Shown: in pieces, positions 1 to 64,000 of the stretch
Position numbering within the stretch: position 1 is the first letter of the stretch
Layout of the letters: the number at the start of each line of letters is the position of its first letter
Source: Novosphingobium barchaimii LL02
GTDB taxonomy: Bacteria > Pseudomonadota > Alphaproteobacteria > Sphingomonadales > Sphingomonadaceae
NCBI RefSeq assembly: GCF_001046635.1
Contig: NZ_KQ130453.1
Location: 702,040-766,039 of the forward strand
Direction of reading: 5' to 3'
DNA: 64,000 bases
Program-made: the position numbers and the translations under genes
Notes under the pieces: model-generated
What the model was told of the DNA's origin: nothing
Database searches by the model: none
The model's input: the letters and a program-made list of their open reading frames with translations, nothing else

Positions 1-1277
1 AGCCCATCTCTATTCTTGGGGAGCTGGAGCAGCGCCACCCCGGGCTCGATCTGACGCCAGCCCGCAGAACCCTGGAACGCCGGATACGGCTATGGAAGGC
101 CGAGCATGGACCAGAGCGTGAGGTCATCTTCCGGCAGAACCATCCGCCTGGCCGACAGGGCATGTCGGATTTCTTTGACGCCCGCGATCTGAAGGTCACC
201 ATCTCCGGCAATCCGACCCCGCACCTGATCTATCACTTCGCGCTGGTCTATTCCGGGTGGGAGCATGCCGAGGTCGTGCTGGGAGGAGAAAGCTTCACGG
301 CGCTGGCCTGCGGCCTTCAGAATGCGCTGTGGCAGCTTGGCGGCGTGCCGCACGAGCATCGCACCGATAGCCTCTCCGCGGCGTTCGCCAACCTGGAGCA
401 AGATGCCCAGGAAGATCTGCGGACCCGCTATGCCGCCCTGTGCGCCGATTACCAGATGGAGCCCACCCGCAACAATCGCGGGATCGCCCATGAGAATGGG
501 TCCATCGAGAGCCGTCATGGCCACCTCAAGGATCGGCTCGATCAGGCACTCCAGTTGCGCGGGACACGTGACTTCGCCGCCATCGAGGACTGGCGCACGT
601 TCCTCGCCCAGGTCGTGGGCCGGCACAACGCGCGGCGGCGCGATGCCTTGCGCATCGAAGCTGAGCACCTGCGGCCGTTACCTTCACGCCGTAGCTGCGA
701 TTATGATGAAGCTACGGTGCTCGTCACCTCATCGGGCGGCTTCGTGCTGCGCAAGGTCTTCTACACCGTGCCTTCCCGGCTCATCGGCCATAGCCTGCGA
801 GCCAGGATCTTCGATGACCGGATCGACCTCTATCTGGCCGGGCAGCCCATCGAGACCCTGCCACGCGGGCGGGCGCCCGATCGCGGGCGGGGCGGTCATG
901 ACCACGTCGTCAATTATCGGCACGTGATCCACAGCCTGCGTACCAAGCCCCACGCGCTGGCAAACCTTGTCTATCGCAACAAGCTCTTCCCTCGCAGCGA
1001 ATATCGCCGCTGCTGGGATGCTCTGGAGGGTGCGCTTCCCAAAGCCGCCGCATGCCGCATCATGGTGGGGCTGCTGTGGCTTGCGCATGACCAGGCCTGC
1101 GAGGCTGAGCTCGCCGCGACCCTGACCGGCATACTCGATGGCCAGGGCTTACCTGATCTGAAGGATCTGCAGGAGCGCTTCCAACGGCCCGGCAATGAAC
1201 CGGTCGATGTGGTCGTCGATATTCCCCAGCCTGACACTTACGACGATTTGCTCACCGCCAGGGAGATGGCCGCATGA
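1..1277 (+). CDS. istA: IS21 transposase IstA (5' end cut by window edge)
   Basis: The frame is open from base 3 to the stop at 1277, so the N-terminal helix-turn-helix and the first part of the catalytic core lie left of the window. What remains holds the end of the DDE integrase core: a TDSL block (third D region) about 70 residues after the methionine at 162, then a HENGSIESRHGHLKDR block containing the catalytic glutamate. The C-terminal Mu-type beta domain and tail follow. IstA cuts and joins the IS ends. The stop codon overlaps the istB start (ATGA at 1274-1277), the normal translational coupling of the family. The methionine at 162 is internal and is not the true start. Confidence 0.9.
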   Translation, partial: PISILGELEQRHPGLDLTPARRTLERRIRLWKAEHGPEREVIFRQNHPPGRQGMSDFFDARDLKVTISGNPTPHLIYHFALVYSGWEHAEVVLGGESFTALACGLQNALWQLGGVPHEHRTDSLSAAFANLEQDAQEDLRTRYAALCADYQMEPTRNNRGIAHENGSIESRHGHLKDRLDQALQLRGTRDFAAIEDWRTFLAQVVGRHNARRRDALRIEAEHLRPLPSRRSCDYDEATVLVTSSGGFVLRKVFYTVPSRLIGHSLRARIFDDRIDLYLAGQPIETLPRGRAPDRGRGGHDHVVNYRHVIHSLRTKPHALANLVYRNKLFPRSEYRRCWDALEGALPKAAACRIMVGLLWLAHDQACEAELAATLTGILDGQGLPDLKDLQERFQRPGNEPVDVVVDIPQPDTYDDLLTAREMAA

Positions 1278-2119
1278 GCATCACTGTCGACACCGCCAAG
1301 CTGCCCATGTTGCTGGGCACGCTGCGTCTGCCCACCATTGCCCGTCTCTGGCCAGACTTTTGTTCACGAGCGGACAAGGAGGGATGGCCGGCTTCGCGCC
1401 TGCTGGCAGCCCTGGCCGAACTGGAACTCGCCGAACGCGAGCAACGCCGGATCCAGCGCCATCTTACAGAAGCACGGCTGCCGCCCGGCAAGACCCTGGA
1501 TGCCTTCGACTTCAGCCTCGTTCCCACCTTGAGCAAGGCCCAGGTCTTGGCTCTGGCCCAAGGAGATACCTGGCTCAAGGCTGGCCACAATCTTCTGGCA
1601 TTTGGTCCGCCTGGTGCCGGCAAGAGCCACGCCGCGGCCGCCATCGGCAACGAGCTTGTGGCGCGCGGATACCGGGTCTTCTTCACCCGGACCACCGATC
1701 TCGTCCAGCGTTTGCAGGCCGCACGTCAGGCCCTGACCTTGACCCAGGAGATCGCCAGGCTCGACCGCTTCGACCTGCTCATCCTCGATGACCTGTCCTA
1801 CGTCCGCAAGGACCAGGCCGAGACCAGCGTCCTGTTCGAACTCATCTCTGCCAGATACGAAAGGCGCTCCATCATGATCACCGCCAACCAACCATTCAGC
1901 GGTTGGGATGCCATTTTTTTGGATAAGGCAATGACTGTCGCCGCCATCGACAGGCTCGTTCACCACGCCACTATCCTGGAAATGAACGTCGAGAGCTATC
2001 GCAGGCGATCCGCACTGGCCGCAGCGACATCGCTCCGCGACAGTCCTCCTGATCCAGCGACATCGCCCCGCGACATCGAAACCGTTCCAGCGACATCGCT
2101 GCGCGACAACGCCTCTTGA
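1274..2119 (+). CDS. istB: IS21 helper ATPase IstB
   Basis: An AAA+ ATPase of 281 residues that assembles on target DNA and stimulates IstA. It has a Walker A motif GPPGAGKS near residue 113, Walker B LLILDDLSY near residue 170, and the family end block with TANQPFSGWD and the DRLVHHA sensor-like segment. The usual IstB protein ends soon after the EMNVESYRRR block. Here a low-complexity tail of about 40 residues follows, in which ATS-x-RD recurs three times. That tail is the translation of the 33-bp-periodic terminal repeats of the element and probably has no enzymatic role. The start is fixed by the ATGA overlap with istA. Confidence 0.92.
   Translation: MSITVDTAKLPMLLGTLRLPTIARLWPDFCSRADKEGWPASRLLAALAELELAEREQRRIQRHLTEARLPPGKTLDAFDFSLVPTLSKAQVLALAQGDTWLKAGHNLLAFGPPGAGKSHAAAAIGNELVARGYRVFFTRTTDLVQRLQAARQALTLTQEIARLDRFDLLILDDLSYVRKDQAETSVLFELISARYERRSIMITANQPFSGWDAIFLDKAMTVAAIDRLVHHATILEMNVESYRRRSALAAATSLRDSPPDPATSPRDIETVPATSLRDNAS
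2022..2108 (+). repeat. Three direct repeats at exact 33-bp spacing at the IS21 right end
   Basis: Copies of a 21-bp unit begin at 2022, 2055 and 2088. All contain GCGACATCGC followed by a CGCGACA block and differ at one or two bases. The 33-bp period equals 11 codons and about three helical turns. The core GCGACATCGC recurs in opposite orientation at the very terminus (2200-2209). They are read as transposase-binding sites lying inside the istB coding region. Confidence 0.75.
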
Positions 2120-2212
2120 TCCAGGCCAACCTCGTGTGACATTATCCTCAACGTCACCGCTGACACATCACCATCAGTGTCGCTGACCAATCACCGGCGA
2201 TGTCGCGCTACA

Positions 2213-2361
2213 ACTTTGAAGCTGGGCTCAACAGCATCGGACCGCAGATATTTGCGGATGGTGTTGCGGGATAGGCCGGTCCGCCGCTTGATCTCCCGAA
2301 TGGAGATCTCCTGCCGGAAATGCCACCGGCGGATCACACTGAGTAAGTCCATGTCGATCAC
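2213..2361 (-). pseudogene. istA 5' fragment (IS21-family transposase), truncated
   Basis: A GTG start at 2361 follows a GGAGGG ribosome-binding site. The roughly 50 residues match the N-terminal helix-turn-helix of IS21 transposases: SVIRRWHFRQEISIREIK, then RRTGLSRNTIRKYL and SDAVEPSFK. Homology stops exactly where the neighbouring IS terminus begins; after that the frame runs a few codons into IS end sequence and stops. An upstream in-frame ATG exists at 2409 but lies over the terminal repeats. It is non-functional as a transposase; whether the DNA-binding fragment is expressed is unknown. Confidence 0.75.
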
Positions 2362-2400
2362 TCCGAGACCCTCCGACTGGCAGCCGGAGGGGAGGAAAAC

Positions 2401-2453
2401 ATGGGTCAATTCTCAATGGTAATTTATAGGCGCCCCGGGTCACATCTCAGTGG
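2401..2453. repeat. Two terminal repeats of the second IS21 remnant
   Basis: Imperfect 19-bp direct repeats lie at 2401-2419 and 2435-2453, of the form xxGGGTCA-N-TCTCA-TGG. They sit between the presumed IS tip at 2462 and the truncated istA, as multiple end repeats do in IS21 elements. Confidence 0.55.
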
Positions 2454-2462
2454 CAATCAACA

Positions 2463-2961
2463 ATCGAGGCACTGACGGGGGGGGCAGGTCAGGGCGATTA
2501 ACGAAACGTGGTGAGGTCAGTCCACCCAGCATCCCAAGGCATCAGGCGCGCAGAGGCCAAGTGACGGCTTCTTCAGTGCTGCCGCGGTCAGTGGCGGAGA
2601 TGAGCGTGATCATTGTCCTGCCTCTTTTTCGAGCTCTTTGCCGATAGGGATCTCGAGTTACGGTTCCTGTTCGGCTTCCGACTTGGGCTGTTGGGCCGTC
2701 AGGTTGATTGCCAGTTGTTTGGAGCTGTGATCCAAGACGTTGCAATGCAGCTTGAAAGCGATGCAACGAATGACACGCGGGAATTGTGCGGGCGGGACTG
2801 CGTGGCTCCGATGACCAACAACGAAGGCTTCATCCAGGCACTGCGCAAGGCCGACGGACGAATGCGGTGAACTGGTCTACGTGTGCTGGGATAGCGGACG
2901 TCTCCACCTACTATTCACAAACCCCGACCTTGTGGTATGGGCGTTACCGCCATCTGCGCCA
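2463..2961. other. Non-coding or decayed stretch between IS remnant and photolyase gene
   Basis: Short open frames on both strands (for example 2613-2870 plus, 2542-2766 minus) show no recognisable domain, weak starts and no conserved neighbours. No hairpin terminator or RNA gene was recognised. The stretch probably holds remnants brought together by IS activity. Confidence 0.4.
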
Positions 2962-4506
2962 TCAATACGACACGCCGCCGTCTATATCGAGCCGGCGAAG
3001 AAACGCGGCCGCCTGCTCCAACGTCGCCTGCTGATCCGCTTCCGATTGCCGATCCCAGGTGCGGTACGGCATCGCCAGTCGACGGTTGCCTTTGAGCTTA
3101 TCCCGATGACGGGCGAGAAAATCCCAATAGAGTGCATTGAACGGGCATGCGTCGTCGCCTATCCGTTTCTTGACGTTGTAGCGGCAGCTGCCGCAGTAAT
3201 CCGACATCCGGTTGATGTAAGCGCCCGACGAGACATAGGGTTTTGACCCGAGCAGCCCGCCATCGCCAAACTGGCTCATACCCAGAGTATTAGGCAGTTC
3301 AACCCACTCATAGGCATCCACATAGACTTCCAGATACCACAGGTGCACCTGCTTGGGGTCGGCGCCGATCAGCAGAGCGAAATTGCCTGTCACCATTAAC
3401 CGCTGGATATGGTGCGCATGCGCTGTCGCCAGCGTCTGCCCGATCGTTTCTGACAGACAATGCATGTCGGTATCGCCGGTCCAGTACCAGTTCGGAAGCA
3501 CCCTGCCATGCTCCAGGAAGTTGCGATCGACATAGCCGAGGCCTTCGCGCCAATAGATGCCGCGCATGTACTCGCGCCACCCGATGATCTGGCGGATATA
3601 GCCCTCGACCGAATTGAGTGGGGCGCCGCCGCTGCGATATGCCGCTTCAGCGCGCCGGCACAAGTCGAGCGGATCGAGCAGCCCTGAATTGATGTAGGGC
3701 GACAGGATCGAGTGCCAGAGGAACCGCTCGCCGGTCAGCATGGCGTCTTCGTAGTCGCCGAATTGCGGCAGCGCGTTCGCGAAAAAGCTGGCGGCTTGTC
3801 GCTCGGCGTCCGCAGCGGTCACGGCATAGTCGAAGCCTTCCAGATCGCCGGGATGATCGGCGAACCGGTCGTTCACCAGGGCGATGACATCGCGGGTGAC
3901 CTGGTCTGGCGTGAAACGGAGCGGACGCGGCGTCAGCAGGTCGACCTGCGCTGGCTTGCGATTGTCCTTGTCGAAATTCCAGCGCTCGCCGACCGGCTTC
4001 CCATCATCCATCAAAAGGCCGGTCTTCCTTCGCATGTCGCGATAGAAGAACTCCATCGTCAGTTCGCGCCGCCCGCTCGCCCATGCATCGAACTCGTAGT
4101 GCGAGCACACGAATCGCGTATCAGGACAGATCTTGACCGGCCGGCCGAACAGTGTCTCCCAGATATCCAGCATGGCTGCGACGCGCCATTCGCCCGCTTC
4201 CGTGACGACAATCCGTTCCGGGTCGTGCCGCTGGATCGCACGAGCAATCTCGCCCGTGAAATTCCCGGTGTTGTCAGGATCGTCCAGTCGCACGTAATCG
4301 ACGCGCCACCCTGCTGCCTCGAGCGCTAGGGCATGATGCCGCATCGCAGAGAAGATGTAGGCAAGCTTGATCTTGTGGTGACGAACATAGGTCGTCTCTT
4401 CGGCAACCTCCATCATCAGTATGACGTCATCGCTGGGCTCTGCTGCGCGCAGCGACGAGAGATCGAGCGACAGTTGGTCGCCCAGTACGGGAACCAGCGT
4501 TGTCAT
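2962..4506 (-). CDS. Cryptochrome/photolyase of the iron-sulfur bacterial type (FeS-BCP, PhrB/CryB-like)
   Basis: A protein of 514 residues, the usual size of FeS-BCP enzymes, which repair (6-4) photoproducts with FAD, a lumazine-type antenna and a 4Fe-4S cluster. It starts LVPVLGDQLS, the DNA-photolyase-related N-terminal fold. In the C-terminal FAD-binding half are the FLWHSILSPYIN segment, IIGWREYMRG and an NFALLIGADP block. Cluster cysteines are visible: C in TDMHCLSETIG, then YCGSCRYN and ACPF near the C-terminus, matching the family's four-cysteine pattern. It overlaps the upstream DUF2256 gene (ATGA at 4503-4506), so the two are co-translated. Family membership is clear; whether it repairs DNA or acts as a photoreceptor is not shown. 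Confidence 0.93.
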   Translation of the reverse strand: MTTLVPVLGDQLSLDLSSLRAAEPSDDVILMMEVAEETTYVRHHKIKLAYIFSAMRHHALALEAAGWRVDYVRLDDPDNTGNFTGEIARAIQRHDPERIVVTEAGEWRVAAMLDIWETLFGRPVKICPDTRFVCSHYEFDAWASGRRELTMEFFYRDMRRKTGLLMDDGKPVGERWNFDKDNRKPAQVDLLTPRPLRFTPDQVTRDVIALVNDRFADHPGDLEGFDYAVTAADAERQAASFFANALPQFGDYEDAMLTGERFLWHSILSPYINSGLLDPLDLCRRAEAAYRSGGAPLNSVEGYIRQIIGWREYMRGIYWREGLGYVDRNFLEHGRVLPNWYWTGDTDMHCLSETIGQTLATAHAHHIQRLMVTGNFALLIGADPKQVHLWYLEVYVDAYEWVELPNTLGMSQFGDGGLLGSKPYVSSGAYINRMSDYCGSCRYNVKKRIGDDACPFNALYWDFLARHRDKLKGNRRLAMPYRTWDRQSEADQQATLEQAAAFLRRLDIDGGVSY

Positions 4507-4652
4507 GGCTGCTGATTCACCCCCACGCCGCGGCAGCGCTGCGAGCAGAACTTCACCTCATCCCAGTCGCGGGCCCACTTCTTGCGCCACGCGAACGGCC
4601 GCAGGCAGGAGAGGCATATCTTGGTCGGCAAGGTCAGCTTGTGATGCGGCAT
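4503..4652 (-). CDS. DUF2256 small zinc-ribbon-like protein (49 aa)
   Basis: A short open frame reads on the minus strand from ATG at 4652 to TGA at 4503, whose last bases overlap the photolyase ATG. The 49 residues contain KICLSCLRPF, a WRKKWARDWDEV basic/aromatic segment and FCSQRC. This is the CxxC...CxxxC pattern of DUF2256 proteins, likely a zinc-binding knuckle. DUF2256 proteins are known to be encoded beside FeS-type photolyases and cryptochromes, which fits the coupling here. A role in photolyase maturation or cofactor supply is inference from context only. Confidence 0.85.
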   Translation of the reverse strand: MPHHKLTLPTKICLSCLRPFAWRKKWARDWDEVKFCSQRCRGVGVNQQP

Positions 4653-4974
4653 GTCATGCTAACGCACCAAAAGCCGATCGGAGCCAAATTTTGAACGCCC
4701 GTGTCTCATCTCGGCGAGGCACCGGATCGGCAGCTTTTCGCCGTTCCCGGTAGGCCTATGGGAAAGCTGCCGGTTCGCTCCTGGGGAGCGAAACTCGAGC
4801 GCTGAGCGACCGACGAGGGCCGTTCATTTCCGCCCGACTCTATGCAAGCAACCGGATTGGTTGCTCCGCCTTGCGCTCTGCGTACGCATCCAGCAATTTT
4901 GCGCAGCCATAAAATTCGCTTTGCAGAAGGGCCAGCAACTCATGTAGGGGCACACAGTCAGAATTTGAATCACA
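4653..4974. repeat. Gene-free gap with paired inverted repeats (4729-4771 and 4774-4792)
   Basis: The gap between the divergent DUF2256 and rlmJ genes has no gene. It holds GGCAGCTTT (4729-4737) paired with AAAGCTGCC (4763-4771), followed at once by TTCGCTCC (4774-4781) paired with GGAGCGAA (4785-4792). Two adjoining hairpins in a divergent spacer are unlikely to be terminators. They look like a dispersed intergenic repeat (REP-like) unit. That reading is inference and needs genome-wide counting. Confidence 0.45.
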
Positions 4975-5805
4975 ATGAATTATCGCCATTCCTTCCATGC
5001 CGGCAATAGCGCCGACGTCGTAAAGCACAGCCTGCTGATCTCCTTGGTGCAGACCTTGCAGCACAAGCAGGGCGGGCTGACGTTGATCGACACCCATGCG
5101 GGCCGCGGGCTGTACGACCTTGACGGCGACGAAGCCAAACGCACTGGCGAGGCCACGCGGGGCGTGCTGCAGGCCTTCGCCGACCCCAACCCCTTGCTGG
5201 ACGATTACCGCGCCGCCGTGCAGGCGGTGAATAGGGGTGGAGAACCGCACCTTTACCCCGGCTCGCCACAGTTTCTGGCGCAGCTTTTACGCCCGCAGGA
5301 TTTCCTGATCCTCAACGAAAAGCACCCGGAAGATGCCTACGCCCTGCGCGGCGTGATGCGGGGGAGCAGCGCGGCCGTTCATGAACGCGACGCCTACGAA
5401 CTTTGGCTGGCTATGTTGCCGCCGCGCACCGCACGCGGCGTGGTGGTGGTCGACCCGCCCTACGAGCAGCCGGACGAACGCGCGCGCATCACTGCCACCC
5501 TCGCCGCCGCTCACCGCAAATGGGCGCATGGTGTGACGGTGATCTGGTTTCCGCTGAAAGACGGCGCTACGCACTGGCGGTGGAAGGAGCAATTACGCAA
5601 GCTCGGCATCCCCAAATTGCTGCGAGTGGAGCATTGGCTTTACGATAGCGAGCAACCCGGCATATATAACGGCGCAGGCCTCTTTATCGTCAATCCGCCG
5701 TACGCTTTCACGCAGACGCTGCCGCCACTCCTGGAAGCTTTGCGCGCGACGTTAGCGCCCGAAGGGCATAAAGGCGAAATCATATCCGATTGGTTGGGCG
5801 ATTGA
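4975..5805 (+). CDS. rlmJ: 23S rRNA (adenine(2030)-N6)-methyltransferase RlmJ
   Basis: The protein of 276 residues starts MNYRHSFHAGNSADVVKH, the hallmark N-terminus of RlmJ (YhiR). The SAM-binding loop lies at TLIDTHAGRGLYDL (near residue 40) and the catalytic motif IV is VVVDPPYEQ (near residue 160), the DPPY form used by N6-adenine methyltransferases. Length is typical of the family. It methylates A2030 of 23S rRNA in the cytoplasm. The gene stands alone on its strand and no strong ribosome-binding site precedes the ATG. No defect is visible. Confidence 0.95.
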   Translation: MNYRHSFHAGNSADVVKHSLLISLVQTLQHKQGGLTLIDTHAGRGLYDLDGDEAKRTGEATRGVLQAFADPNPLLDDYRAAVQAVNRGGEPHLYPGSPQFLAQLLRPQDFLILNEKHPEDAYALRGVMRGSSAAVHERDAYELWLAMLPPRTARGVVVVDPPYEQPDERARITATLAAAHRKWAHGVTVIWFPLKDGATHWRWKEQLRKLGIPKLLRVEHWLYDSEQPGIYNGAGLFIVNPPYAFTQTLPPLLEALRATLAPEGHKGEIISDWLGD

Positions 5806-6000
5806 AGATAAGTCCCCATCCCGCCCTGGTTCCAAAAGGGGAATTGCTGGGTGCCTTTGGTCCAGACGATTGTGTTTATGCGCCCGTTGGCCACGGGCTC
5901 GATCACGTGATCCTGTTCGCTCGAAATGGCGACTAACGGCGTCGAGAAACCCAGTGATACCATGGATGGAGTATCGCTGCTGACATGCTAAGGGTATGAC

Positions 6001-6321
6001 ATGTTTCAAGCACCTGGCCGCAGCGGCACTGTCGACATCGACGGTTCAAAATATCATTGGGAACTCCTGAGCGAGCCTCAATTGTCCTCTTCCGATGGCT
6101 GGAAGGGCATGACCGTCTCCCTACGTCAAAAAGACATGCCGCGAGAAGCCGTGCTGGAATTTCCCACGCCCAAGCGCCTGATGAAAGGCTTGCCGAAAGG
6201 GCGTTTGCACATCAACGATGCAATTGCTTTGCGAGGGGTACGAGCAGCATTATCGGCAGGATGGGATCCTGCGTCGCGAGGCAAGCCCACGGTTTTCATG
6301 GTTGATGCCAACGGTGACTAA
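6001..6321 (+). CDS. Conserved hypothetical protein (106 aa)
   Basis: The open frame of 106 residues begins with ATG preceded by an AAGGG ribosome-binding site six bases away. The product is soluble, without signal peptide or membrane segment. It reads as a beta-rich N-terminal half (SGTVDIDGSKYHWELLSE) and a basic C-terminal part with LEFPTPKRLMKGLPKG. No catalytic motif is visible and no named family is recognised with certainty. Codon use and GC bias match neighbouring genes, which argues for a real gene. It stands alone between rlmJ and a decayed regulator. Confidence 0.6.
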   Translation: MFQAPGRSGTVDIDGSKYHWELLSEPQLSSSDGWKGMTVSLRQKDMPREAVLEFPTPKRLMKGLPKGRLHINDAIALRGVRAALSAGWDPASRGKPTVFMVDANGD

Positions 6322-6450
6322 GCAGGCGTAAATCGTCCACTAACGCAATCTGGGCGACAGACATCAGCTAAGTCCCGATGGCCATGGGGTTTGTCTATCT
6401 CGTGGCCATCGTCGCTGGTTCAGTCGGCAGGTCCTTACCCGGCGAGTGTC

Positions 6451-6600
6451 GATGGAGGCCGATTTTTGTGTTGAAGGGCAGCGATCCGACCACCGCCGCA
6501 ATGAGCTGCGCGAAGTGGCCAAGCGCGTCGGCTGCTCGGTCGGTACATCATGATATCTTCCGCAACGTCGACCTGTGGGCCGCGATATGCGAACACCGCG
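6451..6600 (+). pseudogene. Remnant of a TetR-family regulator N-terminus (frameshifted)
   Basis: One frame reads NELREVAKRVGCSVGT and then hits a stop at 6551. The next frame continues HHDIFRNVDLWAAICEH. Joined, they resemble the TetR helix-turn-helix pattern REVAxxVGCSVGTIYxxFRNxDDLxxAI, broken by a single-base shift near 6545. No ligand-binding domain follows within the 427-base gap before the next gene (6322-6748); the rest of that gap shows nothing else recognisable. The product would not be functional. Confidence 0.45.
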
Positions 6601-6748
6601 TTCCTGCTGGGCTGGGTGTCTTTGAGCATGGCCTAGAGGCCCGATTTAATTGTCCGTTCGGAACGAGGTAATCATGCAGATCGCAGGGCTTACTGAACGT
6701 TTCTCATAAGCCGGCGGAAGTCGGCGGTCATACGGCATATTCCGATCG

Positions 6749-7738
6749 TCATTCGGCCCCGAACGGATTAAGAAACAGAATCGAGAGATTCTTTTGCGGG
6801 CGCCAGTCGCGCTTGCGCATTTCGAACGTCGTTGGACCAATCTTCCTCACGCCTTCCCCGCAAAAGCTGACCAACGTCTGCGGCGTGCCTTTGTCCACGA
6901 CCAGCCGGAAATCACCGATCGGCTTCTTCCAGTTGCCACCGGTGACGAGGATATATTCGATCCAGCTCTCCGAATAGCGCGGACCGCTGTCGCCTTTTGC
7001 CGAGCGGCGCAGGGTTGTCAGGATCGATGGCTCCACGCAGTAGACTTTGACCGCATCGTTTTCCCCGTCCTGGCCGATGCCCGTCATGACCGTGCCGCCT
7101 ACCGAGGGTTTGTAACGATGTTCGATCGTCACTGGCTTTCCCGCCGGAAACGTCTGCAACCAGTGGTAGGTCGTTCGCAATATCCACAGCGCCTCGTCGT
7201 CTTCCCCGATGAGACCGAGCTTCCTCGCCTCGCTCCGCTTCGATTCCGGCAATCGGGCTATCGCGGCGTCGGTGCCCCCTATGTGGACGGCCATCGGAAT
7301 GTGGTTTGCCGCGAGCCAGGCGCTGTGGTCGATGTCTCCGACCATCGCTTTCTGTTCCAGTATCGTCCGAACCGGCTTGCCATCCGCCAGCGTGGTGAAG
7401 CCGAGGATGTTGGCGGGTGCGTCGACGGGTACCGACACGTCCCCCTCGAAGAAGCCCTCCCCGCCGATATCCGGCATCGGAAATGCGACACGCACGGTCG
7501 TATCGCGGCCGCTGCTGTTCAGGAACCGATACCGCACCCGAACCGCCTCGCGCGATATGTAAAGGTCTTCGGACTGCATCTCGATCGCATCGCTCTTGGT
7601 GAGTACCAGCCCCCCCGCGGCGAGCTGCGCCGAGGAATCGTTCGCTCGCGCGGCTCCTGCTGCCAGCGCTGCCGCCACCAGAATCAGCCCGAGTACTCCC
7701 GATGTCACCGCCTTCACGCTTTCCTCCTTGTACTTCAT
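6749..7738 (-). CDS. DUF4424-domain exported protein
   Basis: Starting at the ATG at 7738, which overlaps the stop of the upstream gene (ATGA), the product has 329 residues. An earlier in-frame start lies inside the upstream gene and is less likely. A signal peptide (VTSGVLGLILVAAALAAGAARA) is cleaved near residue 32. The mature part matches the DUF4424 pattern: a start with LVLTKSDAIEMQSEDLYIS, then YRFLNSSGRDTTVRVAFPMP and a beta-sandwich-like body. DUF4424 proteins are periplasmic and of unknown function. It is the last gene of a three-gene minus-strand set with another exported protein and a Sel1-repeat protein, suggesting a shared envelope role. Confidence 0.8.
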   Translation of the reverse strand: MKYKEESVKAVTSGVLGLILVAAALAAGAARANDSSAQLAAGGLVLTKSDAIEMQSEDLYISREAVRVRYRFLNSSGRDTTVRVAFPMPDIGGEGFFEGDVSVPVDAPANILGFTTLADGKPVRTILEQKAMVGDIDHSAWLAANHIPMAVHIGGTDAAIARLPESKRSEARKLGLIGEDDEALWILRTTYHWLQTFPAGKPVTIEHRYKPSVGGTVMTGIGQDGENDAVKVYCVEPSILTTLRRSAKGDSGPRYSESWIEYILVTGGNWKKPIGDFRLVVDKGTPQTLVSFCGEGVRKIGPTTFEMRKRDWRPQKNLSILFLNPFGAE

Positions 7739-8322
7739 CGCGGCCCGGCCACGTCGATGGCCGGCATGCCGTTGAGCCGGCAATAATCGTTGACCACCTG
7801 TTCCGTCGGACCATCTTCATCCGTGCTTACGGCGTCATCGGCCACAGCTGCCGCGATCGCCGACCTGTACACGATGCTTAGTTCCGAGGCGCTCTGGATC
7901 GAAAGAACGATGTGTCGAAGCTGGATCGACCTGGTGGCGGCAGGGTACGAGAAGATGCGCGTTGCGACCGGCTCCCGCGCTTCGGGACTGAGATAGTCGC
8001 GCAGTTCCAGCATCATGTCTTCGCCGTCAATGCCGAGGAACGCGATGTCGTAGATGCCGGCTTCATCGAGGCGCGGTGCCTGGGGCGAGTGAAGACCGCT
8101 GGCATAGTCACGCGGAGGCACGATCAAGTCCCCGCGCCGAGCGGTGTGGACTCCATCGAAGACACCAAAGCCCGCGGAGATATTGCGAGCCGCGCAGAAC
8201 ACGGGAGAGTACGGCATCTCTGGCGCCGGCGGCGGCAAGTCGGGGCGAACGGCCGCCGCCATCAATGGTGAAGCGGCGATGCAGCTCGCCAGGACGACAG
8301 CGAACAACGCAGCCCGCTTCAT
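7735..8322 (-). CDS. Exported hypothetical protein (195 aa)
   Basis: The ATG at 8322 has an AGAGGA ribosome-binding site, so it is preferred over a TTG 15 bases upstream. A clear signal peptide (KRAALFAVVLASCIAASPLMA) is followed by a proline-rich segment and a soluble domain with two cysteines (FCAARN and DYCRLN). No known domain is recognised. The stop codon overlaps the start of the DUF4424 gene, so the two are translationally coupled; the Sel1-repeat gene lies 42 bases upstream. Function unknown; periplasmic location inferred from the signal. Confidence 0.65.
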   Translation of the reverse strand: MKRAALFAVVLASCIAASPLMAAAVRPDLPPPAPEMPYSPVFCAARNISAGFGVFDGVHTARRGDLIVPPRDYASGLHSPQAPRLDEAGIYDIAFLGIDGEDMMLELRDYLSPEAREPVATRIFSYPAATRSIQLRHIVLSIQSASELSIVYRSAIAAAVADDAVSTDEDGPTEQVVNDYCRLNGMPAIDVAGPR

Positions 8323-8364
8323 ACCCGATCCTCTCAATCACGTCCCTTTCCAGCTTACGCGCAT

Positions 8365-9843
8365 TCAATCAGGCATCAGGTCGGTGAGCGCACGACGGGC
8401 GTCCGCCTTGTCGGGATCTATTTCCAGCGCACGGCGGTAAGCGGCCGCAGCTTGTTCCCGGTCACGTTCGACGCCGGCTCCCGCGTTGTAGGCACGGCCG
8501 AGATTAAGGCAGCCGTCGGCATCGTCCAACTCGCAGGACTTGCGAAACAGTTCCGCGGCCCGGACCGCATCCTTGACTACGCCGCTGCCATTTTGGACCA
8601 GCGTACCCAGGTTGCCGCATGCCGAGCCATCGTCGTGCTCGCATGCTCCGATGTAGAGCGCGGCCGCCCTCTTGGGGTCTTTGCGTACGCCAAGGCCCTG
8701 GTCGTAGACCACGCCAAGGTTGTAGCAGCCGCCCGGATCTTCACCCGCGCATGCCTTCTCGAATAGCCGCTTGGCGCGCTGCTTGCTGACCGGGACGCCG
8801 GCTCCCAGCGAGTAAGCGGCGCCAAGGCTGGAGCAGCTCGCGAAGTTGCCTGCATCGCAGGCCGCATCGAAATAGCGGAAGGCCCGCACGACGTCCTTGG
8901 CGATCCCCTCGCCTTTCACCAGCGCCAGGCCGAAGTTGGCGCAATCGGAAGGCCCGCCAAGTTCACAGGCCCTGCCGAACAAGGCGGTCGCCCGCTCCGC
9001 ATTAGACGGCACGCCCTTGCCCGAATGGTAAGCGATCCCCAGGAAGGTACAGCTATCGCTGTCTCCTCCAGCGCAAGCCTTGTCATAGAAGACGGCGGCG
9101 CGCACCGGATCCTTGTCCACGCCGTCGCCTTCGGCGTAGCGGGTGCCGAGTTCGGCGCAGGAACCAACGGTTTCGCCGACGCAGGCATCCTCGAGCTGCT
9201 TGATCTCAGCCGCATCGTCATCCAGGCCTTGAACCGGCGAAGTCACGGCAACCTCCGACGATGCCTCATCGGGCAATGCTGTCTGCGCAGCAGCGGCGGG
9301 TTCTTCCTCCGACGGTACAGGCGATACGCTCTGCACCTCCCGAACAGACATCGCCTCGTGCAGATCGTGGGCGTCGTCTGGCTTGTTGCCCTGTGCGATC
9401 AGCGCCTCGGCAAAGGCGACTGCGTCGATCGCCAACGGAAAGAGGTCATTGGCGACCCGGTGCCCTTCATCGCCGCATGCAAAGCGCAGTTCCGCATCAC
9501 CCAGGGAATCGGGCGCAACCGCCTGCATCGGCATGGGCCGCGAATTGCCATCGCCGATTTCCCGGCCCTGCTCGTCGAACCGCAGCACCTCCAGGGTTTC
9601 AACACGGCGTGTGTCGCAACGGACCCGACGGTGCGACTTGGTCATGACTTCAGGCTCGCCAGGACGGATGACATACATCGCCCAATAGCTGGCGACATCC
9701 TTGCGCCGTTCGATCGACTGCGCGTCCACGTATACGACGCGGCCGGGCCCGCTGTTGACGTACCACCACTCGGATGCACCCGCAGGGACGGATGCCAACG
9801 TGACTGCAGCCGCGGCCGCCTTGAGCCAGATATAGTGTCGCAT
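8365..9843 (-). CDS. Exported Sel1-like repeat protein with disulfide-type repeats (Hcp-like) and adhesin-E-like N-domain
   Basis: The product has 492 residues from the ATG at 9843; a GTG three codons earlier is an alternative. After a signal peptide (WLKAAAAAVTLASVPAGA) comes a domain starting SEWWYVNSGPGRVVYVDA that resembles the surface-adhesin-E fold. An acidic, Ala/Pro-rich linker follows, then at least seven Sel1-like repeats of the form C..GxxxSCxxLGxxYxxGxGVxKDxxRAAxxYxxAC. Paired cysteines in nearly every repeat match the Helicobacter Hcp type, in which each repeat is held by a disulfide, consistent with the periplasm. The C-terminal segment is a TPR-like helix pair. First gene of the set reading toward the DUF4424 gene. 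Confidence 0.82.
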   Translation of the reverse strand: MRHYIWLKAAAAAVTLASVPAGASEWWYVNSGPGRVVYVDAQSIERRKDVASYWAMYVIRPGEPEVMTKSHRRVRCDTRRVETLEVLRFDEQGREIGDGNSRPMPMQAVAPDSLGDAELRFACGDEGHRVANDLFPLAIDAVAFAEALIAQGNKPDDAHDLHEAMSVREVQSVSPVPSEEEPAAAAQTALPDEASSEVAVTSPVQGLDDDAAEIKQLEDACVGETVGSCAELGTRYAEGDGVDKDPVRAAVFYDKACAGGDSDSCTFLGIAYHSGKGVPSNAERATALFGRACELGGPSDCANFGLALVKGEGIAKDVVRAFRYFDAACDAGNFASCSSLGAAYSLGAGVPVSKQRAKRLFEKACAGEDPGGCYNLGVVYDQGLGVRKDPKRAAALYIGACEHDDGSACGNLGTLVQNGSGVVKDAVRAAELFRKSCELDDADGCLNLGRAYNAGAGVERDREQAAAAYRRALEIDPDKADARRALTDLMPD

Positions 9844-9956
9844 CCGTTTCACATCACCAATGAGATCGCGTTAGCAGGCGCATCGAGGGGCAAGGAAATG
9901 TCCTTGATGATACTAATGCGTATGGACCCAACCGATCGCGCGCCAAGAAGAAAATA

Positions 9957-10154
9957 ATGAAACTATCAATGATCGACACGGCGGCCTTGCTGGTCATGGC
10001 TATGCTTGCCGGCGCAGCGCCATCCCTGGCCCAGGACGCCTTCGACGCCAAGACCGTCAGAGTGATCGACGCATTGAACTGCCGTCTCACCGCCCCCGAG
10101 TACAACGGGTTCGCTTTTTCGATCAGCGGCGAAGACGGCATAGGCGCATCCTGA
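9957..10154 (+). pseudogene. Short exported protein, probably truncated
   Basis: The 65-residue open frame has a good signal peptide (IDTAALLVMAMLAGAAPSLA, cut before QDAF) and then DAKTVRVIDALNCRLTAPEYNGF, before ending abruptly at SGEDGIGAS. Larger alphaproteobacterial exported proteins with a similar N-terminus are recalled, so this is probably a gene cut short by a frameshift. The +1 frame continues about 30 codons past the stop without a recognisable ending. It could still encode a small secreted protein. Confidence 0.4.
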
Positions 10155-10268
10155 AGGCCGCAGCGGCCGCTTGCGCATACAAGACCGGCGGAGGAAGCCA
10201 AGCTCAACGCAATGCAGCCAAACGCCTTATCTGAACCCACAGTAACACAGGGACCAATCTGTGCCGAT

Positions 10269-10292
10269 GCTGACCGGCCCAGGCCGGTCAGC
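10269..10292. terminator. Perfect 11-bp inverted repeat before corA
   Basis: GCTGACCGGCC (10269-10279) and GGCCGGTCAGC (10282-10292) are perfect complements separated by CA, followed by CTTTC. The stem is strong but the T-run is poor, so factor-independent termination is only likely, not certain. Confidence 0.5.
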
Positions 10293-10429
10293 CTTTCAGC
10301 CCAGCTTCTGCATCGGCCGCACCGGACAACCTGTTGGGAAAAGCCGGCCCGCTCCTATTTTATGAGGAGCAAATCGCCGCGACCTGCGCTTCTCTCCCGC
10401 CCTTCGAAGTTCGGCGGCGGAGTGAAATA

Positions 10430-11398
10430 ATGAGTGTGGTTGCTGCGGTTCTCTACAGAAATGGTCAGCGCGTCCGGGATATCGATGTGGCCGAAAAGGT
10501 TCATTGCCCCGACGATCGGTCGGAATTCGTATGGATCGGTCTGCTCGATCCAACGCCTAAAGACCTGCGTTCTCTACAGGAGCAGTATGGGCTGCACCCT
10601 CTCGCGGTTGAGGACGCCATCAGCGGCAAACAGATACCCAAGGTGGACGTCTACCGGGATCAGCTGTTCGTGACGGCGCGGACCGCCGAACTCGTCGGCG
10701 ACGAGATCCGTTATGGTGAAGTTTCGATCTTTGTCGGGCACAGCCACATCATCACCGTTCGCCATGGTCACGAACGCGAGTTCACCCGGTTGCGAGGCCA
10801 GCTCGAGCAAGACCCCGGAATGCTGCAGAAAGGGGTAGACTACGTCCTCCACGCAATCCTCGACTATATCGTCGACGGCTACCTCCCGATTATAGAGACG
10901 ATCGAGGAGGACACCCTGGCGATGGAGCGACGCACGGTCGACAGTTTTCTTGGACGCGACGAGGTCATCCGGATCTTCAGTCTGCGCCGAGAAATAATTC
11001 GCTTTCAGCGTGTTTTGATCCCGATGGGCGAAGTCGCCGCCAAGTTCGTCAGGGCGGAGCTGCCCTGCATCGATCAGGATGCGCGGCCTTATTTCAGCGA
11101 CGTCAATGACCACGTCCTCCGGGTCCAGGCCATGGCCGACGGGCTCAAGGAAATCCTTAACTCGGTCTTCGAATTCAGTAATCTTCTGGAGCAGCAACGT
11201 ACCGGCGCGATTACCCGCCAGCTGGCCGCATGGGCGGCCATCCTAGCCGTGCCAACCGCCATCGCCGGCATCTACGGGATGAACTTCAAGAACATGCCCG
11301 AACTCGAAACGCGTTACGGATACTACGTTGTCCTAATGATCATCAGTTGCATCTGCTTGCTACTTTACACCCGGTTCAGGAAGCTGAAATGGCTTTGA
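10430..11398 (+). CDS. corA: CorA-family divalent cation (Mg2+/Co2+) transporter
   Basis: The ATG at 10430 gives 322 residues, the usual CorA length; the frame extends 32 codons upstream but that part does not fit the family. The large N-terminal cytoplasmic funnel includes the LDPTPKDLRSLQEQYGLHPLAVEDA segment and long helices. Two C-terminal membrane helices follow, the first ending in the signature GMNFKNMPE (GMN motif near residue 283) and the second before the basic tail RFRKLKWL. The protein is expected in the inner membrane as a pentamer, taking up Mg2+ or Co2+. It stands alone; no Mg2+-sensing leader was recognised. Confidence 0.93.
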   Translation: MSVVAAVLYRNGQRVRDIDVAEKVHCPDDRSEFVWIGLLDPTPKDLRSLQEQYGLHPLAVEDAISGKQIPKVDVYRDQLFVTARTAELVGDEIRYGEVSIFVGHSHIITVRHGHEREFTRLRGQLEQDPGMLQKGVDYVLHAILDYIVDGYLPIIETIEEDTLAMERRTVDSFLGRDEVIRIFSLRREIIRFQRVLIPMGEVAAKFVRAELPCIDQDARPYFSDVNDHVLRVQAMADGLKEILNSVFEFSNLLEQQRTGAITRQLAAWAAILAVPTAIAGIYGMNFKNMPELETRYGYYVVLMIISCICLLLYTRFRKLKWL

Positions 11399-11927
11399 CC
11401 CGCACCACTTGCTAGGTATCGTCACGCGGCGGCGGGCTGGCCTTTCAAAGGTAAGCCGACCACGGCACCGAATCTCTGCTAGAGGGCAAAACGCTGCGTG
11501 GCGATTGCGCTCACTTCCACGCGTTCCGTGATCATGGCAAATCGATCAGCGCCGACTAAGACCTCAGCAGGCACTGCGCGGCAGTTCTCGGTAAAGGCCA
11601 TCCCGCGCCGGAGGCACCAGCGGTATGAAAAACCGCCCGATCGCCTCCTGCAACCTGATCGATTTCCTCAGCTTGGGAATAAGGGCTGATCGTCACGGGC
11701 TGATTAAGTAACTTGTTCCTTTCGCCTGCGCGCCACACTGGTCGCAAAGGGTTATATCCAAGCGCTAACATGTTGACACATCAGGCTTTGTAAAATTGCG
11801 CGATCGCCGCACCGGTTTACCCGGCTTGATCAGCGGGCACGAGCATTATCTGATTCGTATCACTAATTAGCGGTGAGACGCGTTCCGTGAACGGCACAGG
11901 TGCGACGCGGGACGAGTGCAAGCCGAC
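11399..11927. other. Gene-free stretch with a 13-bp direct repeat
   Basis: No convincing gene is seen; short frames on both strands have no recognisable domain. The 13-mer ACGCGTTCCGTGA occurs at 11519-11531 and again at 11878-11890, just beyond the end of the DUF3060 gene. Its meaning is unknown. Confidence 0.35.
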
Positions 11928-12266
11928 CTATTTTGCTCGCGACACGCTGTTCCCGGCACCAACAACTTTCACAATGGGTTTGCTCCCGTCCGGCGTCGTC
12001 CAGCTGACCCGATTACTTGCGCCCGTGATGCGGATGGATCCTTTGCGGGCAAGGTCGACGCGCACCCGATTGTCAGCTCCTTCAATCACCAGCTCGGCGC
12101 ATCCGCCTGTCACGATAATAGTGTTGCCGGCGCCGGTGATAGCCGCCGTCCCGCCGTCACAATCCAGGGTTGAAGTCTCGCCGGCGCCCTCGAAAGAACT
12201 CTGTGCGCTGAGGGGAACTGCCGCGATAAACGCTAAAGCAGCGACGGTGTATCTAACCAACGGCAT
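11928..12266 (-). CDS. DUF3060-domain exported protein
   Basis: The ATG at 12266 has an AAAGG ribosome-binding site six bases upstream and gives 112 residues; an ATG five codons earlier is possible. A signal peptide (YTVAALAFIAAVPLSA) precedes a short repetitive beta domain with recurring G-A-x-N-x-V/I-x-V units (ITGAGNTIIVTG, IEGADNRVRVD, ITGASNRVSW, VVGAGNSVS). This is the DUF3060 pattern, predicted to form a small beta-helix-like stack. Such proteins are secreted or periplasmic and of unknown function. The gene lies downstream of, and partly overlaps, a possible 59-codon open frame. Confidence 0.75.
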   Translation of the reverse strand: MPLVRYTVAALAFIAAVPLSAQSSFEGAGETSTLDCDGGTAAITGAGNTIIVTGGCAELVIEGADNRVRVDLARKGSIRITGASNRVSWTTPDGSKPIVKVVGAGNSVSRAK

Positions 12267-12412
12267 AAACGTCCTTTCCATCCGATATTACTGGAAGCGC
12301 CGGTTCCAATGAACCAGAGCCTCTTAACGCCAGCCATATCTTCTGCTTCTGCGGCCCGCTCGATGACAAAAGCCGCGGCCTCGCGCCGGGTTCCGTCCAC
12401 CACCGGTCTCAT
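12233..12412 (-). CDS. Possible small protein (59 aa) with strong ribosome-binding site
   Basis: The ATG at 12412 is preceded by AAGGAGG at good spacing, one of the strongest Shine-Dalgarno sites in the window. The product starts MRPVVDGTRREAAAFVIERA and is charged and helical at the N-terminus. Its 3' end overlaps the first codons of the DUF3060 gene in another frame by about 34 bases. It may be a leader peptide, a real small gene or the start of a decayed gene. No family is recognised. Confidence 0.35.
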   Translation of the reverse strand: MRPVVDGTRREAAAFVIERAAEAEDMAGVKRLWFIGTGASSNIGWKGRLCRWLDTPSLL

Positions 12413-12700
12413 GTGGCCGCCTCCTTGCTATTCGAGAAAAATCTCGCCGTCTCCGACTAATTTGGATGCTTTATTTTCTTGAGCGCCTGGCATTTAATGG
12501 CCCGATGCGCCCCAAAGTAACGGAAAACTGCTGCCTCGCTTCCTCGAGCATATGGGCGGTATCGTGCCGATGCCAATTCACATGCGTAAAACGCGCTCCT
12601 CGCGCAGTGTGAGCGAATTAAGCGCGCGCGTAATGCAGGAACTTCGCCAAGGCTCGGAGCGCGAAAGACGGCCAAGAGGGTGCGACGCTTATCGCACTGC

Positions 12701-13108
12701 CTAATCCTGTACCTTCGCCAGCAATCCAATCAAAAGCGGGCCAAGTCGACGGATCTCTTCTTGATGTGTGGCGCTCAAGGCTGCCAGTGTCTGATGGCCA
12801 CCTTCTGTCAAATTCAGCACTGCCTGCCGCTTGTCCCCGTCAGAGCGGCCCCGCTTCACAAAGTCGAGGGCGACGAGCCGGTTGACCAGCCCCGTCGCGC
12901 TGTGGGGCTTCACAATAAGGCGCTCCGCCACATAGCCGATCGTAGCCGTACCGGCCGGAGCCGCACGGATCACCAGCAGAGCCTGATGCTGCTGCGGCGT
13001 CAGGCCGCATTCCTCGGCTTTTTGCTCGCTGAATGTCTGGAACTGCCGCAACGAGAAGCGGAACTCTGCAAGGGCCTGATAATCGGCGTCAGTCAAACGG
13101 GAAGGCAT
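12701..13108 (-). CDS. MarR-family transcriptional regulator
   Basis: A protein of 135 residues with the MarR winged-helix layout: an N-terminal dimer helix, the GLTPQQHQALLVIRA helix, ATIGYVAERLIVKPHSATGLVNRLVALDFV as recognition region, and the wing RGRSDGDKRQAVLNLTEGG with the conserved D-R. MarR dimers bind palindromes and respond to phenolics, oxidants or metals. The gene is divergent from the CLC gene, and a perfect 21-bp palindrome sits between them (13150-13170), so it probably controls itself and the CLC gene. About 290 bases beyond its 3' end hold nothing recognised. Confidence 0.9.
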   Translation of the reverse strand: MPSRLTDADYQALAEFRFSLRQFQTFSEQKAEECGLTPQQHQALLVIRAAPAGTATIGYVAERLIVKPHSATGLVNRLVALDFVKRGRSDGDKRQAVLNLTEGGHQTLAALSATHQEEIRRLGPLLIGLLAKVQD

Positions 13109-13149
13109 CAGTCCAGTCGCAGGGACAAGATGTGAGAGTCAATCTTGAT

Positions 13150-13170
13150 ATATATCGTAGTACGATATAT
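13150..13170. promoter_or_regulatory. Perfect palindrome, likely MarR operator
   Basis: Arms ATATATCGTA (13150-13159) and TACGATATAT (13161-13170) flank a single G. It lies in the 97-bp divergent spacer, 41 bp from the marR start and 36 bp from the clc start, overlapping AT-rich sequence that would hold the promoters. Location and symmetry fit a MarR dimer site. Confidence 0.75.
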
Positions 13171-13205
13171 TTGACACCATCTGCCACTGGTGACGAGTTG
13201 CCTTT

Positions 13206-14984
13206 ATGACCTTTCCCGCGTTCCTTCGGCGCTCCCGCCCACTTGCCGACCATAGCGCAGACACACGCATGCTTCTGTTGGCGGCCGCTGCGCTGGTTAT
13301 CGGAACCGGCGGGGCACTCGGGGCTTGGGTACTTATCAAGTCTATTGCCGTTGCCACTAACTTGTTCTGGTTTGGGCGCCTTTCCGCGTCGCCAGCGGCC
13401 ATAACCGATAACGCGCTGGGGCTCTGGCTTGTTGCGGTGCCAATACTTGGTAGCCTGATTGTCGGCCTGATGGCGCGGTTTGGCTCTGACAAAATCCGAG
13501 GCCACGGCATTCCAGAAGCAATCGAGGCCATCCTCTACGGGGAGAGTCGGCTCTCGCTAAAGGTTGCGCTGCTCAAACCGCTTTCCTCCGCGATTTCCAT
13601 AGGCAGCGGAGGGCCATTCGGCGCGGAAGGCCCGATCATCATGACTGGCGGGGCGATCGGATCGCTTTTTGCGCAGGCGTTCCACTTGAGCGCTGCAGAG
13701 CGCAAAAGCCTCCTCGTGACCGGTGCGGCAGCGGGCATGACGGCAATCTTCGGTACGCCCATTGCAGCCATCCTACTCGCCATCGAGGTCCTGCTTTTCG
13801 AGTGGAAACCACGCAGCTTTGTGCCGGTTGTCGTAGGCGTGCTGACTGCTTGGCTCTGGCGCCCCTTCCTTATCGACGTCGGGCCGCTTTTTCCGGCGCA
13901 TCATAGCCTGGCTCTGGACGCCGAGGTCCTTGGCATCGCCCTCATTGTCGGCATCCTGACCGGTAGCCAGGCAGCCCTGCTCTCCAGCCTTTTGTACAAA
14001 GTCGAGGACCAGTTTGTACGGCTGCCGCTTCACTGGATGTGGTGGCCGGCAGTGGGCGGTCTGGCCGTAGGCACTGGCGGTCTTGTCGACGCGCATGTGC
14101 TCGGCGCCGGCTACGACAGCATCCAGGGCCTCCTCAGCGGTTCCCTGCCACTGCGGGCGGCGATCGCACTGCTGGTAATCAAGGCGGCCGTCTGGTTGGT
14201 CGCGCTGGGCTCGGGCACCTCTGGAGGCGTGCTGGCGCCGTTGCTGCTGCTGGGGGGCTCGCTCGGATACCTCTTGGGCCAGCTTCTCCCGGGCGGCAGC
14301 GCACTTTGGGCATTGGCGGGCATGGCAGGCATTCTCAGCGGCGCGATGCGTGCGCCTCTTATGGCCGCTCTCTTTGCCGTTGAGCTGACCGGTGATTTCA
14401 CGATGCTTCCCCTCACCCTTGCAGCCTCCGTCGGAGCCTATGCCGTCAGCGTTCTCGTCATGCCCCGGTCCATCCTCACGGAAAAGATCGCACGGCGCGG
14501 GCGGCATATCCTCCAAGAGTACACTGTCGATCCATTTGAGTTTCTACAAGCCTCACAGGTGATGACCGAGGGGCCGGAGACGCTGTCAGAAAAGATGACC
14601 GTCGCAGAGGCCATCGCTTTCTTCGGCGGCCAAGCGCGGCATCGTAGCTACCCCGTCGTCAATCACGAAGGAGCACTGCGAGGTCTGGTGTCCCGTTCCG
14701 ATGTTCTTTGCTGGCGCGTGGGTGTATTTAGGGATGACGTCACGCTTGCCCAAGTCCTTGAAGACGTGTCGCAATCCCAGGGCAGTCCAAATGATCCGAT
14801 TGCCCGCCTTGCGGATCTGATGGTCGAGACAGGAGTGGGGCGCATCCCTATTGTCGAGCCGGTATCCGGCAAGGTTGTGGGGATCCTTACGCGGCATGAC
14901 CTGTTGAAGATCAGACATGTCCACCGTGGATCTGAGGTTACCCGCAGCCGCGGCGCACCGCCGCTTCATAAGCAGGTGCAGTAG
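13206..14984 (+). CDS. clcA: CLC-family chloride channel / Cl-/H+ antiporter with C-terminal CBS pair
   Basis: A protein of 592 residues. The membrane part (about 20-430) carries the ion-binding loops GHGIPEA (99-105), GPFGAEGP with the gating glutamate E141, and GSGTSGGVLAP. The gating Glu argues for a coupled or gated CLC. Two CBS domains follow (about 455-580), with MTEGPETLSEKMTVAEAI and the second pair ending VVGILTRHDLLKIR; these may bind adenine nucleotides. It acts in the inner membrane on chloride or, in some branches, fluoride or nitrate. Divergent from a MarR regulator with a shared palindrome. No strong Shine-Dalgarno precedes the ATG. Confidence 0.9.
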   Translation: MTFPAFLRRSRPLADHSADTRMLLLAAAALVIGTGGALGAWVLIKSIAVATNLFWFGRLSASPAAITDNALGLWLVAVPILGSLIVGLMARFGSDKIRGHGIPEAIEAILYGESRLSLKVALLKPLSSAISIGSGGPFGAEGPIIMTGGAIGSLFAQAFHLSAAERKSLLVTGAAAGMTAIFGTPIAAILLAIEVLLFEWKPRSFVPVVVGVLTAWLWRPFLIDVGPLFPAHHSLALDAEVLGIALIVGILTGSQAALLSSLLYKVEDQFVRLPLHWMWWPAVGGLAVGTGGLVDAHVLGAGYDSIQGLLSGSLPLRAAIALLVIKAAVWLVALGSGTSGGVLAPLLLLGGSLGYLLGQLLPGGSALWALAGMAGILSGAMRAPLMAALFAVELTGDFTMLPLTLAASVGAYAVSVLVMPRSILTEKIARRGRHILQEYTVDPFEFLQASQVMTEGPETLSEKMTVAEAIAFFGGQARHRSYPVVNHEGALRGLVSRSDVLCWRVGVFRDDVTLAQVLEDVSQSQGSPNDPIARLADLMVETGVGRIPIVEPVSGKVVGILTRHDLLKIRHVHRGSEVTRSRGAPPLHKQVQ

Positions 14985-15479
14985 CGCTGCGTGCCGAAAA
15001 GCAGTTCTAAAAATTCTAGCCGGCGTAGTTCAATTTGACAAACAGGCGCTTTTCCCGCCGCTCGCCTATCCAACGGTGATAACGGCATTCCTGCAGATCG
15101 CGCGTGCGACCGGCTTACTTGGCGAGCCGGTATCACGAGGAGCGAGGATCCACGATCTTGGTCCTATCTTCCCGGTCCGTTCCCTCGAGCGATGCGGGTA
15201 GCCATGTCCGCAGGCTGCGGATCAGGTTGAGAGCCAAACTGTTCCAGCCAGCTACCGTTGCCTGGGCTCTCGTCGTGGTGACGAACGCGTGCATTGTCCC
15301 ATGCAGCCCATCAGGTGGTGGACGGATGCAAAGGCAACTGCAATCCCAAATACGGTCTTGGACCAGATGCTATTATCAGATCGGATCATCGCAAATGAGG
15401 TGTAAATGGCCGTTCGGGAGTTGGAGAATTCGCCGGATATCGATATGAAGCCCTTCAAGCAAACTCGCAGGTGAACGTG
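14985..15479. other. Gene-free stretch after clcA
   Basis: No domain is recognisable in the short frames on either strand. No clear terminator hairpin with a T-run was found directly after the clcA stop. Base composition is more AT-rich than the flanking genes, as is usual for intergenic DNA. Confidence 0.35.
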
Positions 15480-15653
15480 ATGCGTAAGCTAATCCCGCTT
15501 CTGGTAGTGGCTGCTATAATCGCAGTGTTGGCGTTCTGGCATGGAGCAACTGGATCCCCCGTATCAAGGGCCGCGCTTTATCTCTTGCCGGTACTTTTAG
15601 CCATGCAATTCGTTGTTCGCTCGTTCCGGAGAGTACATTCTAATCAGCCCTGA
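15480..15653 (+). CDS. Possible small membrane protein (57 aa)
   Basis: From ATG at 15480 the frame encodes two hydrophobic segments (KLIPLLVVAAIIAVLAFW and AALYLLPVLLAMQFVV) joined by a short polar loop and ending in a basic tail with RSFRRVHSNQP. The hairpin topology is plausible for a small inner-membrane protein. The ribosome-binding site is weak (AGGTG) and no relatives are recalled, so it may be chance. Confidence 0.4.
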   Translation: MRKLIPLLVVAAIIAVLAFWHGATGSPVSRAALYLLPVLLAMQFVVRSFRRVHSNQP

Positions 15654-15746
15654 ACCAGTTTTCCTGGAAGGGATGCGAGGCTCAATTGTCCGCTCGGCCG
15701 CTGACCTCAGCCTCCAAACTTTCGAAGAGGACGGCACCACCTCACT

Positions 15747-17234
15747 TCATACGAGTGCGGCAATTTCCATCGCGGTACGTTCGCCGCTTTCCATCGCCGA
15801 TTCCATGCCGAAATCGAGCCGCCGGGTATGTTCTCCTGCGAAGTGCAGGTTCTGCCAAGGGTTGGCCAGCGTGCGGCCGAACGCATTGACCTGACCCGGC
15901 GCGAGGCTGAAGCCGCAGCCGAGTTGATTGGGATCGCGCAGCCAGTCCTTGTAAGTCGCAAGCCTGATCAGCCCTTTGGCGGCGGGGCGCATGCGGACCA
16001 GTTCCGCCTGGATATACGCCTCCGCTTCGCCATGCTCCATCCGGGAGATGGCTTGGGCTACGAGCCCGACCATGACTACCATCGCGCGGTGGCGGCCTTC
16101 GCCGGTGTGGTTGTCGATGGCCCAGAACATGCCGATCGGACCGTCGGTGGAGAACGAGGGTGGCAGTCCGTCTTCCTTCCAGAACGGCTTTTCGACCGTC
16201 ACGTACATGCGGGCGGTATTGGCATATGGCATTGTATCAATTGCCTTGCGCTGTAGCGGATTGTCCTTCGAGGCGATAATTTCGACCTTGCGCAGCACCG
16301 AGAAAGGGATTGCCGAAATCACGAAGCGCGCCGAAACCACGCTGCCATCGGTGCAGATTACGGTTGCGCCCTTGCCCGTCATCTCGATCCGGCCGACCTT
16401 GCGGTTCAGGCGCACCGCCTCGCCCAACTTGGCGCCCATCGCCAATGGCAGCATTTGGCACCCACCGACGATATTGTTGGTGGAGGCCAGGCCATCGACC
16501 AGGTTATGATCGTTCGCCTCGCCAAAGGGATGATCGCGGCTTTGCTGGACCGGCGGCGGTGGTCCGTTGCGGCGATCCACCCCGCCGCGCGTCTCCTCCT
16601 GCCACATGCGCAGCATCGAGGTTTCATCGATGCCTATGCCCGGTGCCGAGAAGCTCGCCAGTTCGATCGCGGCGTCGGAATAGCCGTTGCGCTTCATCAG
16701 TTGGCGAAGCGAGATATCGTACCGCGCAAACTTCGGGTCGAGCCACTCGTCCACTTCCTTAAGTGGATTGAACTTCGCGGTCACTGCCTGGCCCATCAGA
16801 ATCGGGTTGATCTTGCGCTCGTCGCCCACGGTCCTGTTCAGCGGGTTAGTATCCCATGTCTTGGGATCCACCCAGGCGCCTTTGATATATCCGCCGAAAG
16901 AAAGCAGATCCCGGTCTTCGGATATTAGCTTGAGATCGTAGCGCTGGCAGGCGTCGAGCACGCGGGCATAGCTGCGACCGATCTGGCTGGCGCCGACATC
17001 TATCGGGCCATCGACCGTCTGCACGGTCTGGACGCGCCCGCCAATGCGGTCGTTCGCCTCCAGCAGAATGACGGTCATGCCAAGTTCGCGAAGCAGTTCG
17101 GCCGAATGGAGGCCCGAAAGACCCGCACCGATGATGACGACATCGGCCTTCTCAGCGGCGAATGTCATGCGCGGCAGGGCGAGCGAAGCGACGCCGAGCG
17201 CGCCGGTGCCAAGTAACGTGCGACGAGTGAGCAT
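15747..17234 (-). CDS. FAD-dependent amine oxidase (flavin monoamine oxidase family), Tat-exported
   Basis: A protein of 495 residues with an N-terminal twin-arginine signal (TRRTLLGTGALGVASLALP). A dinucleotide-binding motif VVIIGAGLSGLHSAELL is followed by the ADP-ribose loop LEANDRIGGRVQT. The C-terminal flavin block LHFAGEHTRRLDFGMESAMESGERTA is typical of monoamine and polyamine oxidases. It would oxidise a primary or secondary amine in the periplasm, giving aldehyde, ammonia and peroxide. It lies 74 bases downstream of a TonB receptor on the same strand, so a substrate imported by that receptor is a natural candidate. The substrate cannot be named; L-amino-acid oxidase is an alternative. 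Confidence 0.88.
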   Translation of the reverse strand: MLTRRTLLGTGALGVASLALPRMTFAAEKADVVIIGAGLSGLHSAELLRELGMTVILLEANDRIGGRVQTVQTVDGPIDVGASQIGRSYARVLDACQRYDLKLISEDRDLLSFGGYIKGAWVDPKTWDTNPLNRTVGDERKINPILMGQAVTAKFNPLKEVDEWLDPKFARYDISLRQLMKRNGYSDAAIELASFSAPGIGIDETSMLRMWQEETRGGVDRRNGPPPPVQQSRDHPFGEANDHNLVDGLASTNNIVGGCQMLPLAMGAKLGEAVRLNRKVGRIEMTGKGATVICTDGSVVSARFVISAIPFSVLRKVEIIASKDNPLQRKAIDTMPYANTARMYVTVEKPFWKEDGLPPSFSTDGPIGMFWAIDNHTGEGRHRAMVVMVGLVAQAISRMEHGEAEAYIQAELVRMRPAAKGLIRLATYKDWLRDPNQLGCGFSLAPGQVNAFGRTLANPWQNLHFAGEHTRRLDFGMESAMESGERTAMEIAALV

Positions 17235-17308
17235 GATGGAGTGTATCCAGTCGTGAATGTACGGTGAAACACACCCCGGACGGCGCCGCCGCCCGGGGGA
17301 GTACGTCG

Positions 17309-19738
17309 TCAGAAAGCCAGCTTTACCTGCACGCCTGCCGTTCGCAGTTCGGGCAGGCCGACCAGCACGGCATTATAGACCGCAAAGCTTTCGGTCGGAG
17401 AGATAGCCCAGTTGTCGTCGATGCTGGTATAAGCCTTGTTGTTGAAGACGTTGTTCACGAACAGCTCCAGCGAGGCCTTGCCCTTCGACAAGCCCGTGCG
17501 CAGGTTCACCAGGTGGCGATCCTGCGTCTTCACTATGTTCGCCTGATCCGCCCAGACACCCGATTTGAAGCTGTAGTCGCCCCGCGCGAACCAGGTAGCA
17601 TCTTCGAAGCCACGAATGTCACCGCCAAACTGGACCCCGACGTTGGCCGACCACTTCGAGGTCCGCGCCATCTCCTTGCCGTCGAAATTCGTGATGCCCG
17701 AATAGGCGCTGACAGACGGACTGACGAACTTGTTTATGTCGGTCCCGGTATAGGCGCCAGAAGCGTCGATGCTGACGAGGTCGGACAGCCTCCAGTGTGT
17801 CTCGAACTCGGCGCCGTAAAGGTCGGTGGCGCCGGAATTGTTCACGCCGCTGAACAGGGTGCCGTCGAGGATGAAGCTGTAGGCGGTGATCAGCTTCTTC
17901 CACTGTGCATAATAAACGGCCGCTGTGTAGGTCAGCGAACCGCCCAAGGTCTTGCCTTTGATACCCGCCTCGTAGTTTGTCAGTTCTTCGGGATCGACGG
18001 TCAATGGAATACCCAGCGCCGCCGCCGCCGCCTGCTGCGAGGCCGTGGTGGTAGCGGCAATCATGAAGCTGTTGAACTGCGAGGGGTTCACGCCCTTCGA
18101 GTAAGAGGCATAAACCATCAGGTCCGGGTCGATCTGGAAATTGGCGATCACCCGGGGTGTGAAGTTCTTGAACTTGCCGCCCACCAGCTTGCTGTTGGCC
18201 GTATAGAAACCAGCGGGGATGTAAGTCGAGCCTTGAACCGTCTGGCCGTTGGGGCCAGCGAAGACCGTGATGTTATCGACTTGGTAGCGTCCCTCGACGC
18301 TTACCGAGAACTGATTGGTGAAGTCGTAAGTCAAACCGCCGAAGACACCGTAGGTCTTGTTGCCGTTCTTGCCAGTGGTCCCTGGACGGCCGCCATACAT
18401 GGGCGTGCCGCTGCCGGTCTGGGTCGTCGCTTCGAGATAGCTGACGCCGACCACGCCGTGCGCAGCGCCGAACTCGTAGTTCACCCGGCCCTCGCCCGAC
18501 CAGTCACTCGTCTTGCGCTCAATCAGGTAGGGGAAGTCGTAATAGGCGCCATTGTAGTAGCTGGCGCCGGTGAATGCCGAAGAATTAAAGCCGTCGAGAT
18601 CGACCAGCGTAGTCCATTTTTCCGTGTTATGGCCACCAAGCAGCGAGATCGACACGTTGTCGTTGATCTCATAGTCCGCGGTCAGGTGGGCATGGGTAGT
18701 GTAGCGCAGCAGGCCGTAATGATCGACCGTGTCGTCCGCCGAGACCAGGCGGCCGGCGGGATTGGCGAGCCAGTCCTGCAGTTTGCTGGTGAAGGCTGTA
18801 TTCGCGCCGACCGGGTTAATCAAGCCGGGTGTGGTGCCGCAGATGAACGCGCGGCCGGCGGCCGTAAAGCAGTTGGACTGGTTCTTGTAAACCACAGTGC
18901 CGCCTGGCGTGGTGATGTCCTTGGCAACGATGCGCGTTTGGGCCGAAGCCCCGTCCTCGTCCTTCGTCCACATTGCAAAGGCTTTGATGGTGAGCCTGTC
19001 AGTGGGCTTGGCAACGATCAGCGCGCTGGCATTGCGGGTCGATTCGTCGCCCAGTGTGCTGCCGTCGTAGCTGTTCCGCCACGACCCGTTCTTGTCGAAG
19101 CCGTCGGCGGTGACGCGGAACGTCAGCGCGTCGCCCAGGATCGGTCCTTCGATCGAACCACGCAGGCGCCAGTTGCCACGCGTACCGACCATGCCGGTGA
19201 CTTGTCCATGCCATTCGTCGGTCGGAACCTTGTTCACGAAGTTGATCGCGCCCGCAAACGTGTTTCGGCCAAAGTAAGCGCTCTGTGGGCCCTTCAGGAT
19301 TTCGATCCGCTCGGGATCGCTGATGGAGGTGAAGGGTGAAGGCGATGCGACCGGCACCCCATCAACGAATAGCGAGGTCGTCGTCGCCGTAGTCGAAACC
19401 GGCGTGAAGCCGCGCAGCGAGATCTGCTGGAACGAGCGGTCGGCGTGCCCGGAGGAGGAATTGTTGATGTTGATCCCGGGCGTGGAACTGGCAAGCGACT
19501 GCATCGAAACGATACCCTTGGCCTCCAGCATTTCGGAGGTAATCGCGGTGACCGTCACCGGCGTCTTGAGCAGACTTTCCTCACGCTTGCGTGCGGTCAC
19601 GACGATGTCGCCTCCAAGCGGTTCGGCCAGCTTCGCCCGTTCACTCGGCGCCGTTTGCGCTACCGCTGGCGAAGTCCAGCCTAGCAACGCGGTCGACAGT
19701 GCAGTGGTCAATCTTAGGACACGGCAGTTAATGTTCAT
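17309..19738 (-). CDS. TonB-dependent outer-membrane receptor
   Basis: A protein of 809 residues with signal peptide (RLTTALSTALLGWTSPAVA), a TonB-box-like GGDIVVTARKREESL and a plug domain (about 55-170) with LRGFTPVSTTATTTSLFVDGVPV and RIEILKGPQSAYFGRNTFAGAINF. A 22-strand barrel follows, including SYSKGVNPSQF and TNYEAGIKG, ending in a C-terminal phenylalanine (VQVKLAF). It imports an unknown ligand across the outer membrane. A GAGGG ribosome-binding site supports the ATG. It is likely co-transcribed with the downstream amine oxidase and is divergent from the LytTR regulator gene. Confidence 0.92.
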   Translation of the reverse strand: MNINCRVLRLTTALSTALLGWTSPAVAQTAPSERAKLAEPLGGDIVVTARKREESLLKTPVTVTAITSEMLEAKGIVSMQSLASSTPGININNSSSGHADRSFQQISLRGFTPVSTTATTTSLFVDGVPVASPSPFTSISDPERIEILKGPQSAYFGRNTFAGAINFVNKVPTDEWHGQVTGMVGTRGNWRLRGSIEGPILGDALTFRVTADGFDKNGSWRNSYDGSTLGDESTRNASALIVAKPTDRLTIKAFAMWTKDEDGASAQTRIVAKDITTPGGTVVYKNQSNCFTAAGRAFICGTTPGLINPVGANTAFTSKLQDWLANPAGRLVSADDTVDHYGLLRYTTHAHLTADYEINDNVSISLLGGHNTEKWTTLVDLDGFNSSAFTGASYYNGAYYDFPYLIERKTSDWSGEGRVNYEFGAAHGVVGVSYLEATTQTGSGTPMYGGRPGTTGKNGNKTYGVFGGLTYDFTNQFSVSVEGRYQVDNITVFAGPNGQTVQGSTYIPAGFYTANSKLVGGKFKNFTPRVIANFQIDPDLMVYASYSKGVNPSQFNSFMIAATTTASQQAAAAALGIPLTVDPEELTNYEAGIKGKTLGGSLTYTAAVYYAQWKKLITAYSFILDGTLFSGVNNSGATDLYGAEFETHWRLSDLVSIDASGAYTGTDINKFVSPSVSAYSGITNFDGKEMARTSKWSANVGVQFGGDIRGFEDATWFARGDYSFKSGVWADQANIVKTQDRHLVNLRTGLSKGKASLELFVNNVFNNKAYTSIDDNWAISPTESFAVYNAVLVGLPELRTAGVQVKLAF

Positions 19739-19757
19739 GATTAAGCCCTCAAGTTGG

Positions 19758-19788
19758 CCGAAAATCGTGATTTTTCACGGCTATTCGG
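19758..19788. promoter_or_regulatory. Nested inverted repeat upstream of the TonB receptor gene
   Basis: An inner repeat CGTGA-TTTT-TCACG (19766-19779) sits within an outer pair CCGAA (19758-19762) and TTCGG (19784-19788). It lies 20 bases upstream of the receptor start in the 318-base divergent spacer with the LytTR gene. It may be an operator or a 5'-leader hairpin. No other signal was recognised in this spacer. Confidence 0.35.
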
Positions 19789-20056
19789 ATCAGTTCCCTG
19801 TCAAACGAACATATGGGGAGATGACGCCCGAGCTACCCAGGCTTGAGCGATCGGGCCGGTGTGCCCAGGACGGTTGGCCAGCCCATGCTCCCGGCCGCAA
19901 TGGCCTGTTCTCGATAGGCGATCAAAATTCACCGATGTCATTGATGCATGATCGGTTCGCCGTGAACGTCATTCGCGTTGCACGAACGGAGCAGCCGCCC
20001 CGAAACTTGCTGGGGTGCACCGCTTTTCCGTTCAGCGGTCAGTTCGGGGAATCGGC

Positions 20057-20932
20057 ATGGCAGGTTACCGTGTGTTCATCAGGTCCAGGTGGCTTGCGAA
20101 AGAGCCTTTGCTTTTTGGGCTTAGCTTCAAGCAACTGTGCGTGCACTTCATCGGCATCCCCGTGTTCCTGGGTTTCGTAGCCGGTTGGCCACAGGCCGGG
20201 CGCACGGTAGCTTGGCCAAAAGAGCATGCCGTCCTGTTCTGGGTCGGGCTTTCGATGTGCGGATGGTGGGCGAACGACATGGTCACGCGCGCGCTATCCG
20301 GCTGGCTGCGCGAGTTGGGCATTCCCCTGCGGGGTACTTTGATGGTCGGCGTGGTGGTAGCTTCATTACCCTCCGATGGGGCGCTGAAACTTTGGGTGCA
20401 CGCGTATCTCGCGATGTTCCCCGATCTTCCGATGACCCGCCCCTTGCCGCAAATTCATTTGGAGCCCGTACTTTTCCTGAAAACGCACATCTATGGCTTC
20501 ATCGAATGGCCATTGATCAATCTGGTGCTTTTCCATTTATGGAAAATGCCTTGTTTCGGCTACCTGCCTCCCAAGGAGAACGACCAACCGCCCGAGAGTA
20601 CAAAAGCGGTGCTGCCATTCATGTCGAAAGTGCCCATTTCGCTGCAAGGAGAGGTGATTGCACTGGCGGCCGAACAACATTACCTTCGCGTATACACCAG
20701 CTTGGGCGAGGCGCTGATCCTGTACCGACTATCAGACGCCATGCGCGAACTCGGCGCACGCGGCATGCAGGTTCACCGGAGTTACTGGGTTTCCTCTGGA
20801 GCGGTGGTGAAAGTGCTCCGGAGCAGCGCATCACAAATTCTCCTCTTATATAACGGACTGGAAGTTCCGGTCAGCCGATCCTTCCGCAAGATCGTTGAAC
20901 AAGCTTCATACCTCCAACTGGCCCCTGCTTGA
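20057..20932 (+). CDS. Membrane-anchored LytTR-family transcriptional regulator
   Basis: The ATG at 20057 has GGGGAA upstream and gives 291 residues; a start 14 codons earlier is less supported. The N-terminal half has about four hydrophobic segments (LCVHFIGIPVFLGFVAGW, VLFWVGLSMCGWWANDM, GTLMVGVVVASL, FIEWPLINLVLFHLW). The C-terminal 100 residues are a LytTR domain: EVIALAAEQHYLRVYTSLGEALILYRLSDAMREL, then VHRSYWVS and the VPVSRSFRKIV end, the beta-type DNA-binding fold. Membrane-bound LytTR proteins sense a signal directly, without a separate kinase. It is divergent from the TonB receptor and upstream of a transporter, so it is the likely regulator of this locus. Confidence 0.85.
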   Translation: MAGYRVFIRSRWLAKEPLLFGLSFKQLCVHFIGIPVFLGFVAGWPQAGRTVAWPKEHAVLFWVGLSMCGWWANDMVTRALSGWLRELGIPLRGTLMVGVVVASLPSDGALKLWVHAYLAMFPDLPMTRPLPQIHLEPVLFLKTHIYGFIEWPLINLVLFHLWKMPCFGYLPPKENDQPPESTKAVLPFMSKVPISLQGEVIALAAEQHYLRVYTSLGEALILYRLSDAMRELGARGMQVHRSYWVSSGAVVKVLRSSASQILLLYNGLEVPVSRSFRKIVEQASYLQLAPA

Positions 20933-20974
20933 AAACGACTGGAATAAGTACGCTTGGGAGCCGCTGGCAGCCTC

Positions 20975-21092
20975 CCTTGGCGTCCCGTAGCCCCAGGCTC
21001 ACCGCTATGTCTTTCGACAGCATGCATTCGAAACGACGCAATTGCAGCACGACGCGCGCCTGGGCCGGGAGAATTTCCTTCAGTTTCATCAA
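20975..21092 (-). pseudogene. Remnant of an ECF sigma factor region 4
   Basis: The minus-strand frame reads LKEILPAQARVVLQLRRFE and then CMLSKDIAVSLGL, which matches the pattern of sigma-70 region 4 (LPxxxRxxxxLxRFEGLxxxEIAxxLGxS). A stop codon lies directly upstream and the sequence loses similarity downstream, so only about 35 residues remain. FecI-type sigma factors often neighbour TonB receptors, which makes a decayed regulator here plausible. The rest of the 426-base gap (20933-21358) holds nothing recognisable. Confidence 0.4.
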
Positions 21093-21358
21093 CCGCTAAA
21101 GTTCAAGCTGGCCCGATACGACCGCGAACCGACCGGGCGCACCTCGGAGGAATTCATAGCCTCCACCTCGCGCCCCATCGCTGCTCTTGCACGCCCTGCC
21201 CCTTACTGTCCCCTTTGTTGCAAACTGTGTGTATGGCGCGCGCATTCGTTAGATGCCAAATTCGGCGTCGCCCCTCATCGCCGGCCGAAATTAGGCCTTA
21301 TCCGCCATGTCCCGCGGCGCGCTTGTCGCGCATGCTTCCGGCGGAATCGGAGATACCC

Positions 21359-22864
21359 ATGTCCTCTATCCGAGCGCCCCAGGCGCATCTCGGCTGGTTC
21401 AAACGTCGCCGCGAAATGAAAGTCGAAGACGTCACCCTGGTCGACCGATCGACGCTCAACCGTGCGGTAGGTGCAGCGGCGCTGGGCAATGCGATGGAGT
21501 GGTTTGACTTCGGCGTCTACGGCTACATCGCCGTCACATTGGGTCGGGTGTTCTTTCCCACAGGTAACCCCACCGCACAGTTGATCGCGACCTTGGCGAC
21601 ATTCACCGCCGCGTTCTTGGTGCGTCCGCTGGGCGGGATCGTCTTCGGGCCGCTGGGTGACCGCTACGGCCGCCACAAGGTGCTGGCATTCACCATGATT
21701 ATGATGGCCATCGGAACATTCTCGATCGGGCTGATCCCCAGCTACAACAGCATCGGCATGGCCGCTCCGGCGCTGCTCCTGGCGGCGCGGCTGGTCCAGG
21801 GCTTCTCAACTGGTGGCGAATACGGCGGCGCAGCGACCTTCATCGCCGAGTATTCTACGGATAAGAAGCGCGGCCTGATGGGCAGCTGGCTGGAGTTCGG
21901 AACTCTTGGCGGCTACATCGCCGGTGCCGGCACGGTGACCGCCCTCCAGATGTCGCTGAGCGATGCGGACATGCTCGCCTGGGGCTGGCGCCTCCCATTC
22001 CTGATCGCGGGACCACTGGGCCTGCTGGGCCTTTACATGCGCTTAAAACTGGAAGAAACACCCGCGTTCCAGGCCTATTCCGAAGAGGCGGAGAAGCGCG
22101 AAATGGACCGTCCCGGGCTGGGTGACCTGTTCCGCGTGCACTGGCGCCAGCTACTGAAGTGCGTCGGTCTGGTTCTGGTCTTCAATGTCACCGACTACAT
22201 GCTGCTCACGTACATGCCGAGCTATCTCAGCGTTACCATGGGTTACGCGGAGAGCAAGGGGCTGCTGCTTATCATCCTGGTCATGCTGGTGATGATGCCG
22301 CTTAATATCGTCGGCGGCATTTTCAGCGACCGTCTTGGCCGCAAGCCGATGATTATCGGCGCATGCACCGCGCTGCTGGTTCTTGCCGTGCCCTGCATGC
22401 TGCTGATCGGCACCGGAAATAACTGGCTGATCTTCCTTGGGCTGATGCTGCTTGGCGTGGCGCTGGTGTGCTTCACCAGTTCGATGCCCTCCACGCTTCC
22501 GGCGCTGTTCTATACGCCGGTGCGCTACAGCGGGCTGTCGATCGCTTTCAACGTGTCGGTATCGCTGTTCGGCGGCACGACCCCGCTGTTCACGGCGTGG
22601 CTGGTGGATGTGACGGGCGACCCGCTGGTACCGGCGTATTACCTCATGGTGGCGGCAGCGATCGGCATTTTCACAATGCTGACGGTACGCGAAACCGCCG
22701 GCATGCCCCTGCGCGGATCGCCCCCTGCGGTCGAGACAAAGGCGGAAGCGCGTGCCCTGATGGCTGGCGATCAACCCGTCACCGTCGACCGGGTGCTACC
22801 CGGTTCGAACAGCCCTGCCGTAACGCCGGTGCTCAAGCCGACGCCGCGCCACGCCTTGATCTGA
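21359..22864 (+). CDS. MFS transporter of the metabolite:H+ symporter (ProP-like) family
   Basis: The ATG at 21359 gives 501 residues; a second start 19 codons on is possible, and the long frame further upstream is not coding. Twelve membrane helices are predicted. Family signatures include GNAMEWFDFGVYGYIAVTLG in helix 1, the loop 2-3 motif GPLGDRYGRHKVL, and RLVQGFSTGGEYGGAATFIAE in helix 4, typical of ProP, KgtP and CitA carriers. These take up compatible solutes, dicarboxylates or related small acids with protons in the inner membrane. Being downstream of the LytTR gene and near the amine oxidase, it may import or export a product of that pathway. Confidence 0.88.
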   Translation: MSSIRAPQAHLGWFKRRREMKVEDVTLVDRSTLNRAVGAAALGNAMEWFDFGVYGYIAVTLGRVFFPTGNPTAQLIATLATFTAAFLVRPLGGIVFGPLGDRYGRHKVLAFTMIMMAIGTFSIGLIPSYNSIGMAAPALLLAARLVQGFSTGGEYGGAATFIAEYSTDKKRGLMGSWLEFGTLGGYIAGAGTVTALQMSLSDADMLAWGWRLPFLIAGPLGLLGLYMRLKLEETPAFQAYSEEAEKREMDRPGLGDLFRVHWRQLLKCVGLVLVFNVTDYMLLTYMPSYLSVTMGYAESKGLLLIILVMLVMMPLNIVGGIFSDRLGRKPMIIGACTALLVLAVPCMLLIGTGNNWLIFLGLMLLGVALVCFTSSMPSTLPALFYTPVRYSGLSIAFNVSVSLFGGTTPLFTAWLVDVTGDPLVPAYYLMVAAAIGIFTMLTVRETAGMPLRGSPPAVETKAEARALMAGDQPVTVDRVLPGSNSPAVTPVLKPTPRHALI

Positions 22865-22991
22865 CCGGGCAATATTGCGTAGGTAAGCGCCGCCCGCCAA
22901 GGATTGCGAACAACGATCGATGCGGCCCTGTCGATCGAACTGAAAACAGGATAGGTATCCCGTTCCGCCAGCAGTAGCGAACGGGAATGCC

Positions 22992-23747
22992 ATGCTCAAA
23001 AATAGTAATTCGATCCCGGACTATCCCTATTACAACGATGTCCCGACCAGCATAAGCTGGCGCGACTGGATCATCGTGCTGCTGGCGCTATGCTTTGGCT
23101 TTGCCGTGCTTGTGCAAGTACCGCACTTCGCATGGCTAAGCATGACGGCGGACACCGTGCTCCGATCGATCCTGTTCGGGGGTATTCCAATGGCCGCCTT
23201 CGCATGGCGCTTTGGAAAGTATTGGACAGCAATTTTCCAATTATGGCGCTGGAATTATCTTTGGTGGGGTCTACTCTTTGGCATAATCAACTTGGCCTTC
23301 ACCTATGCTATCGGGGCATTTGCAGTGTCCCATATGCATCTCGTCGACAACGGCGTGGGCGACGGCATCAGCCGAGGCGAGATCGCCGGCGGGCCTGCCG
23401 TGTTCTACATCAGCACCGGCATCCAGTTGTTTGGCGAAGAAGTGTTCACGATATTGCCGTTTCTCTTTCTGATGTGGCTGGGCGCGAAAGTGATGGGGCT
23501 CTCGCGCGGCGGCGCAATTCTCCTCGCCTGGATCGGCTCTGCCCTTATCTTTGGGGCGATGCACCTGTCGACCTACGGCTGGAACGTGGCCCAGGTATTG
23601 TTGCTGATAGCCCCCGTCCGGCTGGTCCTGACACTCTCCTACATGCAAACCAAAAGCATCTGGACTTCGACTATTGCCCACATCCTGAACGATTGGACCA
23701 TGTTCACCTTTCTTATGGTCGTGCGCGCTATGACCCTGTCAGCGTGA
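22992..23747 (+). CDS. CPBP-type intramembrane protease-like protein
   Basis: A protein of 251 residues with about seven hydrophobic segments. The CPBP (Rce1/abortive-infection) motifs are recognisable: EE at 149-150 (FGEEVFT), FGAMHLSTYGW with H191, and the last motif TIAHILNDW with H230 and D234. The arginine of the usual EExxxR motif is absent, so the family call is good but catalysis is less sure. It would sit in the inner membrane as a glutamate-type protease. A GGGAA ribosome-binding site precedes the ATG. It follows the MFS gene by 127 bases and may belong to the same unit. Confidence 0.75.
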   Translation: MLKNSNSIPDYPYYNDVPTSISWRDWIIVLLALCFGFAVLVQVPHFAWLSMTADTVLRSILFGGIPMAAFAWRFGKYWTAIFQLWRWNYLWWGLLFGIINLAFTYAIGAFAVSHMHLVDNGVGDGISRGEIAGGPAVFYISTGIQLFGEEVFTILPFLFLMWLGAKVMGLSRGGAILLAWIGSALIFGAMHLSTYGWNVAQVLLLIAPVRLVLTLSYMQTKSIWTSTIAHILNDWTMFTFLMVVRAMTLSA

Positions 23748-23786
23748 GGTGATTGTCGAGTGGTTGGGGGCATTTATTTTGGTTAT

Positions 23787-23814
23787 GCTTCATTCGTGAA
23801 TGAAGCCAATTTTT
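23787..23814. terminator. Terminator between convergent CPBP and EAL genes
   Basis: GCTTCATTC (23787-23795) pairs perfectly with GAATGAAGC (23798-23806) across a GT, followed on the plus strand by CAATTTTT. Placed between two convergent genes, it is a good intrinsic terminator for the plus-strand unit. Confidence 0.75.
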
Positions 23815-23820
23815 AAAAGA

Positions 23821-25386
23821 CTATACTGCTTGCCCCTGTTCCTCGACGAAGGTTTTGAAGTCTTCGACCGGCAGGGCGCGTGAGAACAGCCAACCTTGCG
23901 CAAAGGGAACGCCCTTGTCCCGCAGGTAATCGGCCTGCGCCTGATGTTCCACTCCCTCCGCGATTATCTCCACCTTCAGCGCCTGCGCAAGGTCTATGAT
24001 ATGCGCGATAACCGCGCTTTTAGCCGAGGCGATACCGATCGTGTCGACGAAGGACTTGTCAATCTTGAGCGCATCGAAATCGATCTGCTGAAGGTGGCCA
24101 AGGCTGGAATAGCCGGTGCCGAAATCGTCCATCGCCACGCGGTAGCCAACCGCATGTGCCTTCGAGATCGTGTCACCCGCGCTGGCCTGGTCCATGAACG
24201 CCCGCTCCGTCGCCTCTAGCCATACTTGCCCGGGCTCTATGCCATGCAGTTTGTGCAGCCGCTCCAGCGAGGCAAGGATACGGTCGGTGGCGAACATCTC
24301 TGCCGACAGGTTGATGGCAATGTGCAGCGACCTGTCGCGCGACAGCAGCGGACCGAGGTCCGCGCCGACAAGGTCGATCACCTGTTCGGTCAGGTCCCAC
24401 ATCATGCCGGCATGTTCCGCCACGGGCACGAACAGCTCGGGACTGATCCATCTTCCGTCAGCTCTACGCCAACGCAGGAGCGCTTCGGCGCCGATACACG
24501 TCGACGTCGCGAGGTTCATGATCGGCTGATAATGCACGGTGAATTCGCGGGTGCGTATCGCGCTGGCTAGTTCCGCGCGAAAAGATAGTCGCTGGCGCGA
24601 TCCCCATACCACGATCGAGACGATCAGCCCGGCGAGAAACAGGGCGATGGGTATCAGTAGCAATTGCCCGCGTCTCAGCGTGTCGAGAACCGCAGGCCGG
24701 CGCTCCATCGCTATTGCAGTCCAGTTGCGGGACCGCACGACGCTGACTGACAACGCTCCTTGCGTAAAACTGCCCTGACGCCGCGAGAACGCGCGGACAA
24801 GCTGCTCGTCCGGCTCGTTCAGGGCAGCGATCATACGGCCATCGTTGGTCGAAAGGGCCAGCCTGACCTGGGGCTCTGCGATCACGTCGACGAAGCGCAC
24901 CGGGTCCAGCAGCACGTTGTATTGGCCCGAGCCGAAAGCAAGTTTCCGGGTTCCACCCTTCAGCAGGGGAGGGATCGCCAGAGTGACCTGAAGACCGCCG
25001 GCAATGGCAAAGTCAGGTTTGATCGCCGGCACCGTGCCCTCAACCGGCCCCCAGGACGTACAGCGCAGCAAGCCACTCTCGAAATAGCCGACTTCCTCGA
25101 TCGCAGGCGTATTGAACACCACTCGCCGCATAAGGGCGACATGCCGAGGCGAGCAGGCCGGTGCATCGTTGCCGGATAACTCTATAAAAGCCGCTTGCGC
25201 CTGCATCGCAGAGCGCTGGGCCCGCAGCAGCACCCGGTCTGCAACCGCCCGCAGCTCGGCCTGTTCATCTTCGACCGCAAGGGACCAGGTGATCCAGAGC
25301 ATCCCGGCGACGGGAACGAGTGCACCGATGACCGCCAGGAAAGAGCCGACGATGAGAATGCGTGACCGGCGCAGGAAGTCCTCCAT
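23821..25386 (-). CDS. Cyclic-di-GMP phosphodiesterase, CSS-motif sensor plus EAL domain
   Basis: From the ATG at 25386 the product has 521 residues. A membrane helix (about 10-35) starts it. The periplasmic region carries the CSS-type motif as RCTS (C109), paired with another cysteine at ACSP (C78), which in this family form a redox-sensitive disulfide. A second membrane helix (about 245-265) leads to an EAL domain (about 275-515) with EALLRWRR, INLSAEMF, EATERAFM and DDFGTGYSSLGHL, the catalytic and metal-binding set, so activity is expected. It hydrolyses c-di-GMP in response to periplasmic redox. It stands alone, upstream of and convergent with the CPBP gene. Confidence 0.92.
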   Translation of the reverse strand: MEDFLRRSRILIVGSFLAVIGALVPVAGMLWITWSLAVEDEQAELRAVADRVLLRAQRSAMQAQAAFIELSGNDAPACSPRHVALMRRVVFNTPAIEEVGYFESGLLRCTSWGPVEGTVPAIKPDFAIAGGLQVTLAIPPLLKGGTRKLAFGSGQYNVLLDPVRFVDVIAEPQVRLALSTNDGRMIAALNEPDEQLVRAFSRRQGSFTQGALSVSVVRSRNWTAIAMERRPAVLDTLRRGQLLLIPIALFLAGLIVSIVVWGSRQRLSFRAELASAIRTREFTVHYQPIMNLATSTCIGAEALLRWRRADGRWISPELFVPVAEHAGMMWDLTEQVIDLVGADLGPLLSRDRSLHIAINLSAEMFATDRILASLERLHKLHGIEPGQVWLEATERAFMDQASAGDTISKAHAVGYRVAMDDFGTGYSSLGHLQQIDFDALKIDKSFVDTIGIASAKSAVIAHIIDLAQALKVEIIAEGVEHQAQADYLRDKGVPFAQGWLFSRALPVEDFKTFVEEQGQAV

Positions 25387-25440
25387 CAAAGATGCGTCTA
25401 AGGATTTACTATATCAGTATTTATCCGATGTCTTGTGGGT

Positions 25441-27849
25441 TCATTCGGATATGTCCGTTCGTGCATCGTGGACCCACAATTCGCGCTGGGGAAAGGGGAT
25501 GGTAATTCGGGCGGCATCCAGTGCCTCGACGATTCCGAAGAACAGGTCAGAGCGCACCGAAAGGCGCACGTTCACGTTGTCCACGAAGCAGAGCAGCTTG
25601 AGATTGATTGCGCTATCGCCAAGCCCGTCCATCACGACCTTCGGCTCTGGATGGGCAAGGACGCGGGCATGGGCAGACGCAACCTCGATCATCGCCGCCT
25701 TCACCTTTGCCATGTCGCTGCCGTAGGCCACGCCTACCGGCAGGGTAATGCGTCCCTGGCTGCCGCCGTAGGTAAGGTTGGTAACGCTTCCCGACACCAG
25801 TTCCGAGTTGGGAATGATCAGTTCGTGCTTGTCGAGGGTCTCGATATGGGTGGAGCGGAAGGCGATCTTGCGCACATGGCCTGAAAAACCCGCAACTTCG
25901 ATCCAGTCGCCCTCCTTGATCGGGCGCTCAATGAGCAGGATCACGCCGCTTACGAAATTGGCGACGACCGACTGCAGACCGAACCCGACGCCTACCGATA
26001 GCGCGCCCGCGACAAAGGCCAGACTGGAAAGGTCCAGACCGGCGGCGGTGATCGCCACCACGGCGGCAAGCGTGAGGCCGATATATCCCAGCCCGGTAAG
26101 GATCGCTGCACGCGCGCCGACATCCACGCGCAGACGGTCGAGCACCGTATAATGGAGCAGGCGCTGCAACCAGCGGGTCAGTGCGTAGCCGATCAGGAAG
26201 ACCAGCCCGAAGGTCATTACGCTGCCGAAAGAGACACGGATTGCGCCGAAGGCGACACCGTTCTTCATCGCCAAAATACCATCGACGATGCTTTCCGCGC
26301 TCGCCCCCCACGTGATCGCGACAAGTGGCACAATGACAATGAAAATCAGGAAGCCGAACAGGAGCGGCAGCAACTGAAAATAGCGCGATTCCGCCTGCGC
26401 ACCGCGCACGACAAGCAGGCCCGCCGCCTCGGTCAGCGAGCGAAACAGGAACAGTGCCGTGCATATGATAGCAAGCGAGATAATCGTCGCAAAAAGGACA
26501 TAGCGTGAAAGAGGGACGAAACCGGCAAACGCAGCCAACGGCGAGAGCACGGCCACCGTTGTCATGAATGCCGCTGCCGGATGCAGGACATCTATGCTGC
26601 GTCCGGGATCTTGGGCATGCTCTGCCTTGTTCGCGCTGCGGGCGCCCTGACCATGGCTGACGGTACGCGCCAGCCGCCACAGGCACAGACCTGTCGCCGC
26701 CACGATCGCGAAGCCCGCAAGCGCGCAAAGCGCCGGCGGATTGCGCGGCATTTCCTCGAAATTGTCGAGCAGCGAATCTGCGGCCAGGCAAACGCCCAGC
26801 GCCGTCGCCAACCGCAGAGCGCGGGCCGTTGCTCCATCGGGAAGCCGGATGAGCCGCGCCGGGGGAAATGCCGGTGCGAACAGGCTCCGTGCCAGCCAAC
26901 GCGCATAAATGACGGTCATCCCCGCACCGACAATATTCCCGCCGAGCGAGGCCAAGACCGGCATATCCGCATCCACCAGCCGCATCAGGACGAACACGAG
27001 CAGCAGCGCCGCCGCAGGGATTACCACATCAAGCAGGTCGCGCAGAAATGCGAGGCCCAGCTTGCCGCGGGGCGAAGCTTCGCCCCGCCGCGCCTCCAGC
27101 AAGCAGCGCAAGGCCGCACGGCACCGGAAGGCCGCCCATACCGCCCCCAACCCCAAAACCACCGCCAGGGCGAGGCGAAACGGCAGAGGCATGACCTCCA
27201 CTCTCGCTGGTGGCCGCGCTGCCGCGATCGATACCTTGGCCGGTCGGCCCAGTGCGCCGGAACGCAATTCCTCGCCAGCCGCCGCCCATGTTCCCGGCCC
27301 CAGGACCGACCGGTCGTGCGCGAGCAGCTTGGCGCGCCGCTTCTCACGCAGGATCTCGTCTATGTCGCCGATAAGCACGGAAGCCTGCGCGTGAATATCG
27401 CGCGCGGCGATGGCCGGGCCTTCCTCACGCGCAAGGTCTACATTCAACGCCGCAATCTTGGTCTTGACCCAACCGGGCTGTGCATGCCCCGTTGCGGGAG
27501 TATGATCCAGTTCGGCAAGCTCGGCTATCTGCGCCCCGACGATCCGCCCGCGCAGCGTGCCGCGCTGGACCAGTTCAAGCCCCTCTTCTCGTTGGATCGT
27601 CAGTTTGATGCGCAGATCCTGCCACTGATCGGCAGTTACTCCTTCGCGACGCGCCAGCGGAAGATCCAGCAGCGCTTCTGCCCCCGCGGCGGTCCTGCGC
27701 CAGTCACTAAGCGCCGTTCGGTCATCAGGAGCGCCCTGCGACCAGGCGGGCGAAGCCGCGACGGTCAGAGCCAGCACTGCAGCAAGGGCGAGCATCAAGC
27801 GAGAAATCAATGCTACCCCCACGTCATGCGATGCTGCATCGACCGGCAT
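25441..27849 (-). CDS. Large mechanosensitive channel: DUF3772 domain plus MscS
   Basis: A protein of 802 residues. A signal-like segment ([21 protein letters not shown]) is followed by a periplasmic helical DUF3772 domain (about 70-230) and then by about ten membrane helices. The MscS pore helix and upper beta domain are at about 600-700: [34 protein letters not shown], then [25 protein letters not shown], and the C-terminal alpha/beta region after [13 protein letters not shown]. It releases solutes under hypo-osmotic shock in the inner membrane, like MscK-size homologues. The start is uncertain by several codons. No neighbour suggests a special role. Confidence 0.9.
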   Translation of the reverse strand: [802 protein letters not shown]

Positions 27850-28144
27850 CGCTTATTTTGAGGAGGATCGCAAGGCAATGCCGGCTCAACTGTTCCCCGG
27901 CTATGGCCGCTTACTAGGGACAGTCCCAATCTCCACCATTTCCATTGCGGTGTTCCATTTTGGCAGACCGGGCCCTGGCTTCTGAGCTGGAGCGTGACGT
28001 TATTTTTTGAAAAGGTCGACTTGCCCGCCAATTCGCATGGCAATTTGTCTCACGAAATGAAGCTGCGCAATCCTGACTGGCGCGCCAGAACTTGCACTCG
28101 TCCGCTGCTGTCTGGCGCCTGCGACAACGAGCGCCGCACCGCCG
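27850..28144. other. 295-base spacer between mscS and the LacI gene
   Basis: Nothing convincing is seen. The short plus-strand frame from 27994 lacks any recognisable domain and runs into the 3' end of the lacI-type gene. Confidence 0.3.
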
Positions 28145-29170
28145 TTACGCTCCGGGCCCGCTTGCAGTACTGCCCCGGACTATTAGTTCGTGCGGCAAGA
28201 GCAGATGCGACTGCGCGCCGCCCGCCTGTTTCCTGAACTGCGGATTCACCAATATATCGACAGCCGCACCGGCCATTTCTGCCTTGGGCTGACGGATGGT
28301 GGTCAGTTGCGGCCAAGCCGCGCGGGAAGATGCGGAATCGTCGAATCCGCAGATCGACAGCGCCTCGGGCACGGCGATACCCAGCTTCATCGCGGTAATG
28401 AGGGCGCCCAGCGCCATATCGTCGTTCGCGGCGAAAATGGCGGTCGGCCGCGCGGGCCCCGCCAGCAGCCGCTCGCCCAGTTCCAGACCGGCGCGAAAAG
28501 TGAAATCGCCGCGCAGCACTGTGCTTTCATCCACCGCGATACCGGCCGTCACCATCGCCTCGCGAAAGCCATCCTCGCGCCGAGCCGAGGAACGATGGCT
28601 CTCCGGCCCCTGAATGAAGGCGATGCGGCGATGTCCCAGCCCCAGCAGATAATCGGTCATCTCGCGTGCTGCGCTGCGATCGTCCATGCTCACGCTGCCC
28701 GATGCCGGGGCCTTTGAACTTGGGGCGACAAGGACCATCGGCAGCCCCGCCTCGGCGAATAGGGCGGTCAGCGCCGCTTCGTCGCAGATAGGCGGGGCGA
28801 TGATCGCTCCGTCAAGGCGCAGCGCGGCGATGCTGGAGCGCACCTGACCCGCCCAGTTCGCGCCGCCAAGGTCAACCGGCTCGACGACAAGGTGATAGCT
28901 GCGCTCACGGCAGCGCATCAGCGCGCCATGCTGGACATCGGCCGCATAGCCTGAGACCGGGTCGTCGATGAACAGGCCAAGCAGATAGGACCGCGAACTG
29001 GACAGGCTGCGCGCGAAGGCATTGGGGCGGTAATCCAGTTCGGCGACGACGCGCTCCACCCGCTCGCGCAGTTCCGGGCGGACATGCGCTTCGCCGTTAA
29101 TCACGCGCGATACGGTCTTGGCAGAGACCCCGGCGCGAGCCGCGACGTCCTTGATGGTGATGACACTCAT
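28145..29170 (-). CDS. LacI-family transcriptional regulator of the glycoside locus
   Basis: The frame stays open far upstream, but the real start is the ATG at 29170, where the LacI helix-turn-helix begins: MSVITIKDVAARAGVSAKT, VSRVINGEAHV and the hinge region with YRPNAFARSL. The product has 341 residues. The periplasmic-binding-protein-like effector domain includes RSYLLGLFIDDP, GHRRIAFIQGP and FAANDDMALG. It binds sugar effectors and leaves its operator on induction. The start overlaps the stop of the sugar permease gene (ATGA at 29167-29170), so the two are one operon. The two palindromes at 30482-30521 upstream of that operon are its likely operators. Confidence 0.92.
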   Translation of the reverse strand: MSVITIKDVAARAGVSAKTVSRVINGEAHVRPELRERVERVVAELDYRPNAFARSLSSSRSYLLGLFIDDPVSGYAADVQHGALMRCRERSYHLVVEPVDLGGANWAGQVRSSIAALRLDGAIIAPPICDEAALTALFAEAGLPMVLVAPSSKAPASGSVSMDDRSAAREMTDYLLGLGHRRIAFIQGPESHRSSARREDGFREAMVTAGIAVDESTVLRGDFTFRAGLELGERLLAGPARPTAIFAANDDMALGALITAMKLGIAVPEALSICGFDDSASSRAAWPQLTTIRQPKAEMAGAAVDILVNPQFRKQAGGAQSHLLLPHELIVRGSTASGPGA

Positions 29171-30420
29171 GCCGGCACCCTGCGCGGAAAGGCACAGAAA
29201 ATCGCGAACACTGCAATGGCGACATAGCATAGTGCAGGCAGCAGCAGCGCGGGCAAAAGGCCTATCGCATCGGCCAGCACCCCGGTCAGCATGGGGACGA
29301 CAGCGCCCCCCACCACCGCCATGCACAGCCACATCGAGGCCAGCGGAGCAAGCCGTGAGTCGCGCGGCATCGCCATCGCAAAGATGGTCGGGTACATGAT
29401 CGCATTGCACAGTCCCACCGCAATCAGCGCGGCCGAACCGGTCAGGCCGGGCAGGACGATCGCCGCGCCTGTCAGCAGCACCGCACCCAGCGCTGCATAA
29501 AGCAGCAGCGCCGCTTCCCCCACCCGTGTCATCAGCCAGGCCCCGGCGAAGCGTCCCACCATCGCCCCGGCCCAATACAGGCTCACCATCCGACCTGCGC
29601 TGACCGGAGATAGCGACAGGCGTTCGGGCAGCATCAATACGTTGGTCATCAATGTCCCGATCGTCACTTCCGCGCCGACATAGACGAAGATGGCGGCAGT
29701 TCCCCATAGCAGGCGTGGATCGCGCAGCACGGCGAATATCTGCCGGCTCCACCGCTCGGGCAAGCCGTCCGGCGCGGTAGCGGCATCGTGCAGCAATCCG
29801 CGCTGCACCAGATAGAACGTGGAAAGCGCCGCCAGCGCCGCCCCGGAAAACACGAAAGGCAAAGACGCCCTGACTGCCGCATCCCCGCCGGGGGCTACTT
29901 CCGCCAGCAGGAAAGGCGCGCTCAGCAGCGGCCCCATCACCGTGCCGAGCGAATTGAACCCCTGCAGAAGCGTCAATCGGAAAGCCGCACCGCGCGATGG
30001 GCCGATCACAGTAACCACCGTATTCGAGGCGATCTGCAGAACCGTCTGCCCCGCCGAAAGTAGCAGCAGCGCCCCCAGCACCAGCACGAACTGCCGCGCG
30101 CCCTGGGCAATCGCCAGCGCGAGGCAACCGGCGGTCATGACCGAAAGCCCGAAAGCAATCGCACGCATATAGCCGACTCGTACCACCGCGAACGCGGCAG
30201 GCAGCGCGAAAAACAGATAACTGGAGTGAAACGCCAGTTGAATCAGCAACGCCCCCTTGTAGTCCAGCGTCAGGATTTCCTTCAGTTGCGGCACCAGCAG
30301 GCTTACTGCGGAGCTTAGAAAACCGCCAATGAAGAACACCCCGATCGACAGCCAGAACAGCCGTTTTGCCACCAACTCCGAGGACTTACGCAAGACAATC
30401 GACGGCTGAGGAATGGTCAT
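29167..30420 (-). CDS. FHS-family sugar permease (MFS; glucose/galactose/fucose type)
   Basis: The ATG at 30420 (417 residues) follows AGGTG; a GTG three codons earlier is an alternative. Twelve membrane helices are present. The N-terminal signature FFIGGFLSSAVSLLVPQLKE and LLSAGQTVLQIASNTVVTVIGP are typical of the fucose:H+ symporter (FucP/GluP) branch, with the LLQGFNSLGTVMGPLL helix 5. It takes up a monosaccharide with protons across the inner membrane, fitting the product of the GH3 enzymes encoded divergently. It is the first gene of an operon with the LacI regulator. Confidence 0.88.
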   Translation of the reverse strand: MTIPQPSIVLRKSSELVAKRLFWLSIGVFFIGGFLSSAVSLLVPQLKEILTLDYKGALLIQLAFHSSYLFFALPAAFAVVRVGYMRAIAFGLSVMTAGCLALAIAQGARQFVLVLGALLLLSAGQTVLQIASNTVVTVIGPSRGAAFRLTLLQGFNSLGTVMGPLLSAPFLLAEVAPGGDAAVRASLPFVFSGAALAALSTFYLVQRGLLHDAATAPDGLPERWSRQIFAVLRDPRLLWGTAAIFVYVGAEVTIGTLMTNVLMLPERLSLSPVSAGRMVSLYWAGAMVGRFAGAWLMTRVGEAALLLYAALGAVLLTGAAIVLPGLTGSAALIAVGLCNAIMYPTIFAMAMPRDSRLAPLASMWLCMAVVGGAVVPMLTGVLADAIGLLPALLLPALCYVAIAVFAIFCAFPRRVPA

Positions 30421-30481
30421 GGAAAGCACCTAGATCACCCTTGCCCGCTTTGCAAAAGGCCGGAGCAGATAGAACACCGTT

Positions 30482-30521
30482 TTTGACATCGATGTCAAAT
30501 CACACGTTGACAACGATGTCA
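30482..30521. promoter_or_regulatory. Two LacI-type operators in the divergent promoter
   Basis: The first is an 18-bp perfect palindrome, TTTGACATC then GATGTCAAA (30482-30499). The second, TGACAAC then GATGTCA (30508-30521), matches in 12 of 14 positions. Centres are 24 bp apart. The central CG step and TGACA arms are typical of LacI-family sites. They lie between the permease-lacI operon and the TonB receptor operon and could repress both. Confidence 0.85.
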
Positions 30522-30570
30522 GGATTTGGTCTTTGCACTGCGACAACACGACGCATCTGGGAGGATGACC

Positions 30571-33030
30571 ATGACGAGGCATGCACTCGTCGCGAGCACA
30601 GCGCTTGCGACTTGCCTATTTTCCGTATCCGCAGCTTACGCTCAGGACGCAGCAATGCCGCCGGCCGCGCCAGAGGCTGCATCCGACAATGACATCATCG
30701 TCACCGCAACACGCCGCGAAACCACGCTGCAATCCACTCCGATCGCGGTTTCCGCGTTCAGTCAGGATACGCTGAACAAGAACCAGGTGAAGGACGTCAC
30801 CGACCTCGCCCGCTTCGTTCCTTCGCTCCAATTCAACCAGCAGGGCGACCAGTCCGCAGTGCTGCTGACCTTGCGCGGCATCGGCAATGACAGCGCCTAT
30901 ACCGAAGTCGCCGATCCCGAAGTGGCCATCTACATCGACGGGATCTATTCGCCCCGCTCGCAGGGCGCCTCGGTGCTGATGTACGATATGGAGCGCGTCG
31001 AAGTGCTGCGCGGCCCGCAGGGCACGCTGTTCGGACGCAACGCCACCGTCGGCGCGCTCAGCCTGATCTCGGCCAAGCCCAAGCTGGGCAAATTCGAGGG
31101 CAACGTCGAACTGACCGCCGGTAATTACGACCGCTTCGGCGTGCGCGGCGCGATCAACATTCCTGTGACCGACACCCTGGCCTTCCGCGTCGCCTTCGTC
31201 AGCGACCGTCACGAAGGGTATGCCGACTTCCAGCCCGCCCCGGACATCGCGGGCATAAACAGGTCGGCCTTCGTCACCACCGGTAAAAAGTATTATGCCG
31301 CCGACCAGCAATCAGGTCGCGTCTCGATGCTGTGGCAGCCTAGCGACCGGTTCAGCTGGAACCTCTCGGGCGAAGGTTTCCTCGATAACGGTGCGCCGGT
31401 CATCGGCCTGCTGCAGACGCCCCGCGCAGACACCAAGCGCTGGTCGACGCTTTCCGACACCGCGCCCGATACTGACCGCTACTCGGTCGCCGCCCGCAGT
31501 ACGATGAACTACGACCTCACCGACGGCATCCAGCTAAGCTACATCGCTGGTTGGTCGCGCATCGGCGGCAGCACCCGAACCGACGCCGATGCGGGCGCCC
31601 TGCCCCCGACCGGGCTGGCGGACGCCGATGGCAACGACCTGCCGCTGGGCGCCTTCAACGAAAACCGCACGCTGTCCTCGCGCTATGATTTCCAGAGCCA
31701 CGAGGTCCAGCTGAAGTCGACCGGCGAACAGGCCATCGACTGGATTTTGGGCGCCTACTACAGCCACGAAAAGAACAAGATCCGCTTCGATATCGACCAG
31801 CGCAACGGCTACCGCGACGGCACTTTCAGCTGGGCGGGCAGCTTCATCCAGGCCAACCGCCAGATCGACAGCCGCGCCGCGTTCGGCCAGGCGGTGTGGC
31901 ACGCTACCGACTGGCTGCGCGTGACCGGCGGCCTGCGCTACACCTCGGACAAGAAGCAGGACATCGGCGGCCGCAACGTCACCTTCTCGGGTGATGGCTG
32001 CTCGGCGGCGGATTCCGCGCCCGGCGGCGCCTGCCAGGGCGGCATCTTCGGCGCCTATCCTGGCGCAAGCGCCGCCGAACTGGTCGCCCTGCTGCCCGGC
32101 TTCGGCATTTCCAACAACGACGTGAAGGGCAAGTGGGACAAACTGACCTACCTCGCCCGTGTCGACGCCGACCTTGCACCCGACACGCTTGGCTATGCCA
32201 GCCTTTCCACCGGCTTCAAGTCGGGCAACATTCAAGACAACGCCGGCCTGACCGACCCGGAAACGCTGACCAACTACGAAGTAGGCCTCAAGACCCGCTT
32301 CCTCGATCGCCGCGTCACGCTGAACCTGGCGGCCTATTATTCCGACTTCAAGGGATATCAGGTCAACCAGGCCGTCACCTTCCGCGACGCCGAGGGCAAC
32401 GTGGTGCGCAGCCAGATCGTCACCCAGAACGCCCAGGGCGCAAAGGCTTACGGTCTTGAGGCGGAACTCAACGCCAACCTGACCAATGCCGACCGCCTGC
32501 AATTTTCCGGCACGCTCCAGAAGACCAAGCTGGAATTTCTGGAGAGCGTCGACGGACGGCTTTATGATGGCGGCAAGGCGTCCTCGATCGCACAGCTTCA
32601 GGGCAACGAACTGGCCCATGCCCCGCGCTTTTCGGCCAGCATCAGCTACGAGCACGACTTCGAACTGGCGAGCGGAGCCACGATCACCCCGCGCTTCACC
32701 ACGCACTATGAAACCAAGAGCTGGCTGAGCTACTTCAACGGCGATTCCAACCCCTTCGTCAACGCCAACGATCCGGCGGACAACATGCCCGATCGCGGCA
32801 CCAATGGCACGGACTGGGATCGCCAGAAGGCCTACTTCCGTTCGGACGCATCGCTGCGTTTCACGTCGGCGGACCAGAACTACACGGTCGAGGCGTTCAT
32901 CCAGAACATCGAGAACGGCAAGATCCGCACGAATGCCAGTGCATTCGGCGCACCGCGCTACGACCCGGTGTTCCTGTCCAACCTGCAGTCGCCGCGTACC
33001 TGGGGCGTTCGCGCCCGCGCGAACTTCTGA
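30571..33030 (+). CDS. TonB-dependent receptor, glycoside locus
   Basis: The ATG at 30571 is six bases after GGGAGG; the in-frame ATG at 30565 touches that site and is less likely. The product has 819 residues: signal peptide (ALVASTALATCLFSVSAAYA), TonB box region (DNDIIVTATRRETTLQ), plug with LRGIGNDSAYTEVADPEVAI and VEVLRGPQGTLFGRNATVG, and a barrel with YASLSTGFKSGNIQD and LTNYEVGLKTRF, ending in F. It is the first gene of a plus-strand operon with halogenase-like, GH3 and antiporter genes, so it likely imports an oligosaccharide or aryl glycoside. Two LacI-type operators precede it. Confidence 0.92.
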   Translation: MTRHALVASTALATCLFSVSAAYAQDAAMPPAAPEAASDNDIIVTATRRETTLQSTPIAVSAFSQDTLNKNQVKDVTDLARFVPSLQFNQQGDQSAVLLTLRGIGNDSAYTEVADPEVAIYIDGIYSPRSQGASVLMYDMERVEVLRGPQGTLFGRNATVGALSLISAKPKLGKFEGNVELTAGNYDRFGVRGAINIPVTDTLAFRVAFVSDRHEGYADFQPAPDIAGINRSAFVTTGKKYYAADQQSGRVSMLWQPSDRFSWNLSGEGFLDNGAPVIGLLQTPRADTKRWSTLSDTAPDTDRYSVAARSTMNYDLTDGIQLSYIAGWSRIGGSTRTDADAGALPPTGLADADGNDLPLGAFNENRTLSSRYDFQSHEVQLKSTGEQAIDWILGAYYSHEKNKIRFDIDQRNGYRDGTFSWAGSFIQANRQIDSRAAFGQAVWHATDWLRVTGGLRYTSDKKQDIGGRNVTFSGDGCSAADSAPGGACQGGIFGAYPGASAAELVALLPGFGISNNDVKGKWDKLTYLARVDADLAPDTLGYASLSTGFKSGNIQDNAGLTDPETLTNYEVGLKTRFLDRRVTLNLAAYYSDFKGYQVNQAVTFRDAEGNVVRSQIVTQNAQGAKAYGLEAELNANLTNADRLQFSGTLQKTKLEFLESVDGRLYDGGKASSIAQLQGNELAHAPRFSASISYEHDFELASGATITPRFTTHYETKSWLSYFNGDSNPFVNANDPADNMPDRGTNGTDWDRQKAYFRSDASLRFTSADQNYTVEAFIQNIENGKIRTNASAFGAPRYDPVFLSNLQSPRTWGVRARANF

Positions 33031-33054
33031 CCCTGAGCTAAAGAGGCGCAAGGT

Positions 33055-34617
33055 ATGACGATCGACAATCCCTCCTCCTGTCGTGTCGTCATACTGGGCG
33101 GCGGCACGGCCGGATGGCTGGCCGCCGCCTATCTTTCCCGCACGTTGAAGATGACGGGCATCACGCTGGTCGAATCCAGCGAGATCGGCATCATCGGCGT
33201 CGGGGAAGGTACGTTCCCGACCATCCGTTCGACCCTGGCGGGGCTGGGCATCAGCGAGGCGGAGTTCCTCGTGCGTGCTGATGCCACCTTCAAGCAGGGC
33301 GTCCTGTTCGAAGGCTGGGCCACGGGCAAGGACACCTATTTTCACCCCTTCAACATACCCATCGGCGGCGAGGACGAAGCGCTCCTGCCGCACTGGCTGG
33401 CCGATACCAGCCCGCAGCGCCCCTCCTGGGCCGACGCCGTCACCGTACAGGAGCAGGTGATCCGCGCCGGGCGCGCGCCCAAGCGCCCCGAAGACCCCGA
33501 CTTCTCCGGCCCAATGAACTACGCCTATCATTTCGACGCGGCGCGCTTCGCCGACTACTTGCGCGAAATCTCCATCGCCGCCGGGGTTGAGCGGATCGAC
33601 GGCAAAGTCGCCGCTGTACAGCGCAAGGCCGATGGCGATATCGCCGCGCTGGAACTGGCCAATGGCCGCATTGTCCCGGGCGATTTCTTCCTCGACTGCT
33701 CAGGCTTTCGCGCCCTGCTGATCGGGCAGACACTGGGCGCTGATTTTACATCGTGCGCAGGCAGCCTGTTCAACGACCGCGCACTGGCGATGCAGGTGCC
33801 CTATGCCCAGCCGGGCGCCCCGGTGCGCCCCTATACGCTGGCAACCGCGCACGAAGCCGGCTGGACTTGGGACATCGGCCTGACCGAGCGGCGCGGCGTC
33901 GGCTACGTCTATTCCAGCCGCCACTGTTCGGACGACGAGGCCGAGGCGACGCTGCGCCGCTATGTCGGCCCGCAGGGCGATGTGCTGAGCCCACGCCAGC
34001 TACGCTTCGAAACCGGTTACCGTCAGCGCCAGTGGATCGGCAACTGCGTGGCCGTGGGCCTCTCCGCCGGGTTTTTCGAGCCGCTGGAATCGACCGGGAT
34101 CATGCTGATCGAAGCCGCGCTGCGGATGGTCGGCGAATTTCTCGTACCCAATGTTCTCGCAGGCGCCGCCCGCGATGCCCGCGACGCCGCCGCGCGCAGC
34201 TTCAACCGGCTGATGAGCGCGCGCTTCGAACGGATCGTCCATTTCCTCAAGCTGCATTACTGCATCACCCGGCGCAGCGACACCGCCTACTGGCGCGACA
34301 ATGCAGACCCCGCCACCATTCCCGAGCCCCTGCGCGACATGCTGGCGCAGTGGCGCCATCGCCCGCCCTCGCGGTTCGATTTCGTGGTCGATCTCGAGAC
34401 GTTCCTGCCGCCCAGCTATCACTACATACTCTACGGCATGGGTTTCGAGACCAGCCTGGGAAATGCCCGCTATTCCGGCGCGGCGCAGGCGCGCGAGGTT
34501 TTCGCCCGCGTGCGCAGCGCTCATGCCGGCGCACGCGGCGGCCTGCCCGATCACCGCGCGCTCCTGAACCACTATCATGCCCGCACCGGCATCCAGTCCA
34601 GCAAGGTTTCCCGATGA
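33055..34617 (+). CDS. Flavin-dependent tryptophan-halogenase-family protein
   Basis: A protein of 520 residues with the FADH2-binding motif GGGTAGW (15-21) and a lysine in DATFKQG (K80) at the place of the catalytic lysine of PrnA/RebH. The second signature, normally WxWxIP, appears as WTWDIG (270-275), so the final proline is replaced by glycine. True halogenases make hypohalous acid that the lysine steers to an aromatic carbon. In sphingomonads, Caulobacter and Xanthomonas, proteins of this family are commonly found beside TonB receptors of sugar loci, where no halogenation has been shown to my knowledge. Activity here is therefore open. A GAGG-like ribosome site precedes it, and its stop overlaps the GH3 start. 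Confidence 0.85.
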   Translation: MTIDNPSSCRVVILGGGTAGWLAAAYLSRTLKMTGITLVESSEIGIIGVGEGTFPTIRSTLAGLGISEAEFLVRADATFKQGVLFEGWATGKDTYFHPFNIPIGGEDEALLPHWLADTSPQRPSWADAVTVQEQVIRAGRAPKRPEDPDFSGPMNYAYHFDAARFADYLREISIAAGVERIDGKVAAVQRKADGDIAALELANGRIVPGDFFLDCSGFRALLIGQTLGADFTSCAGSLFNDRALAMQVPYAQPGAPVRPYTLATAHEAGWTWDIGLTERRGVGYVYSSRHCSDDEAEATLRRYVGPQGDVLSPRQLRFETGYRQRQWIGNCVAVGLSAGFFEPLESTGIMLIEAALRMVGEFLVPNVLAGAARDARDAAARSFNRLMSARFERIVHFLKLHYCITRRSDTAYWRDNADPATIPEPLRDMLAQWRHRPPSRFDFVVDLETFLPPSYHYILYGMGFETSLGNARYSGAAQAREVFARVRSAHAGARGGLPDHRALLNHYHARTGIQSSKVSR

Positions 34618-36890
34618 GATTTCCCCAGCACGCCGCCCTGATCGCCGTCCTGATGGCCGGGACATCGCTTGCCGCGCCCGTCTTTGCAAAGGAGCAGGCG
34701 GCCACCCCCGCGCATGCATCTTCCCAAGCCGGGGCCGAAGCGCGGGCAGATGCACTGGTCAAGGCAATGACGCTGGAGGAGAAGCTCCAACTGGTTCACA
34801 GCTATTTCCCGCCCCTTGCCAAGCCGCAGCCGCCGATCGCGATGATCCCGTCCGCCGGGCACGTCCCCGGCATTCCTCGCCTCGGCATCCCCACCCTGCG
34901 CGAAAGCGACGCCAGCCTCGGCGTGGCCAACCAGGTGGAGCAGCGCAAGGGCGATGTCGCCACCGCCCTGCCCGCCAGTATCGCTACCGCCGCCACCTTC
35001 AACCCGCGCCTGGCCTATGAAGGCGGCGCGATGATCGGTGCGGAGGCGCGCGCCAAGACCTTCAACGTCCTGCTCGCAGGCGGCGTCAACCTGACCCGCG
35101 ATCCGTGGAACGGCCGCAATTTCGAATATCTGGGCGAAGACCCCCTGCTCGCCGGTGTGATGGCGGGCGCACATATCAAGGGCGTGCAGAGCAACGCCAT
35201 CGTCTCGACCATCAAGCACTTCGCGCTCAATTCGCAGGAAACCGGGCGCACCGTACTCGACGCGCGGATCGACAGGGCCGCCTTGCGCGAAAGCGACCTG
35301 CTGGCATTCCAGATCGCCACCGAAATCGGCAAGCCTGCCTCGGTCATGTGCGCCTACAACAAGGTTAACGGCGACTACGCCTGCGAGAACGACTGGCTGC
35401 TGAACACCGTCCTCAAGCAGGACTGGGGCTACAAGGGCTGGGTCATGTCCGATTGGGGCGCCGTCCATTCGACGCAGAAAGCGGCGATGAACGGCCTCGA
35501 TCAAGATTCCGGGCAGGAACTGGACGATGCGATGTACTTCGACAAGGCCTTGGCCAGCGCCGTGAAGGACGGTAGCGTGCCGATGGCGCGGCTGGACGAC
35601 ATGGTCCGGCGCATCCTGTTCGGGGTGATCGATAGCGGGCTAATGGACAAGCCCGTGCCGGATAGCGCCCAGCCGATCGACTATGCCGCGCATGCACAGG
35701 TCGCCCAGCGCGCGGCAGAGGAAGGCATCGTCCTGCTCAAGAACAAGGGCGACATTTTGCCGCTGGCCAAAACCGCGAAGAAGATCGTCCTGATCGGTGC
35801 CCATGCCGATGTGGGCGTGCTGTCGGGCGGCGGCTCCTCGCAGGTCCGCTCGGTGGGCGGCGCTCCAGTGGAGATCCCCCTGACGACAGGCGCGGCCGCA
35901 TCCTTCGCGCGGATCACCTGGCACGCATCCTCGCCGCTTCAGGCGATCCGCGCGCTGGCGCCGCAGGCCAGCGTGACTTACCTCGACGGCAGCGATCCGA
36001 AAGCGGCGGCCGAGGCGGTGCGCGGCGCTGACATGGCGATCATATTCGCCTGGGCATGGCGAACCGAGGCGCAGGACCCCGAAAGCATGACCCTGCCCGA
36101 CAAGCAGGACGCGCTCATCGATGCCGTCGCCGCCGCCAATGCGAAAACACTGGTCGTGCTCGAAAGCGGAGGGCCGGTGTTGATGCCCTGGGTAGACCGC
36201 GTGCCCGCCATCCTGTCAGCCTGGTATCCGGGCCAGCGCGGCGGCGAGGCAATCGCGCGCATCCTGTTTGGCGAAGTCGATCCTTCCGGCCGCCTGCCGA
36301 TCACCTTCCCCGCAAGCGTGGACCAGGCCCCTCGCAGCGAACCCGCAGGCCTTGCCGAACTGCACGCCGCCGATGCGCGCCGCAGCGCCGGTGACAAGAC
36401 TGTTTACGGCATGAGCGGCGGCGTCGCGCCGTTTACCGTCGACTACCTGGAAGGCGCCGAGGTGGGCTATCGCTGGTACGCAGCAAAGCAGCGCAAACCG
36501 CTGTTCCCCTTCGGCTACGGGCTGACCTATACCAGCTTTACCTACGCCAACCTGAAAATCGAGGGCGGCGCCAAACTGACGGTCGGCTTCGACGTCACCA
36601 ACACCGGCAAACGCACAGGCGCGGATGTCCCGCAAGTCTATGTCGAGGCGAAAAGCGCAGCCGGAACCCGCGCCTACCGCCTTGCCGGCTTTGAGAAAGT
36701 CAGCCTGTCGCCGGGTGAGATGCGCCATGTTTCCGTCACCGTCGATCCGCGCGTGATCTCCCGCTTCGATGAGACCGCGCCGGGCTGGAAGGTCGATGCG
36801 GGTGCCTATCCCGTGGTGGTGGGCCACTTCGCCGGCGATGCCGCGCTGAAGGGCACGGCAACGGTAGACGCCCAGTCGGCGCGGCCCTGA
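34614..36890 (+). CDS. Glycoside hydrolase family 3 (beta-glucosidase/beta-xylosidase type), exported
   Basis: The start is the ATG at 34614, overlapping the halogenase stop (ATGA). The frame is open far upstream but out of context. The 758 residues include a signal peptide (HAALIAVLMAGTSLAAPVFA). In the GH3 barrel are SIATAATFNPRL, VNLTRDPWNGRNFEYLGEDP, STIKHFALNSQE with the KH pair (201-202), and the nucleophile aspartate D280 in GWVMSDWGA. The second alpha/beta-sandwich domain and a fibronectin-III-like C-terminal domain (after FPFGYGLTYTSF) follow. It releases terminal sugars from beta-glycosides in the periplasm. A second, different GH3 is two genes downstream. Confidence 0.92.
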   Translation: MRFPQHAALIAVLMAGTSLAAPVFAKEQAATPAHASSQAGAEARADALVKAMTLEEKLQLVHSYFPPLAKPQPPIAMIPSAGHVPGIPRLGIPTLRESDASLGVANQVEQRKGDVATALPASIATAATFNPRLAYEGGAMIGAEARAKTFNVLLAGGVNLTRDPWNGRNFEYLGEDPLLAGVMAGAHIKGVQSNAIVSTIKHFALNSQETGRTVLDARIDRAALRESDLLAFQIATEIGKPASVMCAYNKVNGDYACENDWLLNTVLKQDWGYKGWVMSDWGAVHSTQKAAMNGLDQDSGQELDDAMYFDKALASAVKDGSVPMARLDDMVRRILFGVIDSGLMDKPVPDSAQPIDYAAHAQVAQRAAEEGIVLLKNKGDILPLAKTAKKIVLIGAHADVGVLSGGGSSQVRSVGGAPVEIPLTTGAAASFARITWHASSPLQAIRALAPQASVTYLDGSDPKAAAEAVRGADMAIIFAWAWRTEAQDPESMTLPDKQDALIDAVAAANAKTLVVLESGGPVLMPWVDRVPAILSAWYPGQRGGEAIARILFGEVDPSGRLPITFPASVDQAPRSEPAGLAELHAADARRSAGDKTVYGMSGGVAPFTVDYLEGAEVGYRWYAAKQRKPLFPFGYGLTYTSFTYANLKIEGGAKLTVGFDVTNTGKRTGADVPQVYVEAKSAAGTRAYRLAGFEKVSLSPGEMRHVSVTVDPRVISRFDETAPGWKVDAGAYPVVVGHFAGDAALKGTATVDAQSARP

Positions 36891-36909
36891 TCGCGTGCGC
36901 TGATCCACC

Positions 36910-38220
36910 ATGACCGGTTCCACCCACCAAAACGAGCTGCTGCTGTTCACGGTGCTGCTGCAACTGATCGTGATGATCGGCGCGGCGCGAGTGATGCACG
37001 GGTTGTTCCGGCGCATGGGACAGCCCGGCGTGGTGGGTGAGATCGTCGCCGGGCTGCTGCTTGGCCCGTCGCTGTTCGGGTATTTCTTTCCCGGCGTCTC
37101 GCTCGCCCTGTTCGGGGCAAAGCCGGAGCCCGCAATTACGGTACTGAGCCAGATCGGCTTGATCCTGCTGATGTTCCAGATCGGCATCGAGTTCGAATTC
37201 GACCGCCTGAAAATGCCCCGGCTGCAACGAGCGACCATAGCCGTAGCCCTCGCCTCGATCCTCGCGCCGTTTCTTGCCGGGATCGGCATCGGCCAGCTAT
37301 CGGCCGCCAGTCTGGCCCCGGGTATCGACCCGCTCGTCTACAGCCTGTTCTGCGGAGTGGCGGTGGCGATCACCGCGGTCCCGATCCTGGGGCGTATCCT
37401 GGGCGAATACGGACTGACCCGCAGCGACGTCGGCATAGTCGCCATTTCCGCTGCTGCCGTGAACGATGTGGTCGGCTGGTTACTGCTGGCCGGGATCGCC
37501 GCGTTCGCCGCCGCACAGCTTTCCGTCGCCTATCTGGTCGTGCATCTGGGCGGCCTTGCGCTGTTCCTGTTCGCCTTGCGCTTTGTAGCGGCGCCCCTGT
37601 GCGACCGGCTCGTCGCCCGCCTGCCGCTCAAAGATGGTGCCATCCCACCGCATTTGCTGGCGATCCTGCTGATCGTGATCTTCGCGCTGGCGCTATGCAC
37701 GTTCGCGCTGGGTATCTTCGCGATCTTCGGCGGTTTCGCAGCAGGCCTGCTGTTTCATCGCAACCGCCCGCTGGTGGAGGCCTGGCACGCGCAAGTCGGG
37801 CAGTTCGTGCTGGTGTTCTTCCTGCCGATCTTCTTCACGTTCACGGGCCTTCGCACCAACCTGTTGGGCCTTTCCTCCGCGCTGGAACTGGCGTGGCTCG
37901 CCGCCGTGTGCCTGATCGCCGTGCTGGCCAAGATCATCCCGGTTTACTTTGCCGGGCGCGCCAACGGCCTTGCCCATCATGAAAGCATTACCCTCGGCGC
38001 GCTGATGAACACACGCGGGTTGATGGAGTTGATCGTGCTCAACGTCGGCTACGATCTTGGCTTCCTGCCCCGGTCGATGTTCACGACACTGGTCGTCATG
38101 GCCGTCGTCACGACAGTCATGACCGGCCCGATCCTGCGCGCGCTGCATGACATGCGCGCCCATCCCCCTCACATCCCACAGGCGCCGACGCAGCTTTGCG
38201 GCGCACAGGAGCGACCATGA
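36910..38220 (+). CDS. CPA2-family monovalent cation:proton antiporter
   Basis: A protein of 436 residues with about twelve to thirteen membrane helices. CPA2/KefB-type signatures are the QPGVVGEIVAGLLLGPSLFG segment, LLMFQIGIEFEFD and VGIVAISAAAVNDVVGWLLLAGI with the conserved aspartate pair region of Na+/H+ exchangers. There is no C-terminal RCK domain, so it is of the short type. It exchanges Na+ or K+ for H+ at the inner membrane. Finding it inside a glycoside operon, with stop/start overlap to the following GH3 (ATGA at 38217-38220), is odd. It could balance proton entry caused by the H+-coupled sugar permease; that is inference. Confidence 0.88.
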   Translation: MTGSTHQNELLLFTVLLQLIVMIGAARVMHGLFRRMGQPGVVGEIVAGLLLGPSLFGYFFPGVSLALFGAKPEPAITVLSQIGLILLMFQIGIEFEFDRLKMPRLQRATIAVALASILAPFLAGIGIGQLSAASLAPGIDPLVYSLFCGVAVAITAVPILGRILGEYGLTRSDVGIVAISAAAVNDVVGWLLLAGIAAFAAAQLSVAYLVVHLGGLALFLFALRFVAAPLCDRLVARLPLKDGAIPPHLLAILLIVIFALALCTFALGIFAIFGGFAAGLLFHRNRPLVEAWHAQVGQFVLVFFLPIFFTFTGLRTNLLGLSSALELAWLAAVCLIAVLAKIIPVYFAGRANGLAHHESITLGALMNTRGLMELIVLNVGYDLGFLPRSMFTTLVVMAVVTTVMTGPILRALHDMRAHPPHIPQAPTQLCGAQERP

Positions 38221-40724
38221 AAACCAACCCATCGAGCGCCTCCCTCCTGATCCTCGCCCTGACGCTGACGGCCATGCCTCGCGCCGGTCTGGCCGAAGCC
38301 CCGTTGACAGACCACTCTACAGAACAGCCGGCATCTTCCATCGCCAACCCCGGGATCTGGCCCAAAGTCCGGGCCCGCCCCGGCCGCGATCCCAAGGTCG
38401 AAAAGAAGATCGACGCCCTGCTTGCAGCGATGTCGATCGAGGACAAGGTCGGCCAGATCATCCAGGTCGATATAGGCTCGGTCAAGCCGGCCGACATCGT
38501 GACATACAAGCTGGGCTCGATCCTCAACGGCGGCAACAGCGGCCCCTATGACGATGAATATGCCTCTCCAGCCAAGTGGCTCCAGCTGGCGGACGAATTC
38601 TACGACGCATCGATGACCCGAAGTGACAGCCGGCCGAAGATCCCGATCATCTGGGGCACGGATTCGGTCCACGGCAACAACAACATCGTTGGCGCCACCC
38701 TGTTTCCCCACAACATCGGCCTTGGCGCCGCGCGCAATCGCGACCTGATCCGCCAGATCGGCGAAGTGACCGCGCTGGAAACCGCCGCCGCCGGGCTGGA
38801 CTGGACCTTCGCCCCCACCCTCGCCGTGGTGCAGGACGACCGCTGGGGCCGGACTTACGAAAGCTATTCCGAGGAACCGCAGATCGCCGCCGACTATGCC
38901 GGCTCCATGATCGAGGGTGTGCAGGGCAAGGTCGGCACCAAGGACTTCCTCGCCCCGAACCACCTCATCGCCACGACCAAGCATTTTCTGGGCGACGGCG
39001 GCACCGGCGGGCGCGATCAGGGCGATACGCACGTGCCCGAAACGGTGCTGCGGGACGTTCACCTTGGCGGCTACCCGGCCGCGATCGAGGCGGGCACGCA
39101 ATCGGTCATGGCCAGCTTCTCCAGCTGGAACGGCGAGAAGATGAGCGGTAACAAAAGCCTGCTTACCGGCGTGCTGAAGGAGCGCATGGGCTTCGACGGC
39201 TTCGTCGTCGGCGACTGGAACAGCCACGGCCAGGTCAAAGGGTGCAGCAATGAGGATTGCCCGCAGGCGATCAATGCCGGGCTGGACATGTTCATGTATT
39301 CCGGCCCCGGCTGGAAGCAACTCTACGACAATACTCTGGCCGAAGCCAAGGCGGGCACCATCCCCGCCGCGCGTCTCGACGATGCAGTGCGGCGCATCCT
39401 GCGGGTGAAGCTGCGCGCCGGAACCTTCGATCGCGGACGGCCATCGTCGCGCGCCTTCGCGGCCAAATTCGACGTAATCGCCTCTGCCCAGCACCGTGCG
39501 ATCGCGCGTGAGGCCGTGCGCGAATCTCTGGTGCTGCTCAAGAACAACGGGGTGCTGCCCCTGAAGCCTGCGGCCAACATTCTGGTAGCCGGCAACGCAG
39601 CGGACAGCATCAGCCAGCAGGCGGGGGGCTGGTCGATCACGTGGCAGGGTGCGGATCTGCCAAACTCCGCCTTCCCCAATGCCACCTCGATCTGGAAGGG
39701 CATCGAGCAGACCGTGAAGACCGGCGGCGGCACCGCCACTTATGCACCGGACGGCAAGTTCACCGCGAAGCCGGACGCCGCCATCGTCGTTTTCGGGGAG
39801 CAGCCCTATGCCGAATTCAAGGGCGACATTCCGAACCTCGAATATAGCCCCGGCGACAAGTCCGATCTGGAAATGCTGCGCCGCCTCAAGGCAGCAGGCG
39901 TCCCGGTGGTGTCGGTATTCCTCTCCGGCCGTCCGCTATGGGTGAATGCCGAAATGAACGCCTCCGACGCCTTCGTGGCGGCCTTCCTCCCCGGCAGCGA
40001 GGGCGGCGGCGTTGCCGACGTGCTGTTCGCGGGGGCGGACGGCAAACCGGCCCACGACTTCCGGGGCAAGCTCAGCTTCTCCTGGCCCAAGCGGCCTGAC
40101 CAGTACGTGCTCAACCGCCGCGATGCCGGGTACGATCCGCTGTTCGCCTTCGGCTACGGCCTGTCCTACGCAGCGCCCGGCAAAGTGGCGCAACTGGACG
40201 AGGCCCGCCCCGCCGGCATGGCCGAGGCGACGCCGGGTGTCTTTTACGGCAAGGGCCGCGTTCCAGCAGGATGGTCGATCGACACGCAGACGGTCACCCG
40301 GATCGGCGTCGACCGCCGCACGCAGGAAGATGCGCTGCGCTTCACGTGGTCAGGCGCAGGTCCCCAGACCGGCCGGGTCGCGATCACCGCGCCGCGCGCC
40401 ATCGACCTCTCGCGAGAGAGCAACGGCGAGATCAGCCTGGTCTTCGAATACCGCGTCGATACCAAGCCGACCGGACCGGTGATGCTGGGCATCGAAAACG
40501 GCGGCAAGACCACTTCGGTGCCGATCGGAGCAACTCTTATCCGCGCGGCTCCCGGCGAATGGGCCCGCATCGCCGTGCCGCTGCAGTGCTTCGCCAGCCG
40601 CGGCGCGAACATGGCCGCGATCACGGCACCCTTCGTGCTCAGTGCGAACGCTCCGTTGGCCCTGTCGCTGTCGGACGTGAAGCTAGACTACGTGGGCATG
40701 CCAATGAACGCCTGCGGCGACTGA
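38217..40724 (+). CDS. Glycoside hydrolase family 3 exo-beta-glucanase/beta-glucosidase (ExoP type)
   Basis: The ATG at 38217 overlaps the antiporter stop. The 835 residues begin with a signal peptide (LLILALTLTAMPRAGLA). GH3 motifs are AMSIEDKVGQIIQVD, GSILNGGNSGP, WGTDSVHGNNN, HLIATTKHFLGDGGTGGRDQ (KH 255-256) and the nucleophile aspartate D333 in GFVVGDWNSHG. This set is typical of the ExoP/BglX-like exo-1,3/1,4-beta-glucosidases. A C-terminal beta-sandwich of about 160 residues follows after YGLSYAAPGK and may bind carbohydrate. Together with the other GH3 it covers beta-glucoside cleavage in the periplasm. Last gene of the operon. Confidence 0.92.
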   Translation: MKTNPSSASLLILALTLTAMPRAGLAEAPLTDHSTEQPASSIANPGIWPKVRARPGRDPKVEKKIDALLAAMSIEDKVGQIIQVDIGSVKPADIVTYKLGSILNGGNSGPYDDEYASPAKWLQLADEFYDASMTRSDSRPKIPIIWGTDSVHGNNNIVGATLFPHNIGLGAARNRDLIRQIGEVTALETAAAGLDWTFAPTLAVVQDDRWGRTYESYSEEPQIAADYAGSMIEGVQGKVGTKDFLAPNHLIATTKHFLGDGGTGGRDQGDTHVPETVLRDVHLGGYPAAIEAGTQSVMASFSSWNGEKMSGNKSLLTGVLKERMGFDGFVVGDWNSHGQVKGCSNEDCPQAINAGLDMFMYSGPGWKQLYDNTLAEAKAGTIPAARLDDAVRRILRVKLRAGTFDRGRPSSRAFAAKFDVIASAQHRAIAREAVRESLVLLKNNGVLPLKPAANILVAGNAADSISQQAGGWSITWQGADLPNSAFPNATSIWKGIEQTVKTGGGTATYAPDGKFTAKPDAAIVVFGEQPYAEFKGDIPNLEYSPGDKSDLEMLRRLKAAGVPVVSVFLSGRPLWVNAEMNASDAFVAAFLPGSEGGGVADVLFAGADGKPAHDFRGKLSFSWPKRPDQYVLNRRDAGYDPLFAFGYGLSYAAPGKVAQLDEARPAGMAEATPGVFYGKGRVPAGWSIDTQTVTRIGVDRRTQEDALRFTWSGAGPQTGRVAITAPRAIDLSRESNGEISLVFEYRVDTKPTGPVMLGIENGGKTTSVPIGATLIRAAPGEWARIAVPLQCFASRGANMAAITAPFVLSANAPLALSLSDVKLDYVGMPMNACGD

Positions 40725-40937
40725 TCCGGCCCGACTAAGGAGGAGCCTGCCGGGCAGGCCCTGCTACCAGCGACAGCCATGCCGCGCCGCGTCGCGTACC
40801 TTTCGGCCCTCCATCGGTTTGGTATGAAGTAAGCGGCGGAGACCCGCCCTTGCCCCAGGGCTCGCAGCGGCCCGTGCACCCCGCTGCACCCACTCCAAGC
40901 GCCTGACCGGCCGGACAACATTATCCACCCGATCCAT

Positions 40938-40967
40938 CCCGTGCCGGAAAAAACATTCCGGCACGGG
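40938..40967. terminator. 12-bp perfect hairpin after the GH3 operon
   Basis: CCCGTGCCGGAA (40938-40949) pairs with TTCCGGCACGGG (40956-40967) across AAAACA. There is no T-run, so it may be a factor-assisted terminator, an mRNA-stabilising structure or a leader hairpin of the receptor transcript. Confidence 0.5.
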
Positions 40968-41038
40968 CTGCGCACCGTGGACCTTTTGGCTCAACCGCGA
41001 CATTCAGGTTCCGCACCGCCGGTGTCCGACCAGCGGTG

Positions 41039-41050
41039 ATCCGTGCGGAT
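41039..41050. promoter_or_regulatory. Palindrome ATCCG-TG-CGGAT upstream of TonB receptor
   Basis: ATCCG (41039-41043) and CGGAT (41046-41050) form a short inverted repeat about 175 bases before the receptor start. A related palindrome (ATCCGC-TGT-GCGGAT) lies at 45284 in the next regulatory spacer. It may be an operator, but it is short enough to be chance. Confidence 0.3.
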
Positions 41051-41225
41051 TGCTGCCGGCCAAGGACATCGCTCCTGCATCCCTTGGTCACAAGGGCCGC
41101 AGAATGGCGCCGCAGGCAGGGGAACACCCCACCTGCAATCCGCAGGAGGGGATGCCACACCGAAGAGTCGACGCAGGGCGACCCGGTGATGGAAGGCGAG
41201 GTTCAGGTTCAATCGGAGTTTTCAA

Positions 41226-43355
41226 ATGAACAAGTCTGTGATGCGGACGCTGCTGGTCGCGACAGCTATTAGTGCGCTTCCGACCATGACCATGGCGCAG
41301 GAAGCCGCTCCTGAAGCCGACGCTCCGCAGAGCGGCTTTGGCGATATCGTGGTCAGTGCCCAGCGCATCGAGCAGCGGCTGCAGGACGTGCCCATCTCGG
41401 TCACCGCGATCACCGCTGCCGAGATCGAGACCCGCCAGGTCCTTGCCCCGACCGACATCGGCCGCCTTGCGCCGAACGTGAACCTCACCGCCGTGACTGG
41501 CGGCAGCGCGGGCCTCACCGCCTATATTCGCGGCGGCGGCGTCACCGATGGCGGCTACATCATGTCGGAGCCCGAAGTCGCGCTCTACGTCAACGATGTC
41601 TACAATGCCCGCATGCAGGCCGCCCTGCTCGACTTCGCCGAGATCGAGCGCATCGAAGTGCTGCGAGGCCCGCAGGGCGTGCTTTATGGCCGCAACGCCG
41701 CAGCCGGCGCCATCAACATCATCACCAAGCAGCCCGCAGACACCCTGACCGGCAACGTGCAGGTCGGCTACGGCACCTGGAACGAGCGCCGCGTGAAGGG
41801 CTACCTTTCGGTGCCGATCAGCAAGGACGGCAAGTGGGCATTCTCGCTCAACGGCATCGTCCGCGCGCGCGACGGCGGCCGCCAGTACAACGCCACGCTC
41901 GACCGCAAGGTGGGCAAGGAAGACTTCCAGGGCGGCCAGTTCGACCTCGCCTACAAGGGCGATGCGGTGAAGGCTCGCCTGAACCTGTTCTACGTCCACC
42001 TCAAGAGCGACGGGCAGTGGGCCAGCAACACGGTCACTAACGACGAGGGGAAAATCGTTCCGCTCTCGGGCTCCTACCGCACCGTGCTCTCGCCCTTCCC
42101 TTCCTATACCACGGTCACGCAGAAGGGTGGATCGCTGCGCCTTTCCGCAGACTATCCGGGCGGCACGATCACCTCGATCACCGCCTACTCGCGCCTGAAG
42201 GATTCCTGGGGCGAAGACTTCTCGGGCGGTGTCTACCCATCGATGATCGGCAGCACCGGCGATACGCCGCTGGCGCTGTTCGTGCGTGAGAGCAAGTCGA
42301 AATCCTGGCAGGTCAGCCAGGAAACCCAGGTCGCAGGCGCGCTCGCCGATGATCTCGTGAACTATGTCGCCGGGCTCTACTTCTTCCATGAGCAGGGCGA
42401 TCAGGACATGACTTCGACGATCTTCTTCGCACCGTCCTTGACCCGGTTCCATGCCGCGACCGATGCCTGGGCGGGATATGGCCAGCTCACCTTCAACGTC
42501 ACCGACCAACTCTCGCTTGTGGCGGGGGGACGCTACACGCTGGAGGACAAGAGCCTCGACGCCACGCTTGCCGGCACACCCGCCGTCAGCCGCGATCACT
42601 ACAAGAAGTTCACGCCCAAGTTCGGCATCAACTTCAAGGCCTCGCCCGACGTCCTGCTTTATGGTTCCTACACCGTGGGCTTCAAGTCGGGCGGCTACAA
42701 CGGCCTCGCCTCGACCGCCGCGCAGCTTGCCAGCGCTTACCGGCCCGAAACCACGAAAGCTTGGGAAGCGGGCGTCAAAGCCGACATCGGCCGCACCCTG
42801 CGCGGTTCGCTTGCCGGCTTCCTAAACAAGATCACCGATCGTCAGGAAACGGTGAACCTCAACGACGGCGGCTTCCTGGTCGAAAACTACAACGTCAGGA
42901 TCGCGGGCATCGAGGCTGAACTGGCCTGGCGCCCGGTGACCGGACTGCAGATCTGGGGCAACGGCTCGGTCAACTGGGGCAAATACCTTTCCACTGACTC
43001 CGTGGTAGCGTCAGTGATCGACAACGATCCTCCTTCGCTGCCCAAGTACCAGGGCACGATCGGCGTGGACTATTCGATGCCGGTCGGAGCGGGCACGGCC
43101 AAGATCGGCGCCGATGCCGCCTTCCGCGACCAGTATTTCTCGACGCCGGATAACCTGGAGGTCGGTCACGTCAAGGCGACCCAGTTGTTCAACGCCTCTG
43201 TCGGCTACGATGTCGGCCCCTGGACTTTCCAGGTTGCGGGCAAGAACCTCGCCAACCAGACCTACTGGACGACCGGGTTCGGGTTCTCCGTCATCAACCC
43301 GCGCGTGATGGCCAATCCGCGAACAGTGCTCGGCACCGTCAAGTACAGCTTCTAA
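41226..43355 (+). CDS. TonB-dependent receptor (catabolic region, first)
   Basis: A protein of 709 residues, with GGAG eight bases before the ATG. A signal peptide (TLLVATAISALPTMTMA) precedes the TonB-box-like FGDIVVSAQRIEQRLQD. The plug contains IRGGGVTDGGYIMSEPEVAL and IEVLRGPQGVLYGRNAAAGAINI. The barrel includes YGSYTVGFKSGGYNG and the C-terminal GTVKYSF. It imports a small organic ligand across the outer membrane. The following SDR and DUF3598 genes are on the same strand, separated by a hairpin, and probably belong to the same unit. Confidence 0.92.
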   Translation: MNKSVMRTLLVATAISALPTMTMAQEAAPEADAPQSGFGDIVVSAQRIEQRLQDVPISVTAITAAEIETRQVLAPTDIGRLAPNVNLTAVTGGSAGLTAYIRGGGVTDGGYIMSEPEVALYVNDVYNARMQAALLDFAEIERIEVLRGPQGVLYGRNAAAGAINIITKQPADTLTGNVQVGYGTWNERRVKGYLSVPISKDGKWAFSLNGIVRARDGGRQYNATLDRKVGKEDFQGGQFDLAYKGDAVKARLNLFYVHLKSDGQWASNTVTNDEGKIVPLSGSYRTVLSPFPSYTTVTQKGGSLRLSADYPGGTITSITAYSRLKDSWGEDFSGGVYPSMIGSTGDTPLALFVRESKSKSWQVSQETQVAGALADDLVNYVAGLYFFHEQGDQDMTSTIFFAPSLTRFHAATDAWAGYGQLTFNVTDQLSLVAGGRYTLEDKSLDATLAGTPAVSRDHYKKFTPKFGINFKASPDVLLYGSYTVGFKSGGYNGLASTAAQLASAYRPETTKAWEAGVKADIGRTLRGSLAGFLNKITDRQETVNLNDGGFLVENYNVRIAGIEAELAWRPVTGLQIWGNGSVNWGKYLSTDSVVASVIDNDPPSLPKYQGTIGVDYSMPVGAGTAKIGADAAFRDQYFSTPDNLEVGHVKATQLFNASVGYDVGPWTFQVAGKNLANQTYWTTGFGFSVINPRVMANPRTVLGTVKYSF

Positions 43356-43365
43356 AGACTACCGG

Positions 43366-43395
43366 CCGGGCTTCCATTCTTGACGGGAAGCCTGG
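43366..43395. terminator. Hairpin between TonB receptor and SDR genes
   Basis: CCGGGCTTCC (43366-43375) pairs with GGAAGCCTGG (43386-43395) with one mismatch. There is no T-run. In an operon this would lower downstream expression or protect the receptor mRNA end. Confidence 0.45.
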
Positions 43396-43431
43396 CTGAC
43401 AGGCGCCGGCGCGGCTTTGGGAATTCAGACA

Positions 43432-44199
43432 ATGCAGACGGACCGCTTTTCCGGCCTGAACGTGGTGGTGACAGGAGGCCGCGGCGGTATCGGCGCGGCC
43501 ATCGTCGCCGCGTTCGCGCAGGAAGGCGCAGCCGTGGTGAGCGCCGATCTTTCCTGCGAAAACGGCGATGCGCAGGGCGCGGCCAGTTCTCGGCCCGTGA
43601 TCGAACGCAGGCTCGACGTCACTGACGAAACGGCCTGGACCGACCTGCTCGACTTTGTCGATGCGAAGCTTGGCGGGCTGGACATCCTCATCAACAATGC
43701 CGGCATTTACGTTCCCAATATCGCGTTCGAGGACATGCCGCTCGACACTTGGCGGCGTCATTTCGCGATCAATTCGGACGGTACGTTTCTGGGCTGCAAG
43801 CATGCCATCCTGCGCATGAAGGGGCGTGGGGGCGGGGCGATCGTGAACATGGGCTCGGGCATGTCGATTACCGCCAATCCCGCCGGCGCCGCCTACAGCG
43901 CGTCCAAGGCCGCCGCGCTGATGACCACGCGTACGGCTGCACGCGCCGCCGGACGCTACGGCATCACGGTCAATGCCGTACTGCCCGGCGCGGTGCCCAC
44001 CACGATGTTGATGGGCAACCTTCAGGACGGGGAGGATGACGGTGATTTCCTTCGCCGCATGGAAAGTTTCAGCCCGCTTGGCCGCCTCGCTTCTCCCCAG
44101 GACATCGCCCGCGCCGTGCTGTTCCTTTCAGACCCCGCCAATCGCGCGATATCGGGCGTGCACCTGCCGGTAGATGGCGGGAACATCCCCGGGGCGTAA
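43432..44199 (+). CDS. Short-chain dehydrogenase/reductase (classical SDR)
   Basis: The ATG at 43432 with GGGA upstream is chosen over a TTG five codons earlier; the product has 255 residues. Classical SDR motifs are present: the cofactor loop TGGRGGIGAAIV near residue 10, DILINNAGIY (NNAG), the catalytic serine in VNMGSGMS, and the YSASK active-site Tyr/Lys. The end LSDPANRAISGVHLPVDGG is typical of FabG-like enzymes. It oxidises an alcohol or reduces a ketone with NAD(P). The substrate is unknown; context suggests a step in the pathway served by the neighbouring receptors. Confidence 0.9.
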   Translation: MQTDRFSGLNVVVTGGRGGIGAAIVAAFAQEGAAVVSADLSCENGDAQGAASSRPVIERRLDVTDETAWTDLLDFVDAKLGGLDILINNAGIYVPNIAFEDMPLDTWRRHFAINSDGTFLGCKHAILRMKGRGGGAIVNMGSGMSITANPAGAAYSASKAAALMTTRTAARAAGRYGITVNAVLPGAVPTTMLMGNLQDGEDDGDFLRRMESFSPLGRLASPQDIARAVLFLSDPANRAISGVHLPVDGGNIPGA

Positions 44200-44337
44200 C
44201 GCGCCCCTGTCCGCAGGACGGATATGTTCGTTCAGCCATCAGCCGCGCAGGCCGCTTTACCGCAGACATGCGTCATGACCGCGACGGTCCCGATTTTCCA
44301 TAACAAAGCTACCGCAGCGAGATGCAGAGGAGAAGTC

Positions 44338-44862
44338 ATGACAGAACTGATCAACGAACCGGGCGTGCGCGAAGCCATGCCGCTGCTCGCCTCCAATGAA
44401 GGTGTTTGGGAAGGCTGGTACCGTTACTACGACGCTAAAACCGGGGAGTTGACCGACCAGCATCGTTCGCGCCTGATCTGCCGCCTGTTCAATAAGGACG
44501 GCGTCGATCACTATCACCAGACCAATCACTATTACTGGGACGATGGCCGCGTCGAAGTGCGCGATTTCCCGGCCGTCTACAAGGATGGCCGCATCTGGTG
44601 GGACAACGCCCTCATCAAGGGCTGGGCCGCGACGATGCAGCCAGACGACTTCAACCGTTCCACCTGCCTCAACTGGACCCGCCACGACGAGCCGGGCATC
44701 TACCTCTACGAGATGATCCAGAACAACGACGAGCGCACCAACCGCGCGCGCACCTGGCAGTGGTTCCGTGACGGCAAGTGCTATCAGCGCACGCTGATCG
44801 ACGAGGTCTTCGTCAGCCGCGACTGGCAGAACTGGTCCAACGACGGCGCGCCAGACAACTGA
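44338..44862 (+). CDS. DUF3598-like (calycin-type) protein
   Basis: The ATG at 44338 follows GAGGAGA and starts a 174-residue product; an earlier in-frame start lacks a ribosome site. The protein opens with MPLLASNEGVWEGWYRYYD, and rows of aromatic beta strands follow (NHYYWDDGRVEV, DGRIWWDNALIKGW, IYLYEMIQNND). This is the pattern of DUF3598, a lipocalin-like calycin fold that may bind a hydrophobic ligand. There is no signal peptide, so it is cytoplasmic. No catalytic function is established for the family. A strong terminator follows directly, so it ends the unit that begins with the TonB receptor. Confidence 0.72.
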   Translation: MTELINEPGVREAMPLLASNEGVWEGWYRYYDAKTGELTDQHRSRLICRLFNKDGVDHYHQTNHYYWDDGRVEVRDFPAVYKDGRIWWDNALIKGWAATMQPDDFNRSTCLNWTRHDEPGIYLYEMIQNNDERTNRARTWQWFRDGKCYQRTLIDEVFVSRDWQNWSNDGAPDN

Positions 44863-44875
44863 TACGCCGCGCAGC

Positions 44876-44908
44876 ACTCCTGCCGGATCAACCGGCAGGA
44901 GTATTTCT
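44876..44908. terminator. Strong bidirectional terminator between convergent genes
   Basis: ACTCCTGCCGG (44876-44886) and CCGGCAGGAGT (44892-44902) form a perfect 11-bp stem with a five-base loop, followed by ATTTCT. It lies between the DUF3598 gene and the convergent DUF1330 gene. Confidence 0.85.
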
Positions 44909-44910
44909 CA

Positions 44911-45204
44911 TCAGGCGCCGACAAGCGTGACGGAGATGTCCGCAAGGCCTTCGCGCAGCACTTTGGCCGACGTGTATTCAGGCGAATTCCAGAATGCCAG
45001 CGCGGCCGCGCGGTCGGGCCATTCGGAAACGACGACCGAGCCGCCATCCTTGCCTTCGCCTTCCAGGACCGTGCCGCCGGGCGCCCGCACGACGTAGGTT
45101 CCGCCGTAATTGATCAGCGCATCTGCGGCAGCCTGCGCGTAGCCGCAGGACATGAACGCCTCGCGATCCTTGAGGTGGGCGGTGACGACGAGCCAGGCGG
45201 CCAT
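44911..45204 (-). CDS. DUF1330-family protein (dimeric alpha/beta barrel)
   Basis: The ATG at 45204 has GGAGAAG at good spacing; longer starts upstream are not supported. The product of 97 residues has the DUF1330 pattern: WLVVTAHLKDREAF, then INYGGTYVVRAPGGTVLEGE, SVVVSEWPDRAAALAFWNSPEY, and a C-terminal beta strand. This is the ferredoxin-like dimeric fold shared with YciI and monooxygenase-like proteins. Function is unknown; members often occur in catabolic clusters. It is divergent from an MFS gene, with a palindrome in the spacer. Confidence 0.82.
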   Translation of the reverse strand: MAAWLVVTAHLKDREAFMSCGYAQAAADALINYGGTYVVRAPGGTVLEGEGKDGGSVVVSEWPDRAAALAFWNSPEYTSAKVLREGLADISVTLVGA

Positions 45205-45283
45205 GATAGACTTCTCCATATCGGTGTTTGCCGCGCGATAGTCCCTCCAACCTGCACGGCCCGGCCAGCGCGCACCCGCCGCT

Positions 45284-45298
45284 ATCCGCTGTGCGGAT
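45284..45298. promoter_or_regulatory. Palindrome ATCCGC-TGT-GCGGAT in divergent spacer
   Basis: Perfect 6-bp arms (45284-45289 and 45293-45298) flank TGT between the divergent DUF1330 and MFS genes. The half-site resembles the one at 41039-41050 upstream of the receptor, with a spacer longer by one and one extra paired base. Possibly an operator for a second regulator in this region. Confidence 0.4.
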
Positions 45299-45376
45299 GC
45301 CGCCGCACCCCGCGCTGGGCATAAGCACCAGAAACAGGCTCCCTGCAATTCGGCGCATTTCACGGAAGGCAGACAC

Positions 45377-46642
45377 TTGCAGGCAGACCGGATCGACAAG
45401 GCCTCGTTGCAACATCGCGCCTCCACGACGGCAGAGGGCGGAGAATTCACGCGGGGCTGGACGATCCTGCTGGCCTCGCTGATCGGCATCGGCAGCGGAC
45501 TGGTCACCTTGCCGTTCTATACGTTCGGAATCTTCGCGCCGCATCTGGCCCGGGATTTCGGCTGGTCGATGGGCGAGATCATGGCCGGGCTGACGATCAC
45601 GACACTGGCGCTTCTGGTCGCCGCGCCCGTCGCCGGCGTATTGTGCGAGCGTTACGGCGCCCGGCTCGTCTCGGCTTGCTCGCTTGCGCTGTTCGGGCTG
45701 TGCTACATCTCGCTAGCCACGCTCGACGGGTCGCTGACGCGGTATTACGTGACTTGGGGGGTAGCCTCGGCTGTCGGCGCGGGCACCCTGCCGATCACGT
45801 TCACCCGCACGGTAAACCGCTGGTTCGACCGCCACCGGGGACTGGCACTGGGCATCGCCATGATGGGCACCGGCCTGTTCGGCATTGCCTGCAAGCCGCT
45901 GCTGGCCTGGGTCATCGCGGACTACGGTTGGCGCACGGCTTATGCCGCGCTTGGTGCGCTGCCGCTTCTGGTCGCCACGCCCGTCACCCTCCTGCTGTTC
46001 CGCGACCCCACCGATGCCGACGTCCGCTCCGCCAGCAGCCCGCTCACGCCGCTTACCGGCTTTTCCCGCAGCGAGGCGCTGCGCCAGTGGCGCTTCTGGC
46101 TGATTGCCTTGCTGCTGATACCGCTGTCTTTCGCCTTGGCCGGGACACCGCCCAACCTCGAATCCATCTTGAGCGACAAGGGTCTCGATCCGGCCACCAT
46201 TATCAAGCTCACACCCTTGGTCGGCCTTGCCTCGATCACGGGACGGCTGGCGGGCGGCTTCCTGCTAGACCGTTTCTGGGCGCCGGCGGTGGCTTTCGTG
46301 ATCCTGAGCGTGCCGATCGCATCCTGCCTGATACTGTCAGGCGGAAACCTGCAGCCCGCCACTGCCGGCCTCGCGATCTTCCTGATCGGCTTCGCGCTTG
46401 GCGTGGAGTTCGACGTGGTCGCCTATCTTACCGCCAAATACTTCGGGATGCGCTCCTACTCCGCAATCTACGGACTTTTTTACGTGTGCTTTACGGTGGG
46501 TGCGGGCTTCGCGCCGCTGGCCTTCGGGATGATTCGCGATGCCGCCCACGATTTCTCTCCTGCCCTGCTGACTTGCGCCATAATCCTGCCGATCAGCGCC
46601 GCCGGATTCCTGTTTCTCGGCCGTTACCCGCGGTTTTCCTGA
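45377..46642 (+). CDS. MFS transporter, oxalate/formate-antiporter-like (monocarboxylate type), TTG start
   Basis: The most likely start is TTG at 45377, preceded by GGAAGG at seven bases; no suitable ATG occurs before helix 1. The product has 421 residues and twelve membrane helices. Motifs include GWTILLASLIGIGSGLVTLPFY in helix 1, AAPVAGVLCERYGARLV in loop 2-3, and VNRWFDRHRGLALGIAMMGTG, typical of the OFA/monocarboxylate-porter branch. It is a close paralogue of the transporter at 53473-54720. It probably carries an organic acid or related small molecule across the inner membrane. It ends 33 bases before the operator at 46675. Confidence 0.88.
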   Translation: MQADRIDKASLQHRASTTAEGGEFTRGWTILLASLIGIGSGLVTLPFYTFGIFAPHLARDFGWSMGEIMAGLTITTLALLVAAPVAGVLCERYGARLVSACSLALFGLCYISLATLDGSLTRYYVTWGVASAVGAGTLPITFTRTVNRWFDRHRGLALGIAMMGTGLFGIACKPLLAWVIADYGWRTAYAALGALPLLVATPVTLLLFRDPTDADVRSASSPLTPLTGFSRSEALRQWRFWLIALLLIPLSFALAGTPPNLESILSDKGLDPATIIKLTPLVGLASITGRLAGGFLLDRFWAPAVAFVILSVPIASCLILSGGNLQPATAGLAIFLIGFALGVEFDVVAYLTAKYFGMRSYSAIYGLFYVCFTVGAGFAPLAFGMIRDAAHDFSPALLTCAIILPISAAGFLFLGRYPRFS

Positions 46643-46666
46643 GGTTTTGAAGGCCACGTCAATAAA

Positions 46667-46694
46667 TTGACATATTGATATATGAATATAACAA
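46667..46694 (+). promoter_or_regulatory. Putative GntR operator A with overlapping promoter
   Basis: TTGATATATG (46675-46684) and AATATAACAA (46685-46694) form a 20-bp imperfect palindrome (8 of 10 pairs) that shares the half-site WTGWTATA with sites at 54800 and 62674. A perfect -35 box TTGACA (46667-46672) directly precedes it, so binding would block the promoter of the TonB receptor starting at 46736. Confidence 0.72.
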
Positions 46695-46735
46695 TACCCC
46701 TCGGCGACTGGTCGCCATTCCATGAGGGAATCGCC

Positions 46736-48958
46736 ATGACCGACTACCGACTGCTCCTTTCCACGATACTCGTACCGCTCAGCCTCGCCTCCGTGCAGGC
46801 GCAGGCTCAGACCCAGGAAGCACCCGCAGAAACCGGCGCACAGACCGGCGGGCTCGAAGACATCGTCGTCACCTCGCAGCGCCGGCAGGAAAAGCTGCAG
46901 GACGTACCGGTCACCGTCACCGCGTTCAACGATGCGATGCTGGAACGGCTCAACGTGCAGGATGCGATTTCCACATCGAAATTCGTTCCAGGCATGGTGT
47001 CGCAGCACAATGCGGGCCTTGCTTCGGCCAACGCCTATTATCTGCGCGGACTTGGCAACAGCCAGTCGACACCAACCTTCGATGCACCTGTCACCACGTA
47101 CGTCGACGATATCTACGTGGCGCGTCAGAACGCCAACAACTACGCCTTTTTCGATACAGAACGCGTCGAAGTACTGCGCGGACCTCAGGGCACGCTGTTC
47201 GGCCGCAACACCACTGGCGGCGCGATCGCGGTCATCATGCGCAAGCCCTCCGATACGGCCGGCATGAAGATGGAAATGAGCGGCGGATCGTATGACCGCT
47301 ACACCGTCAAGGCCACCGCCGACCTGCCGATCACCTCGCAAATCCTGACCAAGCTGTCGGGGTACGCGGTTCAGGATCGCGGCTATCTCAAGAACATCAC
47401 CACCGGCGAATGGCTCAACGGCGAAAGCAGCTACGGCGTGCGCGGCGATGTCCGCTTGCTGCCCACCGACCGCCTGACCATCGACGTCGCGGCCGAATAT
47501 ACCCGCAATTCAGGTACTTATGCGGGATTGCGCAACGTGCCCGGCACCAATCCTTACGTTCCCACGGCCACCACTCGCCCGGTGTTCTATGAGTCCGCCT
47601 CGGGCCTGACCTCGACCAGCTGCAACAACAACAACGCGCAGAACCTGCTTTCGAGCGAGGCGGGCAACTGCAACCTGTCCGAAAACATCGCCGTGAGCGC
47701 CAACGTCAACTATGCGTTCGACAACGGTTCGCTGACCTACATCTTCGGCTACCGCCATCTCGACCAGGGCTACATCAGCGAATACAACGGCAGCGCGGTC
47801 AACAAGTATGCCGGATACATCATCACCGACAACGGCACCCACGAACAGTGGTCGCACGAGCTGAAGTACAACACCGACCTGCTGGATGACCGCGTCCACC
47901 TCGTCACCGGCCTGTACTACCTCAAGGAAAAGTCCGACGATCGCCAGACCAGCTTCTCGGGCGGTACCACCGCATTCCGGCTCATCCAGGACCAGCACCT
48001 GCTGCCGCAGACCGAGACGGGCGCTGTCTATGCCCAGGCCGATTTCGACGTCACTGACCAGCTGACCCTGACTGCCGGCGGGCGCTACACGATCGAAACC
48101 AAGAAGGTGGGCTACCTCGCGTCCGAGGAATTCCCCGGCTTCGGCTACGATAGCGGCGATGTCGCTGCGTTCGGCATCCCGCTCAAGCGGACCTACCGCA
48201 AGTTCACGCCGCGCGTCGCGGTCAACTACAAGATCAACCCCGATGTGATGATCTTCGCATCGGCCACCAACGGCTTCAAGTCGGGCGGCTGGAACGGCGG
48301 CACCGCATCGCCCGCCAACGCGGTGCTGTTCAACCCGGAAAAGACCTGGTCTTTCGAAGGAGGCGTCAAGTCGGAACTGTTCGGCCGCAAGCTGCGCTTC
48401 AACGCCACCGGCTACTTCGCCCGGACCAAGGACCTGCAGGTCACTGCAGCCGTCAACAGCCCGATCACCGGCACGATCGCGCAGCTACCGTTCAATGCCG
48501 GCACGTTCGAAGCCTATGGCATCGAAATCGAGAGCACGGCGAAGTTCGGCAATTTGAGCCTTTTCGCGAACCCCTCGTTCATGCACGGCGAATATACCTA
48601 CATCGTACCCACTTCGACCACGTTGACCACCGCTTTCAAGCCGGTGCGCGTGCCAACCTTCCAGTTCAGTGGCGGCGCTGCTTACGAGGTTCCGGTGGAG
48701 GCGCTGGACGGTATGCTGGGCGCCAGCGTAACCTACCGGCACAATTCGCCCTACTGGGTCGCACTGCTCAACACCACGACGACGCAGACCGAAGACTTCG
48801 TCGACGCGGCTGTCAGCTACACCACCATGAGCGAGAACATGAAAATCTCGTTCGAGGTATCGAACCTGACCGACCAGAAGACCGTCACCGCGAACTTCAT
48901 CTCGCTCTTCCCCGGCGATCCGCGCCGGTACACGATGCGCGTGAAGTTCAAGATCTGA
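46736..48958 (+). CDS. TonB-dependent receptor (catabolic region, second)
   Basis: The ATG at 46736 has GAGGGAA upstream; an ATG at 46682 lies inside the operator and is rejected. The product has 740 residues with a signal peptide (LLLSTILVPLSLASVQAQA), TonB-box region LEDIVVTSQRRQEKLQD, plug with YLRGLGNSQSTPTFDAPVTT and VEVLRGPQGTLFGRNTTGG, and barrel with FASATNGFKSGGWNG ending RVKFKI. It takes up the pathway substrate across the outer membrane. It is the first gene behind operator A and likely leads an operon reaching the dehydrogenase at 52588. Confidence 0.92.
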   Translation: MTDYRLLLSTILVPLSLASVQAQAQTQEAPAETGAQTGGLEDIVVTSQRRQEKLQDVPVTVTAFNDAMLERLNVQDAISTSKFVPGMVSQHNAGLASANAYYLRGLGNSQSTPTFDAPVTTYVDDIYVARQNANNYAFFDTERVEVLRGPQGTLFGRNTTGGAIAVIMRKPSDTAGMKMEMSGGSYDRYTVKATADLPITSQILTKLSGYAVQDRGYLKNITTGEWLNGESSYGVRGDVRLLPTDRLTIDVAAEYTRNSGTYAGLRNVPGTNPYVPTATTRPVFYESASGLTSTSCNNNNAQNLLSSEAGNCNLSENIAVSANVNYAFDNGSLTYIFGYRHLDQGYISEYNGSAVNKYAGYIITDNGTHEQWSHELKYNTDLLDDRVHLVTGLYYLKEKSDDRQTSFSGGTTAFRLIQDQHLLPQTETGAVYAQADFDVTDQLTLTAGGRYTIETKKVGYLASEEFPGFGYDSGDVAAFGIPLKRTYRKFTPRVAVNYKINPDVMIFASATNGFKSGGWNGGTASPANAVLFNPEKTWSFEGGVKSELFGRKLRFNATGYFARTKDLQVTAAVNSPITGTIAQLPFNAGTFEAYGIEIESTAKFGNLSLFANPSFMHGEYTYIVPTSTTLTTAFKPVRVPTFQFSGGAAYEVPVEALDGMLGASVTYRHNSPYWVALLNTTTTQTEDFVDAAVSYTTMSENMKISFEVSNLTDQKTVTANFISLFPGDPRRYTMRVKFKI

Positions 48959-48967
48959 TCGCCGCAT

Positions 48968-49031
48968 GATCCCGGCGCGGTGTTCGCAGGTCGGACAAGA
49001 TTGTCCTCCCAGCGGACACCGCGCCGGGATC
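48968..49031. repeat. Long two-tier inverted repeat between receptor and amidase genes
   Basis: Outer arms of 20 bp (48968-48987 and 49012-49031) pair with one mismatch, starting GATCCCGGCG and ending CGCCGGGATC. The loop contains a second perfect stem, GGACAA-GA-TTGTCC (48993-49006). There is no T-run. It lies nine bases after the receptor stop and would fold strongly in mRNA, acting as a differential-expression or 3'-protection structure. Confidence 0.7.
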
Positions 49032-49081
49032 GCCCTCCTGTCTAGACGCGCATCCCAAGGACAAGCAGAGTTAGGAATTCT

Positions 49082-49762
49082 ATGAGCATCGTCGGTACGA
49101 AGATGGTCAGCGACGGCAAGACCGCCCGCCAGATCTTCGAGGAAGTCATGGCAAATCCAGCCCGCACCAAGTTCGGCTTCGGTGAGAAGCTGGCGATCGT
49201 GAACGTGGATTTCCAGAACGCCTATACCCGGATCGACGAGTTCAAGACCGCCTACGAGACCGATCCGCGCCAGATCGAGCACACCAATACGATCTCGGCC
49301 CTCGCCCGCGCCAAGGGCATGCCGGTGATCTGGACCCATGTCGCCTACGCCGAGGATGCCAGCGATGCGGGCGTCTGGGGGACACGCACGAACACCCCGG
49401 ATTCGCTGCAGAACATCAAGTACGACGGCCGCCGCCATGCTTTCGACGAGCGGTGCGAGATCGACCCGGCCGACATGGTCTACAACAAACGCATGCCCTC
49501 GGCATTCTTCGAGACGCCGCTGCAGAGCCTGCTGATCTGGCACAAGGTCGATACACTGGTCATTACCGGCGGCTCGACCTCTGGCTGCATCCGCGCAACG
49601 GCGGTGGATAGCCTCAGCCGTGGCTACCGCACCATTGTCCCGATCGAAACCTGCGCCGACAAGCACGAAAGCTATCACTTCGCCAACCTGACCGACCTCC
49701 AGCTCAAGTATGCGGACGTCGAGCCGGTGCAGACCGTGATTGACTGGCTGGACGCCCGCTGA
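49082..49762 (+). CDS. Isochorismatase-family cysteine hydrolase, N-carbamoylsarcosine-amidase-like
   Basis: A protein of 226 residues with the family's catalytic triad visible: D43 in IVNVDFQNAY, K136 in VYNKRMPSAF and C169 in GGSTSGCIRATA. The last motif and the length match N-carbamoylsarcosine amidohydrolase and maleamate amidase-type enzymes, which split an amide or ureido group to acid plus ammonia. It is cytoplasmic. A GGA ribosome-binding site precedes the ATG. Its stop overlaps the start of the next gene (TGATG at 49760-49764), so translation is coupled to the PuuE-like hydrolases. The substrate is inferred to be a carbamoyl or amide intermediate. Confidence 0.88.
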   Translation: MSIVGTKMVSDGKTARQIFEEVMANPARTKFGFGEKLAIVNVDFQNAYTRIDEFKTAYETDPRQIEHTNTISALARAKGMPVIWTHVAYAEDASDAGVWGTRTNTPDSLQNIKYDGRRHAFDERCEIDPADMVYNKRMPSAFFETPLQSLLIWHKVDTLVITGGSTSGCIRATAVDSLSRGYRTIVPIETCADKHESYHFANLTDLQLKYADVEPVQTVIDWLDAR

Positions 49763-50664
49763 TGCGCGCCGGAATGCAGGAAGGACAGGCCGACCCCGGC
49801 CTCTACGACTTCAGCCCTTACCGGGACCGCCCGCCATTTTCTTGGCCGGATGGCAAGAAGGTGGCCGTCTGGGTTTCGCCCAATCTCGAATATTACGAGA
49901 TCGATCCCCCCGCGAACCCGCACCGCAAGTCCTGGGCAAAGCCGCACCCCGACGTGGTGGGCTATGCGCACCGCGACCATGCCAACCGCGTGGGCCACTG
50001 GCGCATGGCCGACGTAATGAGCAAGCACGGCTTTCCCGGCTCGGTCAGCCTTTCGGTGGCGCTGTGCCAGCACCACCCTGAAGTCGTGGCGGATGCCAAT
50101 GAGCGCGGCTGGGAATTCTTCAGCCACGGCATTTACAACACCCGCTATTCCTACGGCATGGACGAGGCGCAGGAGCGCGCGATCATCGAGGATTCGATCC
50201 GCACCGTGCGCGAGGCAACCGGCCAGACGATCCGCGGCTGGCTGGCCCCGGCGCTCACCCACACGCCGCGCACGCTGGACCTGATCGCGCAGTACGGGCT
50301 CGACTATACCTGCGACCTCTACCACGACGACCAGCCCCAGCGCGTCAACACAGCGAGCGGTGATCTGATCTCGATGCCCTACAGCCTCGAGGTCAACGAC
50401 CACTACGGTTTCTTCATCTACAACATGAGCCCGCGCGAATATGCGCGGACGCTGATCCGCCAGTACGAACGGCTTGCCGCCGAGCCTTCGGGCACTGTCA
50501 TGTGCATACCGCTGCATTCCTACCTGATCGGCCAGCCGCACCGCATCGGCGCCTTCGAGGAAGTTCTGCGCCACATCGCCGCCGATGGGCGCGCCTGGAT
50601 CACCCGCTCGGGCGACATCGCCGATGCGTGGAGAGCCGTCCACACCGGGGAGCCAGCCGCATGA
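49762..50664 (+). CDS. Polysaccharide-deacetylase-fold hydrolase, PuuE/allantoinase-like (first of pair)
   Basis: The 300-residue product starts within the TGATG overlap. It has the NodB-type barrel as found in PuuE: KKVAVWVSPNLEYYE at the first strand, WEFFSHGIYNTRYSYGM, IRGWLAPALTHTPRTLDLIA, and the late PLHSYLIGQPHRIGAF. The TFDD and HxxxH zinc-ligand motifs of true polysaccharide deacetylases are missing, as in the metal-independent PuuE allantoinases that open a hydantoin ring. A C-N bond hydrolase acting on a cyclic amide is thus more likely than a sugar deacetylase. It overlaps its downstream paralogue by ATGA. No signal peptide. Confidence 0.8.
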   Translation: MRAGMQEGQADPGLYDFSPYRDRPPFSWPDGKKVAVWVSPNLEYYEIDPPANPHRKSWAKPHPDVVGYAHRDHANRVGHWRMADVMSKHGFPGSVSLSVALCQHHPEVVADANERGWEFFSHGIYNTRYSYGMDEAQERAIIEDSIRTVREATGQTIRGWLAPALTHTPRTLDLIAQYGLDYTCDLYHDDQPQRVNTASGDLISMPYSLEVNDHYGFFIYNMSPREYARTLIRQYERLAAEPSGTVMCIPLHSYLIGQPHRIGAFEEVLRHIAADGRAWITRSGDIADAWRAVHTGEPAA

Positions 50665-51578
50665 CCCTCGACCCCAGCTATCTCGAATACCCCAGGCGCG
50701 CCCTGGGCTACGACCACGGGCTTTATCCCTATTCCGCCCTGCCGGACCGCAAACCGCTGGCATGGCCCGGCAGCAAGAGCGTTGCGACCTGGATCGTCGT
50801 CAGCCTCGAATGGTTCCCGATCACGCCAAGCGACACGCCCTTCCGGGCGCCGGGGCACATGCAGACCGCCTATCCCGACTACCGGCACTATACTTCGCGC
50901 GAATATGGTACGCGCGTCGGCTTCTACCGTCTGCTCGATGCTTTCGCCAAGGCGGGCGTCAAGGTTTCGGTCGCGGCGAATGGCGCCATCGCCCAGCGCT
51001 ACCCCTCGATCATCCGCGACGTGGCGGAGGCCGGGCACGAAGTGATCGCCCATTCCACCGACATGAACGGCACAATCGCCTCCACCCTGCCGGTGGAGGA
51101 CGAACGCGCCCTCATCCGGGACAGCATCGCTGCGCTTTGCGACGTGACGGGCGCGGCCCCGCGCGGCTGGCTCTCCATCGCCCGCTCGCAAAGCTTCGCC
51201 ACGCCCGACCTGCTGGTCGAAGCCGGGATCGAATATTGCTGCGACTGGGCGAACGACGAACTGCCTTGGGCCTTCGCCAATGGCCTCGTCAATCTGCCTT
51301 TGAACCACGAATTGTCGGACCGACAGATCCTCAACGTCCAGCAGCAGTCGGTAGACAGCTACGCTGAGCAGATGCTCGACGCGCACGACTGGCTGAGCAC
51401 CGAAGCCGAAGCGCAAGGCGGCGCACGCCTGCTGCCGCTGCACCTCACACCCTACATCATGGGTCTTCCCTACCGCATGGACGCCTTCGAGCGCCTGCTG
51501 GCAGAACTCGCCGCGCGCCCCCAGACATGGTTCGCGCGCGGATCGGACATTCTCGACAGCTTCAGGAGTCAAATGTGA
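50661..51578 (+). CDS. Polysaccharide-deacetylase-fold hydrolase, PuuE/allantoinase-like (second of pair)
   Basis: The ATG at 50661 overlaps the preceding stop, giving 305 residues; the longer frame is not used. The layout parallels its upstream neighbour: SVATWIVVSLEWFPI, HEVIAHSTDMNGTIAS, PRGWLSIARSQSFATPDLLVEAGIEY and LPLHLTPYIMGLPYRMDAFERLL. Again the zinc-ligand motifs of NodB enzymes are absent. The two are old paralogues that may act on successive ring or amide intermediates or form a hetero-oligomer. It is followed by a GTG-started dehydrogenase gene overlapping its stop. Confidence 0.8.
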   Translation: MTLDPSYLEYPRRALGYDHGLYPYSALPDRKPLAWPGSKSVATWIVVSLEWFPITPSDTPFRAPGHMQTAYPDYRHYTSREYGTRVGFYRLLDAFAKAGVKVSVAANGAIAQRYPSIIRDVAEAGHEVIAHSTDMNGTIASTLPVEDERALIRDSIAALCDVTGAAPRGWLSIARSQSFATPDLLVEAGIEYCCDWANDELPWAFANGLVNLPLNHELSDRQILNVQQQSVDSYAEQMLDAHDWLSTEAEAQGGARLLPLHLTPYIMGLPYRMDAFERLLAELAARPQTWFARGSDILDSFRSQM

Positions 51579-52588
51579 AAGCCTATCAGCTCGGCGCCCA
51601 GACCGGATTGTCCTCGCTCACCCCCGTCACCCGCCCCGATCCCGTGGCCGGTCCCGGTGAAGCGGTGCTCAAGGTCCGCTATGTTTCGCTCAACAACCGC
51701 GACCTGCAAATCCTCGAAGGCCGCTACGGCGCGAAGAAGCCGGAAGACCGCGTGCCCTTTTCCGAAGGCATCGGCGAAGTTGTCGCACTCGGCGAAGGTG
51801 CGACCGGCATCGCCGTGGGCGACCGCGCGGTACTTTCGCACTTCATCGCCTGGGGCGACGGGCCGTTCGACATGCGCTACTTCGGGGCCGACGTCGGCAT
51901 CACCCAGGACGGCTGGATGGCTGAATACCTGAAGGTCCCCGCATCCGCGCTTGTCCGCGTGCCCGAGAGCCTGGCCGATGAACAGGCTGCCGCGCTGGCC
52001 GCCGCAACGCTGACAGCATGGCATGCGGTCGCCGAAGTGGGCCAGGTCAAGGCGGGCGATCTTGTGGTCGCGCTGGGCACCGGCGGCGTCGCGATGGCCG
52101 CGCTGCAGATCGCCAAGGCCAACGGCGCTTTCGTTGCCATCACCTCGTCCAGCGACGAGAAGCTCGAACAGGCCCGCAAGGCTGGCGCCGACTTTACGGT
52201 GAACTACAGCAAAAACCCCGACTGGGCAGCCGAACTGATGAAGCAGACCGGCGGTCGCGGGGCCGACATCGTCGTCGAGACCGGCGGCCAGCACACCCTG
52301 CCGCAATCAATCAACGCCTGCGCGGTCAATGCCCGCATCGTCATTGTCGGCGCGGGCTCAGCTGACGGACCGTTGCCGAACTACGGCGCGATCATCGGCA
52401 AGAACCTTGTCATCAAGGGCATCGCCGCAGGCAGCCGCGGCATGCTGGTGCGCCTGCTGCGCGCCATGGAAGCCAACCCCTTTTCCCCGATGGTAGACCG
52501 CGTGTTCGGTTTCGACGAGGCTGTGGCCGCCTGCGAATACCTGAAGTCGGGCAGCCACCTAGGCAAAGTGCTGATCCGCGTTTCCTGA
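51575..52588 (+). CDS. Medium-chain dehydrogenase/quinone-oxidoreductase-type protein (GTG start)
   Basis: The start is GTG at 51575, overlapping the previous stop (GTGA) with AGGAG six bases upstream; product 337 residues. The GroES-like N-terminal domain (PGEAVLKVRYVSLNNRDLQILEGRYG) lacks the usual zinc cysteines. The NAD(P)-binding domain has VVALGTGGVAMAALQIAKANGA and the end KSGSHLGKVLIRVS. It belongs to the zinc-free quinone-oxidoreductase/enoyl-reductase branch of the MDR superfamily. It could reduce an activated double bond or oxidise an alcohol formed in the pathway. Last gene before a strong terminator. Confidence 0.87.
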   Translation: MKAYQLGAQTGLSSLTPVTRPDPVAGPGEAVLKVRYVSLNNRDLQILEGRYGAKKPEDRVPFSEGIGEVVALGEGATGIAVGDRAVLSHFIAWGDGPFDMRYFGADVGITQDGWMAEYLKVPASALVRVPESLADEQAAALAAATLTAWHAVAEVGQVKAGDLVVALGTGGVAMAALQIAKANGAFVAITSSSDEKLEQARKAGADFTVNYSKNPDWAAELMKQTGGRGADIVVETGGQHTLPQSINACAVNARIVIVGAGSADGPLPNYGAIIGKNLVIKGIAAGSRGMLVRLLRAMEANPFSPMVDRVFGFDEAVAACEYLKSGSHLGKVLIRVS

Positions 52589-52608
52589 TCAGTCAGGCAA
52601 TCGCATGC

Positions 52609-52642
52609 AAAACGCCGGTCCGCCAATGCGGGCCGGCGTTTT
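52609..52642. terminator. Bidirectional intrinsic terminator between convergent operons
   Basis: AAAACGCCGG (52609-52618) pairs with CCGGCGTTTT (52633-52642). An inner stem CCGC-CAAT-GCGG continues it, with one G-T pair, to about 15 bp. The A-run on one side and T-run on the other make it work in both directions, ending the dehydrogenase and GntR transcripts. Confidence 0.88.
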
Positions 52643-52645
52643 CGT

Positions 52646-53476
52646 TCAATCGCCGCCGGGGTTTTGCAGGTCCATGCGGATGTTGAAGCGGTCTGAGCGG
52701 TAATGCGCGTAAGTGCGCAGGAACGGCTTGTCCTGCCCATCGTAGACCGTGCGCGTGATCCGCAGGATGGCGGAAAGCGGCTCGACGTTAAGCCGCTCCA
52801 CGCAGAGCACGTCGGCCAGCATCGCGCCGATGGTCTGCTCGGCGTGCTTGGCGCGGAAGCCCGCGTCGTCCAGCAGTTTCAGGATCGGCGCGCGTACCAG
52901 CGAATTCTCGTTGACGATCGCCTCCAGCGCGCCCGGCACATAGCTGACGACGTAGCCGATCGGCACGCCGTCGAGGCAGCGCACGCGCACTGCGCGGATC
53001 ACGTCGGCGCCTACTTCGAGTTGCAGCGCGCTGGCGACGGTGGCGGTCGCCTCACGTTTTTCCACCGAGATGACGTTGACGGTGGTGCCTTGTCCCAGCG
53101 CCAGCAGGGAATCCACAGCCTGGTTGATGTTCGCCTCAAGCGGTTTGGCGGGAGACTTGAACACCACCCGCGTGCCAAGGCGGCGCTTGCGCTCGACGTA
53201 GTTCTGATCGGCCAGATCGTTCAGCACCCGGCGCGCGGTGATCCGCGATACGCTGTAGAATTCGGATACCTCGGCCTCGGTCGGCATGGCGCTGCCATAA
53301 GGCCGCTGGCCGCTGAGAATCTCGTCGCGCAGCATCAGGTAGATCTGGTGATAGAGCGGCACTGCCGTTGCGCGGTCGAGCACGTATTTCCCCCGGAAGG
53401 CCGATTCGGAACTTTCACGCGGCGCGCTGGAATTCCGGCTTTCCCTGCTATTCGGGGCCAGCCCCTGCTTAGTCAA
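52646..53476 (-). CDS. GntR-family (HutC subfamily) regulator of the catabolic region, TTG start
   Basis: The likely start is TTG at 53476: it overlaps the upstream transporter stop (TTGA) and has GGGAGGAG eight bases before it. The in-frame ATG at 53497 has no ribosome site. The product has 276 residues. The winged helix reads AVPLYHQIYLMLRDEILSG, PTEAEVSEFYSVSRITARRV and LNDLADQNYVERKRRLGTRV. The C-terminal UTRA ligand domain includes DVIRAVRVRCLDGVPIGYVVSYVP and ILRITRTVYDGQ, typical of HutC/FarR regulators. Being in an operon behind operator B, it probably represses itself and the three units bearing the shared palindrome. Confidence 0.9.
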   Translation of the reverse strand: MTKQGLAPNSRESRNSSAPRESSESAFRGKYVLDRATAVPLYHQIYLMLRDEILSGQRPYGSAMPTEAEVSEFYSVSRITARRVLNDLADQNYVERKRRLGTRVVFKSPAKPLEANINQAVDSLLALGQGTTVNVISVEKREATATVASALQLEVGADVIRAVRVRCLDGVPIGYVVSYVPGALEAIVNENSLVRAPILKLLDDAGFRAKHAEQTIGAMLADVLCVERLNVEPLSAILRITRTVYDGQDKPFLRTYAHYRSDRFNIRMDLQNPGGD

Positions 53477-54720
53477 GCCGCAGGCTCCTCCCGCCATATC
53501 GGATAACGGCCCATGGCAAGCAGCGATATTCCTCCCGCCACAAGGCAGCCGACCCCGGCCATCAGCGCGACGTCGTATCGCCCCATCGTATCGAAGGCCC
53601 AGCCATAGACCACCGGCCCAAGCCCGCCGCCGAACGCGATTACGGTGTAGAAACAGCCATAGATCGTCCCATAGTTGCGGCGACCGAAATAGCGGGCGAT
53701 CAGGTAGGCCAGCAGGTCGAACTCGAAACCCGCACCAAGCCCCAGCGCGATCACCGAAAGCACCGCGTGAGAGGTATCCACCTGCGGCTGGGCGAGCATG
53801 AAGCTACCCAGCGCCGGCATGGCGAGGATCACCAGCGCGCAGCCCGGCGCCCAGAACCGGTCCAGCAGCCAGCCCCCGATCACGCGCCCGGCGATCACTG
53901 AAAGCCCGAACCCGGCGGTGATCGCACCGATCTCCGCCAGCGCGAAGTGTCGGGTCTTGAGGATGTTTTCGAGATTGGGCGTCGGCGCGGTGAGCGCGAA
54001 GGCAATCAGCAGGAATGCAAAGGTCATTACCCAAAAACGGCGGTCATGCAGCGCCTCGCGCAGCGTCGCCCCGCCTTCCACGATGGCCGGGGCTGTACTG
54101 TTAATTGCCGCCCTCTCCCCGCGTTCACGAAACAGCAGCGCTACAACCGGCACGCCGACCACGATAGGCAGCGCACCAATCACCACGAAGGCGGTGCGCC
54201 ACCCGAAATCGCCGATCAGCCACGCGGCGAAAGGCTTGACCAGAAACCCGGTAATGCCCGTGCCGGTGCTGGCGACGCCGATCGCGAGCCCGCGATGTTT
54301 CTCGAACCAGCCGTTGACGGTGTAAGTCCAGGTCGCCGTCAGCGTGCCCGCGCCCACCACCGACATCAGCATCCACTGGGCGTAATAGATCCAGAGGTTA
54401 CCGTTGCTGAGCGACAGGCTCATGAAGGTCAGCCCGAACAGCACCAACGAAACCAGCGCCACCGGACGCGGCCCAAACCGGTCAACCGCGAAGCCGGCCA
54501 TCGGCCCGGTCGCCATGACCACCAACGACTGCACGGTAATCGCGCCCATCAGCGAGGCGAATGTCCACCCGAACGCGCTCTGAAGCTCCGGCGCGAACAT
54601 GCCGACGGTGTAGAACGGCAGCGGACTGAGCCCCATCGCCAGCCCGATCATGGCCGCGAAGACCACCACCCAGCCCGCACGTCCATCGCGTGGTTGCAGA
54701 GCCGATGAAGGGGATTCCAT
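53473..54720 (-). CDS. MFS transporter, oxalate/formate-antiporter-like
   Basis: The ATG at 54720 with GAGGT upstream is chosen over a GTG five codons earlier; product 415 residues. It has twelve membrane helices with GWVVVFAAMIGLAMGLSPLPFY, GPMAGFAVDRFGPRPVALVS and VNGWFEKHRGLAIGVASTGTG. It is clearly paralogous to the transporter at 45377-46642: same motif spacing and the same ending (GRYP). A duplicated carrier in one region suggests uptake of two related compounds or uptake plus export. It is first in an operon with the GntR gene and diverges from the hydrolase gene across operator B. Confidence 0.88.
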   Translation of the reverse strand: MESPSSALQPRDGRAGWVVVFAAMIGLAMGLSPLPFYTVGMFAPELQSAFGWTFASLMGAITVQSLVVMATGPMAGFAVDRFGPRPVALVSLVLFGLTFMSLSLSNGNLWIYYAQWMLMSVVGAGTLTATWTYTVNGWFEKHRGLAIGVASTGTGITGFLVKPFAAWLIGDFGWRTAFVVIGALPIVVGVPVVALLFRERGERAAINSTAPAIVEGGATLREALHDRRFWVMTFAFLLIAFALTAPTPNLENILKTRHFALAEIGAITAGFGLSVIAGRVIGGWLLDRFWAPGCALVILAMPALGSFMLAQPQVDTSHAVLSVIALGLGAGFEFDLLAYLIARYFGRRNYGTIYGCFYTVIAFGGGLGPVVYGWAFDTMGRYDVALMAGVGCLVAGGISLLAMGRYPIWREEPAA

Positions 54721-54799
54721 GGTGTTCGACCTCACTCTTTATCGCCTGTCGGAGGGGGTGTCCCGGGTACTGGACAAGTCATCGATCCTGACACAGTAT

Positions 54800-54819
54800 T
54801 CGTTATAGAGATATAACAT
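54800..54819. promoter_or_regulatory. Putative GntR operator B (divergent promoter)
   Basis: TCGTTATAGA (54800-54809) and GATATAACAT (54810-54819) form a 20-bp palindrome with a core GTTATA/TATAAC. It lies 80 bases before the transporter-gntR operon and 20 bases before the hydrolase operon, whose ribosome site AAAGGA follows. Half-sites match operators A and C (WTGWTATA). Confidence 0.72.
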
Positions 54820-54839
54820 ATTGCCAAAGGACGGGCCGC

Positions 54840-56528
54840 ATGACCACCACGACCGCCGAGGGAATTGAGCGCCACTACGTGACCACGCAGGGCCGGCAGG
54901 TTCACTACCGGGTTTGCGGCCAGGGCCCGGCGGTTGTCCTGCTGCATGATTCCCCGCGATCCTCGCGGTTGCACAGTCCAGCGATGAAAATGCTCGCCAG
55001 CCGGTTTCGGGTCTTCGCGCTCGACACCCCGGGCTATGGCAATTCGGACCCTTTGACGGCGACCGAACCAACCATTCTTGATTTCGCCGAGGCGCTTGGC
55101 GAAACGCTGGCGGCCTTGGGGCTTGAACGCGCTCCGCTTTACGCAACACACACCGGCGCCAAGATCGCGCTGGCCCTCGCTGCGCGCGGCGGCAAGATGC
55201 CGCTGCTGGTGCTGGACGGTTTGTCGATCCCCGATGCTCCGGCGCCGGAGACCTTCATTTCCGCCTATATGCGTCCGTTCCAGCCCGATGCCAGCGGTGC
55301 ATATCTCGCTGCGGAATGGGTCCATGTGCGCGATATGCTGCGTTGGTTCCCGTGGTTCTCGCACGAAGCCAAAAGCCGCATCGCCATGGACTCGCCCAGC
55401 GCGGAATGGCTCGAAGACTACGGCATCGATCTCTTCAGCGCCGGCCCGCACTATTCCTGCGCCTATGCCGCCGCGATGCGCTGGAGCCCATGGGAGGATC
55501 TGCTGGCCGTCAAGGTCCCCACCCTTGTAGCCGCCAAGAGTGACGATGTGCTTTACGCCTACCTCGACAAGGTCCCCACGGACCACAACCCCAGTCTTTC
55601 GGTCGAACGCCTCGGCAGCGACCGCGGCGAATGGCTGGACTGGCTGGCGGAAAGGCTGACGCAGGCGGCAACTGCCGCTGCGCCAGCCTCGCCCCCCACA
55701 CAGCACGAGGCACAGCGCGGCTATGTGGACCTGCCACAAGGGCAGCTCCACTGGCGCAGGGGCGGCTCACAACAAGGGCGCACGGCGCTGATCCTCTCCG
55801 CCCCGACCACGCTGGAAGCGCTGGACTGGGCGTGCGAACTCGGCGCCGAGCGTCCGACTTTAGTGCCCGACCTACCCGGCTTCGGGGATTCCGACCCTCT
55901 TCCCGAACCATGCGCCGATGCCGTGGCCGATTGCCTTGCCCTGTTGATCGAACGCCTGGGATGCGGCCCGGTGGACGTAGTCGCAATCGATCTCGCGGCG
56001 CCGATCGGCGCAAGGCTGGCGGCCCGCCACCCCGCGCTCATAAACGCTCTGACCATTAACGGCGCGCCGCCGCTGGGCGCTGCCGCCGCAGCGACTATGC
56101 GGGCGGCAACCTCTCCGCAGATCGCCTTCGACGCTCATGCCGGCAGCCACCTCCACCGCGCATGGCACATGTTGCGCGACAGTCAGGTGCAATGGCCCTG
56201 GTACGATCTCTCGCAGCAGGCCGCGCGCAAGACCGGCGTTCTGCCCGACCCTATGGCCATGCTGGCGGCCCTGACCGGAATACTAAAGCAGCGCCAGCAT
56301 TTCGGGCAAGCTGCCGATGCCGCACTCGGCGCGTGTGAAGCGGCAAGCTGGGCCGAAGTGAGCGTCCCGGCGCTAGTCTGCCTGGGCGACGATCCCGCGC
56401 AGCGCGAGGCACCCGAAATCGCCGCGCTCATGCCTCAAGCCAGGACGCTCCAACTGCCCTCCGACCGCGCGCAGGCCGCCGCGCTGCTGCTCGCCGCAAT
56501 GGGCGCGCACCTCGCGGTGGCCTCGTGA
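54840..56528 (+). CDS. Tandem alpha/beta-hydrolase fusion protein with atypical nucleophile elbows
   Basis: A protein of 562 residues made of two alpha/beta-hydrolase domains (about 1-285 and 295-560). Domain 1 has the oxyanion loop LLHDSPRSS, the LDTPGYGNSD strand and the elbow YATHTGAKIA, in which H104 occupies the nucleophile position instead of Ser/Asp/Cys. Domain 2 has LVPDLPGFGDSDPL and the elbow VAIDLAAPIG, with aspartate at that position and weaker conservation. A hydrolase-type reaction or a cofactor-free ring cleavage/lyase reaction is possible; the second domain may be structural. The neighbouring hydrolase at 60905 shares the His elbow. First gene of a plus-strand operon behind operator B. 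Confidence 0.82.
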   Translation: MTTTTAEGIERHYVTTQGRQVHYRVCGQGPAVVLLHDSPRSSRLHSPAMKMLASRFRVFALDTPGYGNSDPLTATEPTILDFAEALGETLAALGLERAPLYATHTGAKIALALAARGGKMPLLVLDGLSIPDAPAPETFISAYMRPFQPDASGAYLAAEWVHVRDMLRWFPWFSHEAKSRIAMDSPSAEWLEDYGIDLFSAGPHYSCAYAAAMRWSPWEDLLAVKVPTLVAAKSDDVLYAYLDKVPTDHNPSLSVERLGSDRGEWLDWLAERLTQAATAAAPASPPTQHEAQRGYVDLPQGQLHWRRGGSQQGRTALILSAPTTLEALDWACELGAERPTLVPDLPGFGDSDPLPEPCADAVADCLALLIERLGCGPVDVVAIDLAAPIGARLAARHPALINALTINGAPPLGAAAAATMRAATSPQIAFDAHAGSHLHRAWHMLRDSQVQWPWYDLSQQAARKTGVLPDPMAMLAALTGILKQRQHFGQAADAALGACEAASWAEVSVPALVCLGDDPAQREAPEIAALMPQARTLQLPSDRAQAAALLLAAMGAHLAVAS

Positions 56529-57868
56529 CCCAGGCCGCCACCGAGGCTGCGGTGTGGCCGCGGCGGTCCTATGCCTGGTACGTCCTTGCCCTGCTGACGC
56601 TTGCCTACGCGCTGGCGATCCTCGACCGCGTTTCGATTGCGCTGCTGATCGAACCGCTGCAAAAATCGCTGGCGATCGACGACACCCAGTTCGGTCTGCT
56701 GCAAGGCATGGCGTTCAGTGTCGTCTACAGCGTCCTTGGGCTCCCTCTGGGTATGCTCAGCGACCGGTCCAGGCGCGTGCCGTTGCTGCTGGGCGGACTT
56801 ACCTTATGGAGCCTCGCCACCATCGGCTGCTCGTTTGCCTCGACCTTCCACGAACTGTTCCTTGCGCGCATGATGGTGGGTGTGGGCGAAGCCGCGCTGG
56901 TCCCGGTGGCGACCTCGCTGATCGCCGATTACTTTACGCCGGGCGTCCGGCCCAAGGCTTACGGCCTGTTCGTGACCGGCAGCTCGCTCGGCACAGCGGC
57001 GGCGATGGCCCTGGGCGGCCTGTTCCTCGACTGGGCGGACGGGTTGATCGCCTCGCTGCCCGCGATCTTCGGCCATATGCAGGCATGGCAAGTGGTCTTC
57101 GTACTGTGCGGAGCGCCGGGGCTGGTGCTGGCACTGCTCCTGCTGTTGACGGTGCGCGAACCTGCACGCCAAGGCAGCACGCAGGCCTCCCAGCCGTTAA
57201 GCCTTCGCCCGATCCTGCACCTCTTCGCCCAGCGGCCCGGTGCCTTCGCGCTGTTCATGCTGGGTTCGGTCCTCAACCTCGTCTGCGTCTACGCCATCGT
57301 TGGCTGGTTTCCCGCATTGTTCATCAGGGTCCATGGCTGGGGCGCGGCGGAAACAGGCAAGATACTGGGCACATACGGCCTACCGGTGTCGGTCTTTGCG
57401 GCGGTGAACAGTGGCTGGGTCATCGCCTGGCTGGCGCGGCGCGGCCACAAGGATGCGCCGATCCTGTGCGCAATGGGCTGCGCGGCTTCGATGGCGGTGT
57501 TCGGCACGCTATCGTGCCTCGCCCCGAGCGGCAGCCTGGCGCTGACCGGATACCTGCTCAACGCGCTGTTTCTCAACTGGAACACCTCGGCGGTCTATTC
57601 GGGCTTTGCGCAGATCACCCCCAACCATCTGCGCGCGCAGGTTATGGCGCTGCAGACGATAGCCTCGGGCCTCGTCGCGCTGACGGCGGGCAATTTCATC
57701 GTCGGCTTCCTGTCCGACACCGTATTCACCGGAAGGACCGGCATCGCATGGTCGCTCGGCAGCGTATTCTTCGCCTGCGGGCTCGGCGCCTTCTTCGTGC
57801 TCATGGCGGCAAGACGCAGTTTCCGCAAAGCCGCCGCCGATCTCGCCGCCCTGGAGCCTGCCCGATGA
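56525..57868 (+). CDS. MFS transporter, spinster/aromatic-acid type (GTG start)
   Basis: The start is GTG at 56525, overlapping the hydrolase stop (GTGA). The product of 447 residues has twelve membrane helices. Motifs are YVLALLTLAYALAILDRVSIALL in helix 1, LPLGMLSDRSRRVPLL in loop 2-3 and FLARMMVGVGEAALVPVATSLIADYF in helix 4-5, the pattern of the spinster-like branch abundant in sphingomonad catabolic clusters. It moves an unknown organic compound across the inner membrane with protons. Its stop overlaps the start of the FAD oxidase gene (ATGA). Confidence 0.87.
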   Translation: MTQAATEAAVWPRRSYAWYVLALLTLAYALAILDRVSIALLIEPLQKSLAIDDTQFGLLQGMAFSVVYSVLGLPLGMLSDRSRRVPLLLGGLTLWSLATIGCSFASTFHELFLARMMVGVGEAALVPVATSLIADYFTPGVRPKAYGLFVTGSSLGTAAAMALGGLFLDWADGLIASLPAIFGHMQAWQVVFVLCGAPGLVLALLLLLTVREPARQGSTQASQPLSLRPILHLFAQRPGAFALFMLGSVLNLVCVYAIVGWFPALFIRVHGWGAAETGKILGTYGLPVSVFAAVNSGWVIAWLARRGHKDAPILCAMGCAASMAVFGTLSCLAPSGSLALTGYLLNALFLNWNTSAVYSGFAQITPNHLRAQVMALQTIASGLVALTAGNFIVGFLSDTVFTGRTGIAWSLGSVFFACGLGAFFVLMAARRSFRKAAADLAALEPAR

Positions 57869-59442
57869 CCACTGACCTTGCCCCGCTGTTCGATGCGCTC
57901 CGGGCTATCCTTGGCAGCGGCGAACTGCTGAGCGACCCGGAAAGCCTGCGCCTGCACGGCTCCGACTTGCTGGCGGAGGGCGCGGATTGCATCATGGTCG
58001 TGCGTCCATCTTCGGTCGAAGCCCTGGCCGCTGCGGTCGGGCTGATTGGCCGGGCCGGGATCGCCATGGCCCCGCGCGGTGGCGGCCTTACCTATGTGCG
58101 CGGCTACACGCCGACCGACCGCCGCTTCGCTGCGATAGACCTCTCTCGCCTCAACCGGGTGATCTCGGTCAGCGAGGAGGACATGATCGTCACCGTCGAA
58201 GCAGGCGCGACCTGGAAGCAGGTCCACGAAGCGCTGGCCCCGCTTGGCCTGCGCCTACCGTTCTTCGGCACATTTTCCGGCATCCGCGCCACTGTCGGCG
58301 GCGGGCTGTCGAACGGGGCGCTGTTCCTGGGCACCGCGCGCCATGTCTCTGCCGCCGAAGCGGTGGTCGGCATGGAAGTGGTGCTGGCGGATGGCTCGCT
58401 GCTCCACACCGGGCAGAAGGGGGTGGCGCTTGCCCCGCTGCCCTTCATGCGCACATTCGGACCGGACACGACCGGCCTGTTCGTCCACGATGCCGGCGCG
58501 CTGGGCATCAAGGCGCGGGTAAGCCTGCGGCTGATCCGCGCGCCCCGCCACAGCGGCTTCCTGTCGTTCGGCTTCGAGCGCCAGGCAGACGGCATCGCCG
58601 CACTTTGCGAGATCGCCCGCAGTGATCTGGCCGAAGACGCCTACATGATGGACCCGGACAAGACCCGCGCTGCCCTCTCCGGCCCTACCGACCTTGTCCA
58701 CGACGTTCGCGTGCTGGCCAAGGTCGCCCGGCAGGAACGCGGTCTTTTCAAGGGCCTGAAGGCAGGCGCGAAGCTGGCGATGGCAGGCCGCTCATTCATC
58801 GACGCGGGGTGCCATTCGCTGCACCTCGTCCTTACCGGGCGCAGCGAGGCGGCGGTCGAGGCAGACATGGCCGAGGTGCGCGCGATTGCCGCGCGCTTCG
58901 ATGGACGCGAACTGGCAGATTCCATCCCCCGCGCAGGCCGGGCCGACCTGTTCGTGCCAGTTGACGGCATGATCCTGGGCCCCGATGCCGACCGCTGGAT
59001 CGCGCTCAACGCAAAAGTGCCGCATAGCGAGGCCATGCGGTTGACCAATGAAGTGGAGGCGCTGCTGTCCCGGTACAAACCCGCGCTCGATGCCGCAGGT
59101 GTCACCGTTTCGCGCCTACTGACGGTGATGGGCACTCATGCCTTCAGTTATGAGCCGGTGCTCAACTGGCGCGATGCCTGGTTGCCGCTGCACCGCGACA
59201 TCCTTGGGCCCGCCCCCCGTTTCGCCGAGCCGGACGCTGCGCCCGATGCCCGTGCTCTGGTGATGAAAGTCCGCGGCGAACTGATCGCGCTGTTCGCCCG
59301 GCTGGGCGCCGCCTCCAATCAGATCGGGCGGACGTATCCTTATGCCTCGGTACTGCGACCGGAAGCACGCGCGCTGCTCGAAGCGCTCAAGCGCGCGGTC
59401 GATCCTCAGGGCGTGATGAACCCCGGAGCGTTGGAACTGTGA
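57865..59442 (+). CDS. FAD-linked oxidase/dehydrogenase (PCMH/GlcD type)
   Basis: The ATG at 57865 overlaps the transporter stop; product 525 residues. The long frame upstream is a shadow. The PCMH-type FAD domain (about 40-225) has VVRPSSVEALAAAV, APRGGGLTYVRGYTP, VTVEAGATWKQVHEAL and GGGLSNGALFLGT. The C-terminal substrate domain ends ALLEALKRAVDPQGVMNPG, as in glycolate and D-lactate dehydrogenases and vanillyl-alcohol-oxidase relatives. It would oxidise a hydroxy acid or an alkylphenol-like alcohol. No signal peptide or covalent-FAD histidine was identified with certainty. Last gene before a terminator. Confidence 0.87.
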   Translation: MTTDLAPLFDALRAILGSGELLSDPESLRLHGSDLLAEGADCIMVVRPSSVEALAAAVGLIGRAGIAMAPRGGGLTYVRGYTPTDRRFAAIDLSRLNRVISVSEEDMIVTVEAGATWKQVHEALAPLGLRLPFFGTFSGIRATVGGGLSNGALFLGTARHVSAAEAVVGMEVVLADGSLLHTGQKGVALAPLPFMRTFGPDTTGLFVHDAGALGIKARVSLRLIRAPRHSGFLSFGFERQADGIAALCEIARSDLAEDAYMMDPDKTRAALSGPTDLVHDVRVLAKVARQERGLFKGLKAGAKLAMAGRSFIDAGCHSLHLVLTGRSEAAVEADMAEVRAIAARFDGRELADSIPRAGRADLFVPVDGMILGPDADRWIALNAKVPHSEAMRLTNEVEALLSRYKPALDAAGVTVSRLLTVMGTHAFSYEPVLNWRDAWLPLHRDILGPAPRFAEPDAAPDARALVMKVRGELIALFARLGAASNQIGRTYPYASVLRPEARALLEALKRAVDPQGVMNPGALEL

Positions 59443-59463
59443 GCCGGGGAAACCATCCCCGGC
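59443..59463. terminator. Hairpin terminator between convergent operons
   Basis: GCCGGGG (59443-59449) pairs with CCCCGGC (59457-59463) across a seven-base loop, directly after the FAD oxidase stop and 16 bases before the end of the convergent gene. There is no T-run, so strength is uncertain. Confidence 0.55.
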
Positions 59464-59479
59464 CCAGCCGTAAAACGCC

Positions 59480-60208
59480 TCAGCGGCTCAGTTCGACCAG
59501 TTCGTACCAGGTCTGCATGTAACCACCGACGCCGCCCTGCACGAAGATCGCATCGTCGTCCGCCGTCACCCACACCTCGTAGGGCGGGTGCGAGTGGCCG
59601 TCGATCGAGATCATGCCGCCGGCATCGTCAGTGAACTGGTACTTGTAGCAATCGAAAGTACCCGCCGCGACAGTGACGGTTTCCTCTCCGAGATAGCCAA
59701 GATCGATGTTGGATTCCGCGATAAGCGGCGGCGTTGCGCCGCGATGATCGGGCGAGGGCAGGAAGCAACGGAAGTTGCGCTTATGCACCCCCAACGAACG
59801 GTCGATCTTCTTGGTGATATAAGCGTCGCCCGAGATCGGGTGAGTGCCGAAACCGTCGAAGTCACCGCCGATCGGCATCGTCTGCGAGACGCGGCCGATC
59901 GAGGGGCCGTAACTTTCGCATTCGACTGCGTCCTTGCCGATGATGAACAGGCCGGAACCCATGAATTTATCACCGATGGTAAGGCGCACGAAGCAATCCA
60001 TCGGCCGGTCGTTCTCGTCGAGGCTATAGACGACGTCGCGGTGGACGGTCGGTGCCGGTTCGTCGATCTCGCAGCGGGCGCGCAGGCTTCGCTTGCCATC
60101 CGTGTGGTGAGTGAACGTGAACCATTCGCGCCCACGCTCCTGGCCTTCACGGCCGGGCTTGCGCGAGGTGTAGAGGATCTTTCCGCTAATCGTGCGATGC
60201 TGCTGCAT
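59480..60208 (-). CDS. Conserved hypothetical protein (242 aa), DUF3108-like features
   Basis: The ATG at 60208 has GGAG upstream. The product is soluble, lacks a signal peptide and is rich in beta strands. The segment EETVTVAAGTFDCYKYQF resembles the strand pattern seen in DUF3108-type proteins, where a cysteine follows a VPAGTF-like turn. Several histidines (FTHHTDG, DGHSHPPYEVW) might bind metal. No firm family can be named. It is the last gene of a minus-strand operon that starts at operator C, 30 bases after the membrane-protein gene, so it is likely a pathway enzyme or binding protein. Confidence 0.65.
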   Translation of the reverse strand: MQQHRTISGKILYTSRKPGREGQERGREWFTFTHHTDGKRSLRARCEIDEPAPTVHRDVVYSLDENDRPMDCFVRLTIGDKFMGSGLFIIGKDAVECESYGPSIGRVSQTMPIGGDFDGFGTHPISGDAYITKKIDRSLGVHKRNFRCFLPSPDHRGATPPLIAESNIDLGYLGEETVTVAAGTFDCYKYQFTDDAGGMISIDGHSHPPYEVWVTADDDAIFVQGGVGGYMQTWYELVELSR

Positions 60209-60238
60209 GGTTTCTCCGTTTGGTCAGAGGCTGCGGGG

Positions 60239-60901
60239 TTAAACAGGGGTGGCGATGCCGAGGAAGCAGGCGATCAGGACCAGTACCCAGATGCTGATCA
60301 CGCTGACGCGCGCGCGGCTGTTGACGGCGGCGATGACACGGTCGGTCTCGGGCGTCGGGCCGGTTTCCCGCATCTGGATGATGGCGGGGAACAGCGGCAC
60401 CAACTGACGCCGCACGATGAGGCCCAAGGTAATGCAGATGGCCAGTGCCAGCATCTTGAGCGCGATGAACAGCGGCACCGCGATCTCGCCGGAAAGGCCC
60501 AGCATCACCGCAGCCACCAGTCCGGCCAGGACGAGATAGCGCACGAAAATATCGAAGCGCTTGTACGCCTGCCCCTGCGGCCCGTGCTTCAGGTGCACTG
60601 CCCAGGCCAAGGCCAGCCACGCCAGTCCCAGCACCCCGGCGACCACCGCATAAGACACCGGAACGTCCAGCCAGCCCTTGGCCACGGCAAGGCCAAAGCC
60701 GGTCGGGAATGCCAGGATCAGCATGGTGCGCGGCGCCATGTCGATGTTGTTGAGGATCGTGAGCGCCATCATCCGCTCGGGCACCGAACGCTTGGGGTCC
60801 ACCATGAATCGCGACCCGTAAAAGGCGCCCAGATCCCCGCCCAGCCAGTAGACCGGAACAAGAATGTGAAGCAGCGTCAGCAGCGAAAGGCCGATATCCA
60901 T
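60239..60901 (-). CDS. Integral membrane protein (220 aa) of the catabolic operon
   Basis: A protein with about six hydrophobic helices. It begins MDIGLSLLTLLHILVPVYWLGGDLGAFYGSRFMVD; the early histidine in a helix recalls heme-binding membrane proteins such as the CopD/DUF2269 group, but this is weak. Other helices include RTMLILAFPTGFGLAVA, YAVVAGVLGLAWLALAWAVHL and ALKMLALAICITLGLIV. It lies three bases after the hydrolase stop. A role as electron-accepting partner or carrier is speculative; no function is established. Confidence 0.7.
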   Translation of the reverse strand: MDIGLSLLTLLHILVPVYWLGGDLGAFYGSRFMVDPKRSVPERMMALTILNNIDMAPRTMLILAFPTGFGLAVAKGWLDVPVSYAVVAGVLGLAWLALAWAVHLKHGPQGQAYKRFDIFVRYLVLAGLVAAVMLGLSGEIAVPLFIALKMLALAICITLGLIVRRQLVPLFPAIIQMRETGPTPETDRVIAAVNSRARVSVISIWVLVLIACFLGIATPV

Positions 60902-60904
60902 GGC

Positions 60905-61756
60905 TTAGTTATTTCCTGCGAAGAAGGCGGCCATCGCGTCGTGGCGCAAGGTTCGAAATCCGGGGTCGTCGAAGCGCGGCAGTTCAAGGAAGCGCCCGTG
61001 CGGCAGCAGCGGCGCAAGGCGGGCGCTGGCATCATAAAGCGGATCATTGACTGCGGCCGTAACCAGCACCGGGCACTGGATAAGCGGCAGGCGGCGGTCG
61101 GCCGGCCACTTGAACGCGGCACGGTAGTTGAGGTGGTAGGTCGTGCTCGCCTTCATCACTTCAGTGACCCAGGCATGTAGGTCTTCAGCGCTGCCCAACC
61201 CGCCGTCGCGGCGTCCCTCGCGGGTGCGGCGATACCAGGGGAAGAACAGGTACTGGTCGCGGCAGAACTGGAACAACCGGGCAAGATAGGCACCGTCGAG
61301 GTCGGGCTCGAAAGGGAAAGCGTATGTGGCGAGGATTTCCTCCAGCTCTGCGCCTTCCATCAGGCTGACGCCATCGAGGACAAGATGGCTCACTCGCTCG
61401 GGCGCAAGGATCGCCAGTTCGGCAGCGATCGCCGCGCCGGTGTGCGAGCCGTAGACGCGCACCTGCTCAAGGCCCATCGCGTCGAGATATTCCAGCATGG
61501 CCCCGGCCAGCGCGGCAATCTCGGGTTCTTTGGCGCTGAGTGCCTCACTGTCGCCATTACCCGGCGTGTCGGGGGCGAACACCATGGCCTCGCCCGCGAA
61601 GTCCTCGATCAGGCGGACCTGCTGGCGCGAGGAGCCGGGCGATGCGTGGAGGATCAGCAGCGGCTGCCCCTTCTCGCCCGCGCAGCGATAGTGAACCTGC
61701 CTTTGCGCCAGATCAGCGAAACCGCGGCGAATGCGGACCTGCGTATCCATCGTCAC
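60905..61756 (-). CDS. Alpha/beta-hydrolase with histidine at the nucleophile elbow
   Basis: A protein of 283 residues; the ATG at 61756 overlaps the VOC gene stop (ATGA). The single alpha/beta-hydrolase domain has the oxyanion loop LILHASPGSSR, the PDTPGNGDSE strand and the elbow VYGSHTGAAIAAEL, where H105 takes the nucleophile place of G-x-Nuc-x-G (the adjacent S104 is shifted by one). A late aspartate (AAVNDPLYD) and histidine (TLRHDAMAAFF) keep the rest of the charge relay. It resembles domain 1 of the fusion at 54840. It may be a cofactor-free lyase, dioxygenase or unusual hydrolase. Second gene of the operon behind operator C. Confidence 0.85.
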   Translation of the reverse strand: MTMDTQVRIRRGFADLAQRQVHYRCAGEKGQPLLILHASPGSSRQQVRLIEDFAGEAMVFAPDTPGNGDSEALSAKEPEIAALAGAMLEYLDAMGLEQVRVYGSHTGAAIAAELAILAPERVSHLVLDGVSLMEGAELEEILATYAFPFEPDLDGAYLARLFQFCRDQYLFFPWYRRTREGRRDGGLGSAEDLHAWVTEVMKASTTYHLNYRAAFKWPADRRLPLIQCPVLVTAAVNDPLYDASARLAPLLPHGRFLELPRFDDPGFRTLRHDAMAAFFAGNN

Positions 61757-62643
61757 AGCGCCCCGCCTTCGATGATTTCAAGCAGCGCGCCCTCCGGTGT
61801 CAGCAGGACACCGGTGCGCCGACCACCGTAAAGCGGCCCCTCGCGCACCGCTGGCGGCGAGGCCCAGTGCCCTTCGAGCCGCGTGAAATCGGGGTGGAGC
61901 ATCGTCGTGATGGCCACGCCCGGCGGCAATGCGCCCGGATGACAAGGACGTTTCCCGGCACCTTCGGGATACTGGTCGAGTTCGAGAAAAACCTGTCCCC
62001 CCCCTTTGGCGGTGACGAGTTCGGTCTTGGCGTCCTCGGCAAGCCCGAAGCTGAGTGTGATCATCGAATAGCGGATCGCCACCGGATCGATCACCGGAAG
62101 GCCAAGCACGTCCTTCACCCACTGCGCCGACTTGCGCAGGTCCGGGCAAGCCAGCACCATGATGAAAGGCCGGTCGACCAGCGAACGCGGCTGCGGCAGA
62201 CCCGTATCCGGGCCCGGCTGGAGGATTTCGGTGAGATAGACCGTTTCCAGGTCGGCGCCGCGAACCTGCATTGGCTTGACCGTGGCGAACCCGTCGAGTT
62301 CCTTGGGCGGGCCGATCACCTCAAAGGGGCTTTCCAGCATCTTTGCATTGACCGCCTCGACATTCGACACGCACAGTTCGATGGCTGCCCAGCCGTAGCT
62401 GCGTATCGGCAAATAGTCCGCCACCGGATCGCCCTCCACGAAGCGCAGGAACACTTCCTCACCCGAAGCAGGCTGCAACACGGCATAGGCCTTGCCCACG
62501 CTAGCGGGCGCCTGCCAAGCAGCGGCGAGGTCTTCAGGCACAGCCCCTTCTTCGACGAGGCGGTAGTCCATCCAGGTTTCGTAACGCTCGATTGCCGCTG
62601 GAACATCCGCAACGACATGGGTGGCACACTTGAGTAAGGTCAT
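61753..62643 (-). CDS. VOC-superfamily protein (glyoxalase/extradiol-dioxygenase fold), two modules
   Basis: The ATG at 62643 with GAGGAG upstream is used; the longer frame starts within operator C. The 296 residues fold as two VOC modules: the first from TLLKCATHVVADVPAAIERY to about 130, the second from RPFIMVLACPDLRKSAQWVKDVLGLPV to the end (TPEGALLEIIEG). A histidine (H8) and a terminal glutamate are placed like VOC metal ligands, but a full set is not certain. VOC proteins act as dioxygenases, isomerases or glyoxalases. As first gene behind operator C it probably carries out a ring or isomerisation step. Confidence 0.82.
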   Translation of the reverse strand: MTLLKCATHVVADVPAAIERYETWMDYRLVEEGAVPEDLAAAWQAPASVGKAYAVLQPASGEEVFLRFVEGDPVADYLPIRSYGWAAIELCVSNVEAVNAKMLESPFEVIGPPKELDGFATVKPMQVRGADLETVYLTEILQPGPDTGLPQPRSLVDRPFIMVLACPDLRKSAQWVKDVLGLPVIDPVAIRYSMITLSFGLAEDAKTELVTAKGGGQVFLELDQYPEGAGKRPCHPGALPPGVAITTMLHPDFTRLEGHWASPPAVREGPLYGGRRTGVLLTPEGALLEIIEGGAL

Positions 62644-62673
62644 TTTGGCTCCTCGCCCTGCCCGTCGATTAAT

Positions 62674-62693
62674 TTGATATACATTTATATCAT
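62674..62693. promoter_or_regulatory. Putative GntR operator C
   Basis: TTGATATACA (62674-62683) and TTTATATCAT (62684-62693) form a 20-bp palindrome with core TGATATA/TATATCA. It lies 31 bases upstream of the VOC gene start in the 112-base spacer after the MmgE/PrpD gene. Half-sites match operators A and B. Confidence 0.72.
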
Positions 62694-62755
62694 ATTGCAA
62701 GCGGAAACGGTGCGCGCCGGGTACCCGGCTGTCCGTCCTGCGGAGAAAATTCGCT

Positions 62756-64000
62756 TCAGCCGATCACGCCGCTGCTGCGCAACATCGCCACCGCATCCGC
62801 AGCCTTCGGCAACTGCGCGATGGTATCGGCCAGGGCGGCATGACCGTCCTCCATCTGCGCGAAGGCCAGACATCCGCGCGCCTTGGCGAGATGCTCGGCC
62901 TCGCTGAGTGGCCACTCCGGCGAGCCGAACTGCGCGAGTACATCTTCAACCAGTTCGCGCCCGTCCACGGTGCGCGCCGCAGCCCGCGCCGGGACAAAGG
63001 CGGCAAGGTCAGGGTTGCCGTCCGCGACCACGCGGATACGCGCCGCCAGAGCCAGCACGGCGGGATCGTCCAGCGTACCGCGTTTGAAATCGCCGAGCGA
63101 CACGGTGCCGCGCAGCAAGGTCACAGCCGCGAGGAACGGGAGGCACAGCCGCGCATAGCCAGGCTCCATTCCTGGTTTCGCAGGCCGTCCAACCAGCCGG
63201 TGGATTAGCGGGGGCGCATGATATTCCAGACTGTCCAGCCGATCGGCAGTGAGCCCATGAAGCGCCATCAACCGCTGCACCGAAACGATGCCTCCATGGC
63301 CCGCGCGGCCGGTCGGAAACGGCTTCCAGCTGACTTCGGTGATTCTGTGTCCCTGCTCCAGCCGCGCCAGCGCGGCGGCCAGTTCCTCGCGCTTCTCCAT
63401 CAGCGCGAAGTACCCGAACGGGCCGTCCAGCGGATGAGCCACGCCCGGCATCCCTGCCCGTGCGAGATCGACGGCATCAAGACTGCTGCGCGCCGCATGG
63501 GCGACCTGCACCGGCAGCGCCGGCTTGCCTTCCAGATGGGCCTGCATCGTACCCGAAGCAAATGCCATGGCATGGCCGAATGCATCCAGCGCCACGTCAC
63601 GCGGCATAGCCCGCAGACTGGCGATAGCCGCCACGCAGCCGAAAATACCTGCCGTCGCGGGACGGAAGAACATCAGCGCATCGGGCGCTGCGATTCCCAG
63701 CGTCACCGCCACATCAACACCTGCGACCATCGCCGTCAGGAACTGTTCGCCGCTGACTGGATCGCCCCGCTCCGCCTCTGCCAACAATGCTGCCAGAACC
63801 GTTGCCATCGGGTGCAGCACGGCGGGTTCATGAACGCAGTCATATTCCTGCCCGTGGATCTGGAAGGCGTTGACGAACGCCGCCGAAGGCGCAGGCAAGC
63901 GAACACCGGGGCGGCCCAGCACACCGGCGGCCTCGCCCTCTCCCCACCCCCGCACCATGGCGAGCACGCCGTCGGCGTGGGGGGCATTGCGCCCCGCCAC
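62756..64000 (-). CDS. MmgE/PrpD-family protein (N-terminus beyond window)
   Basis: The frame is open to the right edge, so the first part of the protein is missing; 414 residues are visible of an expected 450-500. Family features are the NAFQIHGQEYDCVHEP segment, the AFASGTMQAHLEG helix and PVQVAHAARSSLDAVDLARAG. A C-terminal domain follows with EYHAPPLIHRLVGRPAKP. The family contains 2-methylcitrate dehydratase, cis-aconitate decarboxylase and many enzymes of unknown reaction on tricarboxylic or imide-derived acids. It reads in the same direction as, and lies upstream of, the VOC operon, but operator C separates the two. The GTG at 64000 is not taken as the real start. Confidence 0.85.
   Translation of the reverse strand: MAGRNAPHADGVLAMVRGWGEGEAAGVLGRPGVRLPAPSAAFVNAFQIHGQEYDCVHEPAVLHPMATVLAALLAEAERGDPVSGEQFLTAMVAGVDVAVTLGIAAPDALMFFRPATAGIFGCVAAIASLRAMPRDVALDAFGHAMAFASGTMQAHLEGKPALPVQVAHAARSSLDAVDLARAGMPGVAHPLDGPFGYFALMEKREELAAALARLEQGHRITEVSWKPFPTGRAGHGGIVSVQRLMALHGLTADRLDSLEYHAPPLIHRLVGRPAKPGMEPGYARLCLPFLAAVTLLRGTVSLGDFKRGTLDDPAVLALAARIRVVADGNPDLAAFVPARAAARTVDGRELVEDVLAQFGSPEWPLSEAEHLAKARGCLAFAQMEDGHAALADTIAQLPKAADAVAMLRSSGVIG

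Follow-up and report, generated by a model that had tools for sequence, protein, structure and literature searches.

We propose that a single GntR-type repressor of the HutC subfamily (52646-53497, minus strand) very probably controls a catabolic island through a predicted 24-bp operator, WWTTGWTATAnn-nnTATAWCAAWW, that precedes the leader genes of the island. As far as sequence comparison can carry it, the assignment of the regulator to these sites is strongly supported. The window, i.e. the whole 64-kb stretch of DNA that was analysed, carries three such sites, and an earlier note on this DNA had tied them, and four transcription units, to one regulator. This is supported computationally, but it is an undercount for the relatives, in which further site-bearing units are found on the HMGL, CoA-transferase, methyltransferase and hydantoinase side. 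The number of genes involved, given before as about fifteen, is 14 in four units (5+2+3+4) on recounting. The features of the window are the following.

46667-46694: predicted operator A, made of two palindrome registers (46667-46686 and 46675-46694) that overlap at an offset of 8 bp
46736-48958, plus strand: tonB, TonB-dependent receptor (Pfam Plug and barrel), leader of the unit behind operator A
49082-49762, plus strand: isoch, isochorismatase-fold hydrolase (Pfam), PDB relatives including N-carbamoylsarcosine amidohydrolase
49762-50664, plus strand: puuE1, PuuE-allantoinase-like protein of the polysaccharide-deacetylase family (Pfam; PDB 3cl6 PuuE, 1.8e-25)
50661-51578, plus strand: puuE2, second polysaccharide-deacetylase-family protein (Pfam)
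51575-52588, plus strand: adh, zinc-type alcohol dehydrogenase/quinone oxidoreductase (NCBIfam, below cut-off)
52646-53497, minus strand: gntR, GntR winged-HTH and UTRA regulator of the HutC subfamily
53473-54735, minus strand: mfs2, MFS transporter (Pfam MFS_1), immediately preceding gntR on that strand, behind operator B
54800-54819: predicted operator B, in the divergent spacer between abh2 and mfs2-gntR, one mismatch in the left half, PWM score 33.1
54840-56528, plus strand: abh2, two alpha/beta-hydrolase stretches (Pfam Abhydrolase_1), leader of the unit to the right of operator B
56525-57868, plus strand: mfs3, MFS transporter (Pfam)
57865-59442, plus strand: fadox, FAD-linked oxidase (Pfam FAD_binding_4)
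59480-60208, minus strand: DUF3108-like protein (match below cut-off)
60239-60901, minus strand: hypothetical protein (no family above cut-off)
60905-61756, minus strand: abh1, alpha/beta-hydrolase (Pfam)
61753-62643, minus strand: voc, leader behind operator C, weak glyoxalase/VOC label (Pfam Glyoxalase E 0.008-0.01, below cut-off)
62674-62693: predicted operator C, upstream of the voc-led unit, PWM score 37.6

An AlphaFold model of the voc product from three sequences (mean pLDDT 41) is too poor to judge the VOC label.

Searching the window with the pattern WTGWTATANNNNTATAWCAW at up to 3 mismatches, with 100 shuffles as control, returned four matches: 46667-46686 (2 mismatches), 46675-46694 (none), 54800-54819 (one) and 62674-62693 (none). 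The shuffled windows gave on average 0.00 matches at up to 2 mismatches and 0.10 at up to 3. The three 20-bp palindromes described before are real, A and C being exact, and none of that quality arose in the shuffles; their absence from the other spacers between 41 and 64 kb was confirmed at up to 3 mismatches. Five rather than all six half-sites fit WTGWTATA, because the left half of operator B reads TCGTTATA. The perfect TTGACA that operator A was said to follow is indeed present at 46667, but it is itself a half-site, the outer one of another register that overlaps the first, so that site A is a double site. Its two registers score 31.2 and 38.8 against a null maximum of 12.7 in 960 kb of Markov sequence, with a PWM that was built from 47 sites (at most one mismatch) of GntR+ loci and then scored partly on the same loci. 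Placement at unit leaders also holds, but operator C, which lies between two genes of the same (minus) strand, leads the voc unit only.

The gntR product combines an N-terminal winged-HTH domain (PF00392, 8.4e-16, 57.8 bits, cut-off 27) with a C-terminal UTRA ligand-binding domain (PF07702, 2.7e-27, 95.7 bits, cut-off 23.8), and it stays below the cut-off of the HutC histidine utilisation repressor family (TIGR02018, 95.8 bits, cut-off 220). The label HutC-type is thus appropriate at the subfamily level, by virtue of the UTRA domain, but the consensus published for HutC is not what the operator follows. The HTH motif SRITARR is invariant in 11 orthologues, window included, at 42-93% identity to the window protein. 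The true start of gntR may lie near 53395; in most of the 30 plasmid relatives listed, the alignment begins at residue 35 or beyond, and the orthologue of Novosphingobium sp. AP12 aligns along the whole length. That gntR is the sole regulator gene holds among the 41-64 kb proteins that were named and run through Pfam (the adh protein by NCBIfam only).

Conservation was followed across 29 loci (670 kb), with gene starts in the relatives taken from mechanical calls and tblastn. These loci hold 13, 27 and 24 sites at 0, 1 and 2 mismatches, overlapping registers and near-identical plasmids included, compared with 0, 0 and 0.3 in Markov sequence. What is conserved is TGWTATA-N4-TATAWCA, with G and C 15 bp apart and a degenerate centre; 40 sites at up to one mismatch have the N4 spacer and any other spacer from 0 to 15 yields at most 7. 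As expected for orthologous clusters under one regulator, the motif is kept at the same unit starts: it lies upstream of tonB in 19/19 loci, of abh2 and mfs2 in 13/13 each (the operator B spacer having a site in 13/13), of voc in 14/16, of the HMGL gene in 13/14, of the CoA-transferase gene in 12/13 and of the methyltransferase gene in 10/10. Seven loci (L081, L082, L084, L087, L089, L108, L109) were fetched because of a site; without them the counts are 16/16 for tonB, 11/11 for HMGL, 10/10 for the CoA-transferase and 9/9 for the methyltransferase. Operon-internal or excluded genes gave 0/72 (isoch 0/19, puuE1 0/19, fadox 0/10, abh1 0/10, mfs1 0/5, prpD 0/9). The sites are AT-rich like promoters, and one could take them for chance AT-rich promoter elements in a GC-rich genome; this has a negligible probability, given that shuffles and Markov controls produce none at such quality, that the spacer is 4 bp, and that neither these control genes nor the isochorismatase loci of GntR- genomes carry a site.

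The pattern also has finer detail. An extra half-site at 8 bp, as in operator A, accompanies 8/94 oriented sites, a count that includes copies of one site (background mean 0.1, maximum 3). A half-site signal at +8/+3 (22/94) was not counted, as it overlaps the site itself. Plasmid pJE1 has sites at eight spacers (weakest PWM score 13.3), four of which, scoring 20-24, are outside the training set of the matrix; between 2.5 and 44.8 kb its sole annotated regulator is the GntR orthologue, in an annotation that may be incomplete. The Acidiphilium locus L010 has only a weak site (18.6). No site at up to 2 mismatches was found within about 10 kb of gntR in L106 and L107; L107 (G180) has two sites 12-13 kb from gntR, and L106 (G054) lacks the isochorismatase gene as well. 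The 300 bp upstream of gntR itself contain a site in only 8/29 loci, and gntR directly follows a site-bearing mfs2 in seven (window, L001-L005, L091).

Does the motif follow the regulator or the pathway? The pairing of motif and GntR was borne out when the isochorismatase gene was taken as anchor: 18/19 GntR+ genomes have a site upstream of this gene, compared with 0/41 GntR- genomes (Fisher 2e-14, which overstates independence because GntR+ clusters may share ancestry). Thus, the motif tracks the regulator and not the pathway gene. A genome was called GntR- if it had no hit to the orthologue profile at E 1e-50, and it may therefore still encode regulators that are more distantly related. Of the 43 GntR- genomes with an isochorismatase gene, G252 and G269 were left out, as was a second isochorismatase copy (69%) in G238. 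The single GntR+ genome without a site (G024, 2.5 kb upstream scanned) has the weakest gntR match (4.5e-52), and its 3.4-kb gntR contig is not among the 18 neighbourhoods. Two GntR- stretches contain AT-rich PWM matches (13.0 and 16.9) at a distance of 5-6 kb from this gene. In the 18 GntR+ genomes, 27/40 genome-wide sites fall within 25 kb of gntR (0.48 expected), with the G023 C4 and G322 C2 sites counted as distant although they adjoin the isochorismatase region. Linkage is not needed for retention: the RL4 megaplasmid keeps a site at a tonB block about 350 kb from gntR, ST904 keeps one at a unit on another contig, and in G322, G023 and G162, where isoch and gntR are on different contigs, the site is kept too. 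The same site therefore stands at several units, some unlinked, when the regulator is present, and is missing without it.

Another protein, for example an unlinked regulator of ArsR type, might bind the palindrome, next to a GntR gene with a different operator. Perfect TGWTATA-N4-TATAWCA occurs in 33/327 GntR- genomes compared with 10/20 GntR+ genomes (Fisher 2e-5), and in another sphingomonad (one locus tested) the site directly precedes an HTH_20/ArsR-type gene. Because this other palindrome family adds matches, perfect-match co-occurrence is a weak test, and the isochorismatase-anchored test was used for that reason. It also favours another protein that the conserved sequence at these loci is not the HutC consensus GTMTAKAC. 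As an operator for the GntR protein, however, that consensus fares poorly: it occurs 10 times in 670 kb, twice between genes, and the window copy at 49040, considered as a real operator, was rejected since it is missing from the matching spacer of AP12, RL4, ST904, L091, L004 and L005. The rarity of the motif points the same way. Genome-wide counts come from relatives, and in the close relative AP12 only 4 sites at up to one mismatch exist in 5.6 Mb, all on two cluster-bearing contigs (the farthest on the gntR contig is 26 kb from gntR), so that no other regulator shows a site at its own gene at this stringency. Together with the 18/19 versus 0/41 contrast, this makes an unlinked regulator highly improbable.

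If the GntR protein is the regulator, its dimer would bind the predicted operators and occlude the promoters. Through site B it would also control its own gene, and it would be released when the UTRA domain binds a ligand derived from the substrate. Operator A covers a TTGACA -35-like element and most of an AACAAT -10-like element, the presumed tonB promoter. The TTGACA-17-AACAAT arrangement is identical in the window, RL4 and ST904, reads TTGACT in AP12 and lies at another register in L091. A conserved -35/-10 pair was seen only at tonB promoters; other leaders reach at best 7-10/12, with no common geometry. Members of the HutC subfamily are mostly repressors. Excerpts from the literature describe NagR and DasR as such. 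Some sites at least 100 bp from the gene start would suit a GntR protein that activates, or mixes activation with repression; given the position of operator A over its promoter and the habit of the subfamily, we consider this quite improbable and prefer repression.

The island encodes two PuuE-like proteins, an isochorismatase, LeuCD, an HMGL-like lyase and a CaiB-type CoA-transferase, and this enzyme content suggests that a cyclic imide is degraded through an alkylmaleate. Judged from gene content, a nitrogen-containing compound would be imported, the PuuE-like pair and an isochorismatase-like half-amidase would hydrolyse a cyclic imide or amide, and an alkylmaleate-type diacid would pass through the LeuCD hydratase, CoA-transferase and HMGL-like lyase. 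The island also occurs on sphingomonad plasmids and megaplasmids. A broader view, speculative and rather unlikely, is that these regulators form a class of HutC-subfamily repressors with an operator architecture peculiar to them, in which the half-sites are spaced by one helical turn and the GT-N4-AC core is missing. Such a class would govern a mobile pathway of sphingomonads that degrades a compound resembling tetrapyrroles, or another pyrrole or lactam: hydantoinase-, PuuE- and isochorismatase-type enzymes would open the rings, alkylmaleimides would lead to alkylmaleates, and LeuCD hydratases, a CoA-transferase and lyases would feed these into central metabolism. Literature searches of one collection returned nothing on pJE1 or Sphingomonas sp. 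JE1, nothing on the gene-family combination of the cluster, nothing related on imide/alkylmaleate pathways in titles and the beginnings of abstracts, and, on GntR/TonB operators in sphingomonads, nothing beyond iron work in Caulobacter. Strain TomTYG65 is named among isolates from tomatine-treated soil in an excerpt of PMC10653915, the main text of which does not contain the word GntR. For one catabolic island, regulator, operator and a coherent target set are now linked. Since the proposed regulon defines which genes belong together, the substrate can be searched for: joint induction of tonB, abh2 and voc would mark a compound as the substrate or as close to it. Genomes that have a pathway gene in common, with or without the regulator, also offer an unusually clean computational test of a regulator and its site.

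The protein shares winged-HTH and UTRA domains with GntR/HutC-subfamily repressors of catabolic operons (HutC, NagR/YvoA, DasR, PhnF, TreR), and the structures of YvoA and DasR are matched by a profile of its orthologues. Divergons served by one site, and extra half-site boxes, have been described for the GntR family (excerpts of PMC4494728). The HutC consensus given there is NyGTMTAKACNy, with GT and AC 4 nt apart. This consensus is usual in the subfamily, with published exceptions, and is not defining. Here, TGWTATA-N4-TATAWCA is conserved instead, with G and C 15 bp apart. According to excerpts of the literature, the operators of FarR, NagQ and SdhR of the same subfamily are also outside the consensus, but their sequences differ from the present one: FarR and NagQ use direct repeats, unlike the palindrome found here, while the additional symmetry of the SdhR palindrome recalls the overlapping registers of site A. 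The sphingomonad ArsR-type operator, TGTTATA(AAAA/TTTT)TATAACA, is nearly identical in palindrome and spacing, and several copies have a TTGACA next to them; it differs by a run of A or T as spacer, by other flanks and by its place beside an HTH_20/ArsR-type gene (one locus tested). What is gained is a candidate operator of the HutC subfamily that does not conform to the published consensus, and a diverse set of orthologues for structural work.

Searching the window with the motif WTGWTATANNNNTATAWCAW returned exact matches at 46675-46694 (site A) and 62674-62693 (site C), and a match with one mismatch at 54800-54819 (site B). An earlier note had described three 20-bp palindromes whose six half-sites all fit WTGWTATA. 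This observation is confirmed with small corrections: five of the six halves do fit, the exception being the left half of site B. A fourth match (46667-46686, two mismatches) overlaps the register 46675-46694, and no further match up to three mismatches exists in the window, in agreement with the claim that no other spacer in 41-64 kb carries the motif. Shuffled sequence gave 0.00 matches at up to two mismatches and 0.10 at up to three. The arrangement is as follows.

45377-46642: mfs1, an MFS transporter gene upstream of site A
46667-46694: site A (two registers), followed by tonB (receptor), isoch (isochorismatase-like), puuE1 and puuE2 (PuuE-like) and adh
52646-53497 (-): gntR, the GntR + UTRA regulator gene
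54800-54819: site B, in a divergent spacer with abh2 (hydrolase)-mfs3-fadox on one side and mfs2-gntR on the other
62674-62693: site C, with voc-abh1 (hydrolase) and two genes without assigned function behind it

Four units with about fifteen genes had been proposed; the units behind A, B and C stand, and the genes number 14. The VOC label is uncertain, as the voc protein (61753-62643) has glyoxalase matches below threshold only (E about 0.01). The abh2 product (54840-56528) contains two alpha/beta-hydrolase stretches within a single chain. Between tonB and isoch lies a very stable hairpin (48968-49031, -56.4 kcal/mol, z -5.9), and a similar stem is readable in the Novosphingobium relatives AP12 and ST904 and on the megaplasmid RL4. 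Possibly it is an mRNA-stability or attenuation element that sets the receptor apart from the enzymes.

Relatives were drawn from Novosphingobium AP12 and ST904 and from plasmids found in Novosphingobium, Sphingobium, Sphingomonas JE1 and Acidiphilium. Among 347 genomes sampled across the family, 20 have a gntR orthologue. A site with up to one mismatch is present in 16 of 18 fetched gntR neighbourhoods. The 29 loci compared (670 kb, including the window) yielded 13 sites without mismatch, 27 with one and 24 with two, overlapping registers and near-identical plasmids all counted, versus 0, 0 and 0.3 in Markov sequence. The logo of 47 distinct sites is palindromic over 22-24 bp with a 4-bp centre almost without information. 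Among spacers of 0 to 15, a length of 4 is the single one to stand out, with 40 sites; each of the others has 0-7.

Gene starts were scored from -300 to +60 with a weight matrix (PWM) whose training set overlaps the loci scored (threshold 13; null maximum 12.7 in 960 kb). A site precedes tonB in 19/19 loci, six tonB being just 34-37% identical, abh2 and mfs2 in 13/13 each, voc in 14/16, the HMG-CoA-lyase-like gene HMGL in 13/14, the CoA-transferase gene in 12/13 and the methyltransferase gene in 10/10. Genes read as lying inside operons or outside the regulon showed none in the same interval: isoch and puuE1 (0/19 each), fadox and abh1 (0/10 each), mfs1 (0/5) and prpD at the right edge of the window (0/9, window excluded). 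For gntR, 8 of 29 loci have a site shortly before the gene. In both loci that miss it (L004, L005), voc closely follows prpD by our own gene call; HMGL and the CoA-transferase gene miss it in AP12, both behind LeuC on one strand. Without seven loci that had been fetched for holding a site, the counts are 16/16 (tonB), 11/11 (HMGL), 10/10 (CoA-transferase) and 9/9 (methyltransferase), and four sites on plasmid pJE1, all outside the training set, score 20-24. The motif is conserved at unit starts of orthologous clusters, with leader genes holding the site and operon-internal controls lacking it.

A genome-wide search, proposed earlier as a check, shows the sites to be rare. Allowing one mismatch, the 5.6 Mb of AP12 contain four, divided between contigs C19 and C9; these very likely adjoin, since C19 ends in puuE2 and C9 begins in puuE1. 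Of the 40 sites in 18 other genomes with the regulator, 27 are no more than 25 kb from gntR, where 0.48 would be expected. The isochorismatase-like gene, present in 62 of 347 genomes (19 with and 43 without the regulator), served as anchor: the 2.5 kb before it contain a site in 18/19 genomes with the regulator versus 0/41 fetched sphingomonad genomes without it (L142-L184; Fisher 2e-14, computed without kinship correction). The whole stretches (6-20 kb) from the latter gave two matches that reach the threshold, 13.0 in G123 and 16.9 in G333, the latter amid AT-rich sequence; each is 5-6 kb away from the isochorismatase gene. In L146, the one such locus whose neighbours were checked, these (LeuC-like, PuuE-like, zinc dehydrogenase and hydrolase) belong to the same families. 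The palindrome therefore goes with the regulator rather than with the pathway gene, and the earlier one-regulator interpretation is supported and extended. Five cases keep the site at a target unit away from gntR: on RL4, one complete megaplasmid, the two are about 350 kb apart, and in ST904, G322, G023 and G162 they lie on separate contigs of draft assemblies, so the distance may be small. The perfect palindrome also occurs in 33 of 327 genomes without the regulator. A near-identical second palindrome, TGTTATA(AAAA/TTTT)TATAACA, stands at the centre of 12 of the 29 loci listed for this comparison (L058-L061, L064-L066, L069, L070, L072, L074, L075), one of which, L072, is from a genome with the regulator; bare motif searches would merge the two systems.

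On pJE1, which is typed as a mobilizable plasmid, the cluster (L110, L008, L111) spans about 42 kb; one end has an integrase gene, and plasmid partition genes lie past the opposite end. In this stretch (2.5 to 44.8 kb) the sole annotated regulator is this GntR, alongside an isochorismatase-family protein, two polysaccharide-deacetylase-family proteins, two LeuCD pairs, an HMG-CoA-lyase-like protein, a CaiB/BaiF CoA-transferase, a PEP-mutase/isocitrate-lyase-family protein and hydantoinase A/B. The AP12 cluster contig has LeuC-, HMGL-, CoA-transferase- and hydantoinase-like genes; in the window itself, tblastn gave no match for LeuCD, HMGL or CoA-transferase. The isochorismatase-like protein of the window is similar to N-carbamoylsarcosine amidohydrolase, and puuE1 to PuuE allantoinase. 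From the enzymology of imidases, half-amidases, dimethylmaleate hydratase and citramalyl-CoA-type lyases, our reading is a putative route from a cyclic imide via half-amide, alkylmaleate, hydroxy acid and CoA ester to cleavage.

By profile search, the gntR product carries GntR and UTRA domains and therefore belongs to the HutC subfamily; HutC itself is ruled out (95.8 bits versus a cut-off of 220). Operator A covers TTGACA-17-AACAAT. RL4 and ST904 share these promoter words with the window, AP12 has TTGACT as the first of them, and L091 retains them with the palindrome in the other register. This overlap fits what steric repression predicts, namely that a putative GntR repressor bound at operator A would occlude the tonB promoter. 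For the other leaders, the promoter-word search found no common -35/-10 geometry. A third half-site 8 bp off accompanies 8 of 94 oriented sites (background 0.1), and extra boxes are among the features reported for GntR-family regulators (Suvorova et al., 2015; PMC4494728). The HutC consensus given in that work, NyGTMTAKACNy, has GT and AC 4 nt apart, whereas the conserved G and C here are 15 bp apart. The second sphingomonad palindrome described above, near-identical to this operator, often has TTGACA beside it and in L058, the sole locus tested, stands before an HTH_20/ArsR-type gene.
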